NCBI RefSeq assembly: GCF_000003815.2
Contig: NC_049991.1
Coordinates: 18,382,037-18,446,036, forward strand
Direction: 5' to 3'
Length of the DNA stretch: 64,000 nt
Origin: Branchiostoma floridae
Lineage: Eukaryota; Chordata; Leptocardii; Amphioxiformes; Branchiostomatidae
Shown here: one piece after another, positions 1 to 64,000 of the stretch
How positions within the stretch are numbered: position 1 is the stretch's first letter
Layout of the letters: every line of letters starts with the position of its first letter
Made by a program: the position numbers and the translations under genes
Notes under the pieces: model-generated
Database searches by the model: none
Told to the model about the DNA's origin: nothing
Seen by the model: the letters and a program-made list of their open reading frames with translations, nothing else

Positions 1-70
1 AGCATATTCAGATATACCCGCACGCCAGGAAGCTAAAATGTTCAAAAATACAAGGAATCGATGAAGGTAA

Positions 71-141
71 AAAGCAGCAACTGGATATGATTTTGGAAAC
101 GGTCAGACGTTTCAACTAGCATCCACTAGTTTTCGTCAGTG
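71..141 (-). repeat. Dispersed repeat with conserved hairpin, copy 1
   Basis: Contains AACTGGATATGATTTTGG, GGTCAGACGTTTC and a hairpin. On the minus strand it reads CTGACGA, a 7-bp stem with GGAT loop, then GAAAC. Other copies are at 14601-14672, 21819-21910, 20858-20892 (partial) and 27670-27715 (partial). Confidence 0.6.
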
Positions 142-732
142 TCATATAAGAAGAAAAATATCCATTTAACATTTTAATTGGGGTAATTCAACTACGAATT
201 CAACAATGTTGTGAGGCTGTTACGTAACCTGTGTAGAAATCTTAGCAGGATTACAGCGATCTAAACCAGCTCAGTATTTGATGCGTTTCTTTCGCCAACG
301 TCAGAACGCAGCTAAGATGTTAGCAGGGTGTTGATACAAAGACATGCTGAGACGACGAAATGATAACATAACAAAGAGTACTTTTTGTCAGAACAAAAGC
401 ACAGAGACTCCAAGATCTTTTAAAAGAGAAGATATACAAATATTAAGAAAATATTTTCAATGTATATGAGTATGTCAGTATGTCAGGTTCAACTAACCTT
501 TCGGCACTCCAGTACCTTCATTTCAGGTCTTTTAAAAGTGTACAAATTCAAATATAGGGACACTAATTTCACTATATAGTCAGGTTTACCCGGCCTTTGC
601 ACTGCAGTTTATTAATCCTAACTTAGGTCATTTAAAAGTGTACATATACAAATATAAAGACACTAAATTCATGATACACGAGTATATATGTCAGTATGAG
701 TGTATATATCAGTGCCCTTTACACTAAAGTAT

Positions 733-1317
733 CCTAACTTTGGACTTAAAACCGTTGTGTAAGTAACAGACGTAAACAATACAGAGACTCCTTCGAACAA
801 GCAGAAAGCAGGTGTGGAAACGATCATTTAACAGGTTTATATTTTAGAGACGAGTTCCCGACAACTGCCCCTTGAACCTGCCTGGATTACACCCCCTCCA
901 TACTCGCCATGGCTTTGACGGTCACATACCCTTAACTTCGGGCATTTTGGATGACACAAATGTTTGTCTCTTGCAAAGTTCAACTGTCTTTGGTACACAA
1001 AATGCTGTTTTCGATCCATGTCGGTGGTTGGTTCTGTCACGGCCTGCTAAGGCTGCTTGAAAATCCTATGGCATCAAAATCGTACGACGATCGTACGACT
1101 TATGTGACACACCCTAATGCTAGTTTCTTGATCCTAACTTCAGACTTAAAACTGCTGTGCAAGTGACAGGCGTGGACAACACAGACTTCCTCGAACAAGC
1201 AGAAAGCAGGTGTGGAAACAATCATTTAACAGGTTTATTTTTTAGAGACTAGTTCCCCTTGAACCTGCGTGGATTACACCCCCTCCATACTCGCCATGGC
1301 TTTGACGGTCACATACC
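733..1317. repeat. Pair of ~190-bp direct repeats
   Basis: 733-930 and 1133-1317 share long blocks such as GAACAAGCAGAAAGCAGGTG and CCTCCATACTCGCCATGG, about 400 bp apart. Smaller repeats at 525-570 and 610-670 share TTTAAAAGTGTACA. No coding evidence. Confidence 0.7.
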
Positions 1318-1711
1318 GTGGTACCGGGGCGCTGTCTCGGGTTTCCTGCGGGCCATGCCTCTCGACACGCCGCCTGGACCTCTGTAGCCCGCCCCGTTGT
1401 GCGGTAACCGTCTCGCGTTTAGTAAATTATATGTTTTGTAAATAAAGGGGAGGGTTCAACCGGAGAGGTTCCTTCAACAAACGCGATGTCTTAAGGAGTG
1501 AGCCTGACACTTAAGAAAGTACTGGTAGAAGAGGTTGGACTAAAGGACCGCAACCTGCTAGCCGCCATGCTAGATAGAGATGCATGGACTGACATATACG
1601 CATGTTTTAAGTAGAGAGAAGAAGCATGTAAACTGTAGTATATGTATAGCCTTCCTTTTACTCCATATGTACCAAACTGACTGCATTTAGCCCAATGAGG
1701 CATGAATATGC

Positions 1712-1806
1712 AATAGACTTCATTCATTCATTCATTCATTCATTATTAATGGCACTTCGTATTACGAAGACGTCGACGAACTGAACTGAACTGAACTGAA
1801 CTGAAG
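1712..1806. repeat. (ATTC)n and (TGAAC)n microsatellites
   Basis: About seven ATTC units near 1718-1745, and five GAACT units near 1777-1804. Flanking blocks with AAGAAGTTGAA and AATACAAACAAACAAA recur near 1990-2130, suggesting decayed retroposon 3' ends. Confidence 0.7.
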
Positions 1807-2139
1807 TGAAGGAGCAAGAAGAAGTTGAATTTGCAATTTCGAGGGTAGTCAGTCTCGGCCATGTGTTACACCATGGCCCATGAGACGGTTTACCGTATAT
1901 ACAATACAAACAAACAAATAAGGCAAATGTAAGCCAAAACTTGCTTTTCAAAACTTGAGGTTGCGAATGCGATTCGATGTCTTAAAAATAGAGAAGAAGT
2001 TGAAATTGTACATAAATGACCTCCTTGGTGCGAGTGTTTCAATCAAATCTTTACGGATTTGCAGCTTGTACCCTGGTGTGCTACGCCATAATGCTGTCAA
2101 CCGGGTATGCAATACAAACAAACAAACAATCTTTTAAGC

Positions 2140-4800
2140 TTTTCAAAATTGAAACATGGAAGAGAAAGACAGAGCACGAATAAATATAAAGCTGGCCACT
2201 ACGAGCTAGTAAAACTGTAATGATGATATCTATTGGTGAAGTGACAACGCCGTTCGGATATACCCTACCGCAGGATTCCCAAACAATACCCCGGAGTCAC
2301 CGTTGACTTGCTCCTACACTTGAACCGTAGAGCCGAACTGAAGGGAGGGGAGGGGAGGCTTTGTAGAAGGGGTTACCTGAGTAAGTAGGTCTTATGAGAT
2401 CGCGACAATGGTCTGAAATGTAATGTAGGACATTGCGCGCGAAAAAAGTGTACGCAAACATTAGAAAACTCTTCCGAAGACAATTTTACCCTGCATCATA
2501 TAGCATTTTAGAGTAGATTCAAGTTCCATAATCGCTATACAAGTTTACAAACGTTTTATGACACACGGCACATACATGTACAGACACACATATAATGTTA
2601 TGTGTATACATATGTGTTGTGGGGTATGTGTGTGCGTCTGTATGCGCACACCATGAAACCAAAGAAGTTGCAACAATATTTTACAAACAGAAGAACGACC
2701 AACAATCTTTTTTTCATAATGGTGGCGTACTAGTCTACGTCTGCAATCAACATATCTTCACATACGTAATGCATTACCATTCTTGGTCTCTATTCGCTTC
2801 TTATCACTGAAGAAGGTCTCGCCGTATCCTCCGAAAAATGCAGACTACGCTAATCGTGTCCTTCTTGATACCAGTACGTCGGACATTACCGGCTATCGTA
2901 GAAATCAGTTTAGTTTTGTATTGGCTTCTTGTTCTTTAAATTTTTTTAAACCGATCTTTGACGTTATTTACATACAATGTTGACGGCATTCTTGATAGCA
3001 CGAGCGGTATTGAACGCATTAAACCATGCGATTTATCAACCAATAGAATACAGTCAGATCGTGTGATCTGCATGTATATAGAAATCATCACATTCTACGC
3101 TCGCTATGTAATAATCTCGAGTTAGGAGTAACGTTTTACGGTAAATAATATATATAAAAGCATACGGACGCTTGGCCAGGATAAAACGTATGGAAAATAG
3201 TTTGAAGGGTTTTAGCATCCCATTTCGCAATTCGAAAACGCAACACGATTCCAAAAATGTGATACATTTTTCTCTAATCGTTTTGTACACTGATGGAATC
3301 ATATGATTGCGGATGTAAAACATGAAGTTTATACACATTGTGCAATATGATTTGATCAGAATATATTCATTTCATTCGTGTATTTTGAAAGCTTATACTT
3401 GTCAAGTTGTGACGAAGAAACAGATAACATTCGTCGCAGTAGAATCCAATGCCATATTACTTGTATAATAGTCCCTGGCTAGTTTGGTAAATGCAAGATG
3501 TGACAGGATAATATTTAAAAAAAAAGAATAGACTCCTTCGTAGAACCTTTAATGTGACAAAACTCCCTTCCCCGGCATAGAGAGCCTAAGGAAATGTTGA
3601 AAATCTTGAATCAGCAACCCCAGAAAAAACATTTATTGGGGAACAATCGTGCAAGGTACAAAGTATGACATCTACTGATACATAACTACAGTTCCATAAG
3701 GCTAGTGCAATGGTACATGGTATGGGATAATAATCGTCTTTTACAATCATTGGAGGAATTTCTAACGTCTTGACAATCTTTGATATGTTTTCCTATGTAT
3801 ACCATGCCGGGGTTGTCACATGTCATGTGGTATTTAAATATACTACTAGTATCTAACTCCATTGAGCTATGTCCCGGTATGTAAGATATAATAAACGCCG
3901 CTGCTCATGAAGTATGAGAAGGAGGTCAGAAGAAAAACAACAACAATTAAATGAAATCAAATTGAATAATCAAAATCAAAACAGACTGATTCAAATCGCG
4001 TATCTCCGGACGGTGACCCGCATATTTGTGTCCTCGCAGCGGTGTTCTAAGAACGGATAAGGAAATTTATCCTCCTCAAAACAGAGTCTTGTTCCAAAGT
4101 TACAGAAAACAATCCGCGCCCCGCGGTGCCTGCTGCCTGATTCATCCTGACCGATATAGGGATCACCGGGGGGCGAACCTGTGGACATGGTGGGGGGAGG
4201 TATCTGAATAGCAAGGGGACCGTGTTGTTTATTTGTTTGTTTCAATGTACCACAAAACGGAAGGTAGGGCAAGGCAGGTGCTAACAACCTCTGCAAGTTG
4301 CCCTTCAATACAGTGAAGAAAATTTCAGGCTCAAGTTTAATTTGTGTAATTTCACGGCTAGAGACTTAGTCGAGCCTCGCTCGCGCGCGTGTGTGGAGGC
4401 ATAAACCTCCGTTTTAACTCTCTGTTCATGCCTAGTTTACTACGACCATGCACCTTCCTATCTATTTCATTACTTTGGAAATGTTTGCGTTAGATTTGGA
4501 AAAATTGTATGAGACTTTACAGTTCGATTTACCAACCCTTTCCGTATAAAACGAACTGCAAAGTGACAAGCTTAAAAGAAACTGACAAAATATCTGCAAA
4601 ATAGCTAGGAATCCTTAGCTATCTGATTATATATGATTATGTTATCAGTTGAAATTGATTTTATTCTTCATAACTAAAATGAGGGCGGCTACTTTTGAAA
4701 GAACAAAGACCACTTGAAGTCGAGAGTATAGCGGGTTTGTTCTTGAACGGAGAGGACGGGATTCGAAGCCAGAACTTGTGGTTCAGGAGCAAGATTACTT
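2140..4800. other. No gene or clear repeat recognised
   Basis: A/T-rich single-copy sequence. Frames up to 105 codons are open but show no domain, signal or splice context. Confidence 0.5.
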
Positions 4801-4895
4801 TGTTATTGTATACCATTCAGTATCTTTATCGTCATTGTACTTTCATGTATTTTTGCAATTAGCCTTCGGGCATGAGATTCACTAATAAGAATACT
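4800..4895 (+). mobile_element. LINE 3' tail
   Basis: The block TTTTTGCAATTAGCCTTCGG and the following GCATGAGATTCACTAATAAG match the LINE tail at 62.4 kb. No coding part is left. Confidence 0.5.
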
Positions 4896-4899
4896 GAAA

Positions 4900-7800
4900 G
4901 ATATTTTCAGCAATAAGTTTACAAGTGACAACAGAGACCTTGAGTGAGAGAAACAATACCTACAGCATGGTGATCTATTCTATTTCTCTAACACTGCGCC
5001 GATTGTTACAAATGAACTATAAGGCTACATACAAAACAAGGGTGTCGCCTATCTCATTATAATTAGCGTACCTTTTGAAATGTGCACATGGTGCGTACGC
5101 GTGATACTTGATGTTAGGTTTTGTTCAGGCCTGTGTGCACGTGAAGTAGGTTACCACAGACATTCGTTATAGTCATAATTATCGCCGCCACTAACGTTAT
5201 AGGACAATTAACCGTCAACGTAGACACAAGTGAACGGGTCAAATTACATCAATCGTGACTGTCTCAGTCGTATCCGCATATGCAGGCAAGGCAACTTCCA
5301 AATTTGGCTTACTTTCGCTTGTCATAAAAGACAATAGAAGAAGTAATAGGTATTTTTGTGCTCACTCCAAAGAACGGTTTTAGCGCCACAATGCAAACAC
5401 ATGTGAACTGTGGAAAAATACAACAACGTGCACATAACGTGTTTTGCACAAGTGGACACGTGACAAACGATACCACAGGTACCCGTTATAGTCACGACCA
5501 CCGCGATATATGGCCTACTTTAAGAGACTCTTGAAATAAAAGAAATGACCAAAACGAACAGACACGGAAAATGGACGCTGAGCTTTCGCTCTGCTGCTAG
5601 TGTATATCTTTTTACCATGTATATGTAATGATATATGTTGATAGATTTATTAGGACTCGGTGTAATCTGTATATTTTGTCTGACCATTACCTCCTTCATG
5701 ACTTCAATGAAAAGCGGCCTGCTGGCCGATTTGAGCTTCTCGGGAATAAAAAAAAAGGTTCAAGAGGACAATTAGCCGTCAACTTGGATACCAATGACTC
5801 AGGTCAACTTACAACCAACGTGGCTGCTTTGGTTACATGCGGGTTGGGTGTCTTCTAAATGCGACATGTTTTCACAGTCATGAAAGACTAGTGAAGTGTT
5901 TTTAACATCATACCCTTCCTCTAAAGAATGATTTGAGGTGAAAGTTGAATCTAAGGACAATGATTCTGGGACTGTCATAGTATGTGCTTTGTAAAAGTAG
6001 ATTAGAGTTACTCAGTGTTCTATTTCTAAAAAGGTAGGTGTTTATTTGCAATACACATTATGTACAAACTGAGATAAGACTGGACGCACTGTATGAACAT
6101 GTGTCATACCAAAATCTATGTGCAGAATCTGGATTTGTATCTAGATTATTTGTAGACAAACAAAACATTATGAAGTAACGCGAATGGAAGTAAACAATTC
6201 CTTCCAAGTAAAGCATATCAGAATGTATGATAATAATAATTTGCAAATGCATGCCCGTGGTCTAATAATCATTGTGAGTATAAGCAAAACATCACATATA
6301 AGAATGAAAATACAACGTTGTACTCCATTCTAGAGTAAACATAGTGTAGTAAAAATGGTATTTCATGCATGTGCATGCGCGCGCAGGAACAGTGGAAAGA
6401 TATTAATTATAAGCGTGCATTTTGGACACGCTGGTAAATAACTGGTTTCTTATCATATATAAAATGAACAAATAGAGATTGTATATTTCTCTGACACAGG
6501 CAGTTTCGTGTATTGTCCCTTTTCTATTTCCACGGGCTGGACATTAATTCTAATCTTACTATATATTCCGCAATTTTCGCTTTCCCATTCTTACAGGAGA
6601 AAATACCCCGACAAGACTAACTTCGTGTCGTTTCTTTTTTCTGGTATACGTATGCACGTCCCATATTCCCATGGTTTTGAGTGCTGCATATATTCATGTC
6701 CTCTCAGCTTGTTTACAGTTTCCTTGGTTAAAAATGCATTAGCAATTCGGACTGGCTGGAGAATAATTTACCCTGAGCTGGGAGGGTGTCGGGTGGTCCT
6801 CAACACCTGTTTTCTGCCGTGTTTGTGGGCAGGAGTAATCCCGAAAGTGAGAAAGTGCACCGCTCAGTGTCAACCCATGGGGGGGGGGGTGATATATACA
6901 ACAATGAGAGAAATATCTTCTTCAAATGTGAACAAGATAAGTTTCCATGCTTTCTGCATTTAAATAACACTGAAAAGTTACATTTCTAATGCAATTAGAC
7001 AAACCATGTATTCTAAACTCCACCTGCAACTACATTTACAACTGTATTAAGAAGCGAGAAGAAGTTGAACCCGTGTATACTAGTACTAGTATACTTTAGA
7101 CTTTGTATTCTCAGTCAGGTATTACACCCTACACAGATTGTACGTCGAATCACTCCGAATTCACCCTGACCTGTACTTAGCTAGTTAGAAAGCAAAAACG
7201 TAGAATAAAGGTCTTCATTCATTCAATATATCTATTGTTTACAGATAAAAGGACAAAATGTTCAGATGTTTGTTTTTCATCTTTAAAGTCTTTTAGGGTA
7301 TGAATATGGGTTTAATGTCTTATATCGTTTGTACATAGTGTCTGTCTTCTCTCTCACAATCAGTGGAACAATAACTCTTCAGTGAGCTAACCTGGATCGA
7401 TAGCATTTCTACTTTCATTTTTTTATTTCAAGTTGACAATCGAATCTCGAATCTAGTTTAGTCCTCATCTGTACTAGCTGATAAAATATGGGAATCGTTT
7501 CTTACGTATCAATAAATGTATATATACATTAGCTTCCTTCCCAGACTTCGGTGGCGTTTCGTTTTTTGGGGGAGCGTTTGTCGGAGAGGGGGTTATATGT
7601 ACTATATGTATCAGGGCGTTCCAGAGTTACAGGGACGAAACTCCCAATGAAGAGAGGCCTCTGGCTGACTATCAGTTGTTACTCGGGTGCTGAAAAGCAC
7701 GGCAAGAGAGAGAGAGAGAGAAAGACCTCTTAGCAGGTGAGCGTATTATTGGTTCACTCTGTATTTCCAATGATATACTGGTATAACTCTAGTGCTCAGC

Positions 7801-7925
7801 CCAAAAAGAAAGTTAAGTCAGAGCTAATGACGAGAAAACGGGAATGTTGGACGAACGAAAGGAACACTGGTTACAGAAGGGAGGGAAAAAGGGACAAAGT
7901 ATGAACGTGGCAGTGACAGCAAAGA
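4900..7925. other. No gene recognised
   Basis: A frame of 151 codons (6508-6963, plus) is of a length expected by chance in this much sequence and has no recognisable motif. Imperfect repeats with GTTATAGTCA occur near 5165 and 5485. Confidence 0.5.
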
Positions 7926-7929
7926 TTGG

Positions 7930-8107
7930 TACAGTAGAAGCCGCTTAATTGCACGGCCTATTTGCCAGTGAATTTCGTGCAATTATCCGGCTGGTGCAAT
8001 CATGCGAAGTTATCTAGCTGGTCCGCACCGGTTTGGGATTTTGGGTTTCCGTGCAGTTAACAGAAGTGTGCGTAAGTCCGTTGTGCAATTAACTGGCTTC
8101 TACTGTA
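7930..8107. mobile_element. pogo-like MITE, copy 1
   Basis: The 178-bp element begins TACAGTAGAAGCCGCTTAAT and ends in the inverted form TGGCTTCTACTGTA, bounded by TA. Its termini resemble pogo/Tc1-mariner ends. A second copy about 90% similar lies at 37320-37497. Confidence 0.8.
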
Positions 8108-8109
8108 CT

Positions 8110-9474
8110 AGGAAATGAAAAAAACGCTTGCAAGATAGATAGAAGTGGGGAGAACATGATCACGTAGCCGGGGGGCCTCTCGACCAGACCCACAGCGTTG
8201 TAAATAGAGCAGATCGGCTCTACATCATGTGAAGAGGCTGGTGGCGAGGCCGCAAAATGGGAATAATGTGTCTATATTTGTTCATCTGCAGATTTATGCA
8301 TTCCTGTACTCTGAAATACCCCTGAGTGGCAGATAAAGGACATTCCATACAATCGTCGGTTTTGGCTTAGCTTTTCCTAAGATTCTAGTAAGGACTCTAT
8401 ACTTTTAGTAGGTAGTCTCACCTGGAATTTCCGAATAAAATAGTAAAAACTGACCGAAATGGAAAATACATTTTGTCAAAGAGTTTACTAACTACTAATA
8501 TTTCCAATAAGCAACTAACTCCTCTGACAAAATATTTTCCAAGTTGGAGAGATTCTTTTTCTTTCCTTAGTAGAATTTTAGCCCTTCACGTGAAAAAAAT
8601 CGTCGCATACGCTGCTGCAGGTTTTTGTCGTATGTCTCAGCTTTTTCCGACTGTTAAGTCCCATATAAGCAACAAAGAACAGTGACAAATATTCTCCAAC
8701 TTATGGATTTTTCCAGTTTCTTTTTTGCAGCACGCATTCCACAAGAGAGTCGTCACATAACCTGTCGCAGGTGTGTCACCATATGTCCCAGCTTGTTACT
8801 GAATGGTAATTGATTTATCATCAGCCGAATATTTTCTCTGGAATGTAAGTAAGTATTAACCTGTTAGACACATCTGGAAGACGGTATGTCTGCCGTCTGA
8901 AGGAAAATTCTTGTTTAATAGATATTTAAATGTCTTGTGTGCAGGAAGCTATATACCAGTAAAACTACTAAAAGTGTTAAATTTTATTTATCTTGCAAGT
9001 TGTTTTTTTTATTTCAATCTTTGCTGCCACGTACCACGTTCATACTTTTGTCCTCTTTCGCCCCCTTCTGTAACCTCTGTGTGCTACTTTTGTTCGTCCA
9101 ATATTCCCATGTTCTTGTCAATAGCTCTGACTTTACCTCAAGTCTTTTTTACATTTCCAACTTTTTACTTCACCCGTCTTCAAAGTTGCATGCATGACTT
9201 TTTCCCCCACTTCATTCCTTACAATCTTTCCCCTTCATCGACTCTTTAGTCCTCGTTTACCATCTCTTCGGTTTCGGTTCCTTCCTTCATATACTTTAAA
9301 TTTCAAAACGTCATGAAATCGTTGTTCTTCCATAGGTTCATTTCCTTGCTAATTTCACAATTCCTTTATTCCTTTATTGCGATACCCTTTAGCCCAATTC
9401 AGGGCTAGTCTTCCATTTCTGTGCCTCATAGATGATTTCAACAGCAAATAGGCAAAACGCAAAATAGTGTAGTT
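8110..9474. other. No gene recognised
   Basis: T-rich sequence with short open frames only; the 8911-9249 frame is pyrimidine-rich composition. Confidence 0.5.
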
Positions 9475-9600
9475 TTGTGCCGTAAAAAATTGATAATAAT
9501 GATGATGATTAAAAACCTTTATTGCACATTTTTGCCACATCGGGCTAAGTACAGGTCACAACAAGACATGTTGAAAAGACACAGTTAACAGATACAAAAT
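9475..9600 (-). mobile_element. LINE 3' UTR remnant
   Basis: The motif TTTTTGCCACATCGGGCTAA followed by GTACAGGTCACAACAAGACA recurs near 24245-24285. On the minus strand it ends in an AATAAAG-type A/T tail. No coding part survives. Confidence 0.4.
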
Positions 9601-9639
9601 GAGACTATTGCTGGATAAATTCAACTTCTCCTCGCTTTT

Positions 9640-9860
9640 CATGATAAAACATCGAGTCCACCGTGCCCAACCTTGGTCAGGTCCTCCCGTTGCTCGTTTC
9701 AGCCGATTCAAAAAGCATATAGGCAAGCGACTATTACTTGAAAAAGGAAAATCGTGTAGTTTTGTTCCAGAAAAAAGCAATCTTCATCATGATAAAACAT
9801 CGAATCCACCCCGCCCAGCCTTGAAGAGGTTCTCCCGTTGCTCGTTTCAGCCGTGCGCGT
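9640..9860. repeat. Pair of ~75-bp direct repeats
   Basis: Blocks with CATGATAAAACATCGA and CTCCCGTTGCTCGTTTCAGC occur at about 9640-9703 and 9788-9853. The long frame across both is not convincing as a gene. Confidence 0.65.
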
Positions 9861-9989
9861 GTGTGGCCTGCCAGGCAGTTAATCCAATTAAACAGCCCAA
9901 TTTCGGACCAAATCAACCCGCCGACTCTCCTCATCTCCTCCACACCGCGGCAGTGAAGTACCCCGGTACGTAAAGGTGTCGGGAGGCCA

Positions 9990-11200
9990 CGCAAACAAGT
10001 CCGTAAAACTTAACCCCCGCACGGTTTTATCCGCGCTGTTCGCCGGAATCCCTGCTTAAGGCATATTTCCCCGGTCCAGTCGACGCGCATTCCGCACCCA
10101 GACTGTCGCAATACCTTCAGGTAACTCAAGTAACGCGACAATCTACCCATGCAATATCCAATTATGGCTTATATATTGAGTAAATGCCATCGTCCTGGGC
10201 GGTCGCACTTTTCTTATATTGCAGAAATTGGAAATAAAAAACCACACACGAATCGCCGGCCCCGCACGCGAACCAGGAAAAACTTGAACTTAAGTCTTTT
10301 CTCGTAAAGCGGCACGAGAGCCGCCTCAGCCAACTTCAGTCTCCTCCGTAGTCTCTGACAAATGCAAGCCGACGGGAATGGGACCTGTGGGGCAGGGTGT
10401 ATCCACGGCGTGTTTGGTGTTTACGGACCTTCAAGTCGTGTTTGGGAAAAGCTAATTATGATAATTGAAAACTGTGGGATCTTGTTTCGCAGCCCAGATC
10501 TTTTTCTCGGACTCAGGGACCCGAGTTAGTCACTTCAAGACCGCCCTGTTAAGTAGAAAAACTTTAAGAAATCGGCACAAATTATGGATAAAGCAACCGA
10601 TCTTTTTCTCCAGGGCAAGCTCCGTTCCTTTAACAATCATCTCTATTCTGGGCCGATTTCTACTACTTTTTGTCAGCTCGACTGAAAGTTTGGTAGGGCC
10701 AAACCTGAACCATACAAGCACAATCCTACAGGTGTATATAAAGTATGGCCAGGTCACTATCCCAAGCTAAGGGATTCTCTTTGCGACCTAAAATTTGAAG
10801 GACTGCTTGGACAAAACGTTTATCTTATTTGCGTTTGTGTGATTTATTGTCTTTTCAGTCGCACTTTTACGTTTTGTATGATTTGCAGGTAATACATATG
10901 GCCGCAGCGAGAGCGCAGCACGATCGCTATCAAATGAAAATGAGATCTTACTGATAAAAAAAACCTTAAATTACCATCTGCTTGAAAAGATTAGGAAATT
11001 GTGGTTTTCCCAGAGGAAGGGAAAGTGGAAATTATCCAAATCAAACAATATAACTTCCACTCAATGTTTCTTGTAGCTCGTTTGCCTACCTACGATTTTT
11101 TTGTTGCATTTACTGCCTGTTATTTCCAGCTTTCGTCAGGATCATGGCGATTTTCTGCCGCCTTCCCCAGCGCAATGGTAATGTACTGAATTTGGCGAGA
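9990..11200. other. No gene recognised
   Basis: Mixed single-copy sequence; open frames of about 100 codons at 10465-10770 on both strands look like chance. Confidence 0.5.
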
Positions 11201-11204
11201 ACTA

Positions 11205-11635
11205 GGCGACACTATCACTATCCGAATTAGTTCTGATTGAGTCGTGTAGAGTTCAGTTTGTTAACAGTCCCTTCCGGAAGAGAGGGTCAGTTTGTGAGCT
11301 AGTTACAGCACTGACACCTTATCAGAATTGGTTCTATTAGAACCGCTTTAATTGAGCCGTTTAGAGTTTAGTTTGTAACAGTTCCTTCCGGAAGAGAGTT
11401 AGATTGTTACAGCACTGACACACTATCACAATTGTTTCTATTAGAACCGCTTTAATTGAGCAGTGTAAAGTTTAGTTTGTAACAGTTGCTTCCGGAAGAG
11501 AGTTAGATTGTTACAGCACTGACACACTATCACAATTGGTTCTATTAGAACAGTTTTAATTGAGCCGTGTAGAGTTCAGTTTCTAACAGTCCCTTCCGGA
11601 AGAGAGAGTTAGTTTGTTAGCCAGTTTCCGCCGTG
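11205..11635. repeat. Four tandem units of ~104 bp
   Basis: The block CTTCCGGAAGAGAG recurs at about 11270, 11385, 11489 and 11593 (steps 115, 104, 104). The intervening sequence with GTTCTATTAGAACCGCTTTA is conserved. Confidence 0.8.
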
Positions 11636-12404
11636 CCCTGAGGGTGGGGGCTGGGTCCGCTCAGGTGCCACACCGTCGCCATGGTAACCAATGTTCCAAG
11701 CATAGTTTTGTCAATCAAATTTCCTGCCGCGATCCGCCAGCCGTTCTGCGCAGAAAATAACATTTAGGCGTGTGAAATTAGTCGGAAACAACGTGTGGCC
11801 TGAAGGGAGGGGTGGAGTATTCTCCAAGCAGATGTTAGGATCGTATCAATCTCAGTTTTATGTCTGTTTCTGCAACATCTGATTTTATTTGATGTATTCA
11901 TCCGCGCGTATTTGCCCACGCGGTAGGTTTCAGAGTTAGCATTTGACTCAAAATAGTCATATTTTACATTTTCTTCGTTAACAGTTTTTGTCTTATTACT
12001 TGCAAATTGCCTTTGGGAATGAACTTGTAATACTTAGTGTCAGACAATGATATACAGATATAAGTCAAACTTTACGTTACAAAATATACTAAGAATAAAG
12101 TTATCATAGTTGAAGTCAAGAAAAAGGTAATGAACCTTCTTTATTTACCCTATTTTGCCAAATTCTACTATCTATAAACGTCTGAAGGCCTGGTGGTGGC
12201 TTTTGTCGCGGGCTAACTTCCTCCTGCCTGCCCCTCCGTACAAGTCTGTCTGTCAGTCACTAACATGTAACTCCGAATGTTTTCTGTATCTGTCATCCCG
12301 GGCTGACCCGTGCCCATGTTTTCCTGTCACGGGTTTATAAACTATACTGTCAAACAGCCTGGCGGTCTGAGTCACTGTCTCCTGGCGTTTGCCGGGGGCT
12401 CGAC

Positions 12405-12875
12405 TGGTCGCCGAGGGCTCGCGACGGTCGCCGAGGGCTCACGACGTCTGCCTGGGCTTGACAGGATCGACCGAAAGTTCCCGACATCCCGAACTGAGGT
12501 CGCCGAGGCTTCCCGACGACTGCCGGGAGACCGACGGGACGCCGAGAGTTCCCGAAGTCTGCCTGGGGCCCGACGGGACGCCGAGGGTTGCAGAAGTCTA
12601 CCAGGGGCCCGACAGGATGCCGAGGGTTCGCGAAGTCTGCCAGGGGCCCGACAGGATGCCGAGGGTTCCCGAAGTCTGCCAGGGGCCCGACAGGATGCCG
12701 AGGGTTCCTGAAGTCTGCCGAGGTACCGACAGGTCGCCGAGGGTTCGCGAAGTCTGTCGGGGGCCCGACAGGTCGCCGAGGGCTCGCGATGTCTGCCAGG
12801 GGCCCGACAGGTCGCCAAGGGCTCGCAAGGTCTACCGGGGGCCCGACAGGTCGCCGAGGGTTCGAGAATTCTGCA
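12405..12875. repeat. GC-rich 39-bp minisatellite, about 12 units
   Basis: The unit contains GGGCCCGACAGG, TGCCGAGGGTTC and GAAGTCTGCC. Its length is 39, a multiple of three, so several frames on both strands stay open as 13-residue repeats (for example GPDRMPRVPEVCQ). Frame-to-frame equivalence and lack of a flanking coding context argue against a protein. Confidence 0.85.
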
Positions 12876-13513
12876 CATCATACGGTAAGTTTGTGGTTTG
12901 AATGAATGATAAATAACTTTGATTGACACAAACATAAACCATGATAAACACAGCGTTTGAAAAACTTAAAACAATAGATGTAATACAGTGACAACCTTAA
13001 CAACAATGACATACATCGTATGATTGGTTGAAAATAACGACTTGTGCTTGACATTCTCGTTATAATCGTGGACATGTCGTAGAAAATTCTGCTGTCTTGT
13101 TGAGACGAAAAGGATCGTCGCAGAGCCAGGTCGGCGGTAGGTTCTGTTATAGTCTCGCTCTACATCCTACGTCGAAACAAACAATCACACGACTCTGTGT
13201 CCGCGCCTAGACACAGTTGTGCCAGACACCAGGTTGTCACTACCTTCTCTTTTGACTCTTGGCACCGGTTTACGGTAAGGGTTACTCTAGAAATTACCGG
13301 CTCGCCTGAAAAGAACACAGTAGACTTTTCTCCACCGGCGAGGCGCTGAAAAATCCAGATGGCCGTCCGTCCCGCTGATTAAGGTCTGCTCAAACCGTAC
13401 CTGAAACTGTATATGCCGGTCTAAGCCTCAATTACACAGGGAGCTGACTTAAGGCACCTTTTGTAAACACCGCGGGCTCACATGTGACCCTCGAGCGCAG
13501 CTGGATGTAAGTA

Positions 13514-13640
13514 ACGGTTTCAGGGGCGTGAAGATGGCATGGCCCGGGTCTGGAACATCAGAACCCCCCTCCCCCCTACGGTTTCAGGGGCGTGAAGATG
13601 GCATGTCCCGGGTCTGGAACATCAGAACCCCCCTCCCCCT
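13514..13640. repeat. 63-bp tandem duplication
   Basis: Two nearly identical units containing ACGGTTTCAGGGGCGTGAAG and ending in a C-rich run. Confidence 0.85.
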
Positions 13641-13712
13641 CATATAGCGACCTTGTCGCTGGGTGTAGAGTTTGGAAGTTCACGTTAACGTTCAGTCACC
13701 ACAAATCAAAAC

Positions 13713-13838
13713 AGTGAGTGAGTGAGTGAGTGAGTGAGTGAGTGAGTGAGTGAGTGAGTGAGTGAGTGAGTGAGTGAGTGAGTGAGTGAGTGAGTGAGTG
13801 AGTGAGTGAGTGAGTGAGTGAGTGAGTGAGTGAGTGAG
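13713..13838. repeat. (GTGA)n microsatellite
   Basis: About 31 uninterrupted GTGA units, followed by a short GAGA tract. Confidence 0.95.
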
Positions 13839-14600
13839 ATAGAGAAAGAGAGGTTTTCGTAAATAAAGTTGCCTTATACGCTTAAACACTCGTCAACAGA
13901 AAATAACCTTCCTGTTTTGCCGACAATCCAGGGCGGAGCGAGCTTACCATGAGGAACGCGGGGATCTGCCATGTAAAGCCGTGCAGGACACCCTCCTCAA
14001 GCCGCGCTATCCTCTGTTTACAAACGGCATTACATGCCTCATTAACGGACACAACAACATGTAGTAAAGCATGTCCCTGTGGTTGGGTACATATATCATC
14101 GTTATAAACTGCAGATCCTTATCTTAGCTATAGTGACCAGATATTGTAGTGGTCTCCTACAGGCTTCATTGGTTGACGAAACTGAAATAAAGATGATTGA
14201 GAAATATGCCACTGTGATTGCCAATTTGTCCCTCTCTGAGCTTCTCATCGTCCCTATCTGTGCAATTATTGCTACCTTTAAGCAACCAGTGTCGACTAAG
14301 GGGCAGAAGCACCATCATTGAATATCACAATACAAGAAACTTGTTTTCGGTGATGCGTGATGCGGGTTTGATCCTATATATATATTTGTTTCGAGATCAC
14401 AGAAAAAAGTATGTAAATGTATACAAGACAGGGGAATCGCGTCCATTGGAATCGAGTTGTCCATTGGAACCATAAGAACAAATCTTAAAGCTCTATAAAC
14501 CTTTTTAAATTCAAAAAAGTTTTCAATGAAAATTTTATGTGCTAGGAGAGTCACTAAAGGTTTGAAATTCAGGTAATAAGATATGCTAAATCACAGATAC

Positions 14601-14672
14601 TCAAGCAGCTGGATATGATTTTTGGAAACGGTCAGACGTTTCAGGTAGCTTCATCTACGTTCTCGGTGATCT
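14601..14672 (-). repeat. Dispersed repeat with conserved hairpin, copy 2
   Basis: Shares AGCTGGATATGATTTTTGG and GGTCAGACGTTTCAG with copy 1. The hairpin arm sequence differs (GTAG/CTAC), and the upstream CTGACGA is degraded. Confidence 0.55.
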
Positions 14673-15014
14673 GTTGAAGAGCTGTTTTTTTTTACCAAAA
14701 AAATGATATGCAGGTGATGTAAAGACGGCTTGTAGATACGTTTTGCTTGCAGAATAAGGGTCATGATTGTTTTCGAGGACGTTGGATAGCGTTTGCAACA
14801 GTTTGAAATATACCATAACACCAGAATCCCAGCCGACCTCCTTCCTGTAAGTTATTCTATGGACGCTAACGAAGGAAAACACGGAGATTATGTAGGATCA
14901 ACAGGCGGGAGCCGGGGAGGTACAGGGGGCATGCAATACTCCACCAGCTAGGCTACATTAAACTCTTCTGATGGCTGAAAAGTAGTAGTACTAATAATAC
15001 TAGTAACCACCTGA

Positions 15015-15217
15015 TTCACCTTTATCCGCGGGGTAACCTATATCCGTTGACTGTACTTAAAAACAATGTTTGAATTGATGTTAAGTCGATGGCCCATGGG
15101 AGCAAGTTGCATGTTTAAATGTTACAGTTTGAAGCCATAATCTGAAGACTTGATATTTCTAGATACATTTTTTTTTCAAATCAACGGATAAAGGTTACCG
15201 GGCGGATAAAGTTGAAC
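15015..15217. mobile_element. Short inverted-repeat MITE (TTCACCTTTATCC ends), copy 1
   Basis: The left end TTCACCTTTATCCGCGGGGT and the right end with ATCAACGGATAAAGGTTACC then GGCGGATAAAGTTGAAC form imperfect inverted repeats around about 130 bp of A/T-rich DNA. Confidence 0.6.
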
Positions 15218-15934
15218 TAGCGTGTTACTAGTTTACAGCGATCAAAGAAGCCTAGTGTACATTAGCAAGAGGAATAAATGTGAATACTGGCCGAATGGTA
15301 CAATGGTTTGCAAGAGGGGTTAGCCCTGTTGGCCAACATGTTCTCCCCTGGCCATTCAGTGCACAGTTTCTACTATTTCTTCAGGCACCAAACGTGTCTG
15401 GTGGTGACTATAGGTTTGTTACTGACATTTTTAAACAACTATCGAGTACTTACATTGCTTACCGTATTCGTTTCGATGTCTCTTTGACACCTTAGTCAGA
15501 TATTCTAACTGGAGTTCTGCTTCTCACCACTATATGTAGTAGCCAATGTAGGTGGCGCTTTTGCGGTGAGAAAACAATCCCAAACGTGGCTAAGCTTGTA
15601 CACCCCCTCGTCGAACCGTGTGTGCAAAAATAATTCTCCTATATTCTACCAACCTGATGAAACTATTTTCGGTTTGTTACTAACCGCTGTCACCCAACCC
15701 CAACGGCCAATCACCCTTGTCGATAAACAGTTTGTCATCAGATGTGGCCTGACATTGACTCAACACTACCATCAGATATGGGCTGTATACTGTAACAGAA
15801 TATACGTTAGTCTGGGCTGTTTTAGATAAAATGAAAAATACGAGGAGCGGGGAAAGAGACAGAAGTTAAACGATGGGAGGGGGGTTCTTTTACGTAACAG
15901 ATGATGGTGTTGTTTTTGTTCAAAGCCTTTACAC

Positions 15935-15984
15935 ACATAAACATACCGCACACAAACACAAACACTCACACATATAAATACACA

Positions 15985-16024
<40 letters not shown>

Positions 16025-16205
16025 CACACAAACACACACACACACACGCACACTCAACACACGCACACACACACACGCACATTTATATATGTATACACGC
16101 ACACATACATACACACACAATACACAACACAAAAACCAAAATTACACACACACATGTGCAAACATTCACACATGTATACACACAAACATACGTATGTGTG
16201 TCCAT
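15935..16205. repeat. (CA)n-rich microsatellite region
   Basis: Interrupted CA repeats over about 270 bp with CACATA and CACGCA variants. Confidence 0.9.
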
Positions 16206-17189
16206 GTAAAATTAAAATAATTGGTTCCAGCATGCTGCTTGATCTTGCAGCCTATAAGATAATTTCACGGTATTTAGAGTTTCCATGAACAATAGATTCA
16301 TTTCCTTCCAGGACAGCAGACAGAGCGACCCTGAGGTACAGTTTGCTGTGTTTTTTCAACCCACATTACCGACAGGGGAACAGATATTTACAGCCAATTC
16401 CCGCGGTTTTAAACCCGGAACATTGCCGCCGCCATTTTTTACAGTACTCCTGAGAAGTCTGACGACACGTTCCCGACCCTTGTGTTGTAGGTTTAAGGAG
16501 CTAGTCGTAAAGTAGAAAGTTGAGTCCACCACCGGACCCTTGACGCGTTAGTGTTTCCGAGTCTGTGGCTTACTTCATGCCAAGAGAAAATACAATAGCT
16601 TCCGGTGGGGCTAAAAACTTTGTCTGATGAAAGGAACATATTAATGATTCGGTCTGGCAGTAAGTAGATGTATCCCGACCAGTGCACGGAGTGACCTTGT
16701 TGTTCTGTTTGAGAATTTCGTTGGTATGCTGGCTAATAATTTCTGACATCTCCAGAGGGAGCTGCCCAAAATATTTGGGACTTAATGGGGACATCTGAAG
16801 ACTATACCAGACTGGCACTGTTTGGGATTACGGATGAGAAAACTTCCGAAGTAAGGAGACAGAAAAGCTAGGTGGCGAACAAAACAAATGCATACACTAG
16901 CACAAAGGGGTCAAATTTCTTGTAAACTTGGACTTGTAGTTCTCATAAAAAGTTCTCCTAAAAAAGTTGTTTTTTCTTCAGATCCGAATCTGCATTTAGA
17001 TCCTCTCAAAGCTTAGCCAGTAATTCCTTGAGTCAATATTTTATCAAAATAATCATTATCATTAAAATCCTTAATCATTAAAATCATTATCATACCTTTT
17101 GTTTTAGCTGTCTTATCGCACAAAATAGTACGTTAGTACTTTTGAAAATGTGGCCTTTGGTGCGGGGGTTAACAATTAAATTGAAAGTG

Positions 17190-17408
17190 AAATAGAATAG
17201 AATAGAATAGAATAGAATAGAACGGAAAAAGGATTGAATAGAATAGAATAGAATAGAATGGCGTAGAGTAGAATAGAATAGAGTAGAATGGAATAGAATA
17301 GAATAGAATAGAATGGAATGGAATAGAATAGAATAGAATAGAATAGAATAGAATAGAATAGAATAGAATAGAATAGAATAGAATAGAATAGAATAGAATA
17401 GAATAGAG
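17190..17408. repeat. (AATAG)n pentanucleotide microsatellite
   Basis: About 40 units of AATAG with a few AATGG variants. It generates a spurious FYSIL repeat frame on the minus strand. Confidence 0.95.
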
Positions 17409-17429
17409 AAAGGAAACAAATACGTAATT

Positions 17430-18030
17430 TTGTGTTTATTGCTCAAGCATCTTCATCTGGTGAAGATCTTAGATGCAGGAGCAGATTTCTTTCGAACGTC
17501 TTGAGGTCCTGGAGCTCGTTTATAAGACGCGAGATCCTTATCTCCACCCAAGTCAACTTGACAGCTTCATCCGAATCTTCGCGGGAACATCAACAGGTGT
17601 TCCGGCTTAGACGTGGGAAATATTTTCCTCTCCGGTCCTCTCGCTTCAGCATGACGAACCGTGCCTCACACAGGTGACAGTTCTCGGCCTCCCGACACGC
17701 CGTCGTCCCCTCCCACGGGACCAGGTGAGTGCGCTGCTGCCCGACGTCCCCCCTCGCACCGGTGCGATCGTGTGCGCTGCCCTCTGCACCCGACCGGAGG
17801 AAACTTTACCAAAAGCAACAGCAGGAGGTCCCCGAAGATGCAGCGGCGCTGGAGGCAACACGGCCGGGGCCGTCCCTGGAAGTAATTGCGATACTGTGCA
17901 AATAAACTCCGGCCTTCTAACAGCAGAACTCGAGCCGCAAGACAAGCAGGATTCAACTTGGGTGTTCGGAGGTCGAAGACACGCGGAGAAGAGCTCTTTA
18001 AGGCGTTATCTTTGAGACCGTCGGCAATAG
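17430..18030. other. GC/CpG-rich island without an assignable gene
   Basis: GC and CpG content rises sharply from about 17640 to 18000. Just upstream, TTTATAAGACGC at 17518 resembles a TATA box on the plus strand, and a donor-like CCAG|GTGAGTG is at about 17724. This could be a promoter and first exon of a plus-strand gene leading out of the repeat-rich zone. Frames are open on both strands and I recognise no protein. Confidence 0.3.
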
Positions 18031-18059
18031 AAAAGTAATCCAAACGAAAACACAGAACA

Positions 18060-21000
18060 CATGTAGAGCTATACGTCTGGGCAGTTCTCTCACTGATTCA
18101 AGGGCAAGGCAGATGAATAGTGTCAGTTTTGACAACACAACATACATTCATAACAAACATGTTTCCAATGATAAAACATAACATGGACACTTATATCATC
18201 CTGACTTACAACTTAAAATAATATTCCGTGGTTTGCTACTTCTTTGTTTATCTTCTGGTTAGACGTATTTAATTAGATTCCCTTTTCATACGCAGTGCTT
18301 AAATTCCTTGATGGAGGAAGATTAAAGTACTTACGAAATCGGTTAAAGCTTAAAATAAACAATCCACAAATGGGCGAATCAGTGGTAGGCTATAAGACTT
18401 AGTGTAGATGTTGTTTATTCATCAAGTTTGTTGATTAATCAGATTTGTTATTACAAACACGCACACACATACACAAACACACATACAAACATTAAACAAA
18501 ATACCTATATACTGAATTCGAAGATAATATGCAAAATCGTAATGCCCAAACCAGTGGCGGTGTTGAAAGTTTAAAGACAGGTTAGTGGTTTTAGTTTGAC
18601 TTTCAATACTTGACGGTTTACTTGGCAACTATTACTAACCTAAACTTAGTATAGATCATTTAAGGACAAGTTCTTTGTACCAGTCAACTCAAAAAGCCAA
18701 AGAAAATTTCTGTTCGCTGCTGCTTTATTTCTGATGAAAATAGAACACCTGGCGACAAACCTACTATGATATCCAAGGGTGGCATTTCCGACAGGTTCAG
18801 CATCTAAGTTACAGAACCATTCCGCCCCCCTCCCCCCTTCCTATGGCCGTGCACTGTTACATCGGTACGTGCCAGCCCCGGTCCCGGTACGGACCCGTGT
18901 CCCGGTAGGTATGCCGCGGGTCTGCTGCACAGGCAGATAAAAATAGACGGACCCAGCCCGAGAAGGGAACACCGCAACAATATCTTTCAACACGTCCGGC
19001 CCTTGGAGAAAAATGGGGCCCACCGAGAGATCTTCCAATTGGAAGTGTGACCTTGGATGGCGTTTGGCATTTTAACTATTTTCCGATATCTTTTCGTGGG
19101 AGAGGACGCTGCGTACGACCTGAATTATGTTTCCCTTCAACACTTTTATTATCTCTTTTTATTAGCTATCACATATCACATAACTGATAAGCAAATTTGT
19201 TACATCTGTAGGAGTCATTCCACAAGGAACGATGCTTTTTACTTGAGATCGTTCGACATTTTCGTCACTTATTCTTCTTTCATCCTTTCCTTCTTCAACA
19301 ACTAAAATGTTGTTGTCGTAATAATTGACTAGGCTTGAATATACAATCTGTAGTCTCTGTCCATTCTCTTTCATGATTTCTGTATCTTTTTGTTCGCCAC
19401 AGAGGCAAATTCGCCACCATGGACGAAATGTACAGAATAGCAGCCGACACCGCCTATCAAGCGCAGCTCTCCCTTCCTTCTTCAGCAATTAAACGGCTGT
19501 AGTAAACAACACGGCTAAACGTTCCACTCTTCACACCCCTCCACCCATTCACTGTCTCCCCTTTCCTAACCCCATCCATCACTCCAACAACGAGCCTGTC
19601 GGGCGGTACTTACTCCAGACTCGCCCAGGCCAACTCGCCCAGGAGATCCCCCTGCTCGACACGCTAGAACCCAGCCGATTTATACGATTACCGACTGTTG
19701 ACACTGCCAGGCTTGGGCGGTGTAGGCCTCGCATTCCTCCGCAAATTTTCCCGACTCTCGTCCTCCATTAAAAGATCAGAATCAAGCTTAAAATATCTGC
19801 AGGCAGGCCCTGCGCGGGACGGCGTCGAAAGGCACTGTCCAGGCGATGTTGTCGGCACTAGGGCACGGGTCAGGCCGGGTAGAACTGGGGGAAAGGGTGG
19901 CAATGGAACAGTTCAGTAGGTTGTCGCCAGCAGTGGAGCATTGTATGAAAATATTGTTTGATAAACGTAGATAATGATTCTTCGTCGAAAAAAAATATGT
20001 TCATATCAGAGTGATTGAATATGCGAAATGCCGCTTTGACTTAGCACAGAATCTGGGAAACTGTACAGTTATGTAAATTATCTATAGCTGCCACATTTTG
20101 TCGATTATGGAATTTGTATTGGGGGAGATAAATACAGAAGAAACCACAGGACTCAGTCTTACCAATGCCAATTCGACAATATATTTCTTAATCGAAACAA
20201 CATGTGAAAATGTTGTATCTTAAAAATTTTAATGGAATTGAATTAAATGTAAAACTCTATCGATACAGTTATGAACTGACTCGACGACGAGTATCTCACT
20301 GCATGAAGCTGTGGCGCGTCGACGGCGTCGCTGCTGCCGAGTGATTTGACTGAGCATTATAAGAACTGTATGGATAACAACTAATCTTATTATGTTTTTG
20401 CTTTGTCAGCTGTAATTATCATTTTCAGAGGTGATGTTGGAAATTATCTACCTGCTAGAGTGCATCATTTTTGTGTCCTGTATGTTCTTTTGTTGATTAA
20501 TAAATATAAAAAGAAATCCTTGACTAGCCGTCCTCAGGCCGGGACGCCGCCCTGATCATGACCGGCGGGTTGAGAGGAATGTGGACGGGCCGAGGAGCCC
20601 AAGGTTCCCGAGGATGTTTTCATTCCTGTCTGACAGCGCAGCTGAACGGGAGGGTCATCCGGGGGTGAAGACTTCTGCCATGTCAGGAAGGAACGCACAC
20701 AGAACGTACATCGTTTATTAGTTTCTTTTCAAATAGGAGAAGAAGAAAAGTGCTATTGTATTGCTAACATTAACACGTAAACAATCAACCGTTTCTATAA
20801 AGCAGCTGGTTCGAACACGAAGATTGCATTGTATGATTGTATTACGTCAAAAAGCAGTTACTCAAGCAACTGGATATGATTTTGGAAATATTCTTGTGTA
20901 GCTGCTCCTTAGCATATCTTATCACCTGGATGTCTAACTTTCATTGACTTATTTTTGTATTACTTACTTACTTGTACGTTAAATGTCCTCAGTTGTATTG

Positions 21001-21380
21001 TACCTAAAAATCTTAGATGTAGATGTAGATCATCATTAATAAAACGTGGTACTATTCATCTGCCGCTGCCCCAGAAGACGAAATCATTGGTGTACTTGCA
21101 TGCATGAGAAAGATCATCTATAGACTAGACACTTTTACGTTATTTATCGTGTAGCCGTACACGCAATTAGCTTTTGTACACTAGTTTGCAAATAAACATA
21201 TGCTTCGAAGTTATTCAATTAGGTAAGCTAGACCACACCATAAACACAACTTTGACGAGGCACGCTCAAAGCTACATGTAAAAGTAAGACAAAAGAATTA
21301 TCAAAGGGTAGACTTTAACTTGGGGACCAATTTGATAGAACGATTATTGTGTTAGTTGGTTAGGTCAGAAAAAGACACAC
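18060..21380. other. No gene recognised
   Basis: Single-copy sequence with GC-rich patches at 18830-19060, 19560-19920 and 20520-20690. Open frames there are short and lie on both strands. Confidence 0.4.
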
Positions 21381-21388
21381 AGAAGAAC

Positions 21389-21406
21389 CCCCCCCCCCCC
21401 CCCCCA
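21389..21406. repeat. Poly-C run followed by poly-A
   Basis: About 17 consecutive C bases followed by seven A bases, a likely sequencing and assembly error spot. Confidence 0.9.
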
Positions 21407-21818
21407 AAAAAAGTACAGTAGAGTTTGGTTTGGATATGAGATGGACCCGAAGTGGTGGGTACTGCACCTAACCGATCAGTGCTTTAAATTGATCTGGATA
21501 ACTGTGTTAGTGGGCAGATAAGTCGGTAAGGTTATATAACATCCCTTGTTTATGATTCACAATTGAAAATAGTGCAAAAATACTTCAAAAGTGTATTATG
21601 TAGCACATCCCTTGCAACACTCTACCAACGTCTCTGGACACATGTATGTATGACTGAGGTATCCACACCCCATGCATCGTCAACTGGTATAAAACAAGCT
21701 TACCAAAATGATCTGTGTCACTACCCCATAATCACCCTGATCGTGCTAGAGTAAACATTTGCAGTCACCATCTTTCTTGGAACAGATGATAAGGGATAGG
21801 AGCGCGTGTATAGTATGC

Positions 21819-21910
21819 CAAAAAGCAGTTATTCAAGCAACTGGATATGATTTTGGTTTAGAAACGTCAGAAGTTTCAAATAGCACCCGCTATCTTTGGT
21901 CAGTGACACT
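21819..21910 (-). repeat. Dispersed repeat with conserved hairpin, copy 4
   Basis: Shares CAAGCAACTGGATATGATTT and AAACGTCAGAAGTTTC. On the minus strand the hairpin is AGATAGC-GGGT-GCTATTT, preceded by CTGACCA and followed by GAAAC. Confidence 0.55.
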
Positions 21911-22049
21911 GAAGTGATCTGGGACAAACTGGTCTTTTATACCCCCTTTATAACTATGAATGCAAACAAGTGTCATAGTCTGTATAGACTTTGGTGTCCA
22001 AAAGGAAACAAGGTAAGACAAAGTCACTCTGAAGACACTTTTGGATAAT

Positions 22050-22655
22050 AGTGTGTGTTTGGGAGATAATATATTGTCACTTATATATAGCAAGAAGAAA
22101 TTTATTTCACGACAATTGTACACGGAAAAATGTATGACAACTATTACACAAAGTACAAAAGAAAGGCATAGAATAAAACACAACATTCTAATTACTATAA
22201 AAACAAAGGCTAGCATACGTTTTTGATATAGTGTTACTATGCTAATGACACTATTTAATGTGAGTTTGTGAGAAGATATATAGTCACTTTATTGCAAGAA
22301 GAAATTCATTTCACGACAATTGTACACGGTAAGCTGTATGGCAACAACTATTACACAAAATACAAAAGAAATGTATGGAATAAAACACAACATTCTAGTT
22401 ACTATAAAAATAAAGGCTAGCATAAGTCTTTGATATAGTGTTACCATGCTAATGACAATGTGTGTGTTTGAGAGATAATATATTGTCTCTTAAGAAGGAA
22501 TCTATTTCACGACAATCGTACACGGTAAAATGTATGGTATCAACTGTTACACAAAGTTCAAAATAAAGGTACGGAATAAAGCGCAACATCCTAGTTAGTA
22601 TGAAAATAAAGGCCAGCATAAGTCTTTGATATAGTGTTACCTGCTAATGGCACTC
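22050..22655. repeat. Three tandem units of ~205 bp
   Basis: Each unit has GATAATATATTGTC-like start, ATTTCACGACAATTGTACAC, AATAAAACACAACATTCTA and GCTAGCATAAGTCTTTGATA. Units begin near 22050, 22260 and 22458. Confidence 0.85.
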
Positions 22656-22964
22656 TTTAGGCTTACAGACTGTAAGGTAATGTGCTTCATAATTACATTA
22701 TTGTAGCGATGTTATCGTCTCTATCACGGGTTGATAGGGCTTATAGGCTTGGGCTGTGTCTGAGCTGGTGTCCCCAGTCTGGCCAGCACGTAAGCTAACT
22801 CGGCCGTAAGACAATACCGACGCCCTGGTTACTTTTCCACGAAGATGTCCACGTATATGTGTAGTGTGTGTAGAGAAAATATATATTTTTCATATCGTGT
22901 ATTAACTTATATATTCATTTACGTGTTGCGATACTTGTACAATTTACATCAGTACAAAATTATA

Positions 22965-23085
22965 TAGGTACAGATACAGATACAGATATCTCTCTCTATA
23001 TATAGAGAGAGAGAGAAAGGGGGAGAGAGAGGGGGAGAAATAGAGACAGAAAGAGAGAGTGGGGTAGAGAAAGAGATATACAGAT
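22965..23085. repeat. GATA/GAGA microsatellite
   Basis: CAGATA units followed by an interrupted GAGA tract with an inverted TCTC block at its start. Confidence 0.85.
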
Positions 23086-24242
23086 ACATACGAGCATTTT
23101 AAAGGAATTCTGAAAACTAGTCTACACACAAACAGCAGTGTTTCAATTACAGTAATCGAAAAATCTTGGCATTTATTGTCAAGAATTACGCTTTGAAATC
23201 AAGAAATAATCGAGTCCCGAAAGATAACAAGAAGTTTCCACAAAAACGTACGATATCTTTGAATGTTGAAATACACTATCAATCATACTATCACGTGATT
23301 TGTAGTGAACTTTAAGTCGACAGTTGCAACAGAAAAGTTGCACAACCAGACGAAGAAAATATTGCCAGTTCGTAATCTTATTGATATAAAGAAGATTATC
23401 GCCGTATTCACGCTGTATCCTTTCTTCAAATAGCCAAAGCTCTTGCTATCGTCACTCGTCAGGACGTTAACAATGTATATGCAAGTCCTTAAACTGTGCT
23501 GCAATTTGGCCCGGTGCTTACATGTATATTTATATATAATGCGTCGTAGTGAAAGGCAAGTGTGCAGGAATAGGCGTATGTGCGAATCCGCAAACACAGT
23601 AAAAAAAGTAGTAGCAAGACCTACATGTATATGGGATTACATTGTCGTGAATACATTTCATAGGCTAGTTCATTTTCATATAGACTTAGAATTCGGCATA
23701 CCCACAGCAAACAGTACTTGAAACATTTCATACAATTTTTTTTGCTGACCATCGACTTAGTTATTACATTCTATTATTTTAGACACAAGGCTATATGTTG
23801 AGTGATACAAGTTCGCTGAGGGAATACGAAATGAGCATTTGTACCTGCAAGCAGTATGTTTCAGCCAATTACTTACATCACTAACATAGATACCCCATTC
23901 TGTACGGTTGTATCACAAGAATCGCCCGCATACATGAGAAATGTACAATGGTTTAGAAAGAAACATACAGAAAGTTTAACGTTCAGTGTTAAATTTGACA
24001 TTTCGTTATTCAAGACTGGGCATGCGCCTCCACCAGCTTTCTTCATATATCATTTGTCTCATAATTTAAGTTGATCATTTTAGTTCCTTCTGTGACAAGT
24101 ATACGTATTGTTTATATTTCGCTTCATTTTGTATTTTGTTTACTTTTATGTTTTGTGTATGAATAGTGGTGGCGCTAATAATATAAGTTTGTCAACTTGA
24201 GTGCACCATTACGTCTGCCATACCGGTCTGTTTACTTATAAT

Positions 24243-24286
24243 TTTTGCCCACCCGAGCTAAGTACAGGTCACAACAAGACAATATA
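24243..24286 (-). mobile_element. LINE 3' UTR remnant, second copy
   Basis: TTTTTGCCCACCCGAGCTAA then GTACAGGTCACAACAAGACA, matching 9520-9565. Confidence 0.4.
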
Positions 24287-24964
24287 TATAAGATATCACA
24301 GATCTAGTCTAACACAGAAGTTGGACTTATTTTTGCGTTTCGTGGTGATGGTGAGAATGCAGAACTGTATGGGTTTAGCAACAGTCAGTATGTCAAAACG
24401 CACGAGGAATATAAATTTGTCAGTGCTACTAATATGTCTGCAGTGATAGAATCTACCTTCTATATAACTAAATAGAGTATTTCTATTGTTAACAGACTTA
24501 GTACAACCATATACGTAAAGTGCACTTCATCTTCTGTTTAAGGTACAAAATTAACAAACTCTTGTTCTAGAGGAGTGCGGTTGTGCCTTCCTGATAAAAA
24601 AAAGAACAATGTTAGGGGTCAAGCCCCGGTGTCAAACGGTGAGGTCAGCAGGCCCCGGGCACAGGGATCAAATTACGGCCGCAGTCGAGGGATTAGCTGT
24701 CTTCGAGATGCACAGCGACGTTTATGTCAGGAACAATTACGCACATAAGTGGGTTATGGTCAAGTATGCGCCCAGAGCTACCCGGCAAGATTAGCAACAA
24801 AGTAAAAAGGAATGCGAGGCGCACTTGCTCTTTTCGGTCTTATCGTTGACATTATTAGACGTGAACTTCAGGGTGAGTCGCGGTGTTTTTGGAGCTATCC
24901 GTGTCAGGGCATCTGATTTTTGTTATGTACACAACGTCCTTGACAATGTTCGAGGCATAAAGAA

Positions 24965-25390
24965 AGAAGTAAATGGTCTTAAAACTTGTGTAAAAACATC
25001 TTGACACGCTCTTTTGTTTGTCAACCTTCGTTCATCGCATTTTTCAGCCTATAGTCCGTCAAAAAGGCAGAACAAACGTATAGTTTGTTCCTTTAAGAAA
25101 ATAAAAAGCAAGTGGTCTTAAAACTTGTGTGATTTCATCTTGACACATTCTTTTGTTTGTCAACTTTTGTTCATCACATTTATAAGGCAATAGTCCGCCA
25201 ATAAGGCATAACAAACCTACAGCTTTTTCCTTAAAGAAAACAAAAAGCAATTGGTCTAAAAACTTGTGTAAAAACAAGCTTGACACGACCATTTGTTTGA
25301 CAACTTTTGTTCATCTTTTTAGTTGTCAACGTTTTTCAGGCAACAGTCCGCCAATAAAGCAGAACAAATGCACAGCTTTTTCCTTGAGAC
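24965..25390. repeat. Three tandem units of ~140 bp
   Basis: Repeated blocks TGGTCTTAAAACTTGTGT, CTTTTGTTTGTCAAC and AATAGTCCGCCAATAAGGCA occur three times. Confidence 0.8.
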
Positions 25391-26706
25391 CCATTAACCA
25401 CCAGTACTTGAACTGACTGAAAGCGATTTTTTAAAAACGTTTGTAGACTTAATTTTGTCAAATGTCAAGCTTAAACGTTTCTTTCTTTGCCAGTGAATAG
25501 CAAGGACGTCCATTAGAATACCCCGAGCGCAGAATGGCCTTGGACAAAGCGCAGCGGGAATTGCTCAAGCCCCAAGCGAATTCCATTATCTTGTAGCCAA
25601 GTTTCCTTGGTGTTTGTTTATCAAAACAGAATTTAGCGGAGAGACCATTACGGAAATCAGTAAGAGATCTACAGCAGGGTGTAACCGTAGAGGCGCGGCT
25701 CCATAACCAAGTTACCGCAAAGTTCCTTTCACTTGTTCTTAATCCAAAACTGTTTTTATCAGAGTCTAGTCCTCACATGACCCTACCTTACCTTATGGGT
25801 ATAGTTTTATATTTACTATTAGTAGATAAGGTGTTCTTATTCAGAAATGGGACACAAAAGTGAATTGTTGACATTGTCAGGATCACATTTGGGTGGTAAA
25901 TGGCTTCCGTGTGAAGGGGCATTCTTGTCCGTAAAGATGTTAGGGGATTGTGACAATTTCGGTTAACTGGTTGAAATCAGCGGACACAAAGCCGGCACGA
26001 TTGACTGACACTTTCGCCCAGCCGGTTGAGAAACTCCTTTGTGACACTGCGAGGAAAGAGAACAGGCGTAAGGCCACAGAAAGTAAATTTTGTGAATGAC
26101 ATCAACGCGCTCATTAATTTTCGCCTGATTTCAGGGGAAAAAAACAAGATTTTTTTCCTCTTCGGGTATGGTCACATAGACCAAAAGGGGCAAACATGTT
26201 GTGTTGTAGCCTAATAATCATACTTGTAGAAGTGACACTAGGGATGTAGCCATGGATATGGTTGCAGAAACTTGTTGGATAGTTGTAAAAGTGCATCCAA
26301 TATGGTAGCCATAGTTGTCAACTTGGCAAGTGAATCCAATGTACCACACTAGTATCACTTTTACTACAATAATTAACTTCAGGAAAGAATGCCCTGTTAG
26401 TTGTGATGCCACGTTTTGTCACTTCAAATATTCTTACGACGTTTATGGTGTCTATTTTACAAATTTAGCCATCCAGTTTTTTTTACCCATCTTGTTTTAT
26501 TCGCCCTATCTCATTATTTTTGCACTCTGCATAGGATGCCATCCATAAAACTTACTTGCTGTGGCCTAAGTTGGAATGTCGAGGTACGGAAATGGCTGGA
26601 AATTCAATTGTAGCCAACCTTTATATGTGCTTCATTCATGTTGGGCAGAGTACAGCACAAAAATGATTAGTCTATGACGTCAGGGCGTCTTAAGAGGTTT
26701 CTTGAC

Positions 26707-27290
26707 GGCTAATATAGCAAAAAAGAATGTTTACTGGTTAAGGACTCAATTGTTCATATGGAATTTAATAATTTTCGGCCGTGGCCTCTCTTATTTTCCC
26801 ACCACTTCTGAAATCCAACTTGCAGGCGTCATTCGCATATTGCAAAGGGCGTTGAACCCAGTTTGTGATATTTATCATTCTATTTTTACGTTCTTTCAAC
26901 GATTGATGTTATAGAAAAAAAGAACGTTTACTAGCTAGTTAAGGACTCAATTGTCCATATGGAATTTAATAATTTTTGGCCGTGGCCTCTCTTATTTTCC
27001 CACCACTTCAACAAACCAAGTTGCAGGCGTCATTCGCATATTGCAAAGGGTGTTGGACCTGAGTTTATGGTATCATGTTATATTTACTTTCTTTCAACGA
27101 TTAATGTTATAGCAAAAAAGAAATGTTTACTATTTAAGGACTCAATTGTCCATATGGAATTTAATAATTTTCGGCCGTGGCCTTTCTTATTTTCCCACCC
27201 CTTCTGAAATCAAAGTTGCAGGCGTCATTCGCACATTGCAAAGGGCGTTGAACCCGCGCTACCCAGTTTATGATATCTATAATTTTATGT
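26707..27290. repeat. Three tandem units of ~195 bp
   Basis: Each unit has AAGGACTCAATTGTxCATAT, TTCGGCCGTGGCCTCTCTTA and GCAGGCGTCATTCGCATATT. Units start near 26737, 26938 and 27135. Confidence 0.85.
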
Positions 27291-27458
27291 TTACTTACGT
27301 CTAATGATTTTTATTCAAGTTTCAAGTTTATTCAAAACCAAAATGTGCGTTGCAGCCATATTGGCTAAATTACGCAACAGATTCACATAGCATATAAGAG
27401 ACGCCAATTTTCCGCTAACAACTGTTTCTAATACACGTTAAAAGTTACATATTAAGTC

Positions 27459-27461
<3 letters not shown>

Positions 27462-27543
<82 letters not shown>

Positions 27544-27560
27544 AGAGAGAGAGAGAGAGA
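27462..27560. repeat. (TA)n-(GA)n compound microsatellite
   Basis: About 15 TA units directly followed by about 35 GA units with a few interruptions. Confidence 0.95.
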
Positions 27561-28295
27561 ATAAAATTGGGTTCTATAGTGTCCACTATGTCACATAACT
27601 ATGATTAATGTTATAGCGATGAAGCTTAGACATGCTGGTTAAAAGATAAACAAATACGATACAAAAATGGCAGTTAGTCACTCAAGCAACGATATGATTT
27701 TGGAACTGGATGTGATTCTCTAAAATAACATTGAGTTGCCCGAGTAACTGTTATTTAGCGGGGTGATCTTATTTGTAACTTTTATTGTAAATCTTATAAT
27801 TGCAGTTAATGTAAATTGATTAAAATCTAAATACGCCCAACATTGTTTTTCTAAGTATAATGTCGTCAAGAAATTGATAAAAATGGACTAGAAATGTAAT
27901 GCAATCGTCTTGACTTTCCTAGTTGAACGATTTGAACCCCCAAATCTGACGACGATAATTTCAGATAATTTTCTATCATCTTTCTTGAATTAGCTGTAAT
28001 AACTCCGTAGCGACAGCGAAAGTTACTCCGCCGTATCATTACAGTCTCGTGTCGTCTCACATGTCTACACATCTGGACTCTTTCGACATGACAAGCTGTC
28101 TGATGTACACAAACTAGTTGGGATGTGTGCGTTTGTCCTTAAGTCCCCTTTGCATTGGATGGATACCAGATTGAGAAGTTTGATTTCTATGATCTACGAC
28201 TTTCTGAATTGATCATGAACCATGTTATAAAAGTATGATTTAAAAGCGAAAACACATAATAATTTAGTCATCACCGCGGCCTGAGACAACGATTG

Positions 28296-28520
28296 AATGA
28301 ATGGATGGATGGATGGATGGATGGATGGATGGATGGATGGATGGATGGATGGATGGATGGATGGATGGATGGATGGATGGATGGATGGATGGATGGATGG
28401 ATGGATGGATGGATGGATGGATGGATGGATGGATGGATGGATGGATGGATGGATGGATGGAAAGATGGATGGATGGATGGATGGATGGATGGAAAGATGG
28501 ATGGATGGATGGATGGAAAA
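28296..28520. repeat. (ATGG)n microsatellite
   Basis: About 55 units with two GGAAAG interruptions. Three plus-strand frames read as W-M-D-G repeats and are not genes. A decayed (GAAT)n tract follows at 28575-28700. Confidence 0.95.
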
Positions 28521-29186
28521 TTGAATGATATAAAAGTATAATTTTAAAGAGAAAACAGGTGATACTTAAGTCATGACTCAGATATGAATGAATGCGCGAA
28601 TAAATGAATGGATTGATGAATTAGTGAATGAATGAATGAATGAATAAATGCATGGTTTGATGAATGCACGAATGAATGAATGAATGAATAAACGGGTGAA
28701 TGTTTTGATAAGAGATTTATTCGTGTAAAACCTGGCAGCTCTGCGGCTGAAAATAAGTTTTAAATATTAATTATTTCTATAATGTAATCATATCTGTAAC
28801 ATGTCTTTTTTCATGTTCAGAAAACGATACACGGTGTAGAGGTATGATTTATAGGACAACATGAAATACACAACGTAAAGAAGATTCATTGAGGGATCTG
28901 TCAAATTTTAGGCGGCTCATCTGTCGCTCAAGAATCGTCGACTCAGCTGAAAAGGGGTACCAGATAATGTAAGAAATGATTTTGAAATAATTCCTTCTGA
29001 CACCATCCTACAGACGTGTCTGTGCCCCTAGTAAGGCGAAGCAAAGGTAGCTGACCCTGTCTGGAAACAATAAGAGAGCTTACACCAGTTCTAGCTCGAG
29101 TACCTGCCTGGCAGAATGACTCCCCGTGCGCATATTGGGAGCCTAATGTGTGTCAGGTTGTGGGATGCTGCGGGGTCAGCTGTTAA

Positions 29187-29470
29187 CGATGTTTACGGTG
29201 GGATCTTGTCAGAGTCGCGCTTCTAGGCGATCGTGATCAGCGCAAGATGCACGACTATGGCGGGAAGTAATCTCCGAGCAGATGTCGGTGGTGGAAGCTT
29301 GTGCCTTTGATCATATGTCCCATTGTCTGTCCACACTCTTGATGTTTACGGTGGTATCTTGTCAGAGTCGCGCTTCTAGGCGATCGTGATCAGCGCAAGA
29401 TGTACGACCACGGCGGGAAGTACATGTTACTCTCCAAGGAGATGGTGGTGGGGAAGATTTAGAACTTTTT
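29187..29470. repeat. Pair of ~125-bp direct repeats
   Basis: 29187-29310 and 29340-29470 share GATGTTTACGGTGG, CTTGTCAGAGTCGCGCTTCT and AGGCGATCGTGATCAGCGCA. The right parts carry variants of the TCTCCAAGCAGATG terminus. Confidence 0.8.
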
Positions 29471-30471
29471 ATCGTATGCCCCGTTTTCTGTCCGCACCCC
29501 TAACCAATTTTTGCTGCAACGTCAAAGAATATATCGTTAAGGTATGTATGTTACCGAATGTATTTTAGTAGTGATCCAAGACGACAATATAACTGTGTAT
29601 GCACTGCGTTGATTTGTAAGGTAAGTGTAATTAGTCAATACTTGTGTATTTTCCCCTTCATAAACTACGTTAGAAATCAATTTGTTCCAAAGAAACACAG
29701 GCTTTACAGAGCTATCTCCACCTGGCGTTTGTCCATATAGGAACCTTTGGTTAAAATGGCAGACTATGACTTACACATTAGTAAAGCACTTAAACAGCTG
29801 ATGAATAAAAATGACACAATTTCAAACGTCTGGATCTGTAAACCTTGCCTTTTTTTGTCAAAGACCTTGCATTTAATCACATCATTATTTTGATATTGAA
29901 TTATTTGATCATCGTAATCATACTTTATCCACTGGTTTTATTATGATTTTAAGTTATAAAGTCTGGCATCAATTCAGGCTACTGTCCGCCATTGTTGGAT
30001 TGGGGACTATCTCTTCTCAATGAATCAATTCATAAAGAATATTGGAAGACAAGTTGTATCTTCTTCATGGACAAAGATTCCCGCCAACCGTCACCAAGGT
30101 TACGAGTGTGACGTCATCCTCGTCCTCCCATCGTCTGACACCGTCCATCACGCAAGAGGGCGGCAAGCCTTCTAAAAAGACGGGTTTCAGATGGACTTAT
30201 CCTCCACGTAAACATTGCCAGGGAGGTAGGTAACTCAAGACGCCCGGCGAATTCCAAGAGTCTAAGTTCGCCGGCACTTGGAAACAACTAAACAAACAGC
30301 CTGTGACCCCAGATGTGGCGGGGCGAGGGTGGTGTATACACGGGGAAGACGGGATGTTGGTCCACGGGCTTTAAAACTGATCACAGGTCACGGTGGGGGA
30401 AGGAGGGTTATGTAAAGAGAGAAGAGCGGACAGACTGAACGTTGAAGAAATGTTTCATCGATGGCGTTGAA

Positions 30472-30590
30472 AATCGTGGCCTAGCGGTAACAGGGTTGCT
30501 GGACGTCCTGAGTTTGAATTCCAGACTGCAGTCTCGGTGTTATGCCATTGGGACAAGCACAACATCGGGAAGTTATTGTTAACAACACGC
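30472..30590 (+). mobile_element. tRNA-derived SINE
   Basis: The plus strand has GTGGCCTAGCGGTAACAGGG (A box region), GAGTTTGAATTCC (B box) and TATGCCATTGGGACAAGCAC, a diverged version of the common SINE tail. Confidence 0.6.
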
Positions 30591-31104
30591 AAGGAATGAG
30601 ATTATGTGTCATTTGCTGTCTTGTGTAACCTGCACATTACAAGAAACAAGGTTAAACTATAGTAGCTATTCTGGACTTCAAGTATGATGGCTGTTCCCAT
30701 GCCAAAGCTAAGTCCAATCATTTAATAATGATTGAAGAAGTTAGACGGTAAGCTTTTCGTTTCCTTTTACTTAATGCAACACGTAACAAGACCTGAAGGC
30801 CATTCATTTCAAGGTGTGACCCGAAGGCCACTCCAAGGTTACTGGTTACATTGTAACTGTAACAGCATCTCTTCTCAGCCCTGGGTCAGAAACATCATGA
30901 CTGGGGACAGCTCAATTATATTGCTCACTATGGGTGGCGACTTACTGACATAGAAAACTATGACAATTTTTTTAAAGAGCTTAGGTCGGTTTGGAATTGT
31001 GACCTAAGCCTTAACAAGCGTTACACGTATGAATTTATAATACACAAGCATAGTCGTATCTAAAAGTTATCTGGCAGTGTTGTGCGGACCCCCCCTCCTC
31101 TGTT

Positions 31105-31220
31105 TTGTTGTTGTTTTGTATGTAGCCTCTTAGTACTATTATCTGTATAGCTATTTTTGTTATTGGTTGCCATACATTGTACCCTGTGCGATTCTTGAGC
31201 AATAAAATTCATTCATTCAT
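31105..31220 (+). mobile_element. LINE 3' tail with (ATTC)n end
   Basis: A T-rich 3' UTR-like stretch ends TTCTTGAGCAATAAAATTCA then (ATTC)n, a typical CR1/L2-type tail. There is no coding sequence. Confidence 0.5.
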
Positions 31221-31770
31221 AGGCACACCACGCGCCTTTCTCCCGGAGTGAGTAAGATTAATGGCCCAGGAGAACCACTTGTGCGGAGTTGTAATTGGCA
31301 AAACATTGTCAAGACAATAAGGTTGACAGAAAACTATCATGATAAAATCTTGTGAAGAGCGTAAGTCCTAGGTTCGATCCCATGGAAATGGAATTGATCT
31401 AAAATCTATCTGTCAGTACGGCACGTATGGACCCCCCTCCCCTGCCAGAGACACACCACGCGCCTTCCCCGGGAGTGAGTAAGATTAATGGCCCCGGGAG
31501 AACCACTTGTGCGGAGTTGTAATTGGCAAAACATTGTCAAGACAATAAGGTTGACAGAAAACTATGATGATAAAATCTTGTGAAGAGCGTAAGTCCTAGG
31601 TTCGATCCCATGGAATTGATCTAAAATCTATCTGTCAGTACGGCACGGACGGACCCCCCTCCCCTGCCAGAGACACACCACGCGCCTTCCCCGGGAGTGA
31701 GTAAGATTAATGGCCCCGGGAGAACCACTTGTGTGGAGTTGTAATTGGCAAAACATTGTCAGAGCAGTTC
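31221..31770. repeat. Two and a half tandem units of ~228 bp
   Basis: Units starting near 31222, 31450 and 31675 share CACACCACGCGCCTT, GAGTGAGTAAGATTAATGGC and GTCCTAGGTTCGATCCCATG. The last contains a tRNA-like B box, so the unit may include a SINE. Confidence 0.85.
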
Positions 31771-31974
31771 ATCGCCTCATCCATCATGGCGACAAGTAGA
31801 ACCGGAAGTCGCCTGACCGATGTCCATTCCCAGCATGCCTATCGACCGAAAGTGTTCGAAAGTGGACCTTTCAGTTCAGTTCAGGTTTGCATGATTTGGT
31901 GACCACATCAGAGGGTTTGTGTTGCGCTATGATGTAACGTAATATCGTCTTAAGTCATCCTTGTCACAGCAAAC

Positions 31975-32260
31975 AACACACACAAGCACAAACCTCCGTA
32001 CCCAGTCCCATCCTCGACTACATACACAATGGCACACACACATACACAGAGACACACACCGTGACACACACACACACACCACACACACTAACACACACAC
32101 ACACACACCACACACACACACACTAACACACACTAACACACACACATTCACGCACACGTACACAGACACACATACTTACACGCACGTACACACACGCCCA
32201 GACACACGCACACGTACACAGACACACACGCGCACACACACAAAGGTATACGGACACAGA
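31975..32260. repeat. (CA)n-rich microsatellite region
   Basis: Interrupted CA repeats with CACACGTA and CACTAA variants over about 280 bp. Confidence 0.9.
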
Positions 32261-32668
32261 CACGTGCATACATAAAAGGTTGCTTTGCTTTTAGAAAAGA
32301 AACTCACCTGATTGTAACATCACATCGCGGAGTTACTCATATTAGCCTTTATTGCTTGGGAAGTAGAATTTGAATTTTATTTCGTATTTCTATCCTATAG
32401 TTTGTAGTTTGACCGTATGAGCGTCACTGTGGGTTTTGTTGCGTCACTACAACTTCTTCTCTTAGACCGCGCCTTGATCGTCAATGCCAACCGGAAGAGG
32501 GCGTCCTTCGTCACCAGGGATATCTCATGCCTGTGGTGGTATCTCTCAATGCTGTTCTGTTATCACAATAATGTGACAAATTTCATGGTGATTGGTACAA
32601 TTAGATACGGTGGTATCTAAAACGGGTGAAATTGAACAGTCTGGTATCAAAACCTGTAGCCGTGATGG

Positions 32669-32881
32669 TACTGTAATGTAGAAACTTTCGCGGTGGTTTT
32701 ATGTTCGCGGTTTTCATGGTGGCCCCTTCACAGCGAACTTAAATACACCGCGAACATTTTTTCCATGGCAGTAAGAGACTACAGTGTATGATGCTATCGC
32801 GAACTTAAAACCACCGCGAAAAGTCCTTTTTTCCCGCTACCGCGAAATTAAATCCCCGCGAACTTAAATGCATTTACAGTA
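32669..32881. mobile_element. Fold-back 'CGCGG' MITE, copy 1
   Basis: A TA-bounded palindromic element with termini TACTGTAATG and CATTTACAGTA. The interior is a chain of TTCGCGGTGGTTTTA and TAAAACCACCGCGAA blocks in both orientations, so the whole can fold back on itself. Copies are at 54310-54519 and 59652-59857. Confidence 0.75.
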
Positions 32882-32925
32882 TTTAGGCTCGTAGCTAGCT
32901 ACCTTGGTTTAGTGAGGAAATAGGT

Positions 32926-33012
32926 GTAAAGGGATAATATTGCTGTAAGGGTTCGAACCCAAAACCTTTTGATTCTTAAAGTCAGCAACTCTGACCACAG
33001 TACAGGGCCATC
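32926..33012 (-). mobile_element. tRNA-like SINE head
   Basis: On the minus strand GTGGTCAGAGTTGCTGAC and TTTTGGGTTCGAACCC resemble tRNA A- and B-box regions at normal spacing. The flanks do not form an acceptor stem, so it is treated as a SINE or pseudo-tRNA. Confidence 0.45.
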
Positions 33013-33840
33013 ATACTACCATTATCAAGCCTCTTGGACCAAGTTCGATCATATTTTTCCACATAAAGAGTTTTGCTGCTACCTCACTTGTTTTGTCGTT
33101 TCTCAGTTTAAGACAACGTTGGCCATGGAGCATTACATCTTACAGGTGTAAACTCCTGTAATACAGGTGTAGAAACCTTACAGGTGCACATCGGGGAACT
33201 CTACACCTGTGCCATGGGCGGCCATGGCAGCGAAATTCCTTTGTCATGGCAGCTGTCACGCGAAAAGTTCAACTTTTCATGCTTTGCAGTAAGAGGACGC
33301 AAAATTATAATATGCATGCATCTACGTCAAATCCTTGTACTGACTTCTTCTATAAGATCTCAGGATCAACAAAGGCTAACGCTAAGTTTTGTTCTTCCCT
33401 AGAAAGTCTATTTTGTATACCTTTAGTCTAACAAAGGGAAGAAAAAAAACGACAAATCATGTCTTTTTTTACATTCTTGATTTTTTATAAGCTTTATGTG
33501 TAAAGACAGGTATATATGAAAGCCTCATAATTTAAGTACAGTTTAAGTACAGTTTAGCCAAGACAAACATTCCAGAAAAAGTTAAATTCTTCAGAAATGT
33601 CTCTCTATTTTATCGACCTTCATTCCTGACCGCTAGCCCCGTCATCTCTACCCCTGACTCTGTCAAGGTCCGAGGCGCCATTAATTAGCATACTTTACCT
33701 CCCGGCAGTCGTGGGAATCCAGGCGACGACAAACCGCTGTGGCCTTCTCACTCAAACTACAAGCTTGTTTGGGGTAACTTCTGGACCCATCTGTCACTGC
33801 TCGCGTCACACGGGGGTTCTGTAGTCGTGACGGTGTCTGG

Positions 33841-34540
33841 TGGCAAGGCTGGGCCCAGCGGAAACCGTGAGGCTGACACCGCGATGGAGTAGTATGTAAT
33901 GTGTTGATTAATTATAGGTAAACAGAAAGCTGGATATATGGATGGATAGATAGATAGATGGAAAATGGATATATAGTTAGAAGGCAAGGCTGGTCCGAGC
34001 GGAAAACATGACGGTGAAGTATGTAGATTGATAGGTAGACAGAAAGCTGGATAGATAGATGGATAGATAGATGGATAGATAGATGGATGGATAGACGGCT
34101 GATGGCAAGGCTAGGCCCAGTGGAAACCACGTTGAAGTACCATGTAATGCGTAGATGGATTGATAGATAGACAGAAAGCTGGATTGATGAATAGATTGAT
34201 AGATGATTAGATATATAGATGGACAGATGGATAGATAGAATAAAGTCATGTGGCTAAATAGATAGATGAAAAGGTAAGAAGTTGGATAGATAGACGGATA
34301 GATAGATAGATGAATGGGTGGCTAGATAGATAGATAGACAGATAGATTGATAGATGGATAGATAGATGGCTGGATGGATAGATAGATAGATAGATAGATA
34401 GATGGATGGATAGATAACTGGATAGATAGATTGTTAGGTCGAATAGATAAATATCTATCTATCTATCTATCTATCTATCTGTCTATATATCTGTCTGTCT
34501 GTCCGTCTGTCCGTCCGTCCATCCATCCATCCATCCATGA
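33841..34540. repeat. GATA-rich minisatellite ending in an inverted TATC tract
   Basis: Three units of about 130 bp start GGCAAGGCTGGGCCCAGCGG and contain CAGAAAGCTGGAT plus GATA runs (33841, 33982, 34105). They lead into (GATA)n, then an abrupt switch to (TATC)n at about 34451, then (GTCT)n, (GTCC)n and (ATCC)n. Confidence 0.85.
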
Positions 34541-35095
34541 CATTTTTCAAGGGTCCCAATAGCGTTGTTTTTTCGGTTAAGTTGTTTCCCCTTCATCCCT
34601 GACTCGAGAGGGAAGTCGGCTCATGAAGGCATGGGTTTCCTCGCCCTGCTCTAGAGGCGCCGCCTGCGGATGTCTTCAGCACTGCAGCAAGCGACTAAGT
34701 TTGGCATCTGATGTGGAACTATCCGAGGTGTCCAGAATTACATAGTATTACAAGTTTCTCTTGACAGACTTTTACTTCTAAGTGGAATACAGATCTCCAT
34801 AAGTTAAATGCAAATAATGATGATTACTAATACTATGCTAATAAGGATAACTATAAGTAAACTAGCTCCTTTATAAAGCCAAGCTAAAACGTTGACTGGG
34901 AGTTTGGTGCAGTTAGAGCGCCTCCTAGCGGGATGGACGAGACAGCAACCCGGGCAATCTTTTATTTTATTAACTTTTTCAACCTCACATGCTAAACTAG
35001 GAAGTGAACACTGTCTCTGACCGATTCAAACAAAGTGGGTTCATTAGAGACAAAAAAAGCAACGACAACAAAAAACATTTTCAAGTCATCATACT

Positions 35096-35101
35096 TTTAT
35101 T
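35096..35101 (-). terminator. Possible polyadenylation signal of the prokineticin-like gene
   Basis: AATAAA on the minus strand, about 660 bases past the stop codon. It is one plausible 3' end. Position alone cannot prove use. Confidence 0.3.
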
Positions 35102-35657
35102 GTGAATTATTAAGTTGTACATTCAAGAGCCCAGCTCGTATTTGTGAATATTGTATCATGTAAGGTCAAAATCGGACCTGAATCTTTGATATTTCCTAAC
35201 ACAACATTAGGACTCAAATAGGTATACTCAAATGTAGTAGGCATGGACTTGAAATGTTATAAGGAAAAAAATTATAGCGGGCATACTCCACTATAAACTC
35301 CCCTCTGCACTGCCTCCATTTCAAAGTGTTTTCAATGAATCTTTGAATTGTAGTATGACAAATGCAGTGGTGTACTTCAAGGTTATCTACAAGAAGAGTT
35401 TCTCACTGGATGTTGAACACTAATTTTCTTCTAAAATGCATCACAATTCGACAGAAATGTTAACTATTTCCTCTTAGTTATCCGGTACAATTTTTCCTTG
35501 ATATGTGCTCCTAAAACCAAATACTGGACAAGCGACCTTTCTTGCTTTACTGTGGTTACTGAGGCTGTCAAACAACAGTTCATTTGTTAGATAACAGTTC
35601 ACCATTCAAGGTCATACTAAAGGACACGCCCGTCCGCATATGCAAATTTCTAGAAGC

Positions 35658-35768
35658 AAGATGGCGGTCGTGCCGATGACGTCATCTCCGAACAAAGATG
35701 GCGGCCGCGCTGGTGACGTCATCACCGAACAAAGATGGCGGTCGCGCCGGTGACGTCATCATCAGCGC
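35658..35768. promoter_or_regulatory. Three 37-bp units pairing a YY1-like and a CRE motif
   Basis: Three direct 37-bp units start at 35658, 35695 and 35732. Each holds AAGATGGCGG (the core of the YY1 site) followed about 10 bases later by TGACGTCATC, whose TGACGTCA is a perfect palindromic CRE/ATF site. The motifs stay intact while the bases between them vary (GTGCCGA, CGCGCTGG, CGCGCCGG), which hints at selection on them. The last unit overlaps the stop codon of the prokineticin-like exon (35762-35764), so the array is the start of that gene's 3' UTR. An octamer-like ATGCAAAT sits just outside at 35640-35647. The alternative is an unselected GC-rich minisatellite. Confidence 0.55.
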
Positions 35769-36028
35769 ATGTGTGGATAATCGCAGCGGCCTAGCACCTT
35801 GCCCCTGGGCGCCAGACAGGACAGGCCGTCGGCGCAGGGGCAGCGCCAGAAGCGTCTCGGGGCGTCCAGCGGATAGGGCAGGTAGTCCCCGGCGATGTGG
35901 CAGCGGTCGCCCCGCAGGCCCATCGGCTTGCAGACGGGGATCCCCGAGAACAGGTCCCGTAGGCCCAGCGGCGCGCAGCACGACTTCTGGCCCCGAGCCT
36001 GGATACACTGGCGATCGCTCTCACATAC
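35762..36028 (-). CDS. Prokineticin/astakine-like cysteine-rich exon (constant exon 2, terminal)
   Basis: This exon encodes 88 residues and a stop codon. Ten cysteines lie at exon residues 2, 8, 17, 18, 33, 43, 63, 65, 71 and 82, a C-x5-C-x8-CC-x14-C-x9-C-x19-C-P-C-x5-C-x10-C pattern. Vertebrate prokineticins, as I recall them, share the x5, CC, x9, C-P-C and x5 spacings and the 'C-x-P-x-G-x2-G-x2-C-H' stretch, matched here by CKPMGLRGDRCH. The family are small secreted, disulfide-rich ligands; prokineticins act on class A GPCRs and astakines are blood-cell cytokines. The acceptor is a pyrimidine-rich tract ending GCCGCAG at 36029-36035 and leaves the exon in phase 0, starting V-C-E-S-D. In vertebrate prokineticins an intron also falls just before the first cysteine. 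There is no signal peptide in the exon, so an upstream first exon is required. A Dickkopf Cys-2 domain has the same fold, but C-P-C and the N-terminal intron fit prokineticin better. The plus strand is also open here, as a GC-rich shadow. Confidence 0.85.
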   Translation of the reverse strand, partial: VCESDRQCIQARGQKSCCAPLGLRDLFSGIPVCKPMGLRGDRCHIAGDYLPYPLDAPRRFWRCPCADGLSCLAPRGKVLGRCDYPHMR

Positions 36029-36206
36029 CTGCGGCAACACAACAGAGGCATCGTCAGAAAAATGGACTCAATATTTGTTTGTTTGTTTAAACCTTTATAT
36101 AGCATTTCCAGCCCTGTAGCCTTTACCTGTTTTAAGAAGAGGGAAGATTTTCTGTATATAAGATAGAATTGACATTTGTTGGGCATGGATAAATGTTATT
36201 GTCATC

Positions 36207-36452
36207 TACTCTCCAAGCAGAGGTTAGGCTCCCGGCTGTTTTTTAACGTNNNNNNNNNNNNNNNNNNNNNNNNNNNNNNNNNNNNNNNNNNNNNNNNNNN
36301 NNNNNNNNNNNNNNNNNNNNNNNNNNNNNNNNNNNNNNNNNNNNNNNNNAGAGGCCGCCCCGCAGAGCCAACAGCCAGCAGAGAAGGCTCCTCAAAAACG
36401 ATTAAAAAAAAGTTAAAAAAACAGCCGGAGTCTAACCTCTGCTTGGAGAGTA
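36207..36452. mobile_element. TIR element with 9-bp target-site duplication, containing the assembly gap
   Basis: Near-perfect terminal inverted repeats of about 40 bp begin TACTCTCCAAGCAGAGG and run into an A/T-rich end. They flank 36250-36349 (all N) and about 60 bases of unique sequence. Outside them is the direct repeat ATTGTCATC, at 36198-36206 and 36453-36461. A 9-bp duplication is typical of Mutator-like elements. Internal coding capacity cannot be judged because of the gap. Related termini (TCTCCAAGCAGATG or TCTCCGAGCAGATG) occur near 11820 and 29270. Confidence 0.75.
36250..36349. other. Assembly gap (100 N)
   Basis: Exactly 100 undetermined bases, a conventional placeholder, so the true length is unknown. 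It lies inside the TIR element and in the intron of the prokineticin-like gene, between the constant exon and its truncated copy. Confidence 0.98.
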
Positions 36453-36472
36453 ATTGTCATCGTCATTGATTC

Positions 36473-36572
36473 GTGCCTGGATACACTGGCGATCACTTGT
36501 GGCAACACAACAGGGAGCATCGTCAGGATAATGAACTCACATGAACATGGCATTTCCAGCCCTGTAGCCTTT
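36473..36572 (-). pseudogene. Truncated duplicate of the 5' end of the cysteine exon and its intron
   Basis: This stretch repeats 35994-36125. The shared blocks are the ~20 bases around GGATACACTGGCGATC (exon codons R-Q-C-I-Q), the intron block with CAACACAACAG...CATCGTCAG, and the block CATTTCCAGCCCTGTAGCC. Relative to the functional copy, about 12 bases spanning the acceptor and the first cysteine codon are missing and the rest of the exon is absent. It is therefore a non-coding remnant, or allelic sequence placed next to the gap. Confidence 0.6.
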
Positions 36573-37319
36573 AAATTGATTCACACCGTAGTTCACCGTT
36601 GGCATCAGAGAAGGCCCCATTCACACCATGCAAAACAATATCTGTCGATATCGTATGACAGCAGAAGTAGGACAGATTGTAAATTGGGCCAATTTTTTTC
36701 CACACTAGGAATGACGCGGGGCGATGGACGTACGACACACTACCGGCTCGTGTAAAACGGACAGGTGTCGTGCGAAGCATTTCCTCAAATCTTCTCAGAA
36801 GTTTGAAAGCTCATAGAGTATAGGGCTGAATAGAGCTGAGCAAATATACATGTCAATGAGAGTTTAAGACGCATGGGACGCTAGGGAAGGCACGTGACAT
36901 TAGGCGTACGGAAACACGACTCAAACATTTGGGTCAGGGCCCATTGGTTTGAGTCACGTTTTCCTAAGTCTCTTGTCGTTCGACGAGAAAGGTAGTGGTG
37001 GCATATATGTTTCCGTCCACTTTGAACTTGCTTTAACTACGTTTACATGTGTCTAGATTTGGTAAATGATAGAAGATTGAAAATCCCCTAAAATTCCCTA
37101 AAAATTCAAAATCGCTCGAGGGTCGACCGTATTTTTCGCTGAAAATCTACCCGTCAGAAATTGGGCTGCGCTTGTATCAAGTTGTCGTTTTTGCCTTTTT
37201 GGTGGATGAGCTGCTAGAATAGCCAGAAGCTCTAGCAATGGACAGGACGTCGGCATGAGTTTTAGGGATCCCAGATCAAGGATGTCATCCAGGTAATTGA
37301 ATCAACATTTCCTTACCAG

Positions 37320-37497
37320 TACAGTAGAAGCCGCTTAATTGCACGGCCTATTTGCCAGTGAATTTGGTGCAATTATCCGGCTGGTGCAATTATGCGAAGT
37401 TATCTAGCTGGACCGAACCGGTTTGGAATTTTGGGATTCCGTCCAGTTAACAGAAGTGTGCGTTAATCCGGTGTGCAATTAATTGGCTTCCACTGTA
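37320..37497. mobile_element. pogo-like MITE, copy 2
   Basis: Same length, termini and orientation as the copy at 7930-8107, with scattered substitutions. It lies in the intron of the prokineticin-like gene, 1.3 kb upstream of the constant exon. Confidence 0.8.
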
Positions 37498-38390
37498 TTA
37501 GGAACACATCCCACCGCTGCCACCAAATGTAGGGGAGCGAAGGATTAGTCGCACATTCTCTGCTTGCCTGGTGTCTACTGCGGTCGACACACCTGGTGTC
37601 TGGTCTCTTTATTGAATCCTGATCAGAAGCGTATGTGGGGTGGCCCTGTCATAAGAATGCCATGGCCATGTCGTCTTTCTTCCTGCAGCTGTTTTCTCAC
37701 ATTGTGAGAATTTGTGACTTCCATACGTGTTCGTAATACTTAATTTAGTTTAAAGCCAGTTAGGTTAACGTCGCATTTCCATGCCGGGGCCCGGCCGGGC
37801 TGTTTGTGGAAACGAAAAATAGAAATGTATACGCAAAGAAAATTACACAAATAATGCCCAAGACTATTCTCTTGTAGTTAGGTGTCTTTTATATCATACT
37901 ATTGGTTCCCGGAAGCTATCAGGACGGGCCCCAGTTTGGAAATGTGACGTAGACCGAAGATAATGGAGACAAGGTGATACACTTCGCTTCTCCGGGTCGA
38001 AGTGTTTTATTCCCTTGGTGCATTTGTAGGTTCAGAGGGGGTGGAAAAAGGGCCTTGGGTTAATCAGTGCGCTTAAAAGGGTGTCGTTTTGAGCACTTAA
38101 CACGGTCCCAATTTTGTCCCTGTTGCGTCATAGTGAATTTTCAATGTGTCCTTACGGCAAAGTCACGGCCGTCCTAAGATTTTATCTACCCCCCCTGAGG
38201 AATGAAGGTACTGTTTTCGATGCGTTTGTGTTTCATTCGCCAATAGGCTTAGTAATGACTGAAATTTGTATCTGATAATTCTGATTCACAAGTTAAAAAC
38301 TATTTTCAACTCAAGGATTAGATTCGCAGAAAAAGAAAAGGCTGAAAAATTAGATGAATCTAACTCTTGTGTTTGTCAATTGTTACCTCC

Positions 38391-38402
38391 GTGTGTGTGT
38401 GT

Positions 38403-38459
<57 letters not shown>

Positions 38460-38479
38460 TGTCTGTGTGTTTGTGTGTA
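38391..38479. repeat. (GT)n microsatellite
   Basis: About 40 GT units with few interruptions, in the intron of the prokineticin-like gene. Confidence 0.95.
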
Positions 38480-38483
38480 ACGG

Positions 38484-38837
38484 TTACAAAGCACAAAGAT
38501 TAGGGTCAATTTTGGCCCTCTGAGCGATAGATCTTGGTACTGCAGCAAAAATACCTGCTTTTGTATCTCTCGTCCTGCACATGCTTGGGTTTTGTTCAAT
38601 TTGTTTCCATGATGTTTTAAACAAGTACAGGCAAAGCTTAACTTTCTCGTATGTATCTGATTCTTCCATACTAGATCTTGCAACGAAACACAGGCCATCA
38701 AAGTCACATGTACGTCTCCTCTTCTCCCCGTACAAGCTTGGAGAGGCATTGTAGTTGGACAAGCCATTTGCGCTTTCAAGTTCTCGTGTCCACTTCTTGT
38801 CATGTAGTGCGAGACAATTGTATGTGTAACTCCATCG
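38484..38837 (-). CDS. Weak candidate alternative terminal exon
   Basis: On the minus strand a good acceptor (pyrimidine-rich stretch ending TTTTACAG at 38838-38845) opens a 117-codon frame in phase 0, starting RWSYTYNC and ending at a stop. Any of the five first exons could splice to it in frame, giving a secreted protein. It has six cysteines in no pattern I recognise and a basic EKRRR stretch. A second frame is open over much of the same DNA, which weakens the case. It ends beside a (GT)n tract. I do not recognise the product. Confidence 0.2.
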   Translation of the reverse strand, partial: RWSYTYNCLALHDKKWTRELESANGLSNYNASPSLYGEKRRRTCDFDGLCFVARSSMEESDTYEKVKLCLYLFKTSWKQIEQNPSMCRTRDTKAGIFAAVPRSIAQRAKIDPNLCAL

Positions 38838-39604
38838 CTGTAAAACAAGAGTTTGCTTTAAAAACACTTATAACTCCTAGCGTACACTCTGTGTGATGTA
38901 ACGCGGGACTGAGAGAACAATTGACGGTGTGGGTTGAACGTCACTGAAAGAAGTTGAAAAGGACAACAGGACCGATAAGTGGGCTACAATGTATCATGTA
39001 CCCAATGTGAATGCAGTTGAAGCATGTTCTTCATTTGAAACACTTGAAATATAACCATCCACTCTAGACAATTAATAGTACATAAGTTGAAGTGCCAGTC
39101 AGTGTAAAAAGGTGACAAAATATCTTCAGCAACATCAAGTCCGCCGTAATGTGAGCTTCATTTTAAACACTTGAAATAAATATATCCACTCTGGACAGTA
39201 TGAAAGTTGAATATATGTTTGAGTCAAGGCAAAAGGGTGAGGGTGAAAAAAAGTTCTTCAGCAACATGAAGTCGGCCGTAGAGTGAGCTTGCGCGTTGGT
39301 TCAGAAAGTTGATTTAACAACCAATGTGATCATTGGTCGCTACTACAACCATACCAATGGATGTAACCTTATTGTTTTCCCCAAAGAAGCTTAGTATGGA
39401 ACTTAAAAGTATTAACCTCGCATCATCTGAATACGATGATGATGATCTGAAGAGTAAAGACTAGAACGATTGAATTTGAGCAAAAGTCTGAAAGGTATTT
39501 CAGGCCAAATGAGTAAGAGGATTATGTGTGGGAGAGAAAGTCAATTTGTAGTACAGGATACCAACGGTGGCTGTAACGTTGTTAGTGCGCAAAGGCCTTA
39601 AATT

Positions 39605-40755
39605 ATATATGATAATCTTTATTGCATATTCATGCCCGAGGGCTAAATGCACAAAGGGACCACATATGGTCTTATGGATGCAGAGGAAAAAAGAAACTAG
39701 ACTTATACAATGATTTTAAACTAGTCTAAATTGAAAAGGAACTAAGACACTATGTGTTACAATCTCTAATGGCTGCATCTAACATGTTCTTCTCTCTTTT
39801 TGAAACACATGGAGACATATTTACATATTGTGTCGATAGCATGATCGTCCTTGCATAACATCAAGTACTTAAACAAGTCTTGTTTTGACATTTTCTTACA
39901 GATATTGTCTATTTGTAAAGTATTAAATAGGAATTGGCGTTCGTATTCATATAATGTACACTCTAGTAAAAAATGTGTCTCGTCTTCAAGATACAAGTGG
40001 TCACAGAATTTACATGTTCTATCATTTAAAGGAGTACGGTTATGTCTGCCGGATTCTATATGTAATGGGTGGTCACTTATGCGAAATTTACTCATAGCTC
40101 TGCGATGTTCAAAGCTTGAGATGCTAAGATACGTTTCTCTTTCATATGTCTTTTTGAATGTTTTGTATGTTCTCAATTTGTTTCCTTGGTTTCCTTTTTG
40201 TCGAATTGCTTGCAGTTCTGAATGAAATTTTTGGGTGAAGATATCTTTCAACCTTTGCTTTAGTTGATTTAGATGAGTGGGTACGTTAGAGTGACCGTTT
40301 ATATACAGGTAGTCAAAGCCGGACTCCTCTAAGAGTTTCCTTACATCAGATAGCCAGCAGGATGTTTTACGGCGATCTAATTCCTGCTGTACCATGTAAG
40401 CTTCATATTGAAGACTATCTGTGTGCACTTCGTTTGCTAATCTAAAATAATAACTATACATTCTGCATTGAGCTTCAATCCACAAGGGGAAACGCCCCAG
40501 TTCCGCTCTACTTGCAAAATTACTTGCGTTCCTTCGAACACCTAGGATGTACTTACAGAATTTCAGATGAACGGACTCTATCGGGGATTTGTCGTTCAAT
40601 TTGCTGTTGCACCAGACTTCAGATCCATACAATAAAATCAGTAGGACACATGTGTCGAACAGTTTGCAATGTAATGATACAGAAGATCTAATTTCTCCTA
40701 ATATAGCCAATTTAGTCACATAATTGCGTTTTGATAACTCGAACTGTACATGTAA
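39605..40755 (-). mobile_element. 5'-truncated non-LTR retrotransposon with intact C-terminal reading frame
   Basis: The minus-strand frame from 40719 to 39766 (317 codons; open further upstream to about 40750) matches the region after the reverse-transcriptase domain of LINEs. It contains the LLYGSEVW motif that follows the RT core, a basic helical middle, and a C-terminal zinc-finger-like C-x2-C-x9-H-x4-C (CKFCDHLYLEDETHFLLEC). The catalytic RT and endonuclease domains are absent, so the copy is dead-on-arrival but young, with no stop or frameshift. The 3' UTR includes the TTAGCCCTCGGGCATGAA block seen at other LINE tails in the window and ends in an AATAAAG-containing A/T tail near 39610. 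I found no clear target-site duplication. Confidence 0.85.
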
Positions 40756-41189
40756 CAGCCTTTATGTTCAAATCTGCACGAATCCGCGCAGTGGAGTATT
40801 GAGTTGTTGCAATCGTTGTATCTGCAAGAGTCTGATAACAATGGTTTGGTAGGAATTTTCATATTCATTACAAAAACAATCCAGGATTTTCATAGCCTGG
40901 GCACCATCCGGAAAGTAGTTCGCTCTGGCGTTTATTATACACTACATACAGTCGTTTTTCGCTCTGACATTTATTATACACTATATAGAGTCGCTTCGTT
41001 GTTGTTCCGGTAGCAGAAGCGAACATAGGAGTAAACTACAGTACTACCCTGCTAAGCTTTTTACACTTAACGGCCACATATATGTACGGGTCCTACAGGC
41101 TGCTTCAGTGCCGAGAAAGTGATAATCGTGGTAGATGTTTATTTTGCTAATTGATGCGTGGCTGATAGTTGAGAAGTAATTGGAGAAAG

Positions 41190-41505
41190 GCTTTGTTAAT
41201 TCGATGATATGGATGACATCAATTTTCGATCGTTTCCATAAAAACGTCGTTTGTTTTCAACCATGCTGTAGATATTGCAGAGCTGTTGCAGAACTAGAAA
41301 ATGTGTGCTGTACAGTGTGAAAAACATATCAGAAAACTCATCCAATATCACACCGCATAATTGTGTGTTTAGCCATTTGTTCGATCAGGACCACTTAGAT
41401 TTCATAATCAAGGCAACTCTTTTTGGCCAACCTTTTTTTTTTTTACTTGCCCACTCGCATCGGCTTTTGGGTTCCCAGAGGATGTCATCCATATAATCAC
41501 GGATG
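41190..41505. repeat. Inverted pair of GGATGACATC blocks (MITE-like)
   Basis: GATATGGATGACATC at 41204 and its inverted form GATGTCATCCATATAATC at 41481 lie about 270 bp apart. Related ends with GGCCATGxTGATTTGATTAT occur at 49573 and 62751, and an inverted form near 37283. The family is only partly delimited. Confidence 0.4.
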
Positions 41506-41687
41506 ACATGTTTGTTTACAGATTGGTGTATGTGTGAACATGTACCAAATTCGTGTTAAGTGCATTTCCTAATAGGGCCTTCACACGGAATCGAATTAGC
41601 CGGAATCAAGCCGAACCAGCCGGAATGAAGTATTTGCAAACTTCGTGTCACATTCGGGGCCATTCGGGTGGGAATTCCAAATGGGCC

Positions 41688-42165
41688 TTAAATCCCCTTC
41701 ACACGAGAAGGAATGAGCCGGAATGCTGTCAGAATGAAAATTCTTGTCTATTCTTGTGAATTCGTAGTGCATTCTAGACATTCTTACGGCATTCGAGATA
41801 TTCTTTCGGCCACATTCTGACAGTATTCGAGGTGGCTTGCCGTTTCGGTTCTCCATCGAATGAGATAAGAATGTTTCGAATAATGTTAGAATGCCGTAGA
41901 ATGCGGTCAGACTGTAGTCAGAATAGTTAGAATACACTACGAATCCACTGCGAATGCCATTCGATATTTCTCCACTTAAATGCACCTCGACAGTTTTTAA
42001 CATGTCAAAAACTTTCGAGCCAGCCAAAAGAATGGGGACGAATATCTCGAATGCAGTAAGAATGTTTAGAATACAGTACGAATTGCCAGGAATTGCCACG
42101 AATAGAAAAAAATTCATTCGGACGGCATTCCGGCTCATTCGTGCTCTCGTGTGAAGGGGGCTTAA
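41688..42165. mobile_element. piggyBac-like MITE flanked by TTAA
   Basis: TTAA at both ends (41688-41691 and 42162-42165) and inverted termini sharing CCCCTTCACACGAG, then GAATGAGCCGGAATGC, indicate a piggyBac-type non-autonomous element. The interior is full of GAATG/CATTC repeats. Long frames across it (for example 191 codons on the minus strand) are a by-product of this composition. A partial end with GGGCCTTCACACGG lies just to the left at 41576. Confidence 0.65.
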
Positions 42166-42239
42166 GAGCACACTGTCGAAGCATGTCAGATTGATAAACA
42201 GTGAACCAGGGACCTCTGCGCTAACGTTACGACACTTTC

Positions 42240-42420
42240 ACTACAGATTGATCATGATGTATGTGTGAACATGTACCAATACTAAATTCGTGTTAAATGC
42301 ATTTCCAAAGGGCACACAGTCAGAGCATATCAGCTTAAACAGCGAACCCGGGACCTCTGCGCTTTGAGCCAAGCACCCTACGGTTACGCCACGCGACTCC
42401 ACTCATGTTTTGCCCACTTT
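42240..42420 (-). mobile_element. tRNA-derived SINE
   Basis: On the minus strand: GGAGTCGCGTGGCGTAACCG, B-box-like GTCCCGGGTTCGC, then TGTGCCCTTTGGAAATGCAT. A second, more decayed head (CCAGGGACCTCTGCGC) lies at 42170-42240, so two copies may be side by side. Confidence 0.6.
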
Positions 42421-42936
42421 GAGCGAACCACTAGATCACTATCAACCTTTCTAGGCGTCAAAAACAGGATGCGAGACCTTCCAATACGCTTAGGTTCGTC
42501 AATTATCTTCCGCGCACAAAATTCTTAAAGAGACTAACCCACTTGTATCGCGCGTGAATCGGATAAAAACTACTTCACCCTACGCTTATTGTACAGTGCA
42601 GAAAAACAATTTTCTATCCAGCTATTTATAGTGTTTGTGTGAAAGTCATTCCCTGTAGTAGCAATGATAACGGAGTCATTCCCCTGAACAGCCGATAATA
42701 ACGGAGTAGTGACGGTGTCGTGAGCCGCACTTAGCGGGAAAGTGCTGACAGTCTGATAGCAGGTTCGCGGAATGATGACGACAGGGCACGCTGTAGACGA
42801 TATCCTTTAGAACACGAATCAGAGCATATCTTAGAAGCCATTATAAAGACACATACAAAAGGAAATAGCTGATATGAATCATTCAATTGTACGGCTCTGG
42901 TGAAATAGAGTGGTCAGCACATGGATACTACGTTAC

Positions 42937-44654
42937 TTGTTGTTCGTTCCTTATATGTTACCAGCCTCCATAGCAAGCTTTCTGGGGCCTTTTTTTGGCT
43001 CATAATAGGCCATTTCTATTTGTACTCGGTCGGTGATTGCTGGCGTTTTCTGATTGCCGGCCTCCGGCTAATATGTTACTCGCTATTTCAGAAATACCTT
43101 TTTAAATTAGTACGTCCCATTCGTCCCCCACACTACGATTGTGGCCCTCGTTACACCTGTGCTCTTATTGTCCGGCTTCGCATCGCACCTGTGCTCTCAA
43201 TCAAAGTTTGTTTATCCGGGGACTGTCTCCCAGTGCCTGCTGTAGATGCGGGTGTCGATGCGAATCTGTATTACACTTTATGCTTCATTGTCCATTATAT
43301 ATTCATCAAAGATCGGCATTTTTCGGCAATCTTGCAGATTTACTTGGTCATCGTGTAAACCTAAATAATATGTCAAACAATGCCAAATCATATTTCATTC
43401 TCAGAGGTTCCGCATTTTTACCGTCTGTGTACAACTTTAAAACGATGCAACTCACGCAAACATACATTGAGGATACTAAGCGCTTCTAGCTCTACATGAC
43501 TGTAGCAGTCAAGTAGATATAGAAGTCCCAACTCTACTTTTGTTAATTCTCAACTCTACTTTTGTTAATTCTCTTTTTCATCTGTACTCAATTAGGTTAA
43601 TTGATACTACTTTATGTCTTGGGGTTGTGTGAAATGGCGCACAGTTATGTTGACCTAAGTTATCTACGAGGGGGGTTCAATAAGTTCTTGGCCTCACCAA
43701 GAAATAACAAGCACAACTCAGATTTTCAGGCACAACTTCATAGTATGAAGTCTTTTATCAATATCCTCCAAATTTCAAATCATTGGAGTCATTACTTTCC
43801 AGGCATTCGTTTTTCCTAAATTAGAAGGTAAGTGGCGAGAAAAAAGTTGTGTGAATTGTGATCAGACATGTGTGGGTCTAGTTTCCCATGCCATAAATTA
43901 ACAAAAGACGTTGTCAAAATGTTTGATAATGATTCTCTTCCTATTTCAAGCAAAAAGAATTGGGTTTCTAACTTCCAGCAGCACAAATTGACCCACACAC
44001 TCAGGTCAGGTCAATTGTCCACGTTTTTTTCCTTCTCCCTCACCTAACGTTACTGGGTGTCGCCTGCAAAGTAATGATCACACTAATTTGAATTTTGGTA
44101 CATACGTGTATAAGACTTTATACTTGACATCTATGCTTCGAAATCTGAGCTGTGCTTATTTTTTCTCGGTAAAGTCGGGGACTTATTGATAACCCCACGT
44201 ACATGTATAAAGTCTTATATAAATGTGTACCAAAATTCAAATTATTGTGATCATCATGTTGCAGGCGACACCCAGTAACGTTAGGTAAGGGATAACGAAA
44301 AAAAAGGTGGACAATTGATCTGCAACCTGAGGTGTGAGGTCAAATTGTCTGATCACACTTCACCCTTCTTTTTCTCCCCACTTACCTTCTAATTTAGAAA
44401 AAACGAATGCCTGGAAAGTAATGACTCCAATGATTTGTAATTTGGAGGATATTGATAAAAGACTTCATACTATGAAGTTGTGCCTGAAAATCTGAGTTGT
44501 GCTTGTTATTTCTTGGTGAGGCCAAGAACTTATTGAACCCCCCTCGTAAGTTCATTAATTCATTGTATTTTGTTATGTGGCGCTGTTAAAATAAGTTGTT
44601 AAACTTGAGTGCAGCGCCACATTGTCCTAAGTGTTTTTGAATAAAGAAAAAAAA
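42937..44654 (+). mobile_element. 5'-truncated LINE with poly-A tail and 12-bp target-site duplication
   Basis: The repeat ATACTACGTTAC occurs at 42925-42936 and 44655-44666 and delimits the insertion. The body starts with decayed LINE C-terminal coding sequence (42937-43489), readable in two frames joined by a frameshift. Its end carries the cysteine/histidine cluster CRCESVLHFMLHC typical of LINE C-termini. A 3' UTR follows, with a motif around GGCGC...TTAAACTTGAGTGCAGCGCCAC and a terminal AATAAAGAAAAAAAAA tail. A mariner-like MITE at 43665-44548 is nested inside the UTR, so it inserted later. Confidence 0.85.
43665..44548. mobile_element. Nested palindromic mariner-like MITE inside the LINE
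   Basis: The element is flanked by TA and ends in TACGAGGGGGGTTCAATAAG and its reverse complement, a terminus typical of mariner elements. The outer arms of about 180 bp are almost perfect inverted repeats. Two inner arms (about 44020-44195 and 44200-44310) are diverged versions of the same arm, also in opposite orientation. The whole is an A-B-B'-A' palindrome, perhaps from one element inserting into another or from arm duplication. There is no transposase frame. Confidence 0.8.
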
Positions 44655-45116
44655 ATACTACGTTACAAATATTCATTTGTCATACAGAATTTTCCTGCTT
44701 TTCGGAATTAATTTTCCCTTTAACGTATTTTATTTGTGTATTAGACCGCACCTGAAAGACTAGGCAAGACATGGTTAAACATCAGTTTGCTGAGTTATAT
44801 TCAGTTCCCCAAGGGCAAGCCAGGTTTGTTCAACTTTCGAGGGCATAAAGCCAATCGTCCATCTTTCTGTTACATGATTGCATATTGGACTCCATTCAGG
44901 GTCATTTATACCTTTCTGCATACTCCTAATTACAATTTACTGGTGAACACGCTCACATCATGATATCTATGCATCTCCGCTAGTTGCTGCTCCAGGCGAT
45001 GTTTTGACACTTTTACAGCTGGATGAATTTCTGAATGCGCCCGCGGATCCGGTCGTGCAGGTCTGTATTATCTGACCGCCGGGCATTCAAAGTCCTCTAG
45101 AATCAGTAAGGCCCGC

Positions 45117-45260
45117 TTTCCACTTTATTTATTTATTTATTTTTATTTAACCAGGAGTAATACAGCTCAGGTCAAACCTAGACCTGTTTTTTTCTCAGGC
45201 AATCCTGGGCAGAAACAACACAATAACATTGAATAACAACACTAGCTACTCCGCTCTCAC
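45117..45260 (-). mobile_element. LINE 3' tail within a MITE-like unit
   Basis: On the minus strand the sequence reads ...CCTGGTTAAATAAAAATAAA with an (AAAT)n tail, the same 3' end as the LINE at 63.9 kb. It lies between GCCCGCTTTCCAC (45111) and GTGGAAAGGCGG (about 45450). These form a short inverted pair, and the right end is also seen near 54880, suggesting insertion into a MITE. Confidence 0.5.
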
Positions 45261-46699
45261 TGCGACCTACAACGGATGTGTGTAACCTCACATTGCAAGC
45301 TTGATGTATCATACAGAATGTAAAAGTGTGGTTGAAGAGACCAAAAAACATGCAAAACGTGAAAAGATTCGTTTGTTTTTCTATACAATTCGTTGAGCGA
45401 TCTATCAAATTTTAGGTCGCAGAGAGAGCGCCACGAGAGCGTCATTCTTGTGGAAAGGCGGTATAAGTGGATATCCTATGTAAGATGTTTTGGACTGCGT
45501 GGGTGTCGAGAGCACAGTAAGGAAAAGGTCCCTTCTGCAAAATTATCTTCTTCTTATGGACAGCTGCCTTAAGATGCACTGTGCTTGCGTCAAGCTTGGG
45601 TCACAGCGGGGTTCGAAAGGTAACGAATTTCAGAGAGAAAGAACTAATTTTCTTACTTTCTGTGTATTTTGTATTACGTATTATGCAATATGTAAGTTTT
45701 AAAAAATCGGAGAAAATAACAAAACAGTGACGCAGTGAACGAACCCCGCAGTGACGCAGGCTTAACGCAAGTGTGGTGAGAGTGCACCTTTAGGCTACGG
45801 ACCTTTCACTTCTGAATGAGTCTCACTTCCCCATTCAAAAGCTATCAGTAAAACCGCCTCAACCGTGTACAACTCTGTTATTATGCCTATGCACATGTAC
45901 TTTACGACACACTGAACAGAGTATTAGCTATCTGTCGACGGGAAGATTCTGCAACCTGAAGCACAATGTGCGGAATGACCCTTCAGAAAAGCTTACGTTA
46001 GAAATTCCTGCCGAAAGCTTTTCTTCGAATGGGACCCGTTATCATTTGACAAAGCTGTTGTAAGCCAAAGGCAATACGATTAGCATGTAGACATCTGAAA
46101 TGGCATCAGCTTATTTCAAAATGTAAAATCTAAGCTTCATACGCCTAGAATGTCACAAAACATTTATAGAACCGCTGAAAGACACGCTATGAATAAACAC
46201 AATACGAGCTAACATAGTGTACCATTAACAGGGTTTGAATGGTTATTACTTAGCATCCTCTCAACCATGCCCGACGAGTGTATCATTGCCCTGTACATGT
46301 CCTTGGTGCTGAATGTGTGCTAAGCACTCTCATATGCAGTGACATGTACATGTACATGTCCTACACACAGCCCTGCAAATGTCAACTCCTTTTTTATCTA
46401 CACTCATCAGATCCAGACCGCGCCATTTGATCTTTGCACTGGCTTTTTGTTACATAAACATATCTATTTCATCTGTTAATTTATTTAGAACTACCAAATA
46501 TTTGAAAGGAATTACAAAACAGGCGACTATGACCATTTCAACCCGGTGAGGAAATTGTACGGTCTAGCCAGATCACATAGGAAATTACCGCTCGAGGTGT
46601 GGCTCTTCTCAAACATATGCATGGGAACTCCATTGAACGTACTATCCGAGGGACGCTCCCAACGAAGCTAGGTACTTATTTTCACCTGAGAAAGGAAAG

Positions 46700-46880
46700 T
46701 TATTTATATGCAAAGTACCTTCCCCAACGGCACAAGGTAGTATAACAACAGATTCGAATCTGGATCTCTGGGTTCAGGACCAAACACCCTGCCGTTACAC
46801 CACACGACCTACAGCTGACCATATCAGGTAGACCTCTACCCAAATCCCGTGCAATATAGTAAGACAGAAGCTGACTACCA
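46700..46880 (-). mobile_element. tRNA-derived SINE
   Basis: On the minus strand the head is GGTCGTGTGGTGTAACGGCA with B box AGATTCGAATCT, followed by CTTGTGCCGTTGGGGAAGG and TACTTTGC. It belongs to the same SINE family as 56.6 and 63.1 kb. Confidence 0.7.
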
Positions 46881-47343
46881 CGAATATGAGTGGACATTAT
46901 CCTACCATCCGCTTAGTCAAGTGAGATACTGGTCCTTCAGGTTAAGAAAAAGAAATTTCTAAGATATTATGGCCTCACCATTTGAATAACTACCCTACTA
47001 TCATCAAGCAAAAGTTGATAGTGAAGCTGCTTTGCCAGGACATGTCTTCATTCATTTCACTTATAACAAAGTTAATGGCGATAAACTGTTAACCTAAACC
47101 ATGGCACTAACATCATCACTAATGCATCTACATTTAGTTCTATCTTGTAAAAGACAAGATGTGTCAAGCACAATATGTACTCTGGCAAACGGTTGCGATC
47201 GCGCGAAGCTTTACCAGGGAATCTCTTTATCCATTCCGACAGCATCAATGGCGAAGGCGAAGCGTTAACAGTTAACCCTGAACATCAGGAACAGGCCTAT
47301 CCTGCCCCTTGTTTCTTTATGTAAAAGGTTAGATGTAACGCCA

Positions 47344-47550
47344 GTTCACCTTTATCCGTGGGTAACCAATATCCGTTGTTTTTAGAAACAGGATACACGT
47401 ATTAAGGCTAGGGATATGAAGTGGACGAACGATGGTCTTGAATTGTGATATTTCAAAATATTGCAGTTTAAAACCACCGCCCGTCGACTCTATATCGTTA
47501 AGTACAGTGTCTAAACAACGGATATAGGTTACCCCGCGAATAAAGGCGTT
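47344..47550. mobile_element. Short inverted-repeat MITE (TTCACCTTTATCC ends), copy 2
   Basis: Inverted ends of about 33 bp share CCTTTATCCGxGGGTAACC and ATATCCGTTGTTT. The element starts about 10 bp downstream of the exon 1a splice donor. The related copy is at 15015-15217. Confidence 0.65.
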
Positions 47551-47559
47551 ACCACTCAC

Positions 47560-47658
47560 CCCTGTCACGGTGAGGCCCCACAGTCCGACCACACCACTCA
47601 GGCAGCAGCTGAGGAGAATCGGGACGACGAGGAGCCTGGATGTCCTGTAGTGGGGCAT
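47560..47658 (-). CDS. Candidate first exon 1a of the prokineticin-like gene (signal peptide plus N-terminus)
   Basis: The 33 codons begin at an ATG in good context (CACCATGC). They encode a basic N-terminus, a hydrophobic core (LLVVPILLSCCL) and a likely cleavage after SGVVG. The mature start would be LWGLTVTG, immediately before the donor GGG|GTGAGT. The exon ends in phase 0, so it joins the cysteine exon in frame as ...LTVTG-VCESD. This echoes the vertebrate exon 1/exon 2 junction, AVITG-ACERD. The precursor would be 121 residues. The intron would be about 11.5 kb. The exon and its 5' flank are nearly identical to exon 1b at 50562-50660, so one is a local duplicate. A short inverted-repeat MITE starts about 10 bases into the intron. 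The TATA box of copy 1b is not preserved here. The frame stays open upstream of the ATG (to 47742), but the Met at 47658 gives the cleaner signal peptide. Confidence 0.72.
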
Positions 47659-48818
47659 GGTGCTGAGTGCTGGGCTATGGTCTGGTCTGCGCGCTTCACA
47701 ATGGCTCACTGACAGCGTTAAGGAGGCCGCGGGGCGTATCACGTAACGTGCACGGTAGTGTCGTCCGACTAGATGGGACCGTTACGATGACTGGCACTTA
47801 ACGGCCTTTATGGTTGCAACCAACCAACCCACTGTGTGTGTGGTGTCCGTTGAATACGTCATATGGGAGGGATTTCCATTATTACTACTTGAATAGATTT
47901 GTGACTTGATTCGATTCTTAACGAAGCTTAATGGCCGACAGGATTTGAAAATTTGCCCCTAGTAATGAGTTTTACAGTCAACGAAATATGCGGCAACATT
48001 GATGCTCCCGTAGTGCATAAACTGTATTCTAGAAGGCTTCCGCTGATCGCTTGGAAGTGTAAAGCGCTAGTGCGGAAAATCGAGATCAAACTAGGCTATG
48101 ATAGCTTTATCGTCTTCCCCCGTCTTGAATCACAATGAAAGGACATCGACAGGGAAAGTATCTTTATGAAGCATTAGCCGTTTTCTGTGTTGCAATAGGT
48201 TATATTGTAGTAAGGCAAGGAATCTTCTATTTCGTGTCACATCACAGTGTTACTTATTGCCCCAATTAGTCGATGATCTGCTCCAATCGTCCGTGTTCCT
48301 CCCCCACTTGTAAGGTCATATCTTTATGTTGAGCTATCTTTGAGTGGGCAGGGCAAAGATTTCTCTTACGCTTAGGAAGAAGAGAAGTAAGACATTCATT
48401 TGGACCTTATATCAAGACTGTATGACGTATGAGGAACATTGCATGAGACCAAACTTCATATGGTCACGTTAATACGTCAATGTCCACTAATGTGCGTGGG
48501 TAGGTGTCATCTAATGGGACTTATATGATCTCCCTTTATACTAAGTTGTTGGTATCAGTTGTGAAGGGGGCATTTAAAACCCATTAAGCGATCGGAGACC
48601 AGACCCAGAAGCGTGCCCCGCCTGGTACGTTAGGGGACCGACCTCTTCAATTATACACTAAGTGTTTTGCTTGAGGCTTGAATGGGTGCACTGTCTAGAG
48701 ACTTAGTGAACTAGGGACATGCTATCTTACTTTTAGGGTAGATATGCGAACAATACATTTTCATCATGCATTTATGTGTTCGGCTATTTTTCTTTTTTTT
48801 CTTATCATGTGCTGGCGA

Positions 48819-49000
48819 TACAGTCAAACCTGTATTAGGGGCCACCTCTACAGAGGGGCCACCTGTCCATAGTGGCCACTTTTTGTCGGTCCCTTGGGTA
48901 TTTTATCTACAAGTTGCCACCTCTATACAGAGGCCACCTGTCTGTAGTGGCCACATTTGTCCGGTCCCTTGAGTGGCCGCTATAGACAGGTTTGACTGTA
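48819..49000. mobile_element. Tc1/mariner-type MITE with CAGTCAAACCTGT termini
   Basis: A TA-bounded 182-bp element with inverted ends TACAGTCAAACCTGT and an interior of repeated GGCCACCTCTA and GTGGCCAC blocks. It lies between first exons 1a and 1b. Confidence 0.75.
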
Positions 49001-49106
49001 TATTGATTGTACAGCAGTTTTCTGATTGATCTCGCCTTAATCCTGATCGTTTTCTGTTAGGTAAATTAACAGAATCTCTTGTAGAAACCAGACAGCACGT
49101 AATAAG

Positions 49107-49480
49107 CCAAAAACCAGGATTCTTAAAGTACTTTTTGTCTGAACTTGAGACTTTCATGTTTTTATGATCCTTGAAGTTAAAATGGACATCAGGGTGACAC
49201 GGTAGCTCATTTAATTGCTGCATAAGGGGGCAAAAAACATGATTCTTGAAGTGCGTTCCGTCTGAACTTCTAAAGGGTTTTATGCTTTTTTGGTACTTGA
49301 AGCTAGAACTTACATCAGGATGGCACGGTAGCCCATTTCATTGGTATTTAAGAGGGCAAAAAACACGATTCTTGATGTACTTTTCATCTGACCTTGAGGT
49401 TATTATATTTCTATGGTACTTGAAGTTAGAACTGACGTCAGGGTGACACGGTAGCCCATTGTAATGGTGTATAAGGGAGC
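49107..49480. repeat. Three tandem units of ~126 bp
   Basis: Blocks GATTCTTGAAGT, GTACTTGAAGTTAGAACT and CAGGGTGACACGGTAGCCCA occur three times, within the intron between first exons 1a and 1b. Confidence 0.8.
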
Positions 49481-49861
49481 ACACCCCAATTTGTTTTGGG
49501 TTTCTATTGGAAGCCGCACACCTTTATGTCTAACGACCCCCTGTTCCAGGGAATTATCCCGAAGCAAAATAAGGCCATGCTGATTTGATTATATGGATGA
49601 CATCAGGGCATGCATCAGATTCTAACAAAAATCCCTACCAAGCTACTACACTATGGCTTCGCCATCTGATAAACTACCAAACAATCACCAAACCAAAGTA
49701 GATGTCTATCAAAAGAGCGTAGATTCTTTGTCAATGCATGCCTTTGCATTTTGTAAATAACAAGTCGATGAAGAAGCACAGGCAAACGATGAAACTCTGA
49801 ACCATGGCATATTAACAGTAGCATGCCATCGTTTTCATTTGATTTTGTTAAACACAACATA

Positions 49862-50537
49862 TAACAAGGACAAGAAGTACTCTGGCAAAATGTTGTGGAG
49901 CATTCACCAGTTTGGTTTTGTCTGGTTTGCTTTGGTTTGGTTTAATTCGGATCTCTATTAGTGACTGGTATGTCAGTATGCCTCCTGGAGTCGGGTAAGT
50001 GATGTAAATCACCGTATGGATGATATAAGACGGAGGTTCGCCAGTTCATCTCTATAGCCACATTCCGACAGCATCGATGGCTAAGGCGAAACGTAGAAAA
50101 ACTTTCAACCCTGAAATGAACAGTTGCCGTCTTACTCCGTCCTTTTAATGTTTTTCCTGCAAATGGTTTTCATGTCAATTTCTAAAGATGTAACAAGATG
50201 TACCAAGCACAAGAAGTGCTCTGGCTAAAGATTGTGGAGCTTGCGCCATGGCGTCTCTTCATCCATTCCGACAGCAACGAAGAAGAAGGCGAATCGTAAA
50301 CTTTTTACCCTGATTGAAATGAACACCAGTTGCCGTCTTACTCCGTCCTTTTAACGTTTTTTCTGCAAATGGTTTTCATGTTAATTTCTAAAGATGTAAC
50401 AAGATGTACCAAGCACAAGAAGTGCTATGGCAAAATATTGTGGAGCCGACAGCATCGAAGGCGAATGCTAATCGTAAACTTTTAACCCTGAAATGAACAC
50501 CAGTTGCCGTCCTGTTAACGTTTTTTCTGCAAATGGG
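49862..50537. repeat. Three repeat units on the intron side of exon 1b
   Basis: Units share AGCACAAGAAGTGCTCTGGC, CCGACAGCATCGAAGGCGAA and CCAGTTGCCGTCTTACTCCG. A diverged single copy lies at 47150-47300 on the intron side of exon 1a. This marks the extent of the duplication that produced exons 1a and 1b. Confidence 0.75.
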
Positions 50538-50561
50538 TACTGGTCCACATCCACCACTCAC

Positions 50562-50660
50562 CTCTGGTACCGTGAGGCGCCACATCCCGACCACACCACT
50601 CAGGCAGCAGATGAGGAGAACCGAGACCACGAGGAGCCGGGATGTCCTACAGTGGGGCAT
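50562..50660 (-). CDS. Candidate first exon 1b of the prokineticin-like gene
   Basis: This is a 33-codon exon with an ATG in context CACCATGC. The signal peptide has the core LLVVSVLLICCL and probable cleavage after SGVVG. The predicted mature start is MWRLTVPE, followed directly by the donor GAG|GTGAGT in phase 0. Joined to the cysteine exon it gives ...RLTVPE-VCESD, a 121-residue precursor. A TATATATAA box about 63 bases upstream of the ATG predicts a 5' UTR of roughly 35 bases. The exon is a paralogue of 1a: the signal peptides are nearly identical, but the mature tails differ at several positions (L/M, G/R, T/P, G/E). Repeats in the intron just downstream (49862-50537) have a diverged copy below exon 1a, so the duplication covered more than the exon. 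The alternative is that one copy is a pseudo-exon. Both keep the frame, ATG and donor. Confidence 0.7.
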
Positions 50661-50722
50661 GGTGCTGAGTACTGGGCTAAGGTCTGGTCTGCGCGCTTCA
50701 CAATGGCTCACTAACAGCTTTA

Positions 50723-50731
50723 TTATATATA
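50723..50731 (-). promoter_or_regulatory. TATA box of first exon 1b
   Basis: TATATATAA on the minus strand, 63 bases upstream of the exon 1b ATG; predicted start near 50697. The aligned position above exon 1a reads CTTAACG, so the box is absent from the duplicate. Confidence 0.6.
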
Positions 50732-51054
50732 GCAGCCGCTGGACGTATCAATGGCTTTCAGACCTTCAATGTCATTATCAGGCAACGTTGGCCAATCAGA
50801 ATGGGTGTATGATGAACCTTAACACAAAGGGTGTATGATTAACCTTAAGCGGGCTTATACATAATGACATTGCCTGATCAGATGTAGGTGCATTATAACA
50901 TTGAACGTTATAGCAGCCACTTGACGTATCCAGTCACGTTACGAAATGGCTTTCAGACCCTCACGGTCATTAGACAACGTGTGACTGTGACACAAGGGGT
51001 GTATGATGAAGGTCCAACGGGTTTATACATAATGACATTGTCTGATCATGCCTT

Positions 51055-51246
51055 GACCAATCATAATAAGGTGTATATTGACCAATCATAATGAGGTGTA
51101 TAACGACATTGACCAATTAGAATGAGACGTATAATGAAATTGACCAATCAGAATGAGATGTATATTGACCAATCAGAATGAGGTGTATAATGACATTGAC
51201 CAATCAGAATGATGTGTATATTGACCAATCAAAATGAGGTGTATAC
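51055..51246. promoter_or_regulatory. Seven-fold CCAAT (NF-Y-type) tandem array upstream of exon 1b
   Basis: CCAAT cores on the plus strand start at 51057, 51082, 51113, 51144, 51169, 51200 and 51225. They sit in a repeated context of the form TTGACCAATCAGAATGAG followed by a GTATA-containing spacer. Spacing is either 25 or 31 bases. An eighth copy, GGCCAATCAGAATG, is near 50791. CCAATCAG is the classic NF-Y site. The array is about 400-550 bases upstream of the exon 1b TATA box. It may act as an upstream promoter element, or it may be a minisatellite that happens to contain CCAAT. Confidence 0.5.
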
Positions 51247-51249
51247 TTA

Positions 51250-52855
51250 TTAATAAGAGAAACATGTAGATGCCCCAGCAGAGGAGAATGGTTAAAGTGG
51301 AGATGAGTTAACTGCAACTGCAATGATATGAAATGTTGTTTGTAGAAATCTTGACTTAAAATTAAATCTATAAATTCTTTTTATTTACCGAAAGCAAAAA
51401 TAAAATGCATAAAAAATGGGAAAACTGTATTTACATGTATAGTGTTACTCACTGAGCGCAGCCACCAAAATTCAAATACTTAGAGACAATAGATTCGTTG
51501 ATTTTATTCGATGGTAAATCATGGCAAGGGACCAGGCGTTATGATATTGTATAAACTGAGGAAAAGACGGGTCATTAACCATTTAACGTACATCGCCTTT
51601 TCCAAGAACATTGACAGTACACACAGCTCCGACGTACCCTTCTAGAAACACATTCAGCAACTCCCAAGCTCAAGTCACCAAGAGTTAAATACCTAGAAAG
51701 ACAACTGACTCGAAACTGAACCAAGTGAAACACAACACAAAGAAACCATGCCTAGCGAAATATTAGACGTTAAACGAGAACAAGAACAACAGCATCAACG
51801 ACTCTAGATCTGGGTCTTTCGGTGAGCTGGAATGTACACAGTCCACTTGCATAAACACTTATGACCAGCTCTTACGGCCCGTTGCTGCAGTGAGGTGACT
51901 TCAACGTGACATCCTTGAAATAACGTTAACAGCAGACAGGTCCATTTGTGATCAAGGCTGACGGAGACAGACGAATATTTGGGAAAGTCTCGATTGTTTG
52001 ACGTGTTGGTTACATAGGGTTTAGTCTTTATTTTCTTTTACCAGCACGGATAGACTTTCATGCTAAGTAGACAGACAAAGTGCGTTAAAATTTTCATTTT
52101 TCTTTTCGATAGTCACCACACCTTCATATCAAATTTTACATTACTACTCGTTTTTCAAAGCACAGCAGGATTTGTTAATCTCCAATCAGATGTATAGGGT
52201 TCAATCTAGCTCTGGTATCTGCAGTTTGGTCTGCACCGCAAGGTGTCGTTGCTATGACGCATGGACAGTGACTCACAAAAAGGATTCCAACTTACTCGCT
52301 TGTAACATGACCATTCATCACAATACTAGTTACATGAACAGTATAACATCTACAGATGGAAATGGATTTATATGCATTCTGAAGCTGTGGATAGAATCTA
52401 TCAGTCGGCCAATCTTCTTTTTTTAGCCTACTTGCAAACAAAAACAACGCACTGAAATGTGCTTAGCTCCTCTTACTACCAGTTCCAACCATCTCTCTTT
52501 ATCACTTTTTAGAATTTTTCAAAACATTTCCTAGTCTGAGTCACGATCCAGACTTGTTCTTAGAGTTGGCAGCGTTTTTCTAAGGCCAGGGACCAGATAA
52601 CCGTTCCTCAAGGACAATCCAAATAAAATGGTCAAGATTCATCTATCCACATGATCTAGTCTGTTTGCGAAATGCTTACCCATTAGTTCACATTACTAGG
52701 CCATTGCATATTGCTGTGTTGATTTACCGAACATTGATTAGTGATCAGTTGAAAAGAAGGCAGCAGTCTATCTTCTTTATACAACAGGTCGGCCCTACTG
52801 GACGGCGATGCGCGTGTCCGTCAGTGCATCACGTCAAAACTGCTAAACTCTAGCC
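51250..52855. other. No gene recognised
   Basis: Single-copy sequence between first exons 1b and 1c. I looked for further signal-peptide exons on the minus strand here and found none. Confidence 0.4.
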
Positions 52856-52869
52856 CCTGATAAACTACC

Positions 52870-52870
52870 A

Positions 52871-52903
<33 letters not shown>

Positions 52904-52909
52904 GTCTCT

Positions 52910-52972
<63 letters not shown>
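52870..52972. repeat. (TC)n-(TA)n compound microsatellite
   Basis: A TC tract of about 20 units followed by about 28 TA units. Confidence 0.95.
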
Positions 52973-52975
<3 letters not shown>

Positions 52976-53584
52976 CAACACTACATTAAGATTATTTTCA
53001 TTATTTTCTTTTCAAGGATTACCATTATAATATAGCGAAATTAAACGATTTCGAAAAAATAAAGAAATATTGCAGGTGACTCTTTTCACTTGGGACAAAC
53101 TAACAGTTAAACGAAACGCATGCTGAATGTAGTTTCAGCTCTCTATTCTTGATTGACCCATTTACAAACACCCACTCTGACAACAAGTTTTTAAAACCTA
53201 CGCGAGATGAATACGTACTACGTTATAAGGCCGTATTTACTGCCAACAGCACAACAAGCGATCTCATTAAAGCCTGTTGTGTAAAATGTGAACAACGAAA
53301 CCGTTTTTCTGAAGCGTCCAATTTGCAGAAGGCAAACTCCTCCAACACGTCACCGACAACACGTCACCGGCAACACGTCATGAGAACTTCAGGGTGATTA
53401 CGGGCGGTAAGCAGCACCCGATCTCTCATTTACGTCACCAATTGCTGTAATGATGCCTTATTCACAGCATCCCACGCAGGGGATATGCATGAATGAGGGT
53501 ATTAAGATGTTAGTACATGTCAGTTTTTTGTTTTTTTTTATCTATGCTGTGACCACACCTCATCTTTAGCAGCTGTGCTGACAT

Positions 53585-53914
53585 TTACAATGCATCACGC
53601 TGGCGAATATCGGTGAGGTGGGCATTAACTATTCGTTTAAAGTTCTTCAAGTTTTTGATATTTACAATGTCTTGTGGTAGACAGTTCCATAGCTTAACTG
53701 TGGCTGGGAGAAAAGTTCTTTTGTGACAGGAGGAGGTTGACTGGACAGGTTCTAGGGCTGCACTGTGTTGGGATGTTGACAGACGTGTTTCACGGCGGTG
53801 TACGTAGGGCTCGGGTAGAAGGTTATTCAGTAGTGTTGGTGCGTCTTGGTGATACATTCGGTGTAGGAGTGAGAGGGCCCCAACAAGGTAATGTGCAGTA
53901 AGATAATAATACAT
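53585..53914 (-). mobile_element. LINE (CR1/L2-type) C-terminal coding fragment
   Basis: A 109-codon frame carries the hallmark C-terminus of CR1/L2-like LINEs: LLHRMYHQDAP, then KRTFLPATVKLWNCLPQDIV, then FKRIVNAHLT. The reverse-transcriptase domain is missing. This is a truncated dead copy. Confidence 0.85.
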
Positions 53915-54309
53915 GATTACATGGTGTTACACAAATGACAGCTGCACCATGGCCTTTTAGCATGATAACTGCAACGGATGTGGTAAATAAGTCTCCGCGA
54001 AGTGATATTTGAAAAGCGCCCTGCTGAATGCATTAAATAAAGCACCCTTATGAATGAATTTAGATGAATTGCTGGTTTCGAAATGCACATATCTTATCTT
54101 GTCAATTTGTACAGCAGGATAAAAATGATTTTAAGCCCCACGTTTACAGTACGGTACCATATGTTGTGCTAAACAGTTGAAATAAGAACCATAAGACCAT
54201 TTGACAAGAAACTACTAGCGCGGCCACTTTTGTCCAGGGTAACATTACGAATTAAAATCTAATGGGATAAAATTTCAGAACAGTATTAGACCGAGCAAGT
54301 CTGATGCAG

Positions 54310-54519
54310 TACTGTAAATGCTTTTAAGTTCGCGGGGATTTAATTTCGCGGTAACGGGAAAAGGACTTTTCGCGGTGGTTTTAAATTCGCGGTAGCACCA
54401 TGCATTGTACTCCTAATGCCAGGGAAAAATGTTCGCGGTGGTTTTAAGTTCTCGGTGAAGCGGCCACCGCGAAAACCGCAAACATTAATCCACAGCGAAA
54501 GTTTCTGCATTTTACAGTA
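54310..54519. mobile_element. Fold-back 'CGCGG' MITE, copy 2
   Basis: Same family as 32669-32881, in inverted orientation relative to it, with TACTGTAAATG and TTTTACAGTA ends. It sits between first exons 1b and 1c. Confidence 0.75.
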
Positions 54520-54933
54520 TTTTCCGAAAGGTCCACCTGTCCAGTAGCAGGCGCGCTCGCCCCTAGCCTGACTAAAATAGCAATCCTACCCGATGGCTTT
54601 ACAAGGGAGGGGGTCATTAACCCCAGCCAGCGAGAGAGATTGTGTAAACACAGGCTACTATCGACCCGGTGCGCTCTCTTTTGGGCGCTCACCGAGATCC
54701 TTTGGCTCTCACTGCGCTTGTTGCTCTCTCGGCGCTCGCTCTGCGCTCATCGTTGGATTTCCATCGCGCTTGGTTTAAAACAGACGCCGAGGTGATGGCG
54801 ATCGACCATAGCACGCTCACAGGGCGACGCGCTGTCCTATTTTATGTTGTGGAGAGAGCGCGGCGAGAGCGCCGTCCTGGTGGAAAGTGGGCACGACAAA
54901 ACCCCTCTCCGTTCCCTGTACTTTGCGATCTAA

Positions 54934-55242
54934 AGGTGGGGTCACACCTGCGTATATATTTAAGTCCGTATGAAGCGCGCATGGGAGTATTTGCCTCCAC
55001 CAGGCCCCACAGGTCGTTGGAAAAATAATTGAAATTGGACAAACGTAAACAGGTAACATGTCAGATGAGTTACCTGGGTCGCTAACCATACTTGTCGATC
55101 AGCTAACTCATCTGGCATGTAATGTATCTATATTTGTCCAATTTGTACTGTTTTTCCCGCGACCTGTGGAGCCTGGTAGAGACTAAGAGCGTCATACGCA
55201 CCTCAAACGGACGTGAATATATACGTATGTGTGACCCCACCT
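54934..55242. mobile_element. Palindromic MITE with CACACxTGCGTATATATT ends, copy 1
   Basis: The ends AGGTGGGGTCACACCTGCGT and the inverted GTATGTGTGACCCCACCT flank about 250 bp of largely palindromic sequence. A second member follows at once at 55305-55603, so two copies of one family sit side by side. Confidence 0.75.
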
Positions 55243-55304
55243 ACAATCGCGCTACGTATGCGCACGGGCCAAACATTGTTAATTTTATATTTACCGGGTT
55301 ATTA

Positions 55305-55603
55305 GCCGGGTTCACACGTGCGTATATATTCAAGTCCGTATGAGGTCCATATGGAGTTCTTAGCCTCGACCAGGCTCCACAGTTGGCCGAGAATTTGACA
55401 GAAATTGAAGCAATATGCACACATGTGACACCACATGGGTAGCTGGTGGAAGTTTGCGACCACATGATTCCACTGGCAGATTATCTGGCCCAATTTCTAT
55501 GATTTTTCTAGCAACCTGGTCGGAGTCTGGTAGAGGATACGAATTCCATATGCATACGGACCTCATACGAACTGGAATATATACGCACGTGTGAAACCAC
55601 CTT
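55305..55603. mobile_element. Palindromic MITE with CACACGTGCGTATATATT ends, copy 2
   Basis: The ends GGGTTCACACGTGCGTATAT and the inverted form ending CACGTGTGAAACCACC flank inverted halves sharing CCGTATGAGGTCC. Its end is about 60 bp from the donor of first exon 1c. Confidence 0.75.
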
Positions 55604-55665
55604 AAAACGTACACCTTCGATATTTAGTTTTCTCAGCAAAGACACACAAGTATTCACAAACTTAC

Positions 55666-55749
55666 CTGGACAAAGTGCATGGTGAAAAAGCCGTCCGACA
55701 TGTTGGAAGTACACATAAGAAGCGACAGTAACAGGCACCGACTGATCAT
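55666..55749 (-). CDS. Candidate first exon 1c of the prokineticin-like gene
   Basis: This is a 28-codon exon: Met, a short hydrophobic core (CLLLSLLMC), then NMSDG and a predicted mature start FFTMHFVQ. The donor is the consensus CAG|GTAAGT in phase 0. Spliced to the cysteine exon it would give ...MHFVQ-VCESD, a 116-residue precursor. The sequence is unrelated to exons 1a/1b, but length, architecture, strand and phase match. I see no good TATA box at the expected distance (55795-55815), so the promoter may be TATA-less or the exon may not be a transcription start. A second ATG lies 16 codons in, within the signal region. A palindromic MITE ends about 60 bases downstream of the donor. Confidence is lower than for 1a/1b because it has no paralogue in the window. 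Confidence 0.52.
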
Positions 55750-56030
55750 ATTCACTTGTAGCTGGTAGCACTGGTACAGGAGAACTAATGCTACAAACGC
55801 TGCCTTTGGCACGAAACATAAACTAAACAGTATGCTCCATTTAAGTCGACTTACATCCCCACCTCTCTAATTTTCTAGGGTGTAATCAAGTCATGCAGGC
55901 GCACATCAAACTAACTCTTTGTACTTATTCTTATTAATCCCTCTAGCAATTCTTTAAGTGGGTTACAACAGGACATAAAAGCTCCATCATTAAAGGACAT
56001 TGCAAATTACTCTCCTGCCGTGAAGGGGCC

Positions 56031-56328
56031 TAAAGCTAAGGGCACAAACGTGGGCAATCTTTTGGGATCCTTCAGTGGTAAGTACCGCCTCCGTATGAAC
56101 TCCTAGGGGATCCGACGGATTTAGGAGCACGCAGACACTCCGTTGGACTTCACGTACAGGCAAAACTTTGTGTGCCATCGGGCTGCGAATTCGCCCCCGT
56201 ACGTGCAAGCACGGGCGACGCGCCTGCCCTGTACAGCCTGAACGTTTTCAGAGATACGTGGCGGACGTGGCCTCCCCAAAAAACGCACGGACAAATTGCA
56301 CGTACGGCGGGTTGTGTCCTTAGTTTTA
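56031..56328. mobile_element. CpG-rich MITE with CTAAGGGCACAA ends
   Basis: The imperfect inverted ends TAAAGCTAAGGGCACAAAC and GTTGTGTCCTTAGTTTTA enclose a CpG-rich interior with further inverted blocks such as CGTACGTGCA and TGCACGTACG. Open frames here are compositional. Confidence 0.5.
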
Positions 56329-56539
56329 AGCAAACCTGCGACACCAGGGAAACCTTCTAACTGCGGCTTAAATACCATGCATGGCTAGTGGGCATCTTGT
56401 CTGTCGTCAAGTGTAATGGTGCAAATGTTGCATTATAGTTGTTGCGAGCTCCGACATAATCACCAAGCAGATGTAAGAATGGATCTGGTTCATTCTCATA
56501 TGACTAGCGTATATTTTGCACACATTTGCACACAATTTT

Positions 56540-56757
56540 GTCTAATATTGCAGGTGTTTGGCGCAGAAGCCAGAGGGTCTGGGTTCAAATCCTGTCATGT
56601 TCCCGACCTTGTGCTCTTGGGAATGATATTTTTACACGGCTTTCCTCACTCCGCCCAGGTGTTCAAATGGGTACCTGGCTTCGGATGCAGAGGTTTGGGC
56701 TCTGTCACAAAACCTTGCCCTGGACACAGTGAATAACAACCCACTGCTCCGGCGGCT
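56540..56757 (+). mobile_element. tRNA-derived SINE
   Basis: The plus strand has a tRNA-like B box (GGGTTCAAATCC at 56581), then CTTGTGCTCTTGGGAATGAT and TTTCCTCACTCCGCCCAGGT, the same tail as at 63.1 kb but extending further. It ends near a (CATA)n microsatellite at 56768. Confidence 0.7.
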
Positions 56758-57214
56758 TTGAAGGCTATACATACATACATACATACATCATCGGCCAGCG
56801 GTCGGAACCAGGCAAGTACAGATTTCACCCCAAAGGCCCCTATCTGACATAGCTTGCTCTAAATTATCAAAGTGTATACCAGAGTCTCTAGTCAAAGTGT
56901 CCGTAAAAGTCAAACTTCTGCAATGTACCCGGCCACTTGGTTTCCATAGAAGAACAGAAGACACTAATTCCTGTTTTGCTCGGCAACAGGCTTTGGGAAG
57001 GCTATGGAACTACCTTTATGTCCAGCCTTTAGTACGTCTTCCTTGTATCGCACTTTTTTAAACATACAATGCCACTTACTAAAATCGAGCACTATACTAG
57101 AAGATCGTACTAAATGTTCTGAAAACATGCGTAAAGCACTGCGACTGAGCGGGATTCTCATATCCACTTGAAGAAGGCCCTACGGAGCATACCACTGTTT
57201 GAAGGTCAAAAACA

Positions 57215-57966
57215 AACTTCAAAATTTGATATCAAGTAATATGCAACAAACATATTTATCTATCAATCTACAGAGTAGATATATTTTTGAGCGCCTTGAA
57301 TAGCCATTCTTTGTCATACATATATTTTTGCCATAATCCGTATTCAGAGCACACACATTCGGCTTCTTTGAAATTCGTTTTTTCCCAAACAGTTCGGCTG
57401 CGGTTTCCTTTCGGATTTTTGGCGTTGATGCTAGAAATAAAATGAATGTGGTATCTCATCAACGAGAAAAGTAAGGTTTTGTAAATCATTTTAAGACCAT
57501 AAGGGACACAGATGCTCTGTAGTGGAGTAAACTGTCAGTGCTAAATAACCATTGCAAGGACAGTCATAATGATGAAAAGACTAGAATTGCAAAGCATCCA
57601 GATTAAAAATTTGATATCAAGTAATATGAATCAAACATATTCATCTATCAATCTACAGAGTGGATATAATTTTCAGCGCATTGAATAGTCATTGTTTGTC
57701 ATTCATACCGTTTTGCCATAATCCGTATTCAGAGCACACATATTCGGCTTCTTTGAAATTCTTTTTCCTTTTTTTTCAAACAGTGCGACTGCGGTTTCCT
57801 TTCGGATTTTCGGTGTTGATGCTGGAAATAAAATGGCTTTGTGGCATCTCAACGACAAAAAGATTAAGGTTTTTTTTGTGTGAATCATTTTAAGACCATA
57901 AGTGACACAGATGCTCTGTAGTGGAGTGAAATATCAGTGGACATTGGACAACTATTGCAAGGACAG
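57215..57966. repeat. ~370-bp direct duplication
   Basis: 57215-57560 and 57603-57966 share TTTGATATCAAGTAATATG, CCATAATCCGTATTCAGAGC, GGTTTCCTTTCGGATTTT and CACAGATGCTCTGTAGTGGA. A minus-strand frame open in the first copy has a stop in the second, so it is probably not coding. Confidence 0.8.
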
Positions 57967-58452
57967 CCGGGTTGATGAATAGAGACTTGAATTACAAAGC
58001 ATGCAGATCAAGCAAAAAAAGCGTAGTTTTATCGAATTACAAGTGCGGTGTTTGTCAGCTCCGTTGACATAAAGGCAATGACGCGTGTGCTCTATAAACA
58101 CGTACGTCTAAAAAAGCCTGGGGCCAATGTCGACGTGCAAAAATCTAAGTAGACAGGCTGTGCTCCAAGGCACAGCTTGTATACGAAAGCTTTCACCTGA
58201 CGAGAGCAAGATATGTGGAAAAAATCTAGAAATAACTCCTAAACTTCGTCATGGCCGTAAAAAAAAGACATCCCGCCCAAAGCCTTGGACCAGAAATGAC
58301 ATTTTTATGAGATTAAACACTTCACTATCTTGTGTCTGCAGACGGACGGACTTTACGACTCAATTAATCATGACGCTCAAGAGGCAGGTTCTCCATGACC
58401 ACAACAATCACTCAAACTGACAGAGTCTCCGATATAACGCTATAAAACATAC

Positions 58453-58533
58453 CTCCAGTAAGCCCAGAAAAATGCTAGCGGCAGCAGGATGCGTCGTTAG
58501 CAAAACCACCAACATGAGCGCTAGAACTGCCAT
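58453..58533 (-). CDS. Candidate first exon 1d of the prokineticin-like gene
   Basis: This is a 27-codon exon with a strong signal peptide: core LALMLVVLL, then TTHPAAAS as an A-x-A/S type cleavage region. The predicted mature start is IFLGLLE, or SIFLGLLE if cleavage follows AAA. The donor GAG|GTATGT leaves phase 0, so it joins the cysteine exon in frame (...LGLLE-VCESD; 115-residue precursor). A CATATAAGC TATA-like box lies about 50 bases upstream of the ATG, predicting a 5' UTR of roughly 20-25 bases. The exon does not resemble 1a-1c or 1e at nucleotide level. It sits about 22.4 kb from the constant exon. It could instead start a different secreted protein, but I see no other suitable downstream coding exon between 36 and 58 kb. 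Confidence 0.62.
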
Positions 58534-58581
58534 GACGAGTCTCTGCTATGTTCTGTCGGGATGACTCCTGGCGGTGACAAG

Positions 58582-58588
58582 CTTATAT
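58582..58588 (-). promoter_or_regulatory. TATA-like box of first exon 1d
   Basis: ATATAAG on the minus strand, about 50 bases upstream of the exon 1d ATG. The predicted start site is near 58555, giving a very short 5' UTR. Confidence 0.5.
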
Positions 58589-59153
58589 GTGTTCGTGTAT
58601 GAGCATACAATAGCCTGATTAAAGACCGCACGACGGTATCTAAGCTGTCTGTCGTCACTTGTGAACAATTACATTATGCTGCAATACAACACAGGATCAT
58701 CAATTGGCGTCGGTTTTGCGTAGTATCAGGTGATGCCACTTTGAATCAAAGTTGAACTGTAATTTCCAACACTTACCCAAATTGTCAACAGTGACTTTAG
58801 TCTTTGTTAAGGAATACATCTGTTTATAATAAGTTCCTTTCTTTGTGGGAAATCGCTGTTCAACAGAAATTAAAAATGACTGCTTACACCACACATGACG
58901 TTGTGTTAAGGTAATTCCATTGCTGATTTGATCCTACTGACGTCACACGAGCATATCACCTCATCGTGAGATTGACTTTTCTTGATAAAATATGCTGATC
59001 AGTCATTGTTAAATCCCATTTGTTATACGTCATCATTACGTCAAGGTGCGAGTTATAAACATGTTTGTGCGGCAGTATTTTACAATCTCTGACTTTCACT
59101 GGGGCTTTTAAAAATATCAGATGCCTGTCCTGTCACAAACGTGGTAAGGCGTG

Positions 59154-59374
59154 AACTGACAGGTACAAAAGAAGTCCGATTCCGTACATGGTACAGCTAC
59201 TAAACAACACTTAAATGTTGTGGACTATGGACCATTTGGACATTCGAACAACTACACTACTATTGACAGGTACAAAAGAAGCCCGATTCCGTACCTGGTA
59301 CATCTACTAAAGAACACTTAAATGGTTATGGACTATGGACTATTTGGACATTCAAACAACTACACTACTATTGT
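59154..59374. repeat. ~112-bp tandem duplication
   Basis: Two units with GACAGGTACAAAAGAAG, CGATTCCGTAC and CAACTACACTACTATTG, between first exons 1d and 1e. Confidence 0.85.
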
Positions 59375-59651
59375 GTGCCACTCTATCAGGCAATTTTATT
59401 CTGTTTAAAAGTTGAGCGTTAAACTAATTCTGTAATCAAGCCTTTAAATTATTATTTTATCTTGCAAATGTGATCATGTTATACATGCACAAGCATAATT
59501 CAGGTAACTGAGGTTGCCTGTGAGGCCTTGTACATAATGTATGTGTTTCCTGAATAAACCAATCATCATCATCATCGATATCATCAGGACACATTTGGAG
59601 CTCCTGATATTGAATTGAATTGTTGTCTATTCGATCTCCATTAATCCGCCT

Positions 59652-59857
59652 TACTGTAAATGCAGAAATGTTCGCGGTGGATTAATGTTCGCGGTTTTTG
59701 CCGCTTCACCGCGATATTAAATCCACCGCGAATATTTTTCTATTATGATATTAGACTGCAGTCTATGGTGTTACCGCGAAATTAAATCCACCGCGAAAAG
59801 TCCTTTTTCCCGCTACCGCGAAATTAAATCCCCACGAACTTAAATGCATTTACAGTA
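59652..59857. mobile_element. Fold-back 'CGCGG' MITE, copy 3
   Basis: Same family, with TACTGTAAATGCAG and TGCATTTACAGTA ends. It sits between first exons 1d and 1e. Confidence 0.75.
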
Positions 59858-60843
59858 TTCGATTCGATGTCCATCTCTGAATATTACTAGACATCGTACA
59901 TTTGTTGACTACAACTTCTTTAGTCCTAAAGTAAAACATATATGTATACTCCCATACTTTATCTTAAATCTAATGTTTAACTCCTACTTTTAAGATTAGA
60001 TATTTTACATGTATCTGATTTTAAGAGACAAACCTACGGAGAAATAAAATAAAAAATCTTATATTGTGGCAAGAATCAACTTCTTTCTTCTTATTTGCAA
60101 CGAATACTGTGGTCTACGGGAGCGTACTACTTTAATTATAACTTTCCAGACATTCAACATACATACACAGTACACAATACACTCATTTGACAAAAGTGTA
60201 ATCGTGAGGAAAAATTACGCACGTACGTACGCGCGGGTACTCTTACATATGGCAAGGATATAGAGTAGCTAACGACTTAGGCAGACGATTACGTACGGCA
60301 TTAGTGAAGACTTAACTGTAAGTAAATACAACTTCAACGTTCAATTTCGCTGAGTGATTATCTGATGAAGCATATTGGGCATTTACGACACTGGCGCTTC
60401 ACAAGATACTTACCGCGGAAAAGACCGGTGAACGCTTTAAACAAGTTTTGTGGCAATTTTCAACAGTAATGTTCGCAAGCACACACACACCAAAAAACAC
60501 GCTTTCGTTAGAGCGGTAAATCTCAGCCCGAAGAGCTTATCAAAAGATGCACTTTCGGTGACACACTGACACCACTGAAGAATCCTTGCAGGCGGGAGAG
60601 CAAGTCATCCAAGAGTGGCGGACTCCAGACACATTTTCATACTCTATGTAACATCCTAAACGCGGGATTGCATAGTTTGGTAGCAAAAACTGCTAGCCCT
60701 AGTACTGGAATAATTCAAGCAATTTTCAAAAGATGGGAATTGTACAAAGTCTGCAACATTGTCCTAATTGAAGTATAAAAAATTTATCCTATCTGTTCAT
60801 CAAAAATGTCTTCAACCAACTTCTCTTGAAAAAAAAAACTCAC

Positions 60844-60921
60844 CCCGATCATGTTCAGGAACATCCCCTGCGTCAACGTTGTCATCATCATCAAGCCAAG
60901 CAGCAGTAAAGTTACACCCAT
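60844..60921 (-). CDS. Candidate first exon 1e of the prokineticin-like gene
   Basis: This is a 26-codon exon beginning GACAATGG. Its signal peptide core is VTLLLLGLMMM, followed by TTLTQG. The predicted mature start is MFLNMIG, directly followed by the donor GGG|GTGAGT in phase 0. Joined to the cysteine exon it gives ...NMIG-VCESD, a 114-residue precursor. A clear TATAAAAA box at 60976-60983 lies about 55 bases upstream of the ATG and predicts a 5' UTR of about 25-30 bases, much like exons 1b and 1d. This is the most distal first exon I found, about 24.8 kb from the constant exon. More may lie beyond the window. Confidence 0.62.
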
Positions 60922-60975
60922 TGTCTCCTCTAGTCTTGCCGGACCTCAACACTCTTCCTATGAAGAATTCGTCCG

Positions 60976-60983
60976 TTTTTATA
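60976..60983 (-). promoter_or_regulatory. TATA box of first exon 1e
   Basis: TATAAAAA on the minus strand, about 55 bases upstream of the exon 1e ATG. With the usual TATA-to-start distance of about 30 bases, transcription would begin near 60948. Confidence 0.6.
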
Positions 60984-60999
60984 GACAGATTCACGCCTG

Positions 61000-62400
61000 C
61001 GCGAAGACTTTAATATGTTTATTGTGTCCGTGCACTCGTGGTGACCACCCGTAGCCCCCGGGGGAAAACGGAATCGTGTTTACCGGTATCGCTGCGGTGT
61101 GCGCTGAAGAAGACACGTCCCTTTGATTATAGGACACTGCGTTTGAATATCATAAGAAAGCCTTTCCAACGCTGCAGGAAATTGGTTTCTATAGGGGATC
61201 GTCTTCCATTAACCGTATGAACCACTAATGCTTGTTTAAATGGGTGCATTTCCCAGAAATAAGGCACTTAAGTTTTCCCAATGGATGTGTGAAACCGTTA
61301 TGTCATCACGGGAAGTCTTGAGTGAGATGTGCCTGGTTTATTCTAGATATAAAGTTCATTTCGGATGCATCAATGATGTCTATGATAGCCCACGATAACT
61401 AGGGTTACGACTTCTTCTTACTTAGTAAGTCCACATTATGATGACTGCGTATCATTTTCCACCACGCGACGGTCTTCAGCTATTTAGTCGTAGAGTGGAA
61501 AAGATCGCCTTTGCTAGAAAAAGGTATTAATGTGATGCTTTTAATGATACACTCGCCACCGTATGAGGCCAATTGCAACAGGCTTTTATTTGCTCGCCAA
61601 GATGTTTTGGCGTCACAAAAGCGCTTCTCAAAGAACTTGTCAGGAAGTTGCCTGAGGGTGATTGGAGGTGTGGTAAACGCGTATCTGAGACGACTATTAG
61701 TTTCTTTCTGAATTTAGTTATGCTTTATAGAGGGAACACTTTTCATCCACACAAACCAAAGAAACTCCACACATAACTGATCATGTCCTCCCAACTTACC
61801 AACCATCGTGATGGAGCTAGGTCGCCGGTTCATATTCGGCGCAGTAGGCTTTTTCTTCAACTTCGAGCATTTTGAAATTTACAAAACAATCGGTTGTGGA
61901 TGGTTTGTAGCTTTCACCAGGCCATCCTACGGGGGTACGGGGAGAGTAGAATTCGGTAAAAATTGAGAAATTGGCCAAGGCTGTCAGTCTTTCCCCTCCG
62001 GCTGACTAGCTCCTCTGATAGCAACACTGCCCTGGCAAAGTTATTCTCTAGATGAGACTAGATTTGGTTGGTGGTTGGGAGTAAGCCAAAAGTGGTCAGC
62101 AAGTTGCGTTTTTAGTCAAATTTGACTCTTAGTCTAAAACTGGTCAGACTGCTACAAACCTACCAACCATGGTTAGCTGTTTTGTTAGTTTTTGTTTGTT
62201 TGTTTGAACCTTTGTTTATTTACAAAAAGAAAACTACTCTCCTTTTAACGTCGCAAAACCCGCACATTACAGAAAAAGTGGGATTTTTCGTCTTCCACTG
62301 TCTCAGAAAAAAGAAGTCACACCCAATAAGTTACATCTTTAAGTTAGACTAGAGTAGTCGCTGACTATACTGTTCTAGTGCTTACCATTATTTGTCTGTC
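61000..62400. other. No gene recognised upstream of exon 1e
   Basis: No further signal-peptide exon with a phase-0 donor was found on the minus strand in this stretch. Sequence beyond the window could hold more. Confidence 0.4.
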
Positions 62401-62409
62401 TTTTTTCTT

Positions 62410-62545
62410 TTGTCAGCTGCAATTAGCCTTCGGGCAAGAATTTGCAATAAACAACTCTGAGCTTTTGGCGTTGTGGTTTGCACGTTAGATTTGTGATCAG
62501 GCTGCCCGGGTTCGGCTTGGGATCGAATCCCGGGAGTTGGGATGT
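62410..62545 (+). mobile_element. LINE 3' tail followed by a tRNA-like SINE head
   Basis: CAATTAGCCTTCGGGCAAGA and TTTGCAATAAA form the LINE 3' end motif shared with 4850-4890 and, in part, 39.65 kb. It is followed by GTTGTGGTTTGCACG and GGGATCGAATCCCGGG, a tRNA-like A/B box pair. Confidence 0.5.
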
Positions 62546-63115
62546 TGTTTCTTTCTGTTCTATAATGTATACGCTATAATACGCTTTAATAAGTTTTTTA
62601 TTGGTCTCAAAGGACCTGTGTGAAGGAGACACGTTAGTAGATTATTGATTGCTACGACTCTGCGCCACACATGACGCGTTTTCACAGTGTACACGATGCA
62701 ATTATCTCACAACTCCAGCACAGAGTCCTTAATGCGACAGCTTCTGTAAGGCCATGTTGATTTGATTATATGGATTACATCCTCTGGGAACCCCAAAACT
62801 GATGCGAGCATGCGAATAATAATAAAAAAGATTGGCTAAAAAACATTGCATTCATTATGAAATGTACAGGTAAGTGGTCTAGAAGGTTGAACAAATGAAC
62901 AAATACAGAGTATTGATGCCAGTATATATCCTAATAATATGTTACTTTTGTTTTCACATCTTCTTTGGCCTTGGACATTTGTATACGTTTTCGGATATCT
63001 ATATTTTTCATCACATCATATATTTGCTCCTTTTGTAGCTTCTCTTCTTCCGTTTCGAGGCTACCAACCTCAACTTGCTGAAGACCTTTGTAGCCTATAT
63101 AGTCATTTTTCACTT

Positions 63116-63245
63116 GAGTGAAGTGAGGAAAGTCGTGTAAAGTATCTTTCCCAAGGGCACAAGATCGGTGACACGGCGGAGTTCGAACTCAGGACCTTCT
63201 GGACCTGAGTCAAACGTGCTGCTGATTGCGCCACGCGGTCCCACA
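63116..63245 (-). mobile_element. tRNA-derived SINE
   Basis: On the minus strand a tRNA-like head (GGGACCGCGTGGCGCAATC as A box region; GAGTTCGAACTCC as B box) is followed by the tail CTTGTGCCCTTGGGAAAG and then TACTTTACACGACTTTCC. The same tail occurs at 46.7 kb and 56.6 kb. It is not a functional tRNA gene because the cloverleaf and 3' end are disrupted. Confidence 0.75.
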
Positions 63246-63554
63246 GCTGATTTAAAGCATGGTTCCAAAACTTTTTTTTTGTAAACGGCGAACATTGAAG
63301 CGCGCGCGTATGTCACCCATACAATCAACTCAACAAGGCCTAATTGAGGATCTATCTTCGTAGGTCCCTTTGCTTCAATCACACAGCCAGCTGTTACAAC
63401 AAACTTGAGATAATTCCCCCGCCCGCCTCACTGTCATGCTTTGAATAGACCGACTGACGCAACAGGAGGACCCGGCGCCCACATCTACAGGTGGTAATGA
63501 CAAGTGTGGATGTCTCCACCGGTGTAACATGCTGCTGTGAAGCAACTGACGGAG

Positions 63555-63899
63555 TGGGATCCGCTCATTCTGAAAGTACCGAAGGCACAGACTACCTCCT
63601 TCAGAGGTAATCTACAGTTCCAGGGCCCGATGGTTTGGAATGAACTTTCTACTGAACAGCGACAAAGGACTACTGTAACAGCTTTTAAAAACGGACTGAG
63701 ACAGTACTATTAGCAGCCGGCAGGACATACAATTGTATATTGCTACCTTTTTTTCCATATTAATTTTAGTGTATTTCGAAATCATGTTGTATGTACTATG
63801 TGTATGTATGCATATGTGCCCAGTGGCACTTGACAAGCAGGCAGTAGCCTGAGAGTGTTTTTCCTGGTTAAATAGATAAATAAAAATGAAATGAAATAA
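63555..63899 (+). mobile_element. LINE (CR1/L2-type) 3' end
   Basis: The plus strand translates FQGPMVWNELSTEQRQRTTV and then TAFKNGLRQYY before a stop at about 63712. This is the same conserved LINE C-terminus as at 53.6 kb but a different subfamily. The 3' UTR ends CCTGGTTAAATAGATAAATA in a short A/T-rich tail near 63899. Confidence 0.75.
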
Positions 63900-64000
63900 C
63901 AAGCGCTGCTTCAGAACAATGTAGTACGAGGGACACTGACATTGACGTGACTTGTATCATCAACAAGCTCCTAACTTTTGTGCTGTTTTGTGACTATGTG

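What the first reader, a model, noticed from the sequence alone, without database searches (positions are those of the whole stretch)
35762..60921. Alternative first-exon array feeding one prokineticin-like scaffold exon
Five minus-strand exons (47560-47658, 50562-50660, 55666-55749, 58453-58533, 60844-60921) each encode a start Met, a signal peptide and 7-8 further residues, and each ends at a consensus donor in phase 0. The only suitable downstream coding exon I can recognise is the ten-cysteine prokineticin/astakine-like exon at 35762-36028, whose acceptor is phase 0. By comparison with vertebrate prokineticins, whose N-terminal AVITGA activates the receptor and is encoded at this same exon junction, the locus would make several ligands with a constant cysteine fold and exchangeable N-termini. 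The logic resembles UGT1A-type variable first exons. I know of no described prokineticin locus built this way. The exons and phases are read from sequence; the splicing is inference.
Basis: partly seen in the sequence, partly recalled or inferred. Interest (0 to 1): 0.95.

Follow-up and report, generated by a model that had tools for sequence, protein, structure and literature searches.

The report
Swappable tips on one lancelet hormone
A lancelet gene appears to make several versions of one small secreted signalling protein by joining one of several alternative first exons to a single shared disulfide-rich core, so that the part which in vertebrates switches on the receptor can be exchanged.

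Summary
All five minus-strand first exons and the ten-cysteine prokineticin exon sit at the stated coordinates with consensus phase-0 junctions. A signal-peptide/donor scan finds these five at 36-64 kb and nothing else in the window; random sequences average 0.035.

NCBI models of B. lanceolatum name isoforms X1, X2 and X3 of one "toxin MIT1-like" gene, with an identical 88-residue core and orthologues of exons a, c and d. Exon b duplicates a. Exon e has no annotated counterpart.

New here: at 10 of 14 other prokineticin loci found in this genome, a first exon ends in the vertebrate-type ...TG motif at the same phase-0 junction, one exactly AVITG. In the array only exon a keeps TG.

Best reading: alternative promoters exchange the receptor-activating N-terminus on a fixed scaffold. 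Transcription in this species, processing and receptor effects are inferred; no reads were seen. None of nine literature searches turned up a description, though the isoforms already sit in public annotation. New variant of a known kind.

The parts
35762..36028 (-). Constant terminal coding exon: 10-cysteine prokineticin scaffold, 88 aa + stop, phase-0 acceptor (first codons V-C)
   Evidence: PF06607 2.8e-7; phmmer to mamba MIT1 chain 1imt_A 1.8e-6
47560..47658 (-). First exon a: signal peptide + LWGLTVTG; keeps the family's ...TG before the junction; orthologue of the first exon of B. lanceolatum isoform X1
50562..50660 (-). First exon b: signal peptide + MWRLTVPE; duplicate of a, with TG changed to PE
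55666..55749 (-). First exon c: signal peptide + FFTMHFVQ; orthologue of the first exon of B. lanceolatum isoform X2 (FFAMHFFQ)
58453..58533 (-). First exon d: signal peptide + SIFLGLLE; orthologue of the first exon of B. lanceolatum isoform X3 (identical tail)
60844..60921 (-). First exon e: signal peptide + MFLNMIG; no annotated counterpart found
50724..50731 (-). TATA-box-like TATATATA, 71 nt upstream of ATG of exon b
   Evidence: 4.1% of random 90-mers of the window score as high
58582..58589 (-). TATA-box-like CATATAAG, 56 nt upstream of ATG of exon d
   Evidence: 6.8% of random 90-mers of the window
60976..60983 (-). TATA-box-like TATAAAAA, 62 nt upstream of ATG of exon e
   Evidence: 0.7% of random 90-mers of the window
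47551..47720 (-). 170-nt block of exon a (62 nt upstream of ATG to donor + 9) that matches 50553-50722 at 89%

Best explanation
This is one lancelet prokineticin gene with an array of alternative first exons. Transcription starting at one of the first exons (e, d, c, b, a, spread over 13 kb; three with annotated orthologues, probably all five) gives an mRNA in which that exon is spliced over 11.5-24.8 kb to the single constant exon at 36028. Each product has its own signal peptide and, after cleavage, its own 7-8 residue N-terminus on an identical ten-cysteine core. In vertebrate prokineticins that N-terminus (AVITGA) is modelled to enter the receptor pocket and is needed to switch the receptor on, so promoter choice would exchange the 'message' while keeping the 'address'. 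Shown by sequence: exons, phases, homology and the family-wide junction. Supported by annotation in a sister species: splicing of a, c and d. Inferred: use of any of them in B. floridae itself, use of b and e at all, a separate promoter for each exon, the cleavage sites, and different receptor effects (perhaps on different members of the roughly twenty prokineticin-receptor-like GPCRs reported for amphioxus).
For: Exons and phases. Five scanner hits only on this strand upstream of this exon, null mean 0.035. B. lanceolatum isoforms X1-X3 with an identical core and a-, c- and d-type N-termini, each listed on a contig of 22,634,557 bases; a fourth model, isoform X2, from the B. floridae x belcheri assembly. 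Between B. floridae and B. lanceolatum the core matches at 85 of 88, the variable tails at 22 of 24 and the signal peptides at 48 of 65 positions (tails vs signals Fisher p = 0.085, a trend only). At 10 of 14 other prokineticin loci a first exon ends in TG at the same junction; my joins match annotated proteins at four of these loci and at one non-TG locus. TATA-like boxes 56-71 nt upstream of b, d and e. Two-site ligand model; loss of activity or antagonism on changing the N-terminus (PMC8877203, PMC2694302, passages). About twenty prokineticin-receptor-like genes in amphioxus (PMC2246102, passage).
Against: No RNA reads seen; the isoforms are predicted models in another species. No protein of B. 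floridae alone with this core was named in the answers. Exon e appears in no annotated protein, and b cannot be told apart from a inside the 90%-identity cluster P0001. No TATA-like box at a (95% of random 90-mers score as high) or c (45%). The core has Leu where MIT1 has Trp (alignment), a residue described as crucial at vertebrate receptors (PMC8877203), so action on a classical prokineticin receptor is doubtful. An assembly gap lies beside the constant exon. Joins at L015 and L009/L010, also in the profile, found no annotated protein.
Confidence: 0.85

Rival explanations
1. The first exons are remnants of tandemly duplicated whole genes whose own second exons were lost; most are dead, and one or two still splice to the surviving exon.
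For: A truncated copy of the start of the constant exon lies at 36471-36506. At the C19 locus (L023) two first exons precede one exon 2, while B. lanceolatum has two proteins of that type with slightly different cores (P0011, P0012), so gene-level duplication does occur in this family.
Against: tblastn with 14 family cores found no second cysteine exon among the five first exons. All five keep ATG, open frame, signal peptide and donor. The mature tails of a and d are identical in B. lanceolatum, and that of c at 6 of 8. Three are annotated as isoforms of one gene.
Confidence: 0.08
2. Alternative promoters serve only tissue- or stage-specific expression; the different N-termini are trimmed off or have no functional consequence.
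For: Signal peptides vary along with the tails; TATA-like boxes precede b, d and e. Tail conservation exceeds signal-peptide conservation only as a trend (p = 0.085).
Against: Tails of a and d are unchanged between species while their signal peptides changed at 5 of 25 and 3 of 19 positions. On the b branch the tail changed at 4 of 8 positions against 2 of 25 in the signal peptide (p = 0.02), so change is concentrated in the segment that matters in vertebrates; the numbers are small and the polarity assumes that a and b parted after the two species did.
Confidence: 0.2
3. Exon a makes an agonist and the exons without TG (b, c, d, e) make natural antagonists or decoys of the same receptors.
For: Changing the first Ala to Met, adding Met, or deleting two residues turns vertebrate prokineticins into antagonists (PMC2694302, PMC8877203, passages). 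The likely mature N-termini of b and e begin with Met, and b has lost TG.
Against: No receptor data. Exon a itself carries about three extra residues before LTVTG, so it may not be a classical agonist either. Cleavage sites are read by eye and by a simple rule, which disagree for a, b and c.
Confidence: 0.2
4. Exon e (60844-60921) is not part of the gene: a chance open frame or the first exon of something else.
For: Absent from all four annotated isoform clusters. The motif-only scan shows that phase-0 open frames also turn up by chance (L009 -8401 and L022 +7844).
Against: Passes the same scan (null 0.035 per region), has the best TATA-like box of the five and, by eye, a tail of the same form as d (S-I-F-L-G-L-L-E against G-M-F-L-N-M-I-G). 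tblastn with 14 family cores found no other prokineticin core exon on its strand in the window, in the 10 kb below the window or in the 40 kb above it.
Confidence: 0.25

Closest known systems
Vertebrate prokineticins (PROK1, PROK2, Bv8, MIT1; AVIT family)
   Same: Ten-cysteine core with PF06607; activating N-terminus on exon 1 and first cysteine on exon 2 in human PROK2, as here (PMC3624607 Table 2, passage).
   Different: AVITGA is described as conserved and essential, and the splice variation described is an inserted exon 3 in PROK2 (PMC2694302, PMC3624607, passages); here several first exons give different N-termini, most without TG.
Other prokineticin genes of the same lancelet genome (e.g. 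L020 with AVITG; P0006 in B. belcheri)
   Same: Same exon logic and the same junction; cores 37-59% identical to the array core in the aligned pieces seen (listing cut at the end).
   Different: By strict scan or TG motif, 12 of 14 loci have at most one first-exon candidate in the 7-28 kb held upstream, L015 and L023 two each; 10 of 14 end in TG. The array has five, four without TG. At relaxed thresholds L016 and L019 gain one weak extra candidate each, and L023's far upstream two.
Variable-first-exon clusters such as UGT1A or clustered protocadherins (recalled, not searched)
   Same: Tandem first exons in one orientation, each ending in the same phase, sharing downstream constant sequence.
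   Different: Here the variable part is 26-33 codons and supplies the signal peptide and the receptor-facing tip of a secreted ligand, not a catalytic or adhesive domain.
Arthropod astakines and oyster prokineticin-like proteins
   Same: Prokineticin-type ten-cysteine core without AVITGA (PMC8398477, passage).
   Different: No first-exon array is mentioned in the passages read, and those passages state that no related receptor is known in protostomes; most lancelet paralogues keep a TG motif.

Membership tests
Prokineticin family (PF06607) | Match to the family profile above its curated cut-off | tested here: met
   Constant exon alone: 31.2 bits, cut-off 21.6; 36.4 bits in the genome search
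Prokineticin family (PF06607) | Ten cysteines in the core | tested here: met
   10 in the 88-residue exon; aligned with MIT1 and Bv8
Prokineticin family (PF06607) | Colipase-like fold | tested here: inconclusive
   AlphaFold2 of P0001 with three close relatives: mean pLDDT 56, pTM 0.42, too poor to use; sequence matches to solved 1imt and 2kra make it likely
Vertebrate-type AVIT ligands | N-terminal AVITG(A) directly after the signal peptide | tested here: not met
   a LWGLTVTG keeps VTG with extra residues in front; b, c, d, e lack it. Paralogue L020 has AVITG exactly
Vertebrate-type AVIT ligands | Exon junction between the activating motif and the first cysteine | tested here: met
   for the array; for 10 of 14 other loci; human PROK2 by PMC3624607 Table 2 (passage; phase not stated there)
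Vertebrate-type AVIT ligands | Trp24 needed for receptor affinity | tested here: not met
   Leu is aligned with the MIT1 Trp; importance of Trp24 from PMC8877203 (passage)
Vertebrate-type AVIT ligands | Activation of prokineticin receptors | not testable with these tools
   Needs a cell assay
Variable-first-exon (UGT1A-like) locus | Several first exons spliced to one constant exon | tested here: met
   By annotated isoforms in B. lanceolatum for three first-exon types; no reads seen; e not annotated
Variable-first-exon (UGT1A-like) locus | A promoter for each first exon | tested here: inconclusive
   TATA-like boxes at b, d, e; none at a or c; no CAGE data
Variable-first-exon (UGT1A-like) locus | First exons related by duplication | tested here: inconclusive
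   a and b 89% over 170 nt; c, d and e share only a short tail pattern, seen by eye

The most novel reading that the evidence does not exclude
A GPCR ligand gene diversified combinatorially by promoter choice: one constant disulfide scaffold carries three to five exchangeable N-terminal activators, each variant conserved between species and one changing fast after duplication, matched to the expanded set of prokineticin-receptor-like GPCRs of amphioxus, with some variants acting as natural antagonists.
Probability: 0.35. Interest if true: 0.9.

Novelty: new variant of a known kind. Interest (0 to 1): 0.75.

Why it matters
The N-terminus of prokineticins is described as essential and conserved in vertebrates: an added or changed residue lowers activity or yields antagonists (PMC2694302, PMC8877203, passages). 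A gene that swaps exactly this segment, at the exon junction that isolates it, offers a natural series of ligands with a constant core. It gives a concrete candidate explanation for a puzzle noted in 2008, the 'surprising' expansion of about twenty prokineticin-receptor-like genes in amphioxus (PMC2246102, passage), and makes it testable: five synthetic ligands against twenty receptors.

Tried and rejected
The scan and its null, and above all the annotated isoforms, exclude it for a, c and d.

Rejected as the acceptor for a, c and d: the 117-codon frame at 38484-38837; no Pfam match, and the annotated isoforms use the prokineticin core. It is not excluded for e.

Led nowhere: AlphaFold2 of P0001 with its three relatives gave a poor model, so no fold search was run. 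The first scanner had donor and cleavage rules too strict and missed a, d and e; loosened. The C19 locus L023 looked like a second first-exon array, but B. lanceolatum has two proteins with different cores (P0011, P0012), so gene duplication is as likely; extra flank L029 and L030 gave, at relaxed thresholds, one low-complexity and one long unrelated-looking candidate. One paper search used terms too broad to inform (10 of 3,457 listed). A wider random sample of the genome as a null could not be fetched, so the background rests on the window and on loci fetched because they hold or flank prokineticin genes. The profile search did not return P0001-P0004 although exon a joined to the core was one of its eight rows, so its list is not complete.

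Not answered: genome-wide DNA searches for other copies of exons c, d and e failed because the machine was busy (e; c; d; c and d not tried again); only exon a was searched (two places, a itself and b).
Full report
Observation. The window is C13:18,382,037-18,446,036 of a 513-Mb, 431-contig genome. The size (recalled) and the matched proteins fit Branchiostoma floridae; the species name is my inference. The five first exons run from ATG to a consensus phase-0 donor; the constant exon follows ...TTGCCGCAG and encodes VCESDRQC...PHMR with ten cysteines, Pfam Prokineticin 2.8e-7, related by sequence to solved MIT1 and Bv8 (1.8e-6 and 1.5e-4). A tblastn search with 14 family cores at E up to 0.05 found no other cysteine exon in the window; a 12-residue stub at 36506-36471 is a truncated copy beside a 100-N gap.

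Chance. I wrote a scanner (ATG, hydrophobic stretch, plausible signal cleavage, donor in phase 0). Its first thresholds found only b and c; I then set them so that all five pass. At still more relaxed thresholds it reports exactly the five exons on the minus strand at 36,029-64,000, none on the plus strand of the window, and none on the minus strand at 1-35,761. At the thresholds the real region gives 5 and 200 Markov-1 random sequences give a mean of 0.035, maximum 1. Over 508,000 strand-bases (the window and 19 ten-kb loci), phase-0 rows outside the array numbered 13. Seven end in TG and lie upstream of prokineticin cores. Three belong to the C19 locus (two rows share one ATG). Three others are L010 +6991, L012 -331 and L021 +3983, the last perhaps the first exon of that locus. 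Phases 1 and 2 gave one row each. These loci hold or flank prokineticin genes, so this is not a random sample.

Splicing evidence. A search of 5.8 billion proteins with exon b joined to the core returned four clusters: B. lanceolatum 'toxin MIT1-like' isoforms X1, X2 and X3, each on a contig of 22,634,557 bases, and an isoform X2 from the B. floridae x B. belcheri assembly. Letters, alignment. The X1-X3 cores are identical to each other and 85 of 88 identical to the window's. Their N-termini end LWGLTVTG (as exon a), FFAMHFFQ (exon c has FFTMHFVQ) and SIFLGLLE (as exon d). The hybrid's isoform ends IIPRSFIW; its best match in the window is exon c, mostly in the signal peptide (E 0.011). The 'isoform X' label marks NCBI automated models, which I recall draw on RNA-seq; I saw no reads. 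A search with exon e joined to the core returned the same four clusters and no e-type protein at E up to 10. A protein with exon b would fall near the 90% clustering limit of P0001 (12 members, not listed) and cannot be told apart. So three of five first exons have annotated orthologues in a sister species, b is a duplicate of a, and e is unconfirmed.

The family rule that the array breaks. The genome search found 14 prokineticin matches, the window's own among them (the tool calls its counts lower bounds), and tblastn added a split gene on the plus strand beyond the window (L010): 14 other loci. A first exon ending in TG with a phase-0 donor, upstream and on the strand of the core, was found at 10 of these 14: L009/L010 VVVVTG, L014 LVLTG, L015 QFVVTG and TVVLTG, L016 MVVTG, L018 LVLTG, L019 LVITG, L020 AVITG, L022 IIITG, L024 TVTG, L025 MAITG. 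The motif scan gave 14 rows: these 11, exon a, and two that belong to no core and lack a clear signal peptide (L009 -8401, ending GVLTG, and L022 +7844). Of the other four loci, L023 has QPSIL and QMSML, L017 a tentative ...LTSG (relaxed scan only), L021 a tentative ...GRHTT, and L026 none. A profile search with eight joined proteins returned annotated lancelet proteins whose joins agree with mine at L018, L019, L020, L022 and L023 (P0005-P0012); nothing came back for the joins at L015 and L009/L010. Human PROK2 is cut in the same place: Table 2 of PMC3624607 (passage) lists G32R of AVITGA under exon 1 and C34Y under exon 2. Against this background the array is odd twice over: five first exons for one core, and TG kept only in a. 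Upstream sequence held for the other loci was about 7 to 28 kb, often less than the array's 25 kb, so more distant first exons could have been missed. Counting strict or TG-motif candidates, 12 of the 14 have at most one; L015 and L023 have two. At relaxed thresholds L016 and L019 each gain a weak extra one, and two more appear far upstream of L023.

Change and constraint. Between the window and B. lanceolatum the tails match at 22 of 24 positions and the signal peptides at 48 of 65 (a, c, d pooled; Fisher p = 0.085), a trend only. With P0001 as outgroup, b has changed 4 of 8 tail residues (L to M, G to R, T to P, G to E) and 2 of 25 signal residues (p = 0.02), a 0 of 8 and 2 of 25; this assumes that a and b parted after the two species. 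The a/b block is 170 nt at 89%, with 4 of 62 positions changed upstream of ATG and 14 of 99 in the coding part. The numbers are small, but change sits where function is known to sit in vertebrates. TATA-like boxes stand 56-71 nt upstream of ATG in b, d and e (4.1%, 6.8% and 0.7% of random 90-mers of the window score as high), not in a or c (95% and 45%).

Mechanism. In the two-site model of prokineticin receptors the ligand is recognised at the extracellular side and its N-terminus, by computation, occupies the transmembrane pocket (PMC8877203, passages); adding or substituting Met at the N-terminus makes antagonists (same paper; PMC2694302, passages). An exon boundary just before the first cysteine isolates that segment, so first-exon choice swaps it cleanly. 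I take the architecture as most likely (0.85). That the variants differ in receptor action is inference. Against a simple 'same receptor' picture: the core has Leu at the position of the important Trp (alignment), and the array tails, as I read the cleavage, are two to three residues longer than AVITG. This fits divergent receptors better, and about twenty prokineticin-receptor-like genes were reported for amphioxus and called surprising (PMC2246102, passage).

Literature. Searches: prokineticin with amphioxus (9 papers), alternative first exon (1), lancelet (2), alternative promoter (2), Branchiostoma (7), AVITGA and exon (7); MIT1-like with Branchiostoma (0); alternative first exons with Branchiostoma and ligand (2); at least three of prokineticin, invertebrate, N-terminal, astakine (74, of which 20 listed). 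From these listings, and from passages of PMC2246102, PMC6188537, PMC11521371, PMC8398477, PMC3624607, PMC2694302 and PMC8877203 (no paper was read whole), none describes a prokineticin gene with alternative first exons. The library holds open-licence papers only. The isoforms are, however, already present in public annotation.

Verdict. Real, well supported in structure, not described in the papers searched; a new variant of a known kind whose functional meaning is open and directly testable.

Noticed in passing
L009:5890-5976 (+), L010:236-349 and 557-706 (+); about 5.9-10.7 kb beyond the window end: A second, divergently oriented prokineticin gene with at least three coding exons (first exon ends VVVVTG), not listed by the family search, probably because its core is split.
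   Followed up: partly
L016:2689-4139 (-): Tandem repeats of the opening stretch of a prokineticin core exon (VCAGDTECLESRGDGFCC...) just upstream of the intact exon.
   Followed up: no
window:36471-36560 and gap 36250-36349: Truncated copy of the intron end and first codons of the constant exon, next to a 100-N gap that by eye is flanked by an inverted repeat.
   Followed up: partly
L015:4593-4679 and 8157-8228 (+); L023:1044-1121 and 5205-5279 (+): Two candidate first exons before one core exon at two other prokineticin loci; either smaller first-exon arrays or decayed gene duplicates.
   Followed up: partly
L009:8401-8478 (-): Open frame ending GVLTG at a phase-0 donor, on the array's strand about 11.5 kb upstream of exon e, but without a clear signal peptide; probably chance.
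   Followed up: no
window:38484-38837 (-): Open 117-codon frame after a possible phase-0 acceptor, six cysteines, no Pfam match.
   Followed up: partly
window:39766-40761 (-): 331-codon open frame between the array and the core; by eye like the C-terminal part of a LINE reverse transcriptase protein, no Pfam match at 0.1.
   Followed up: no
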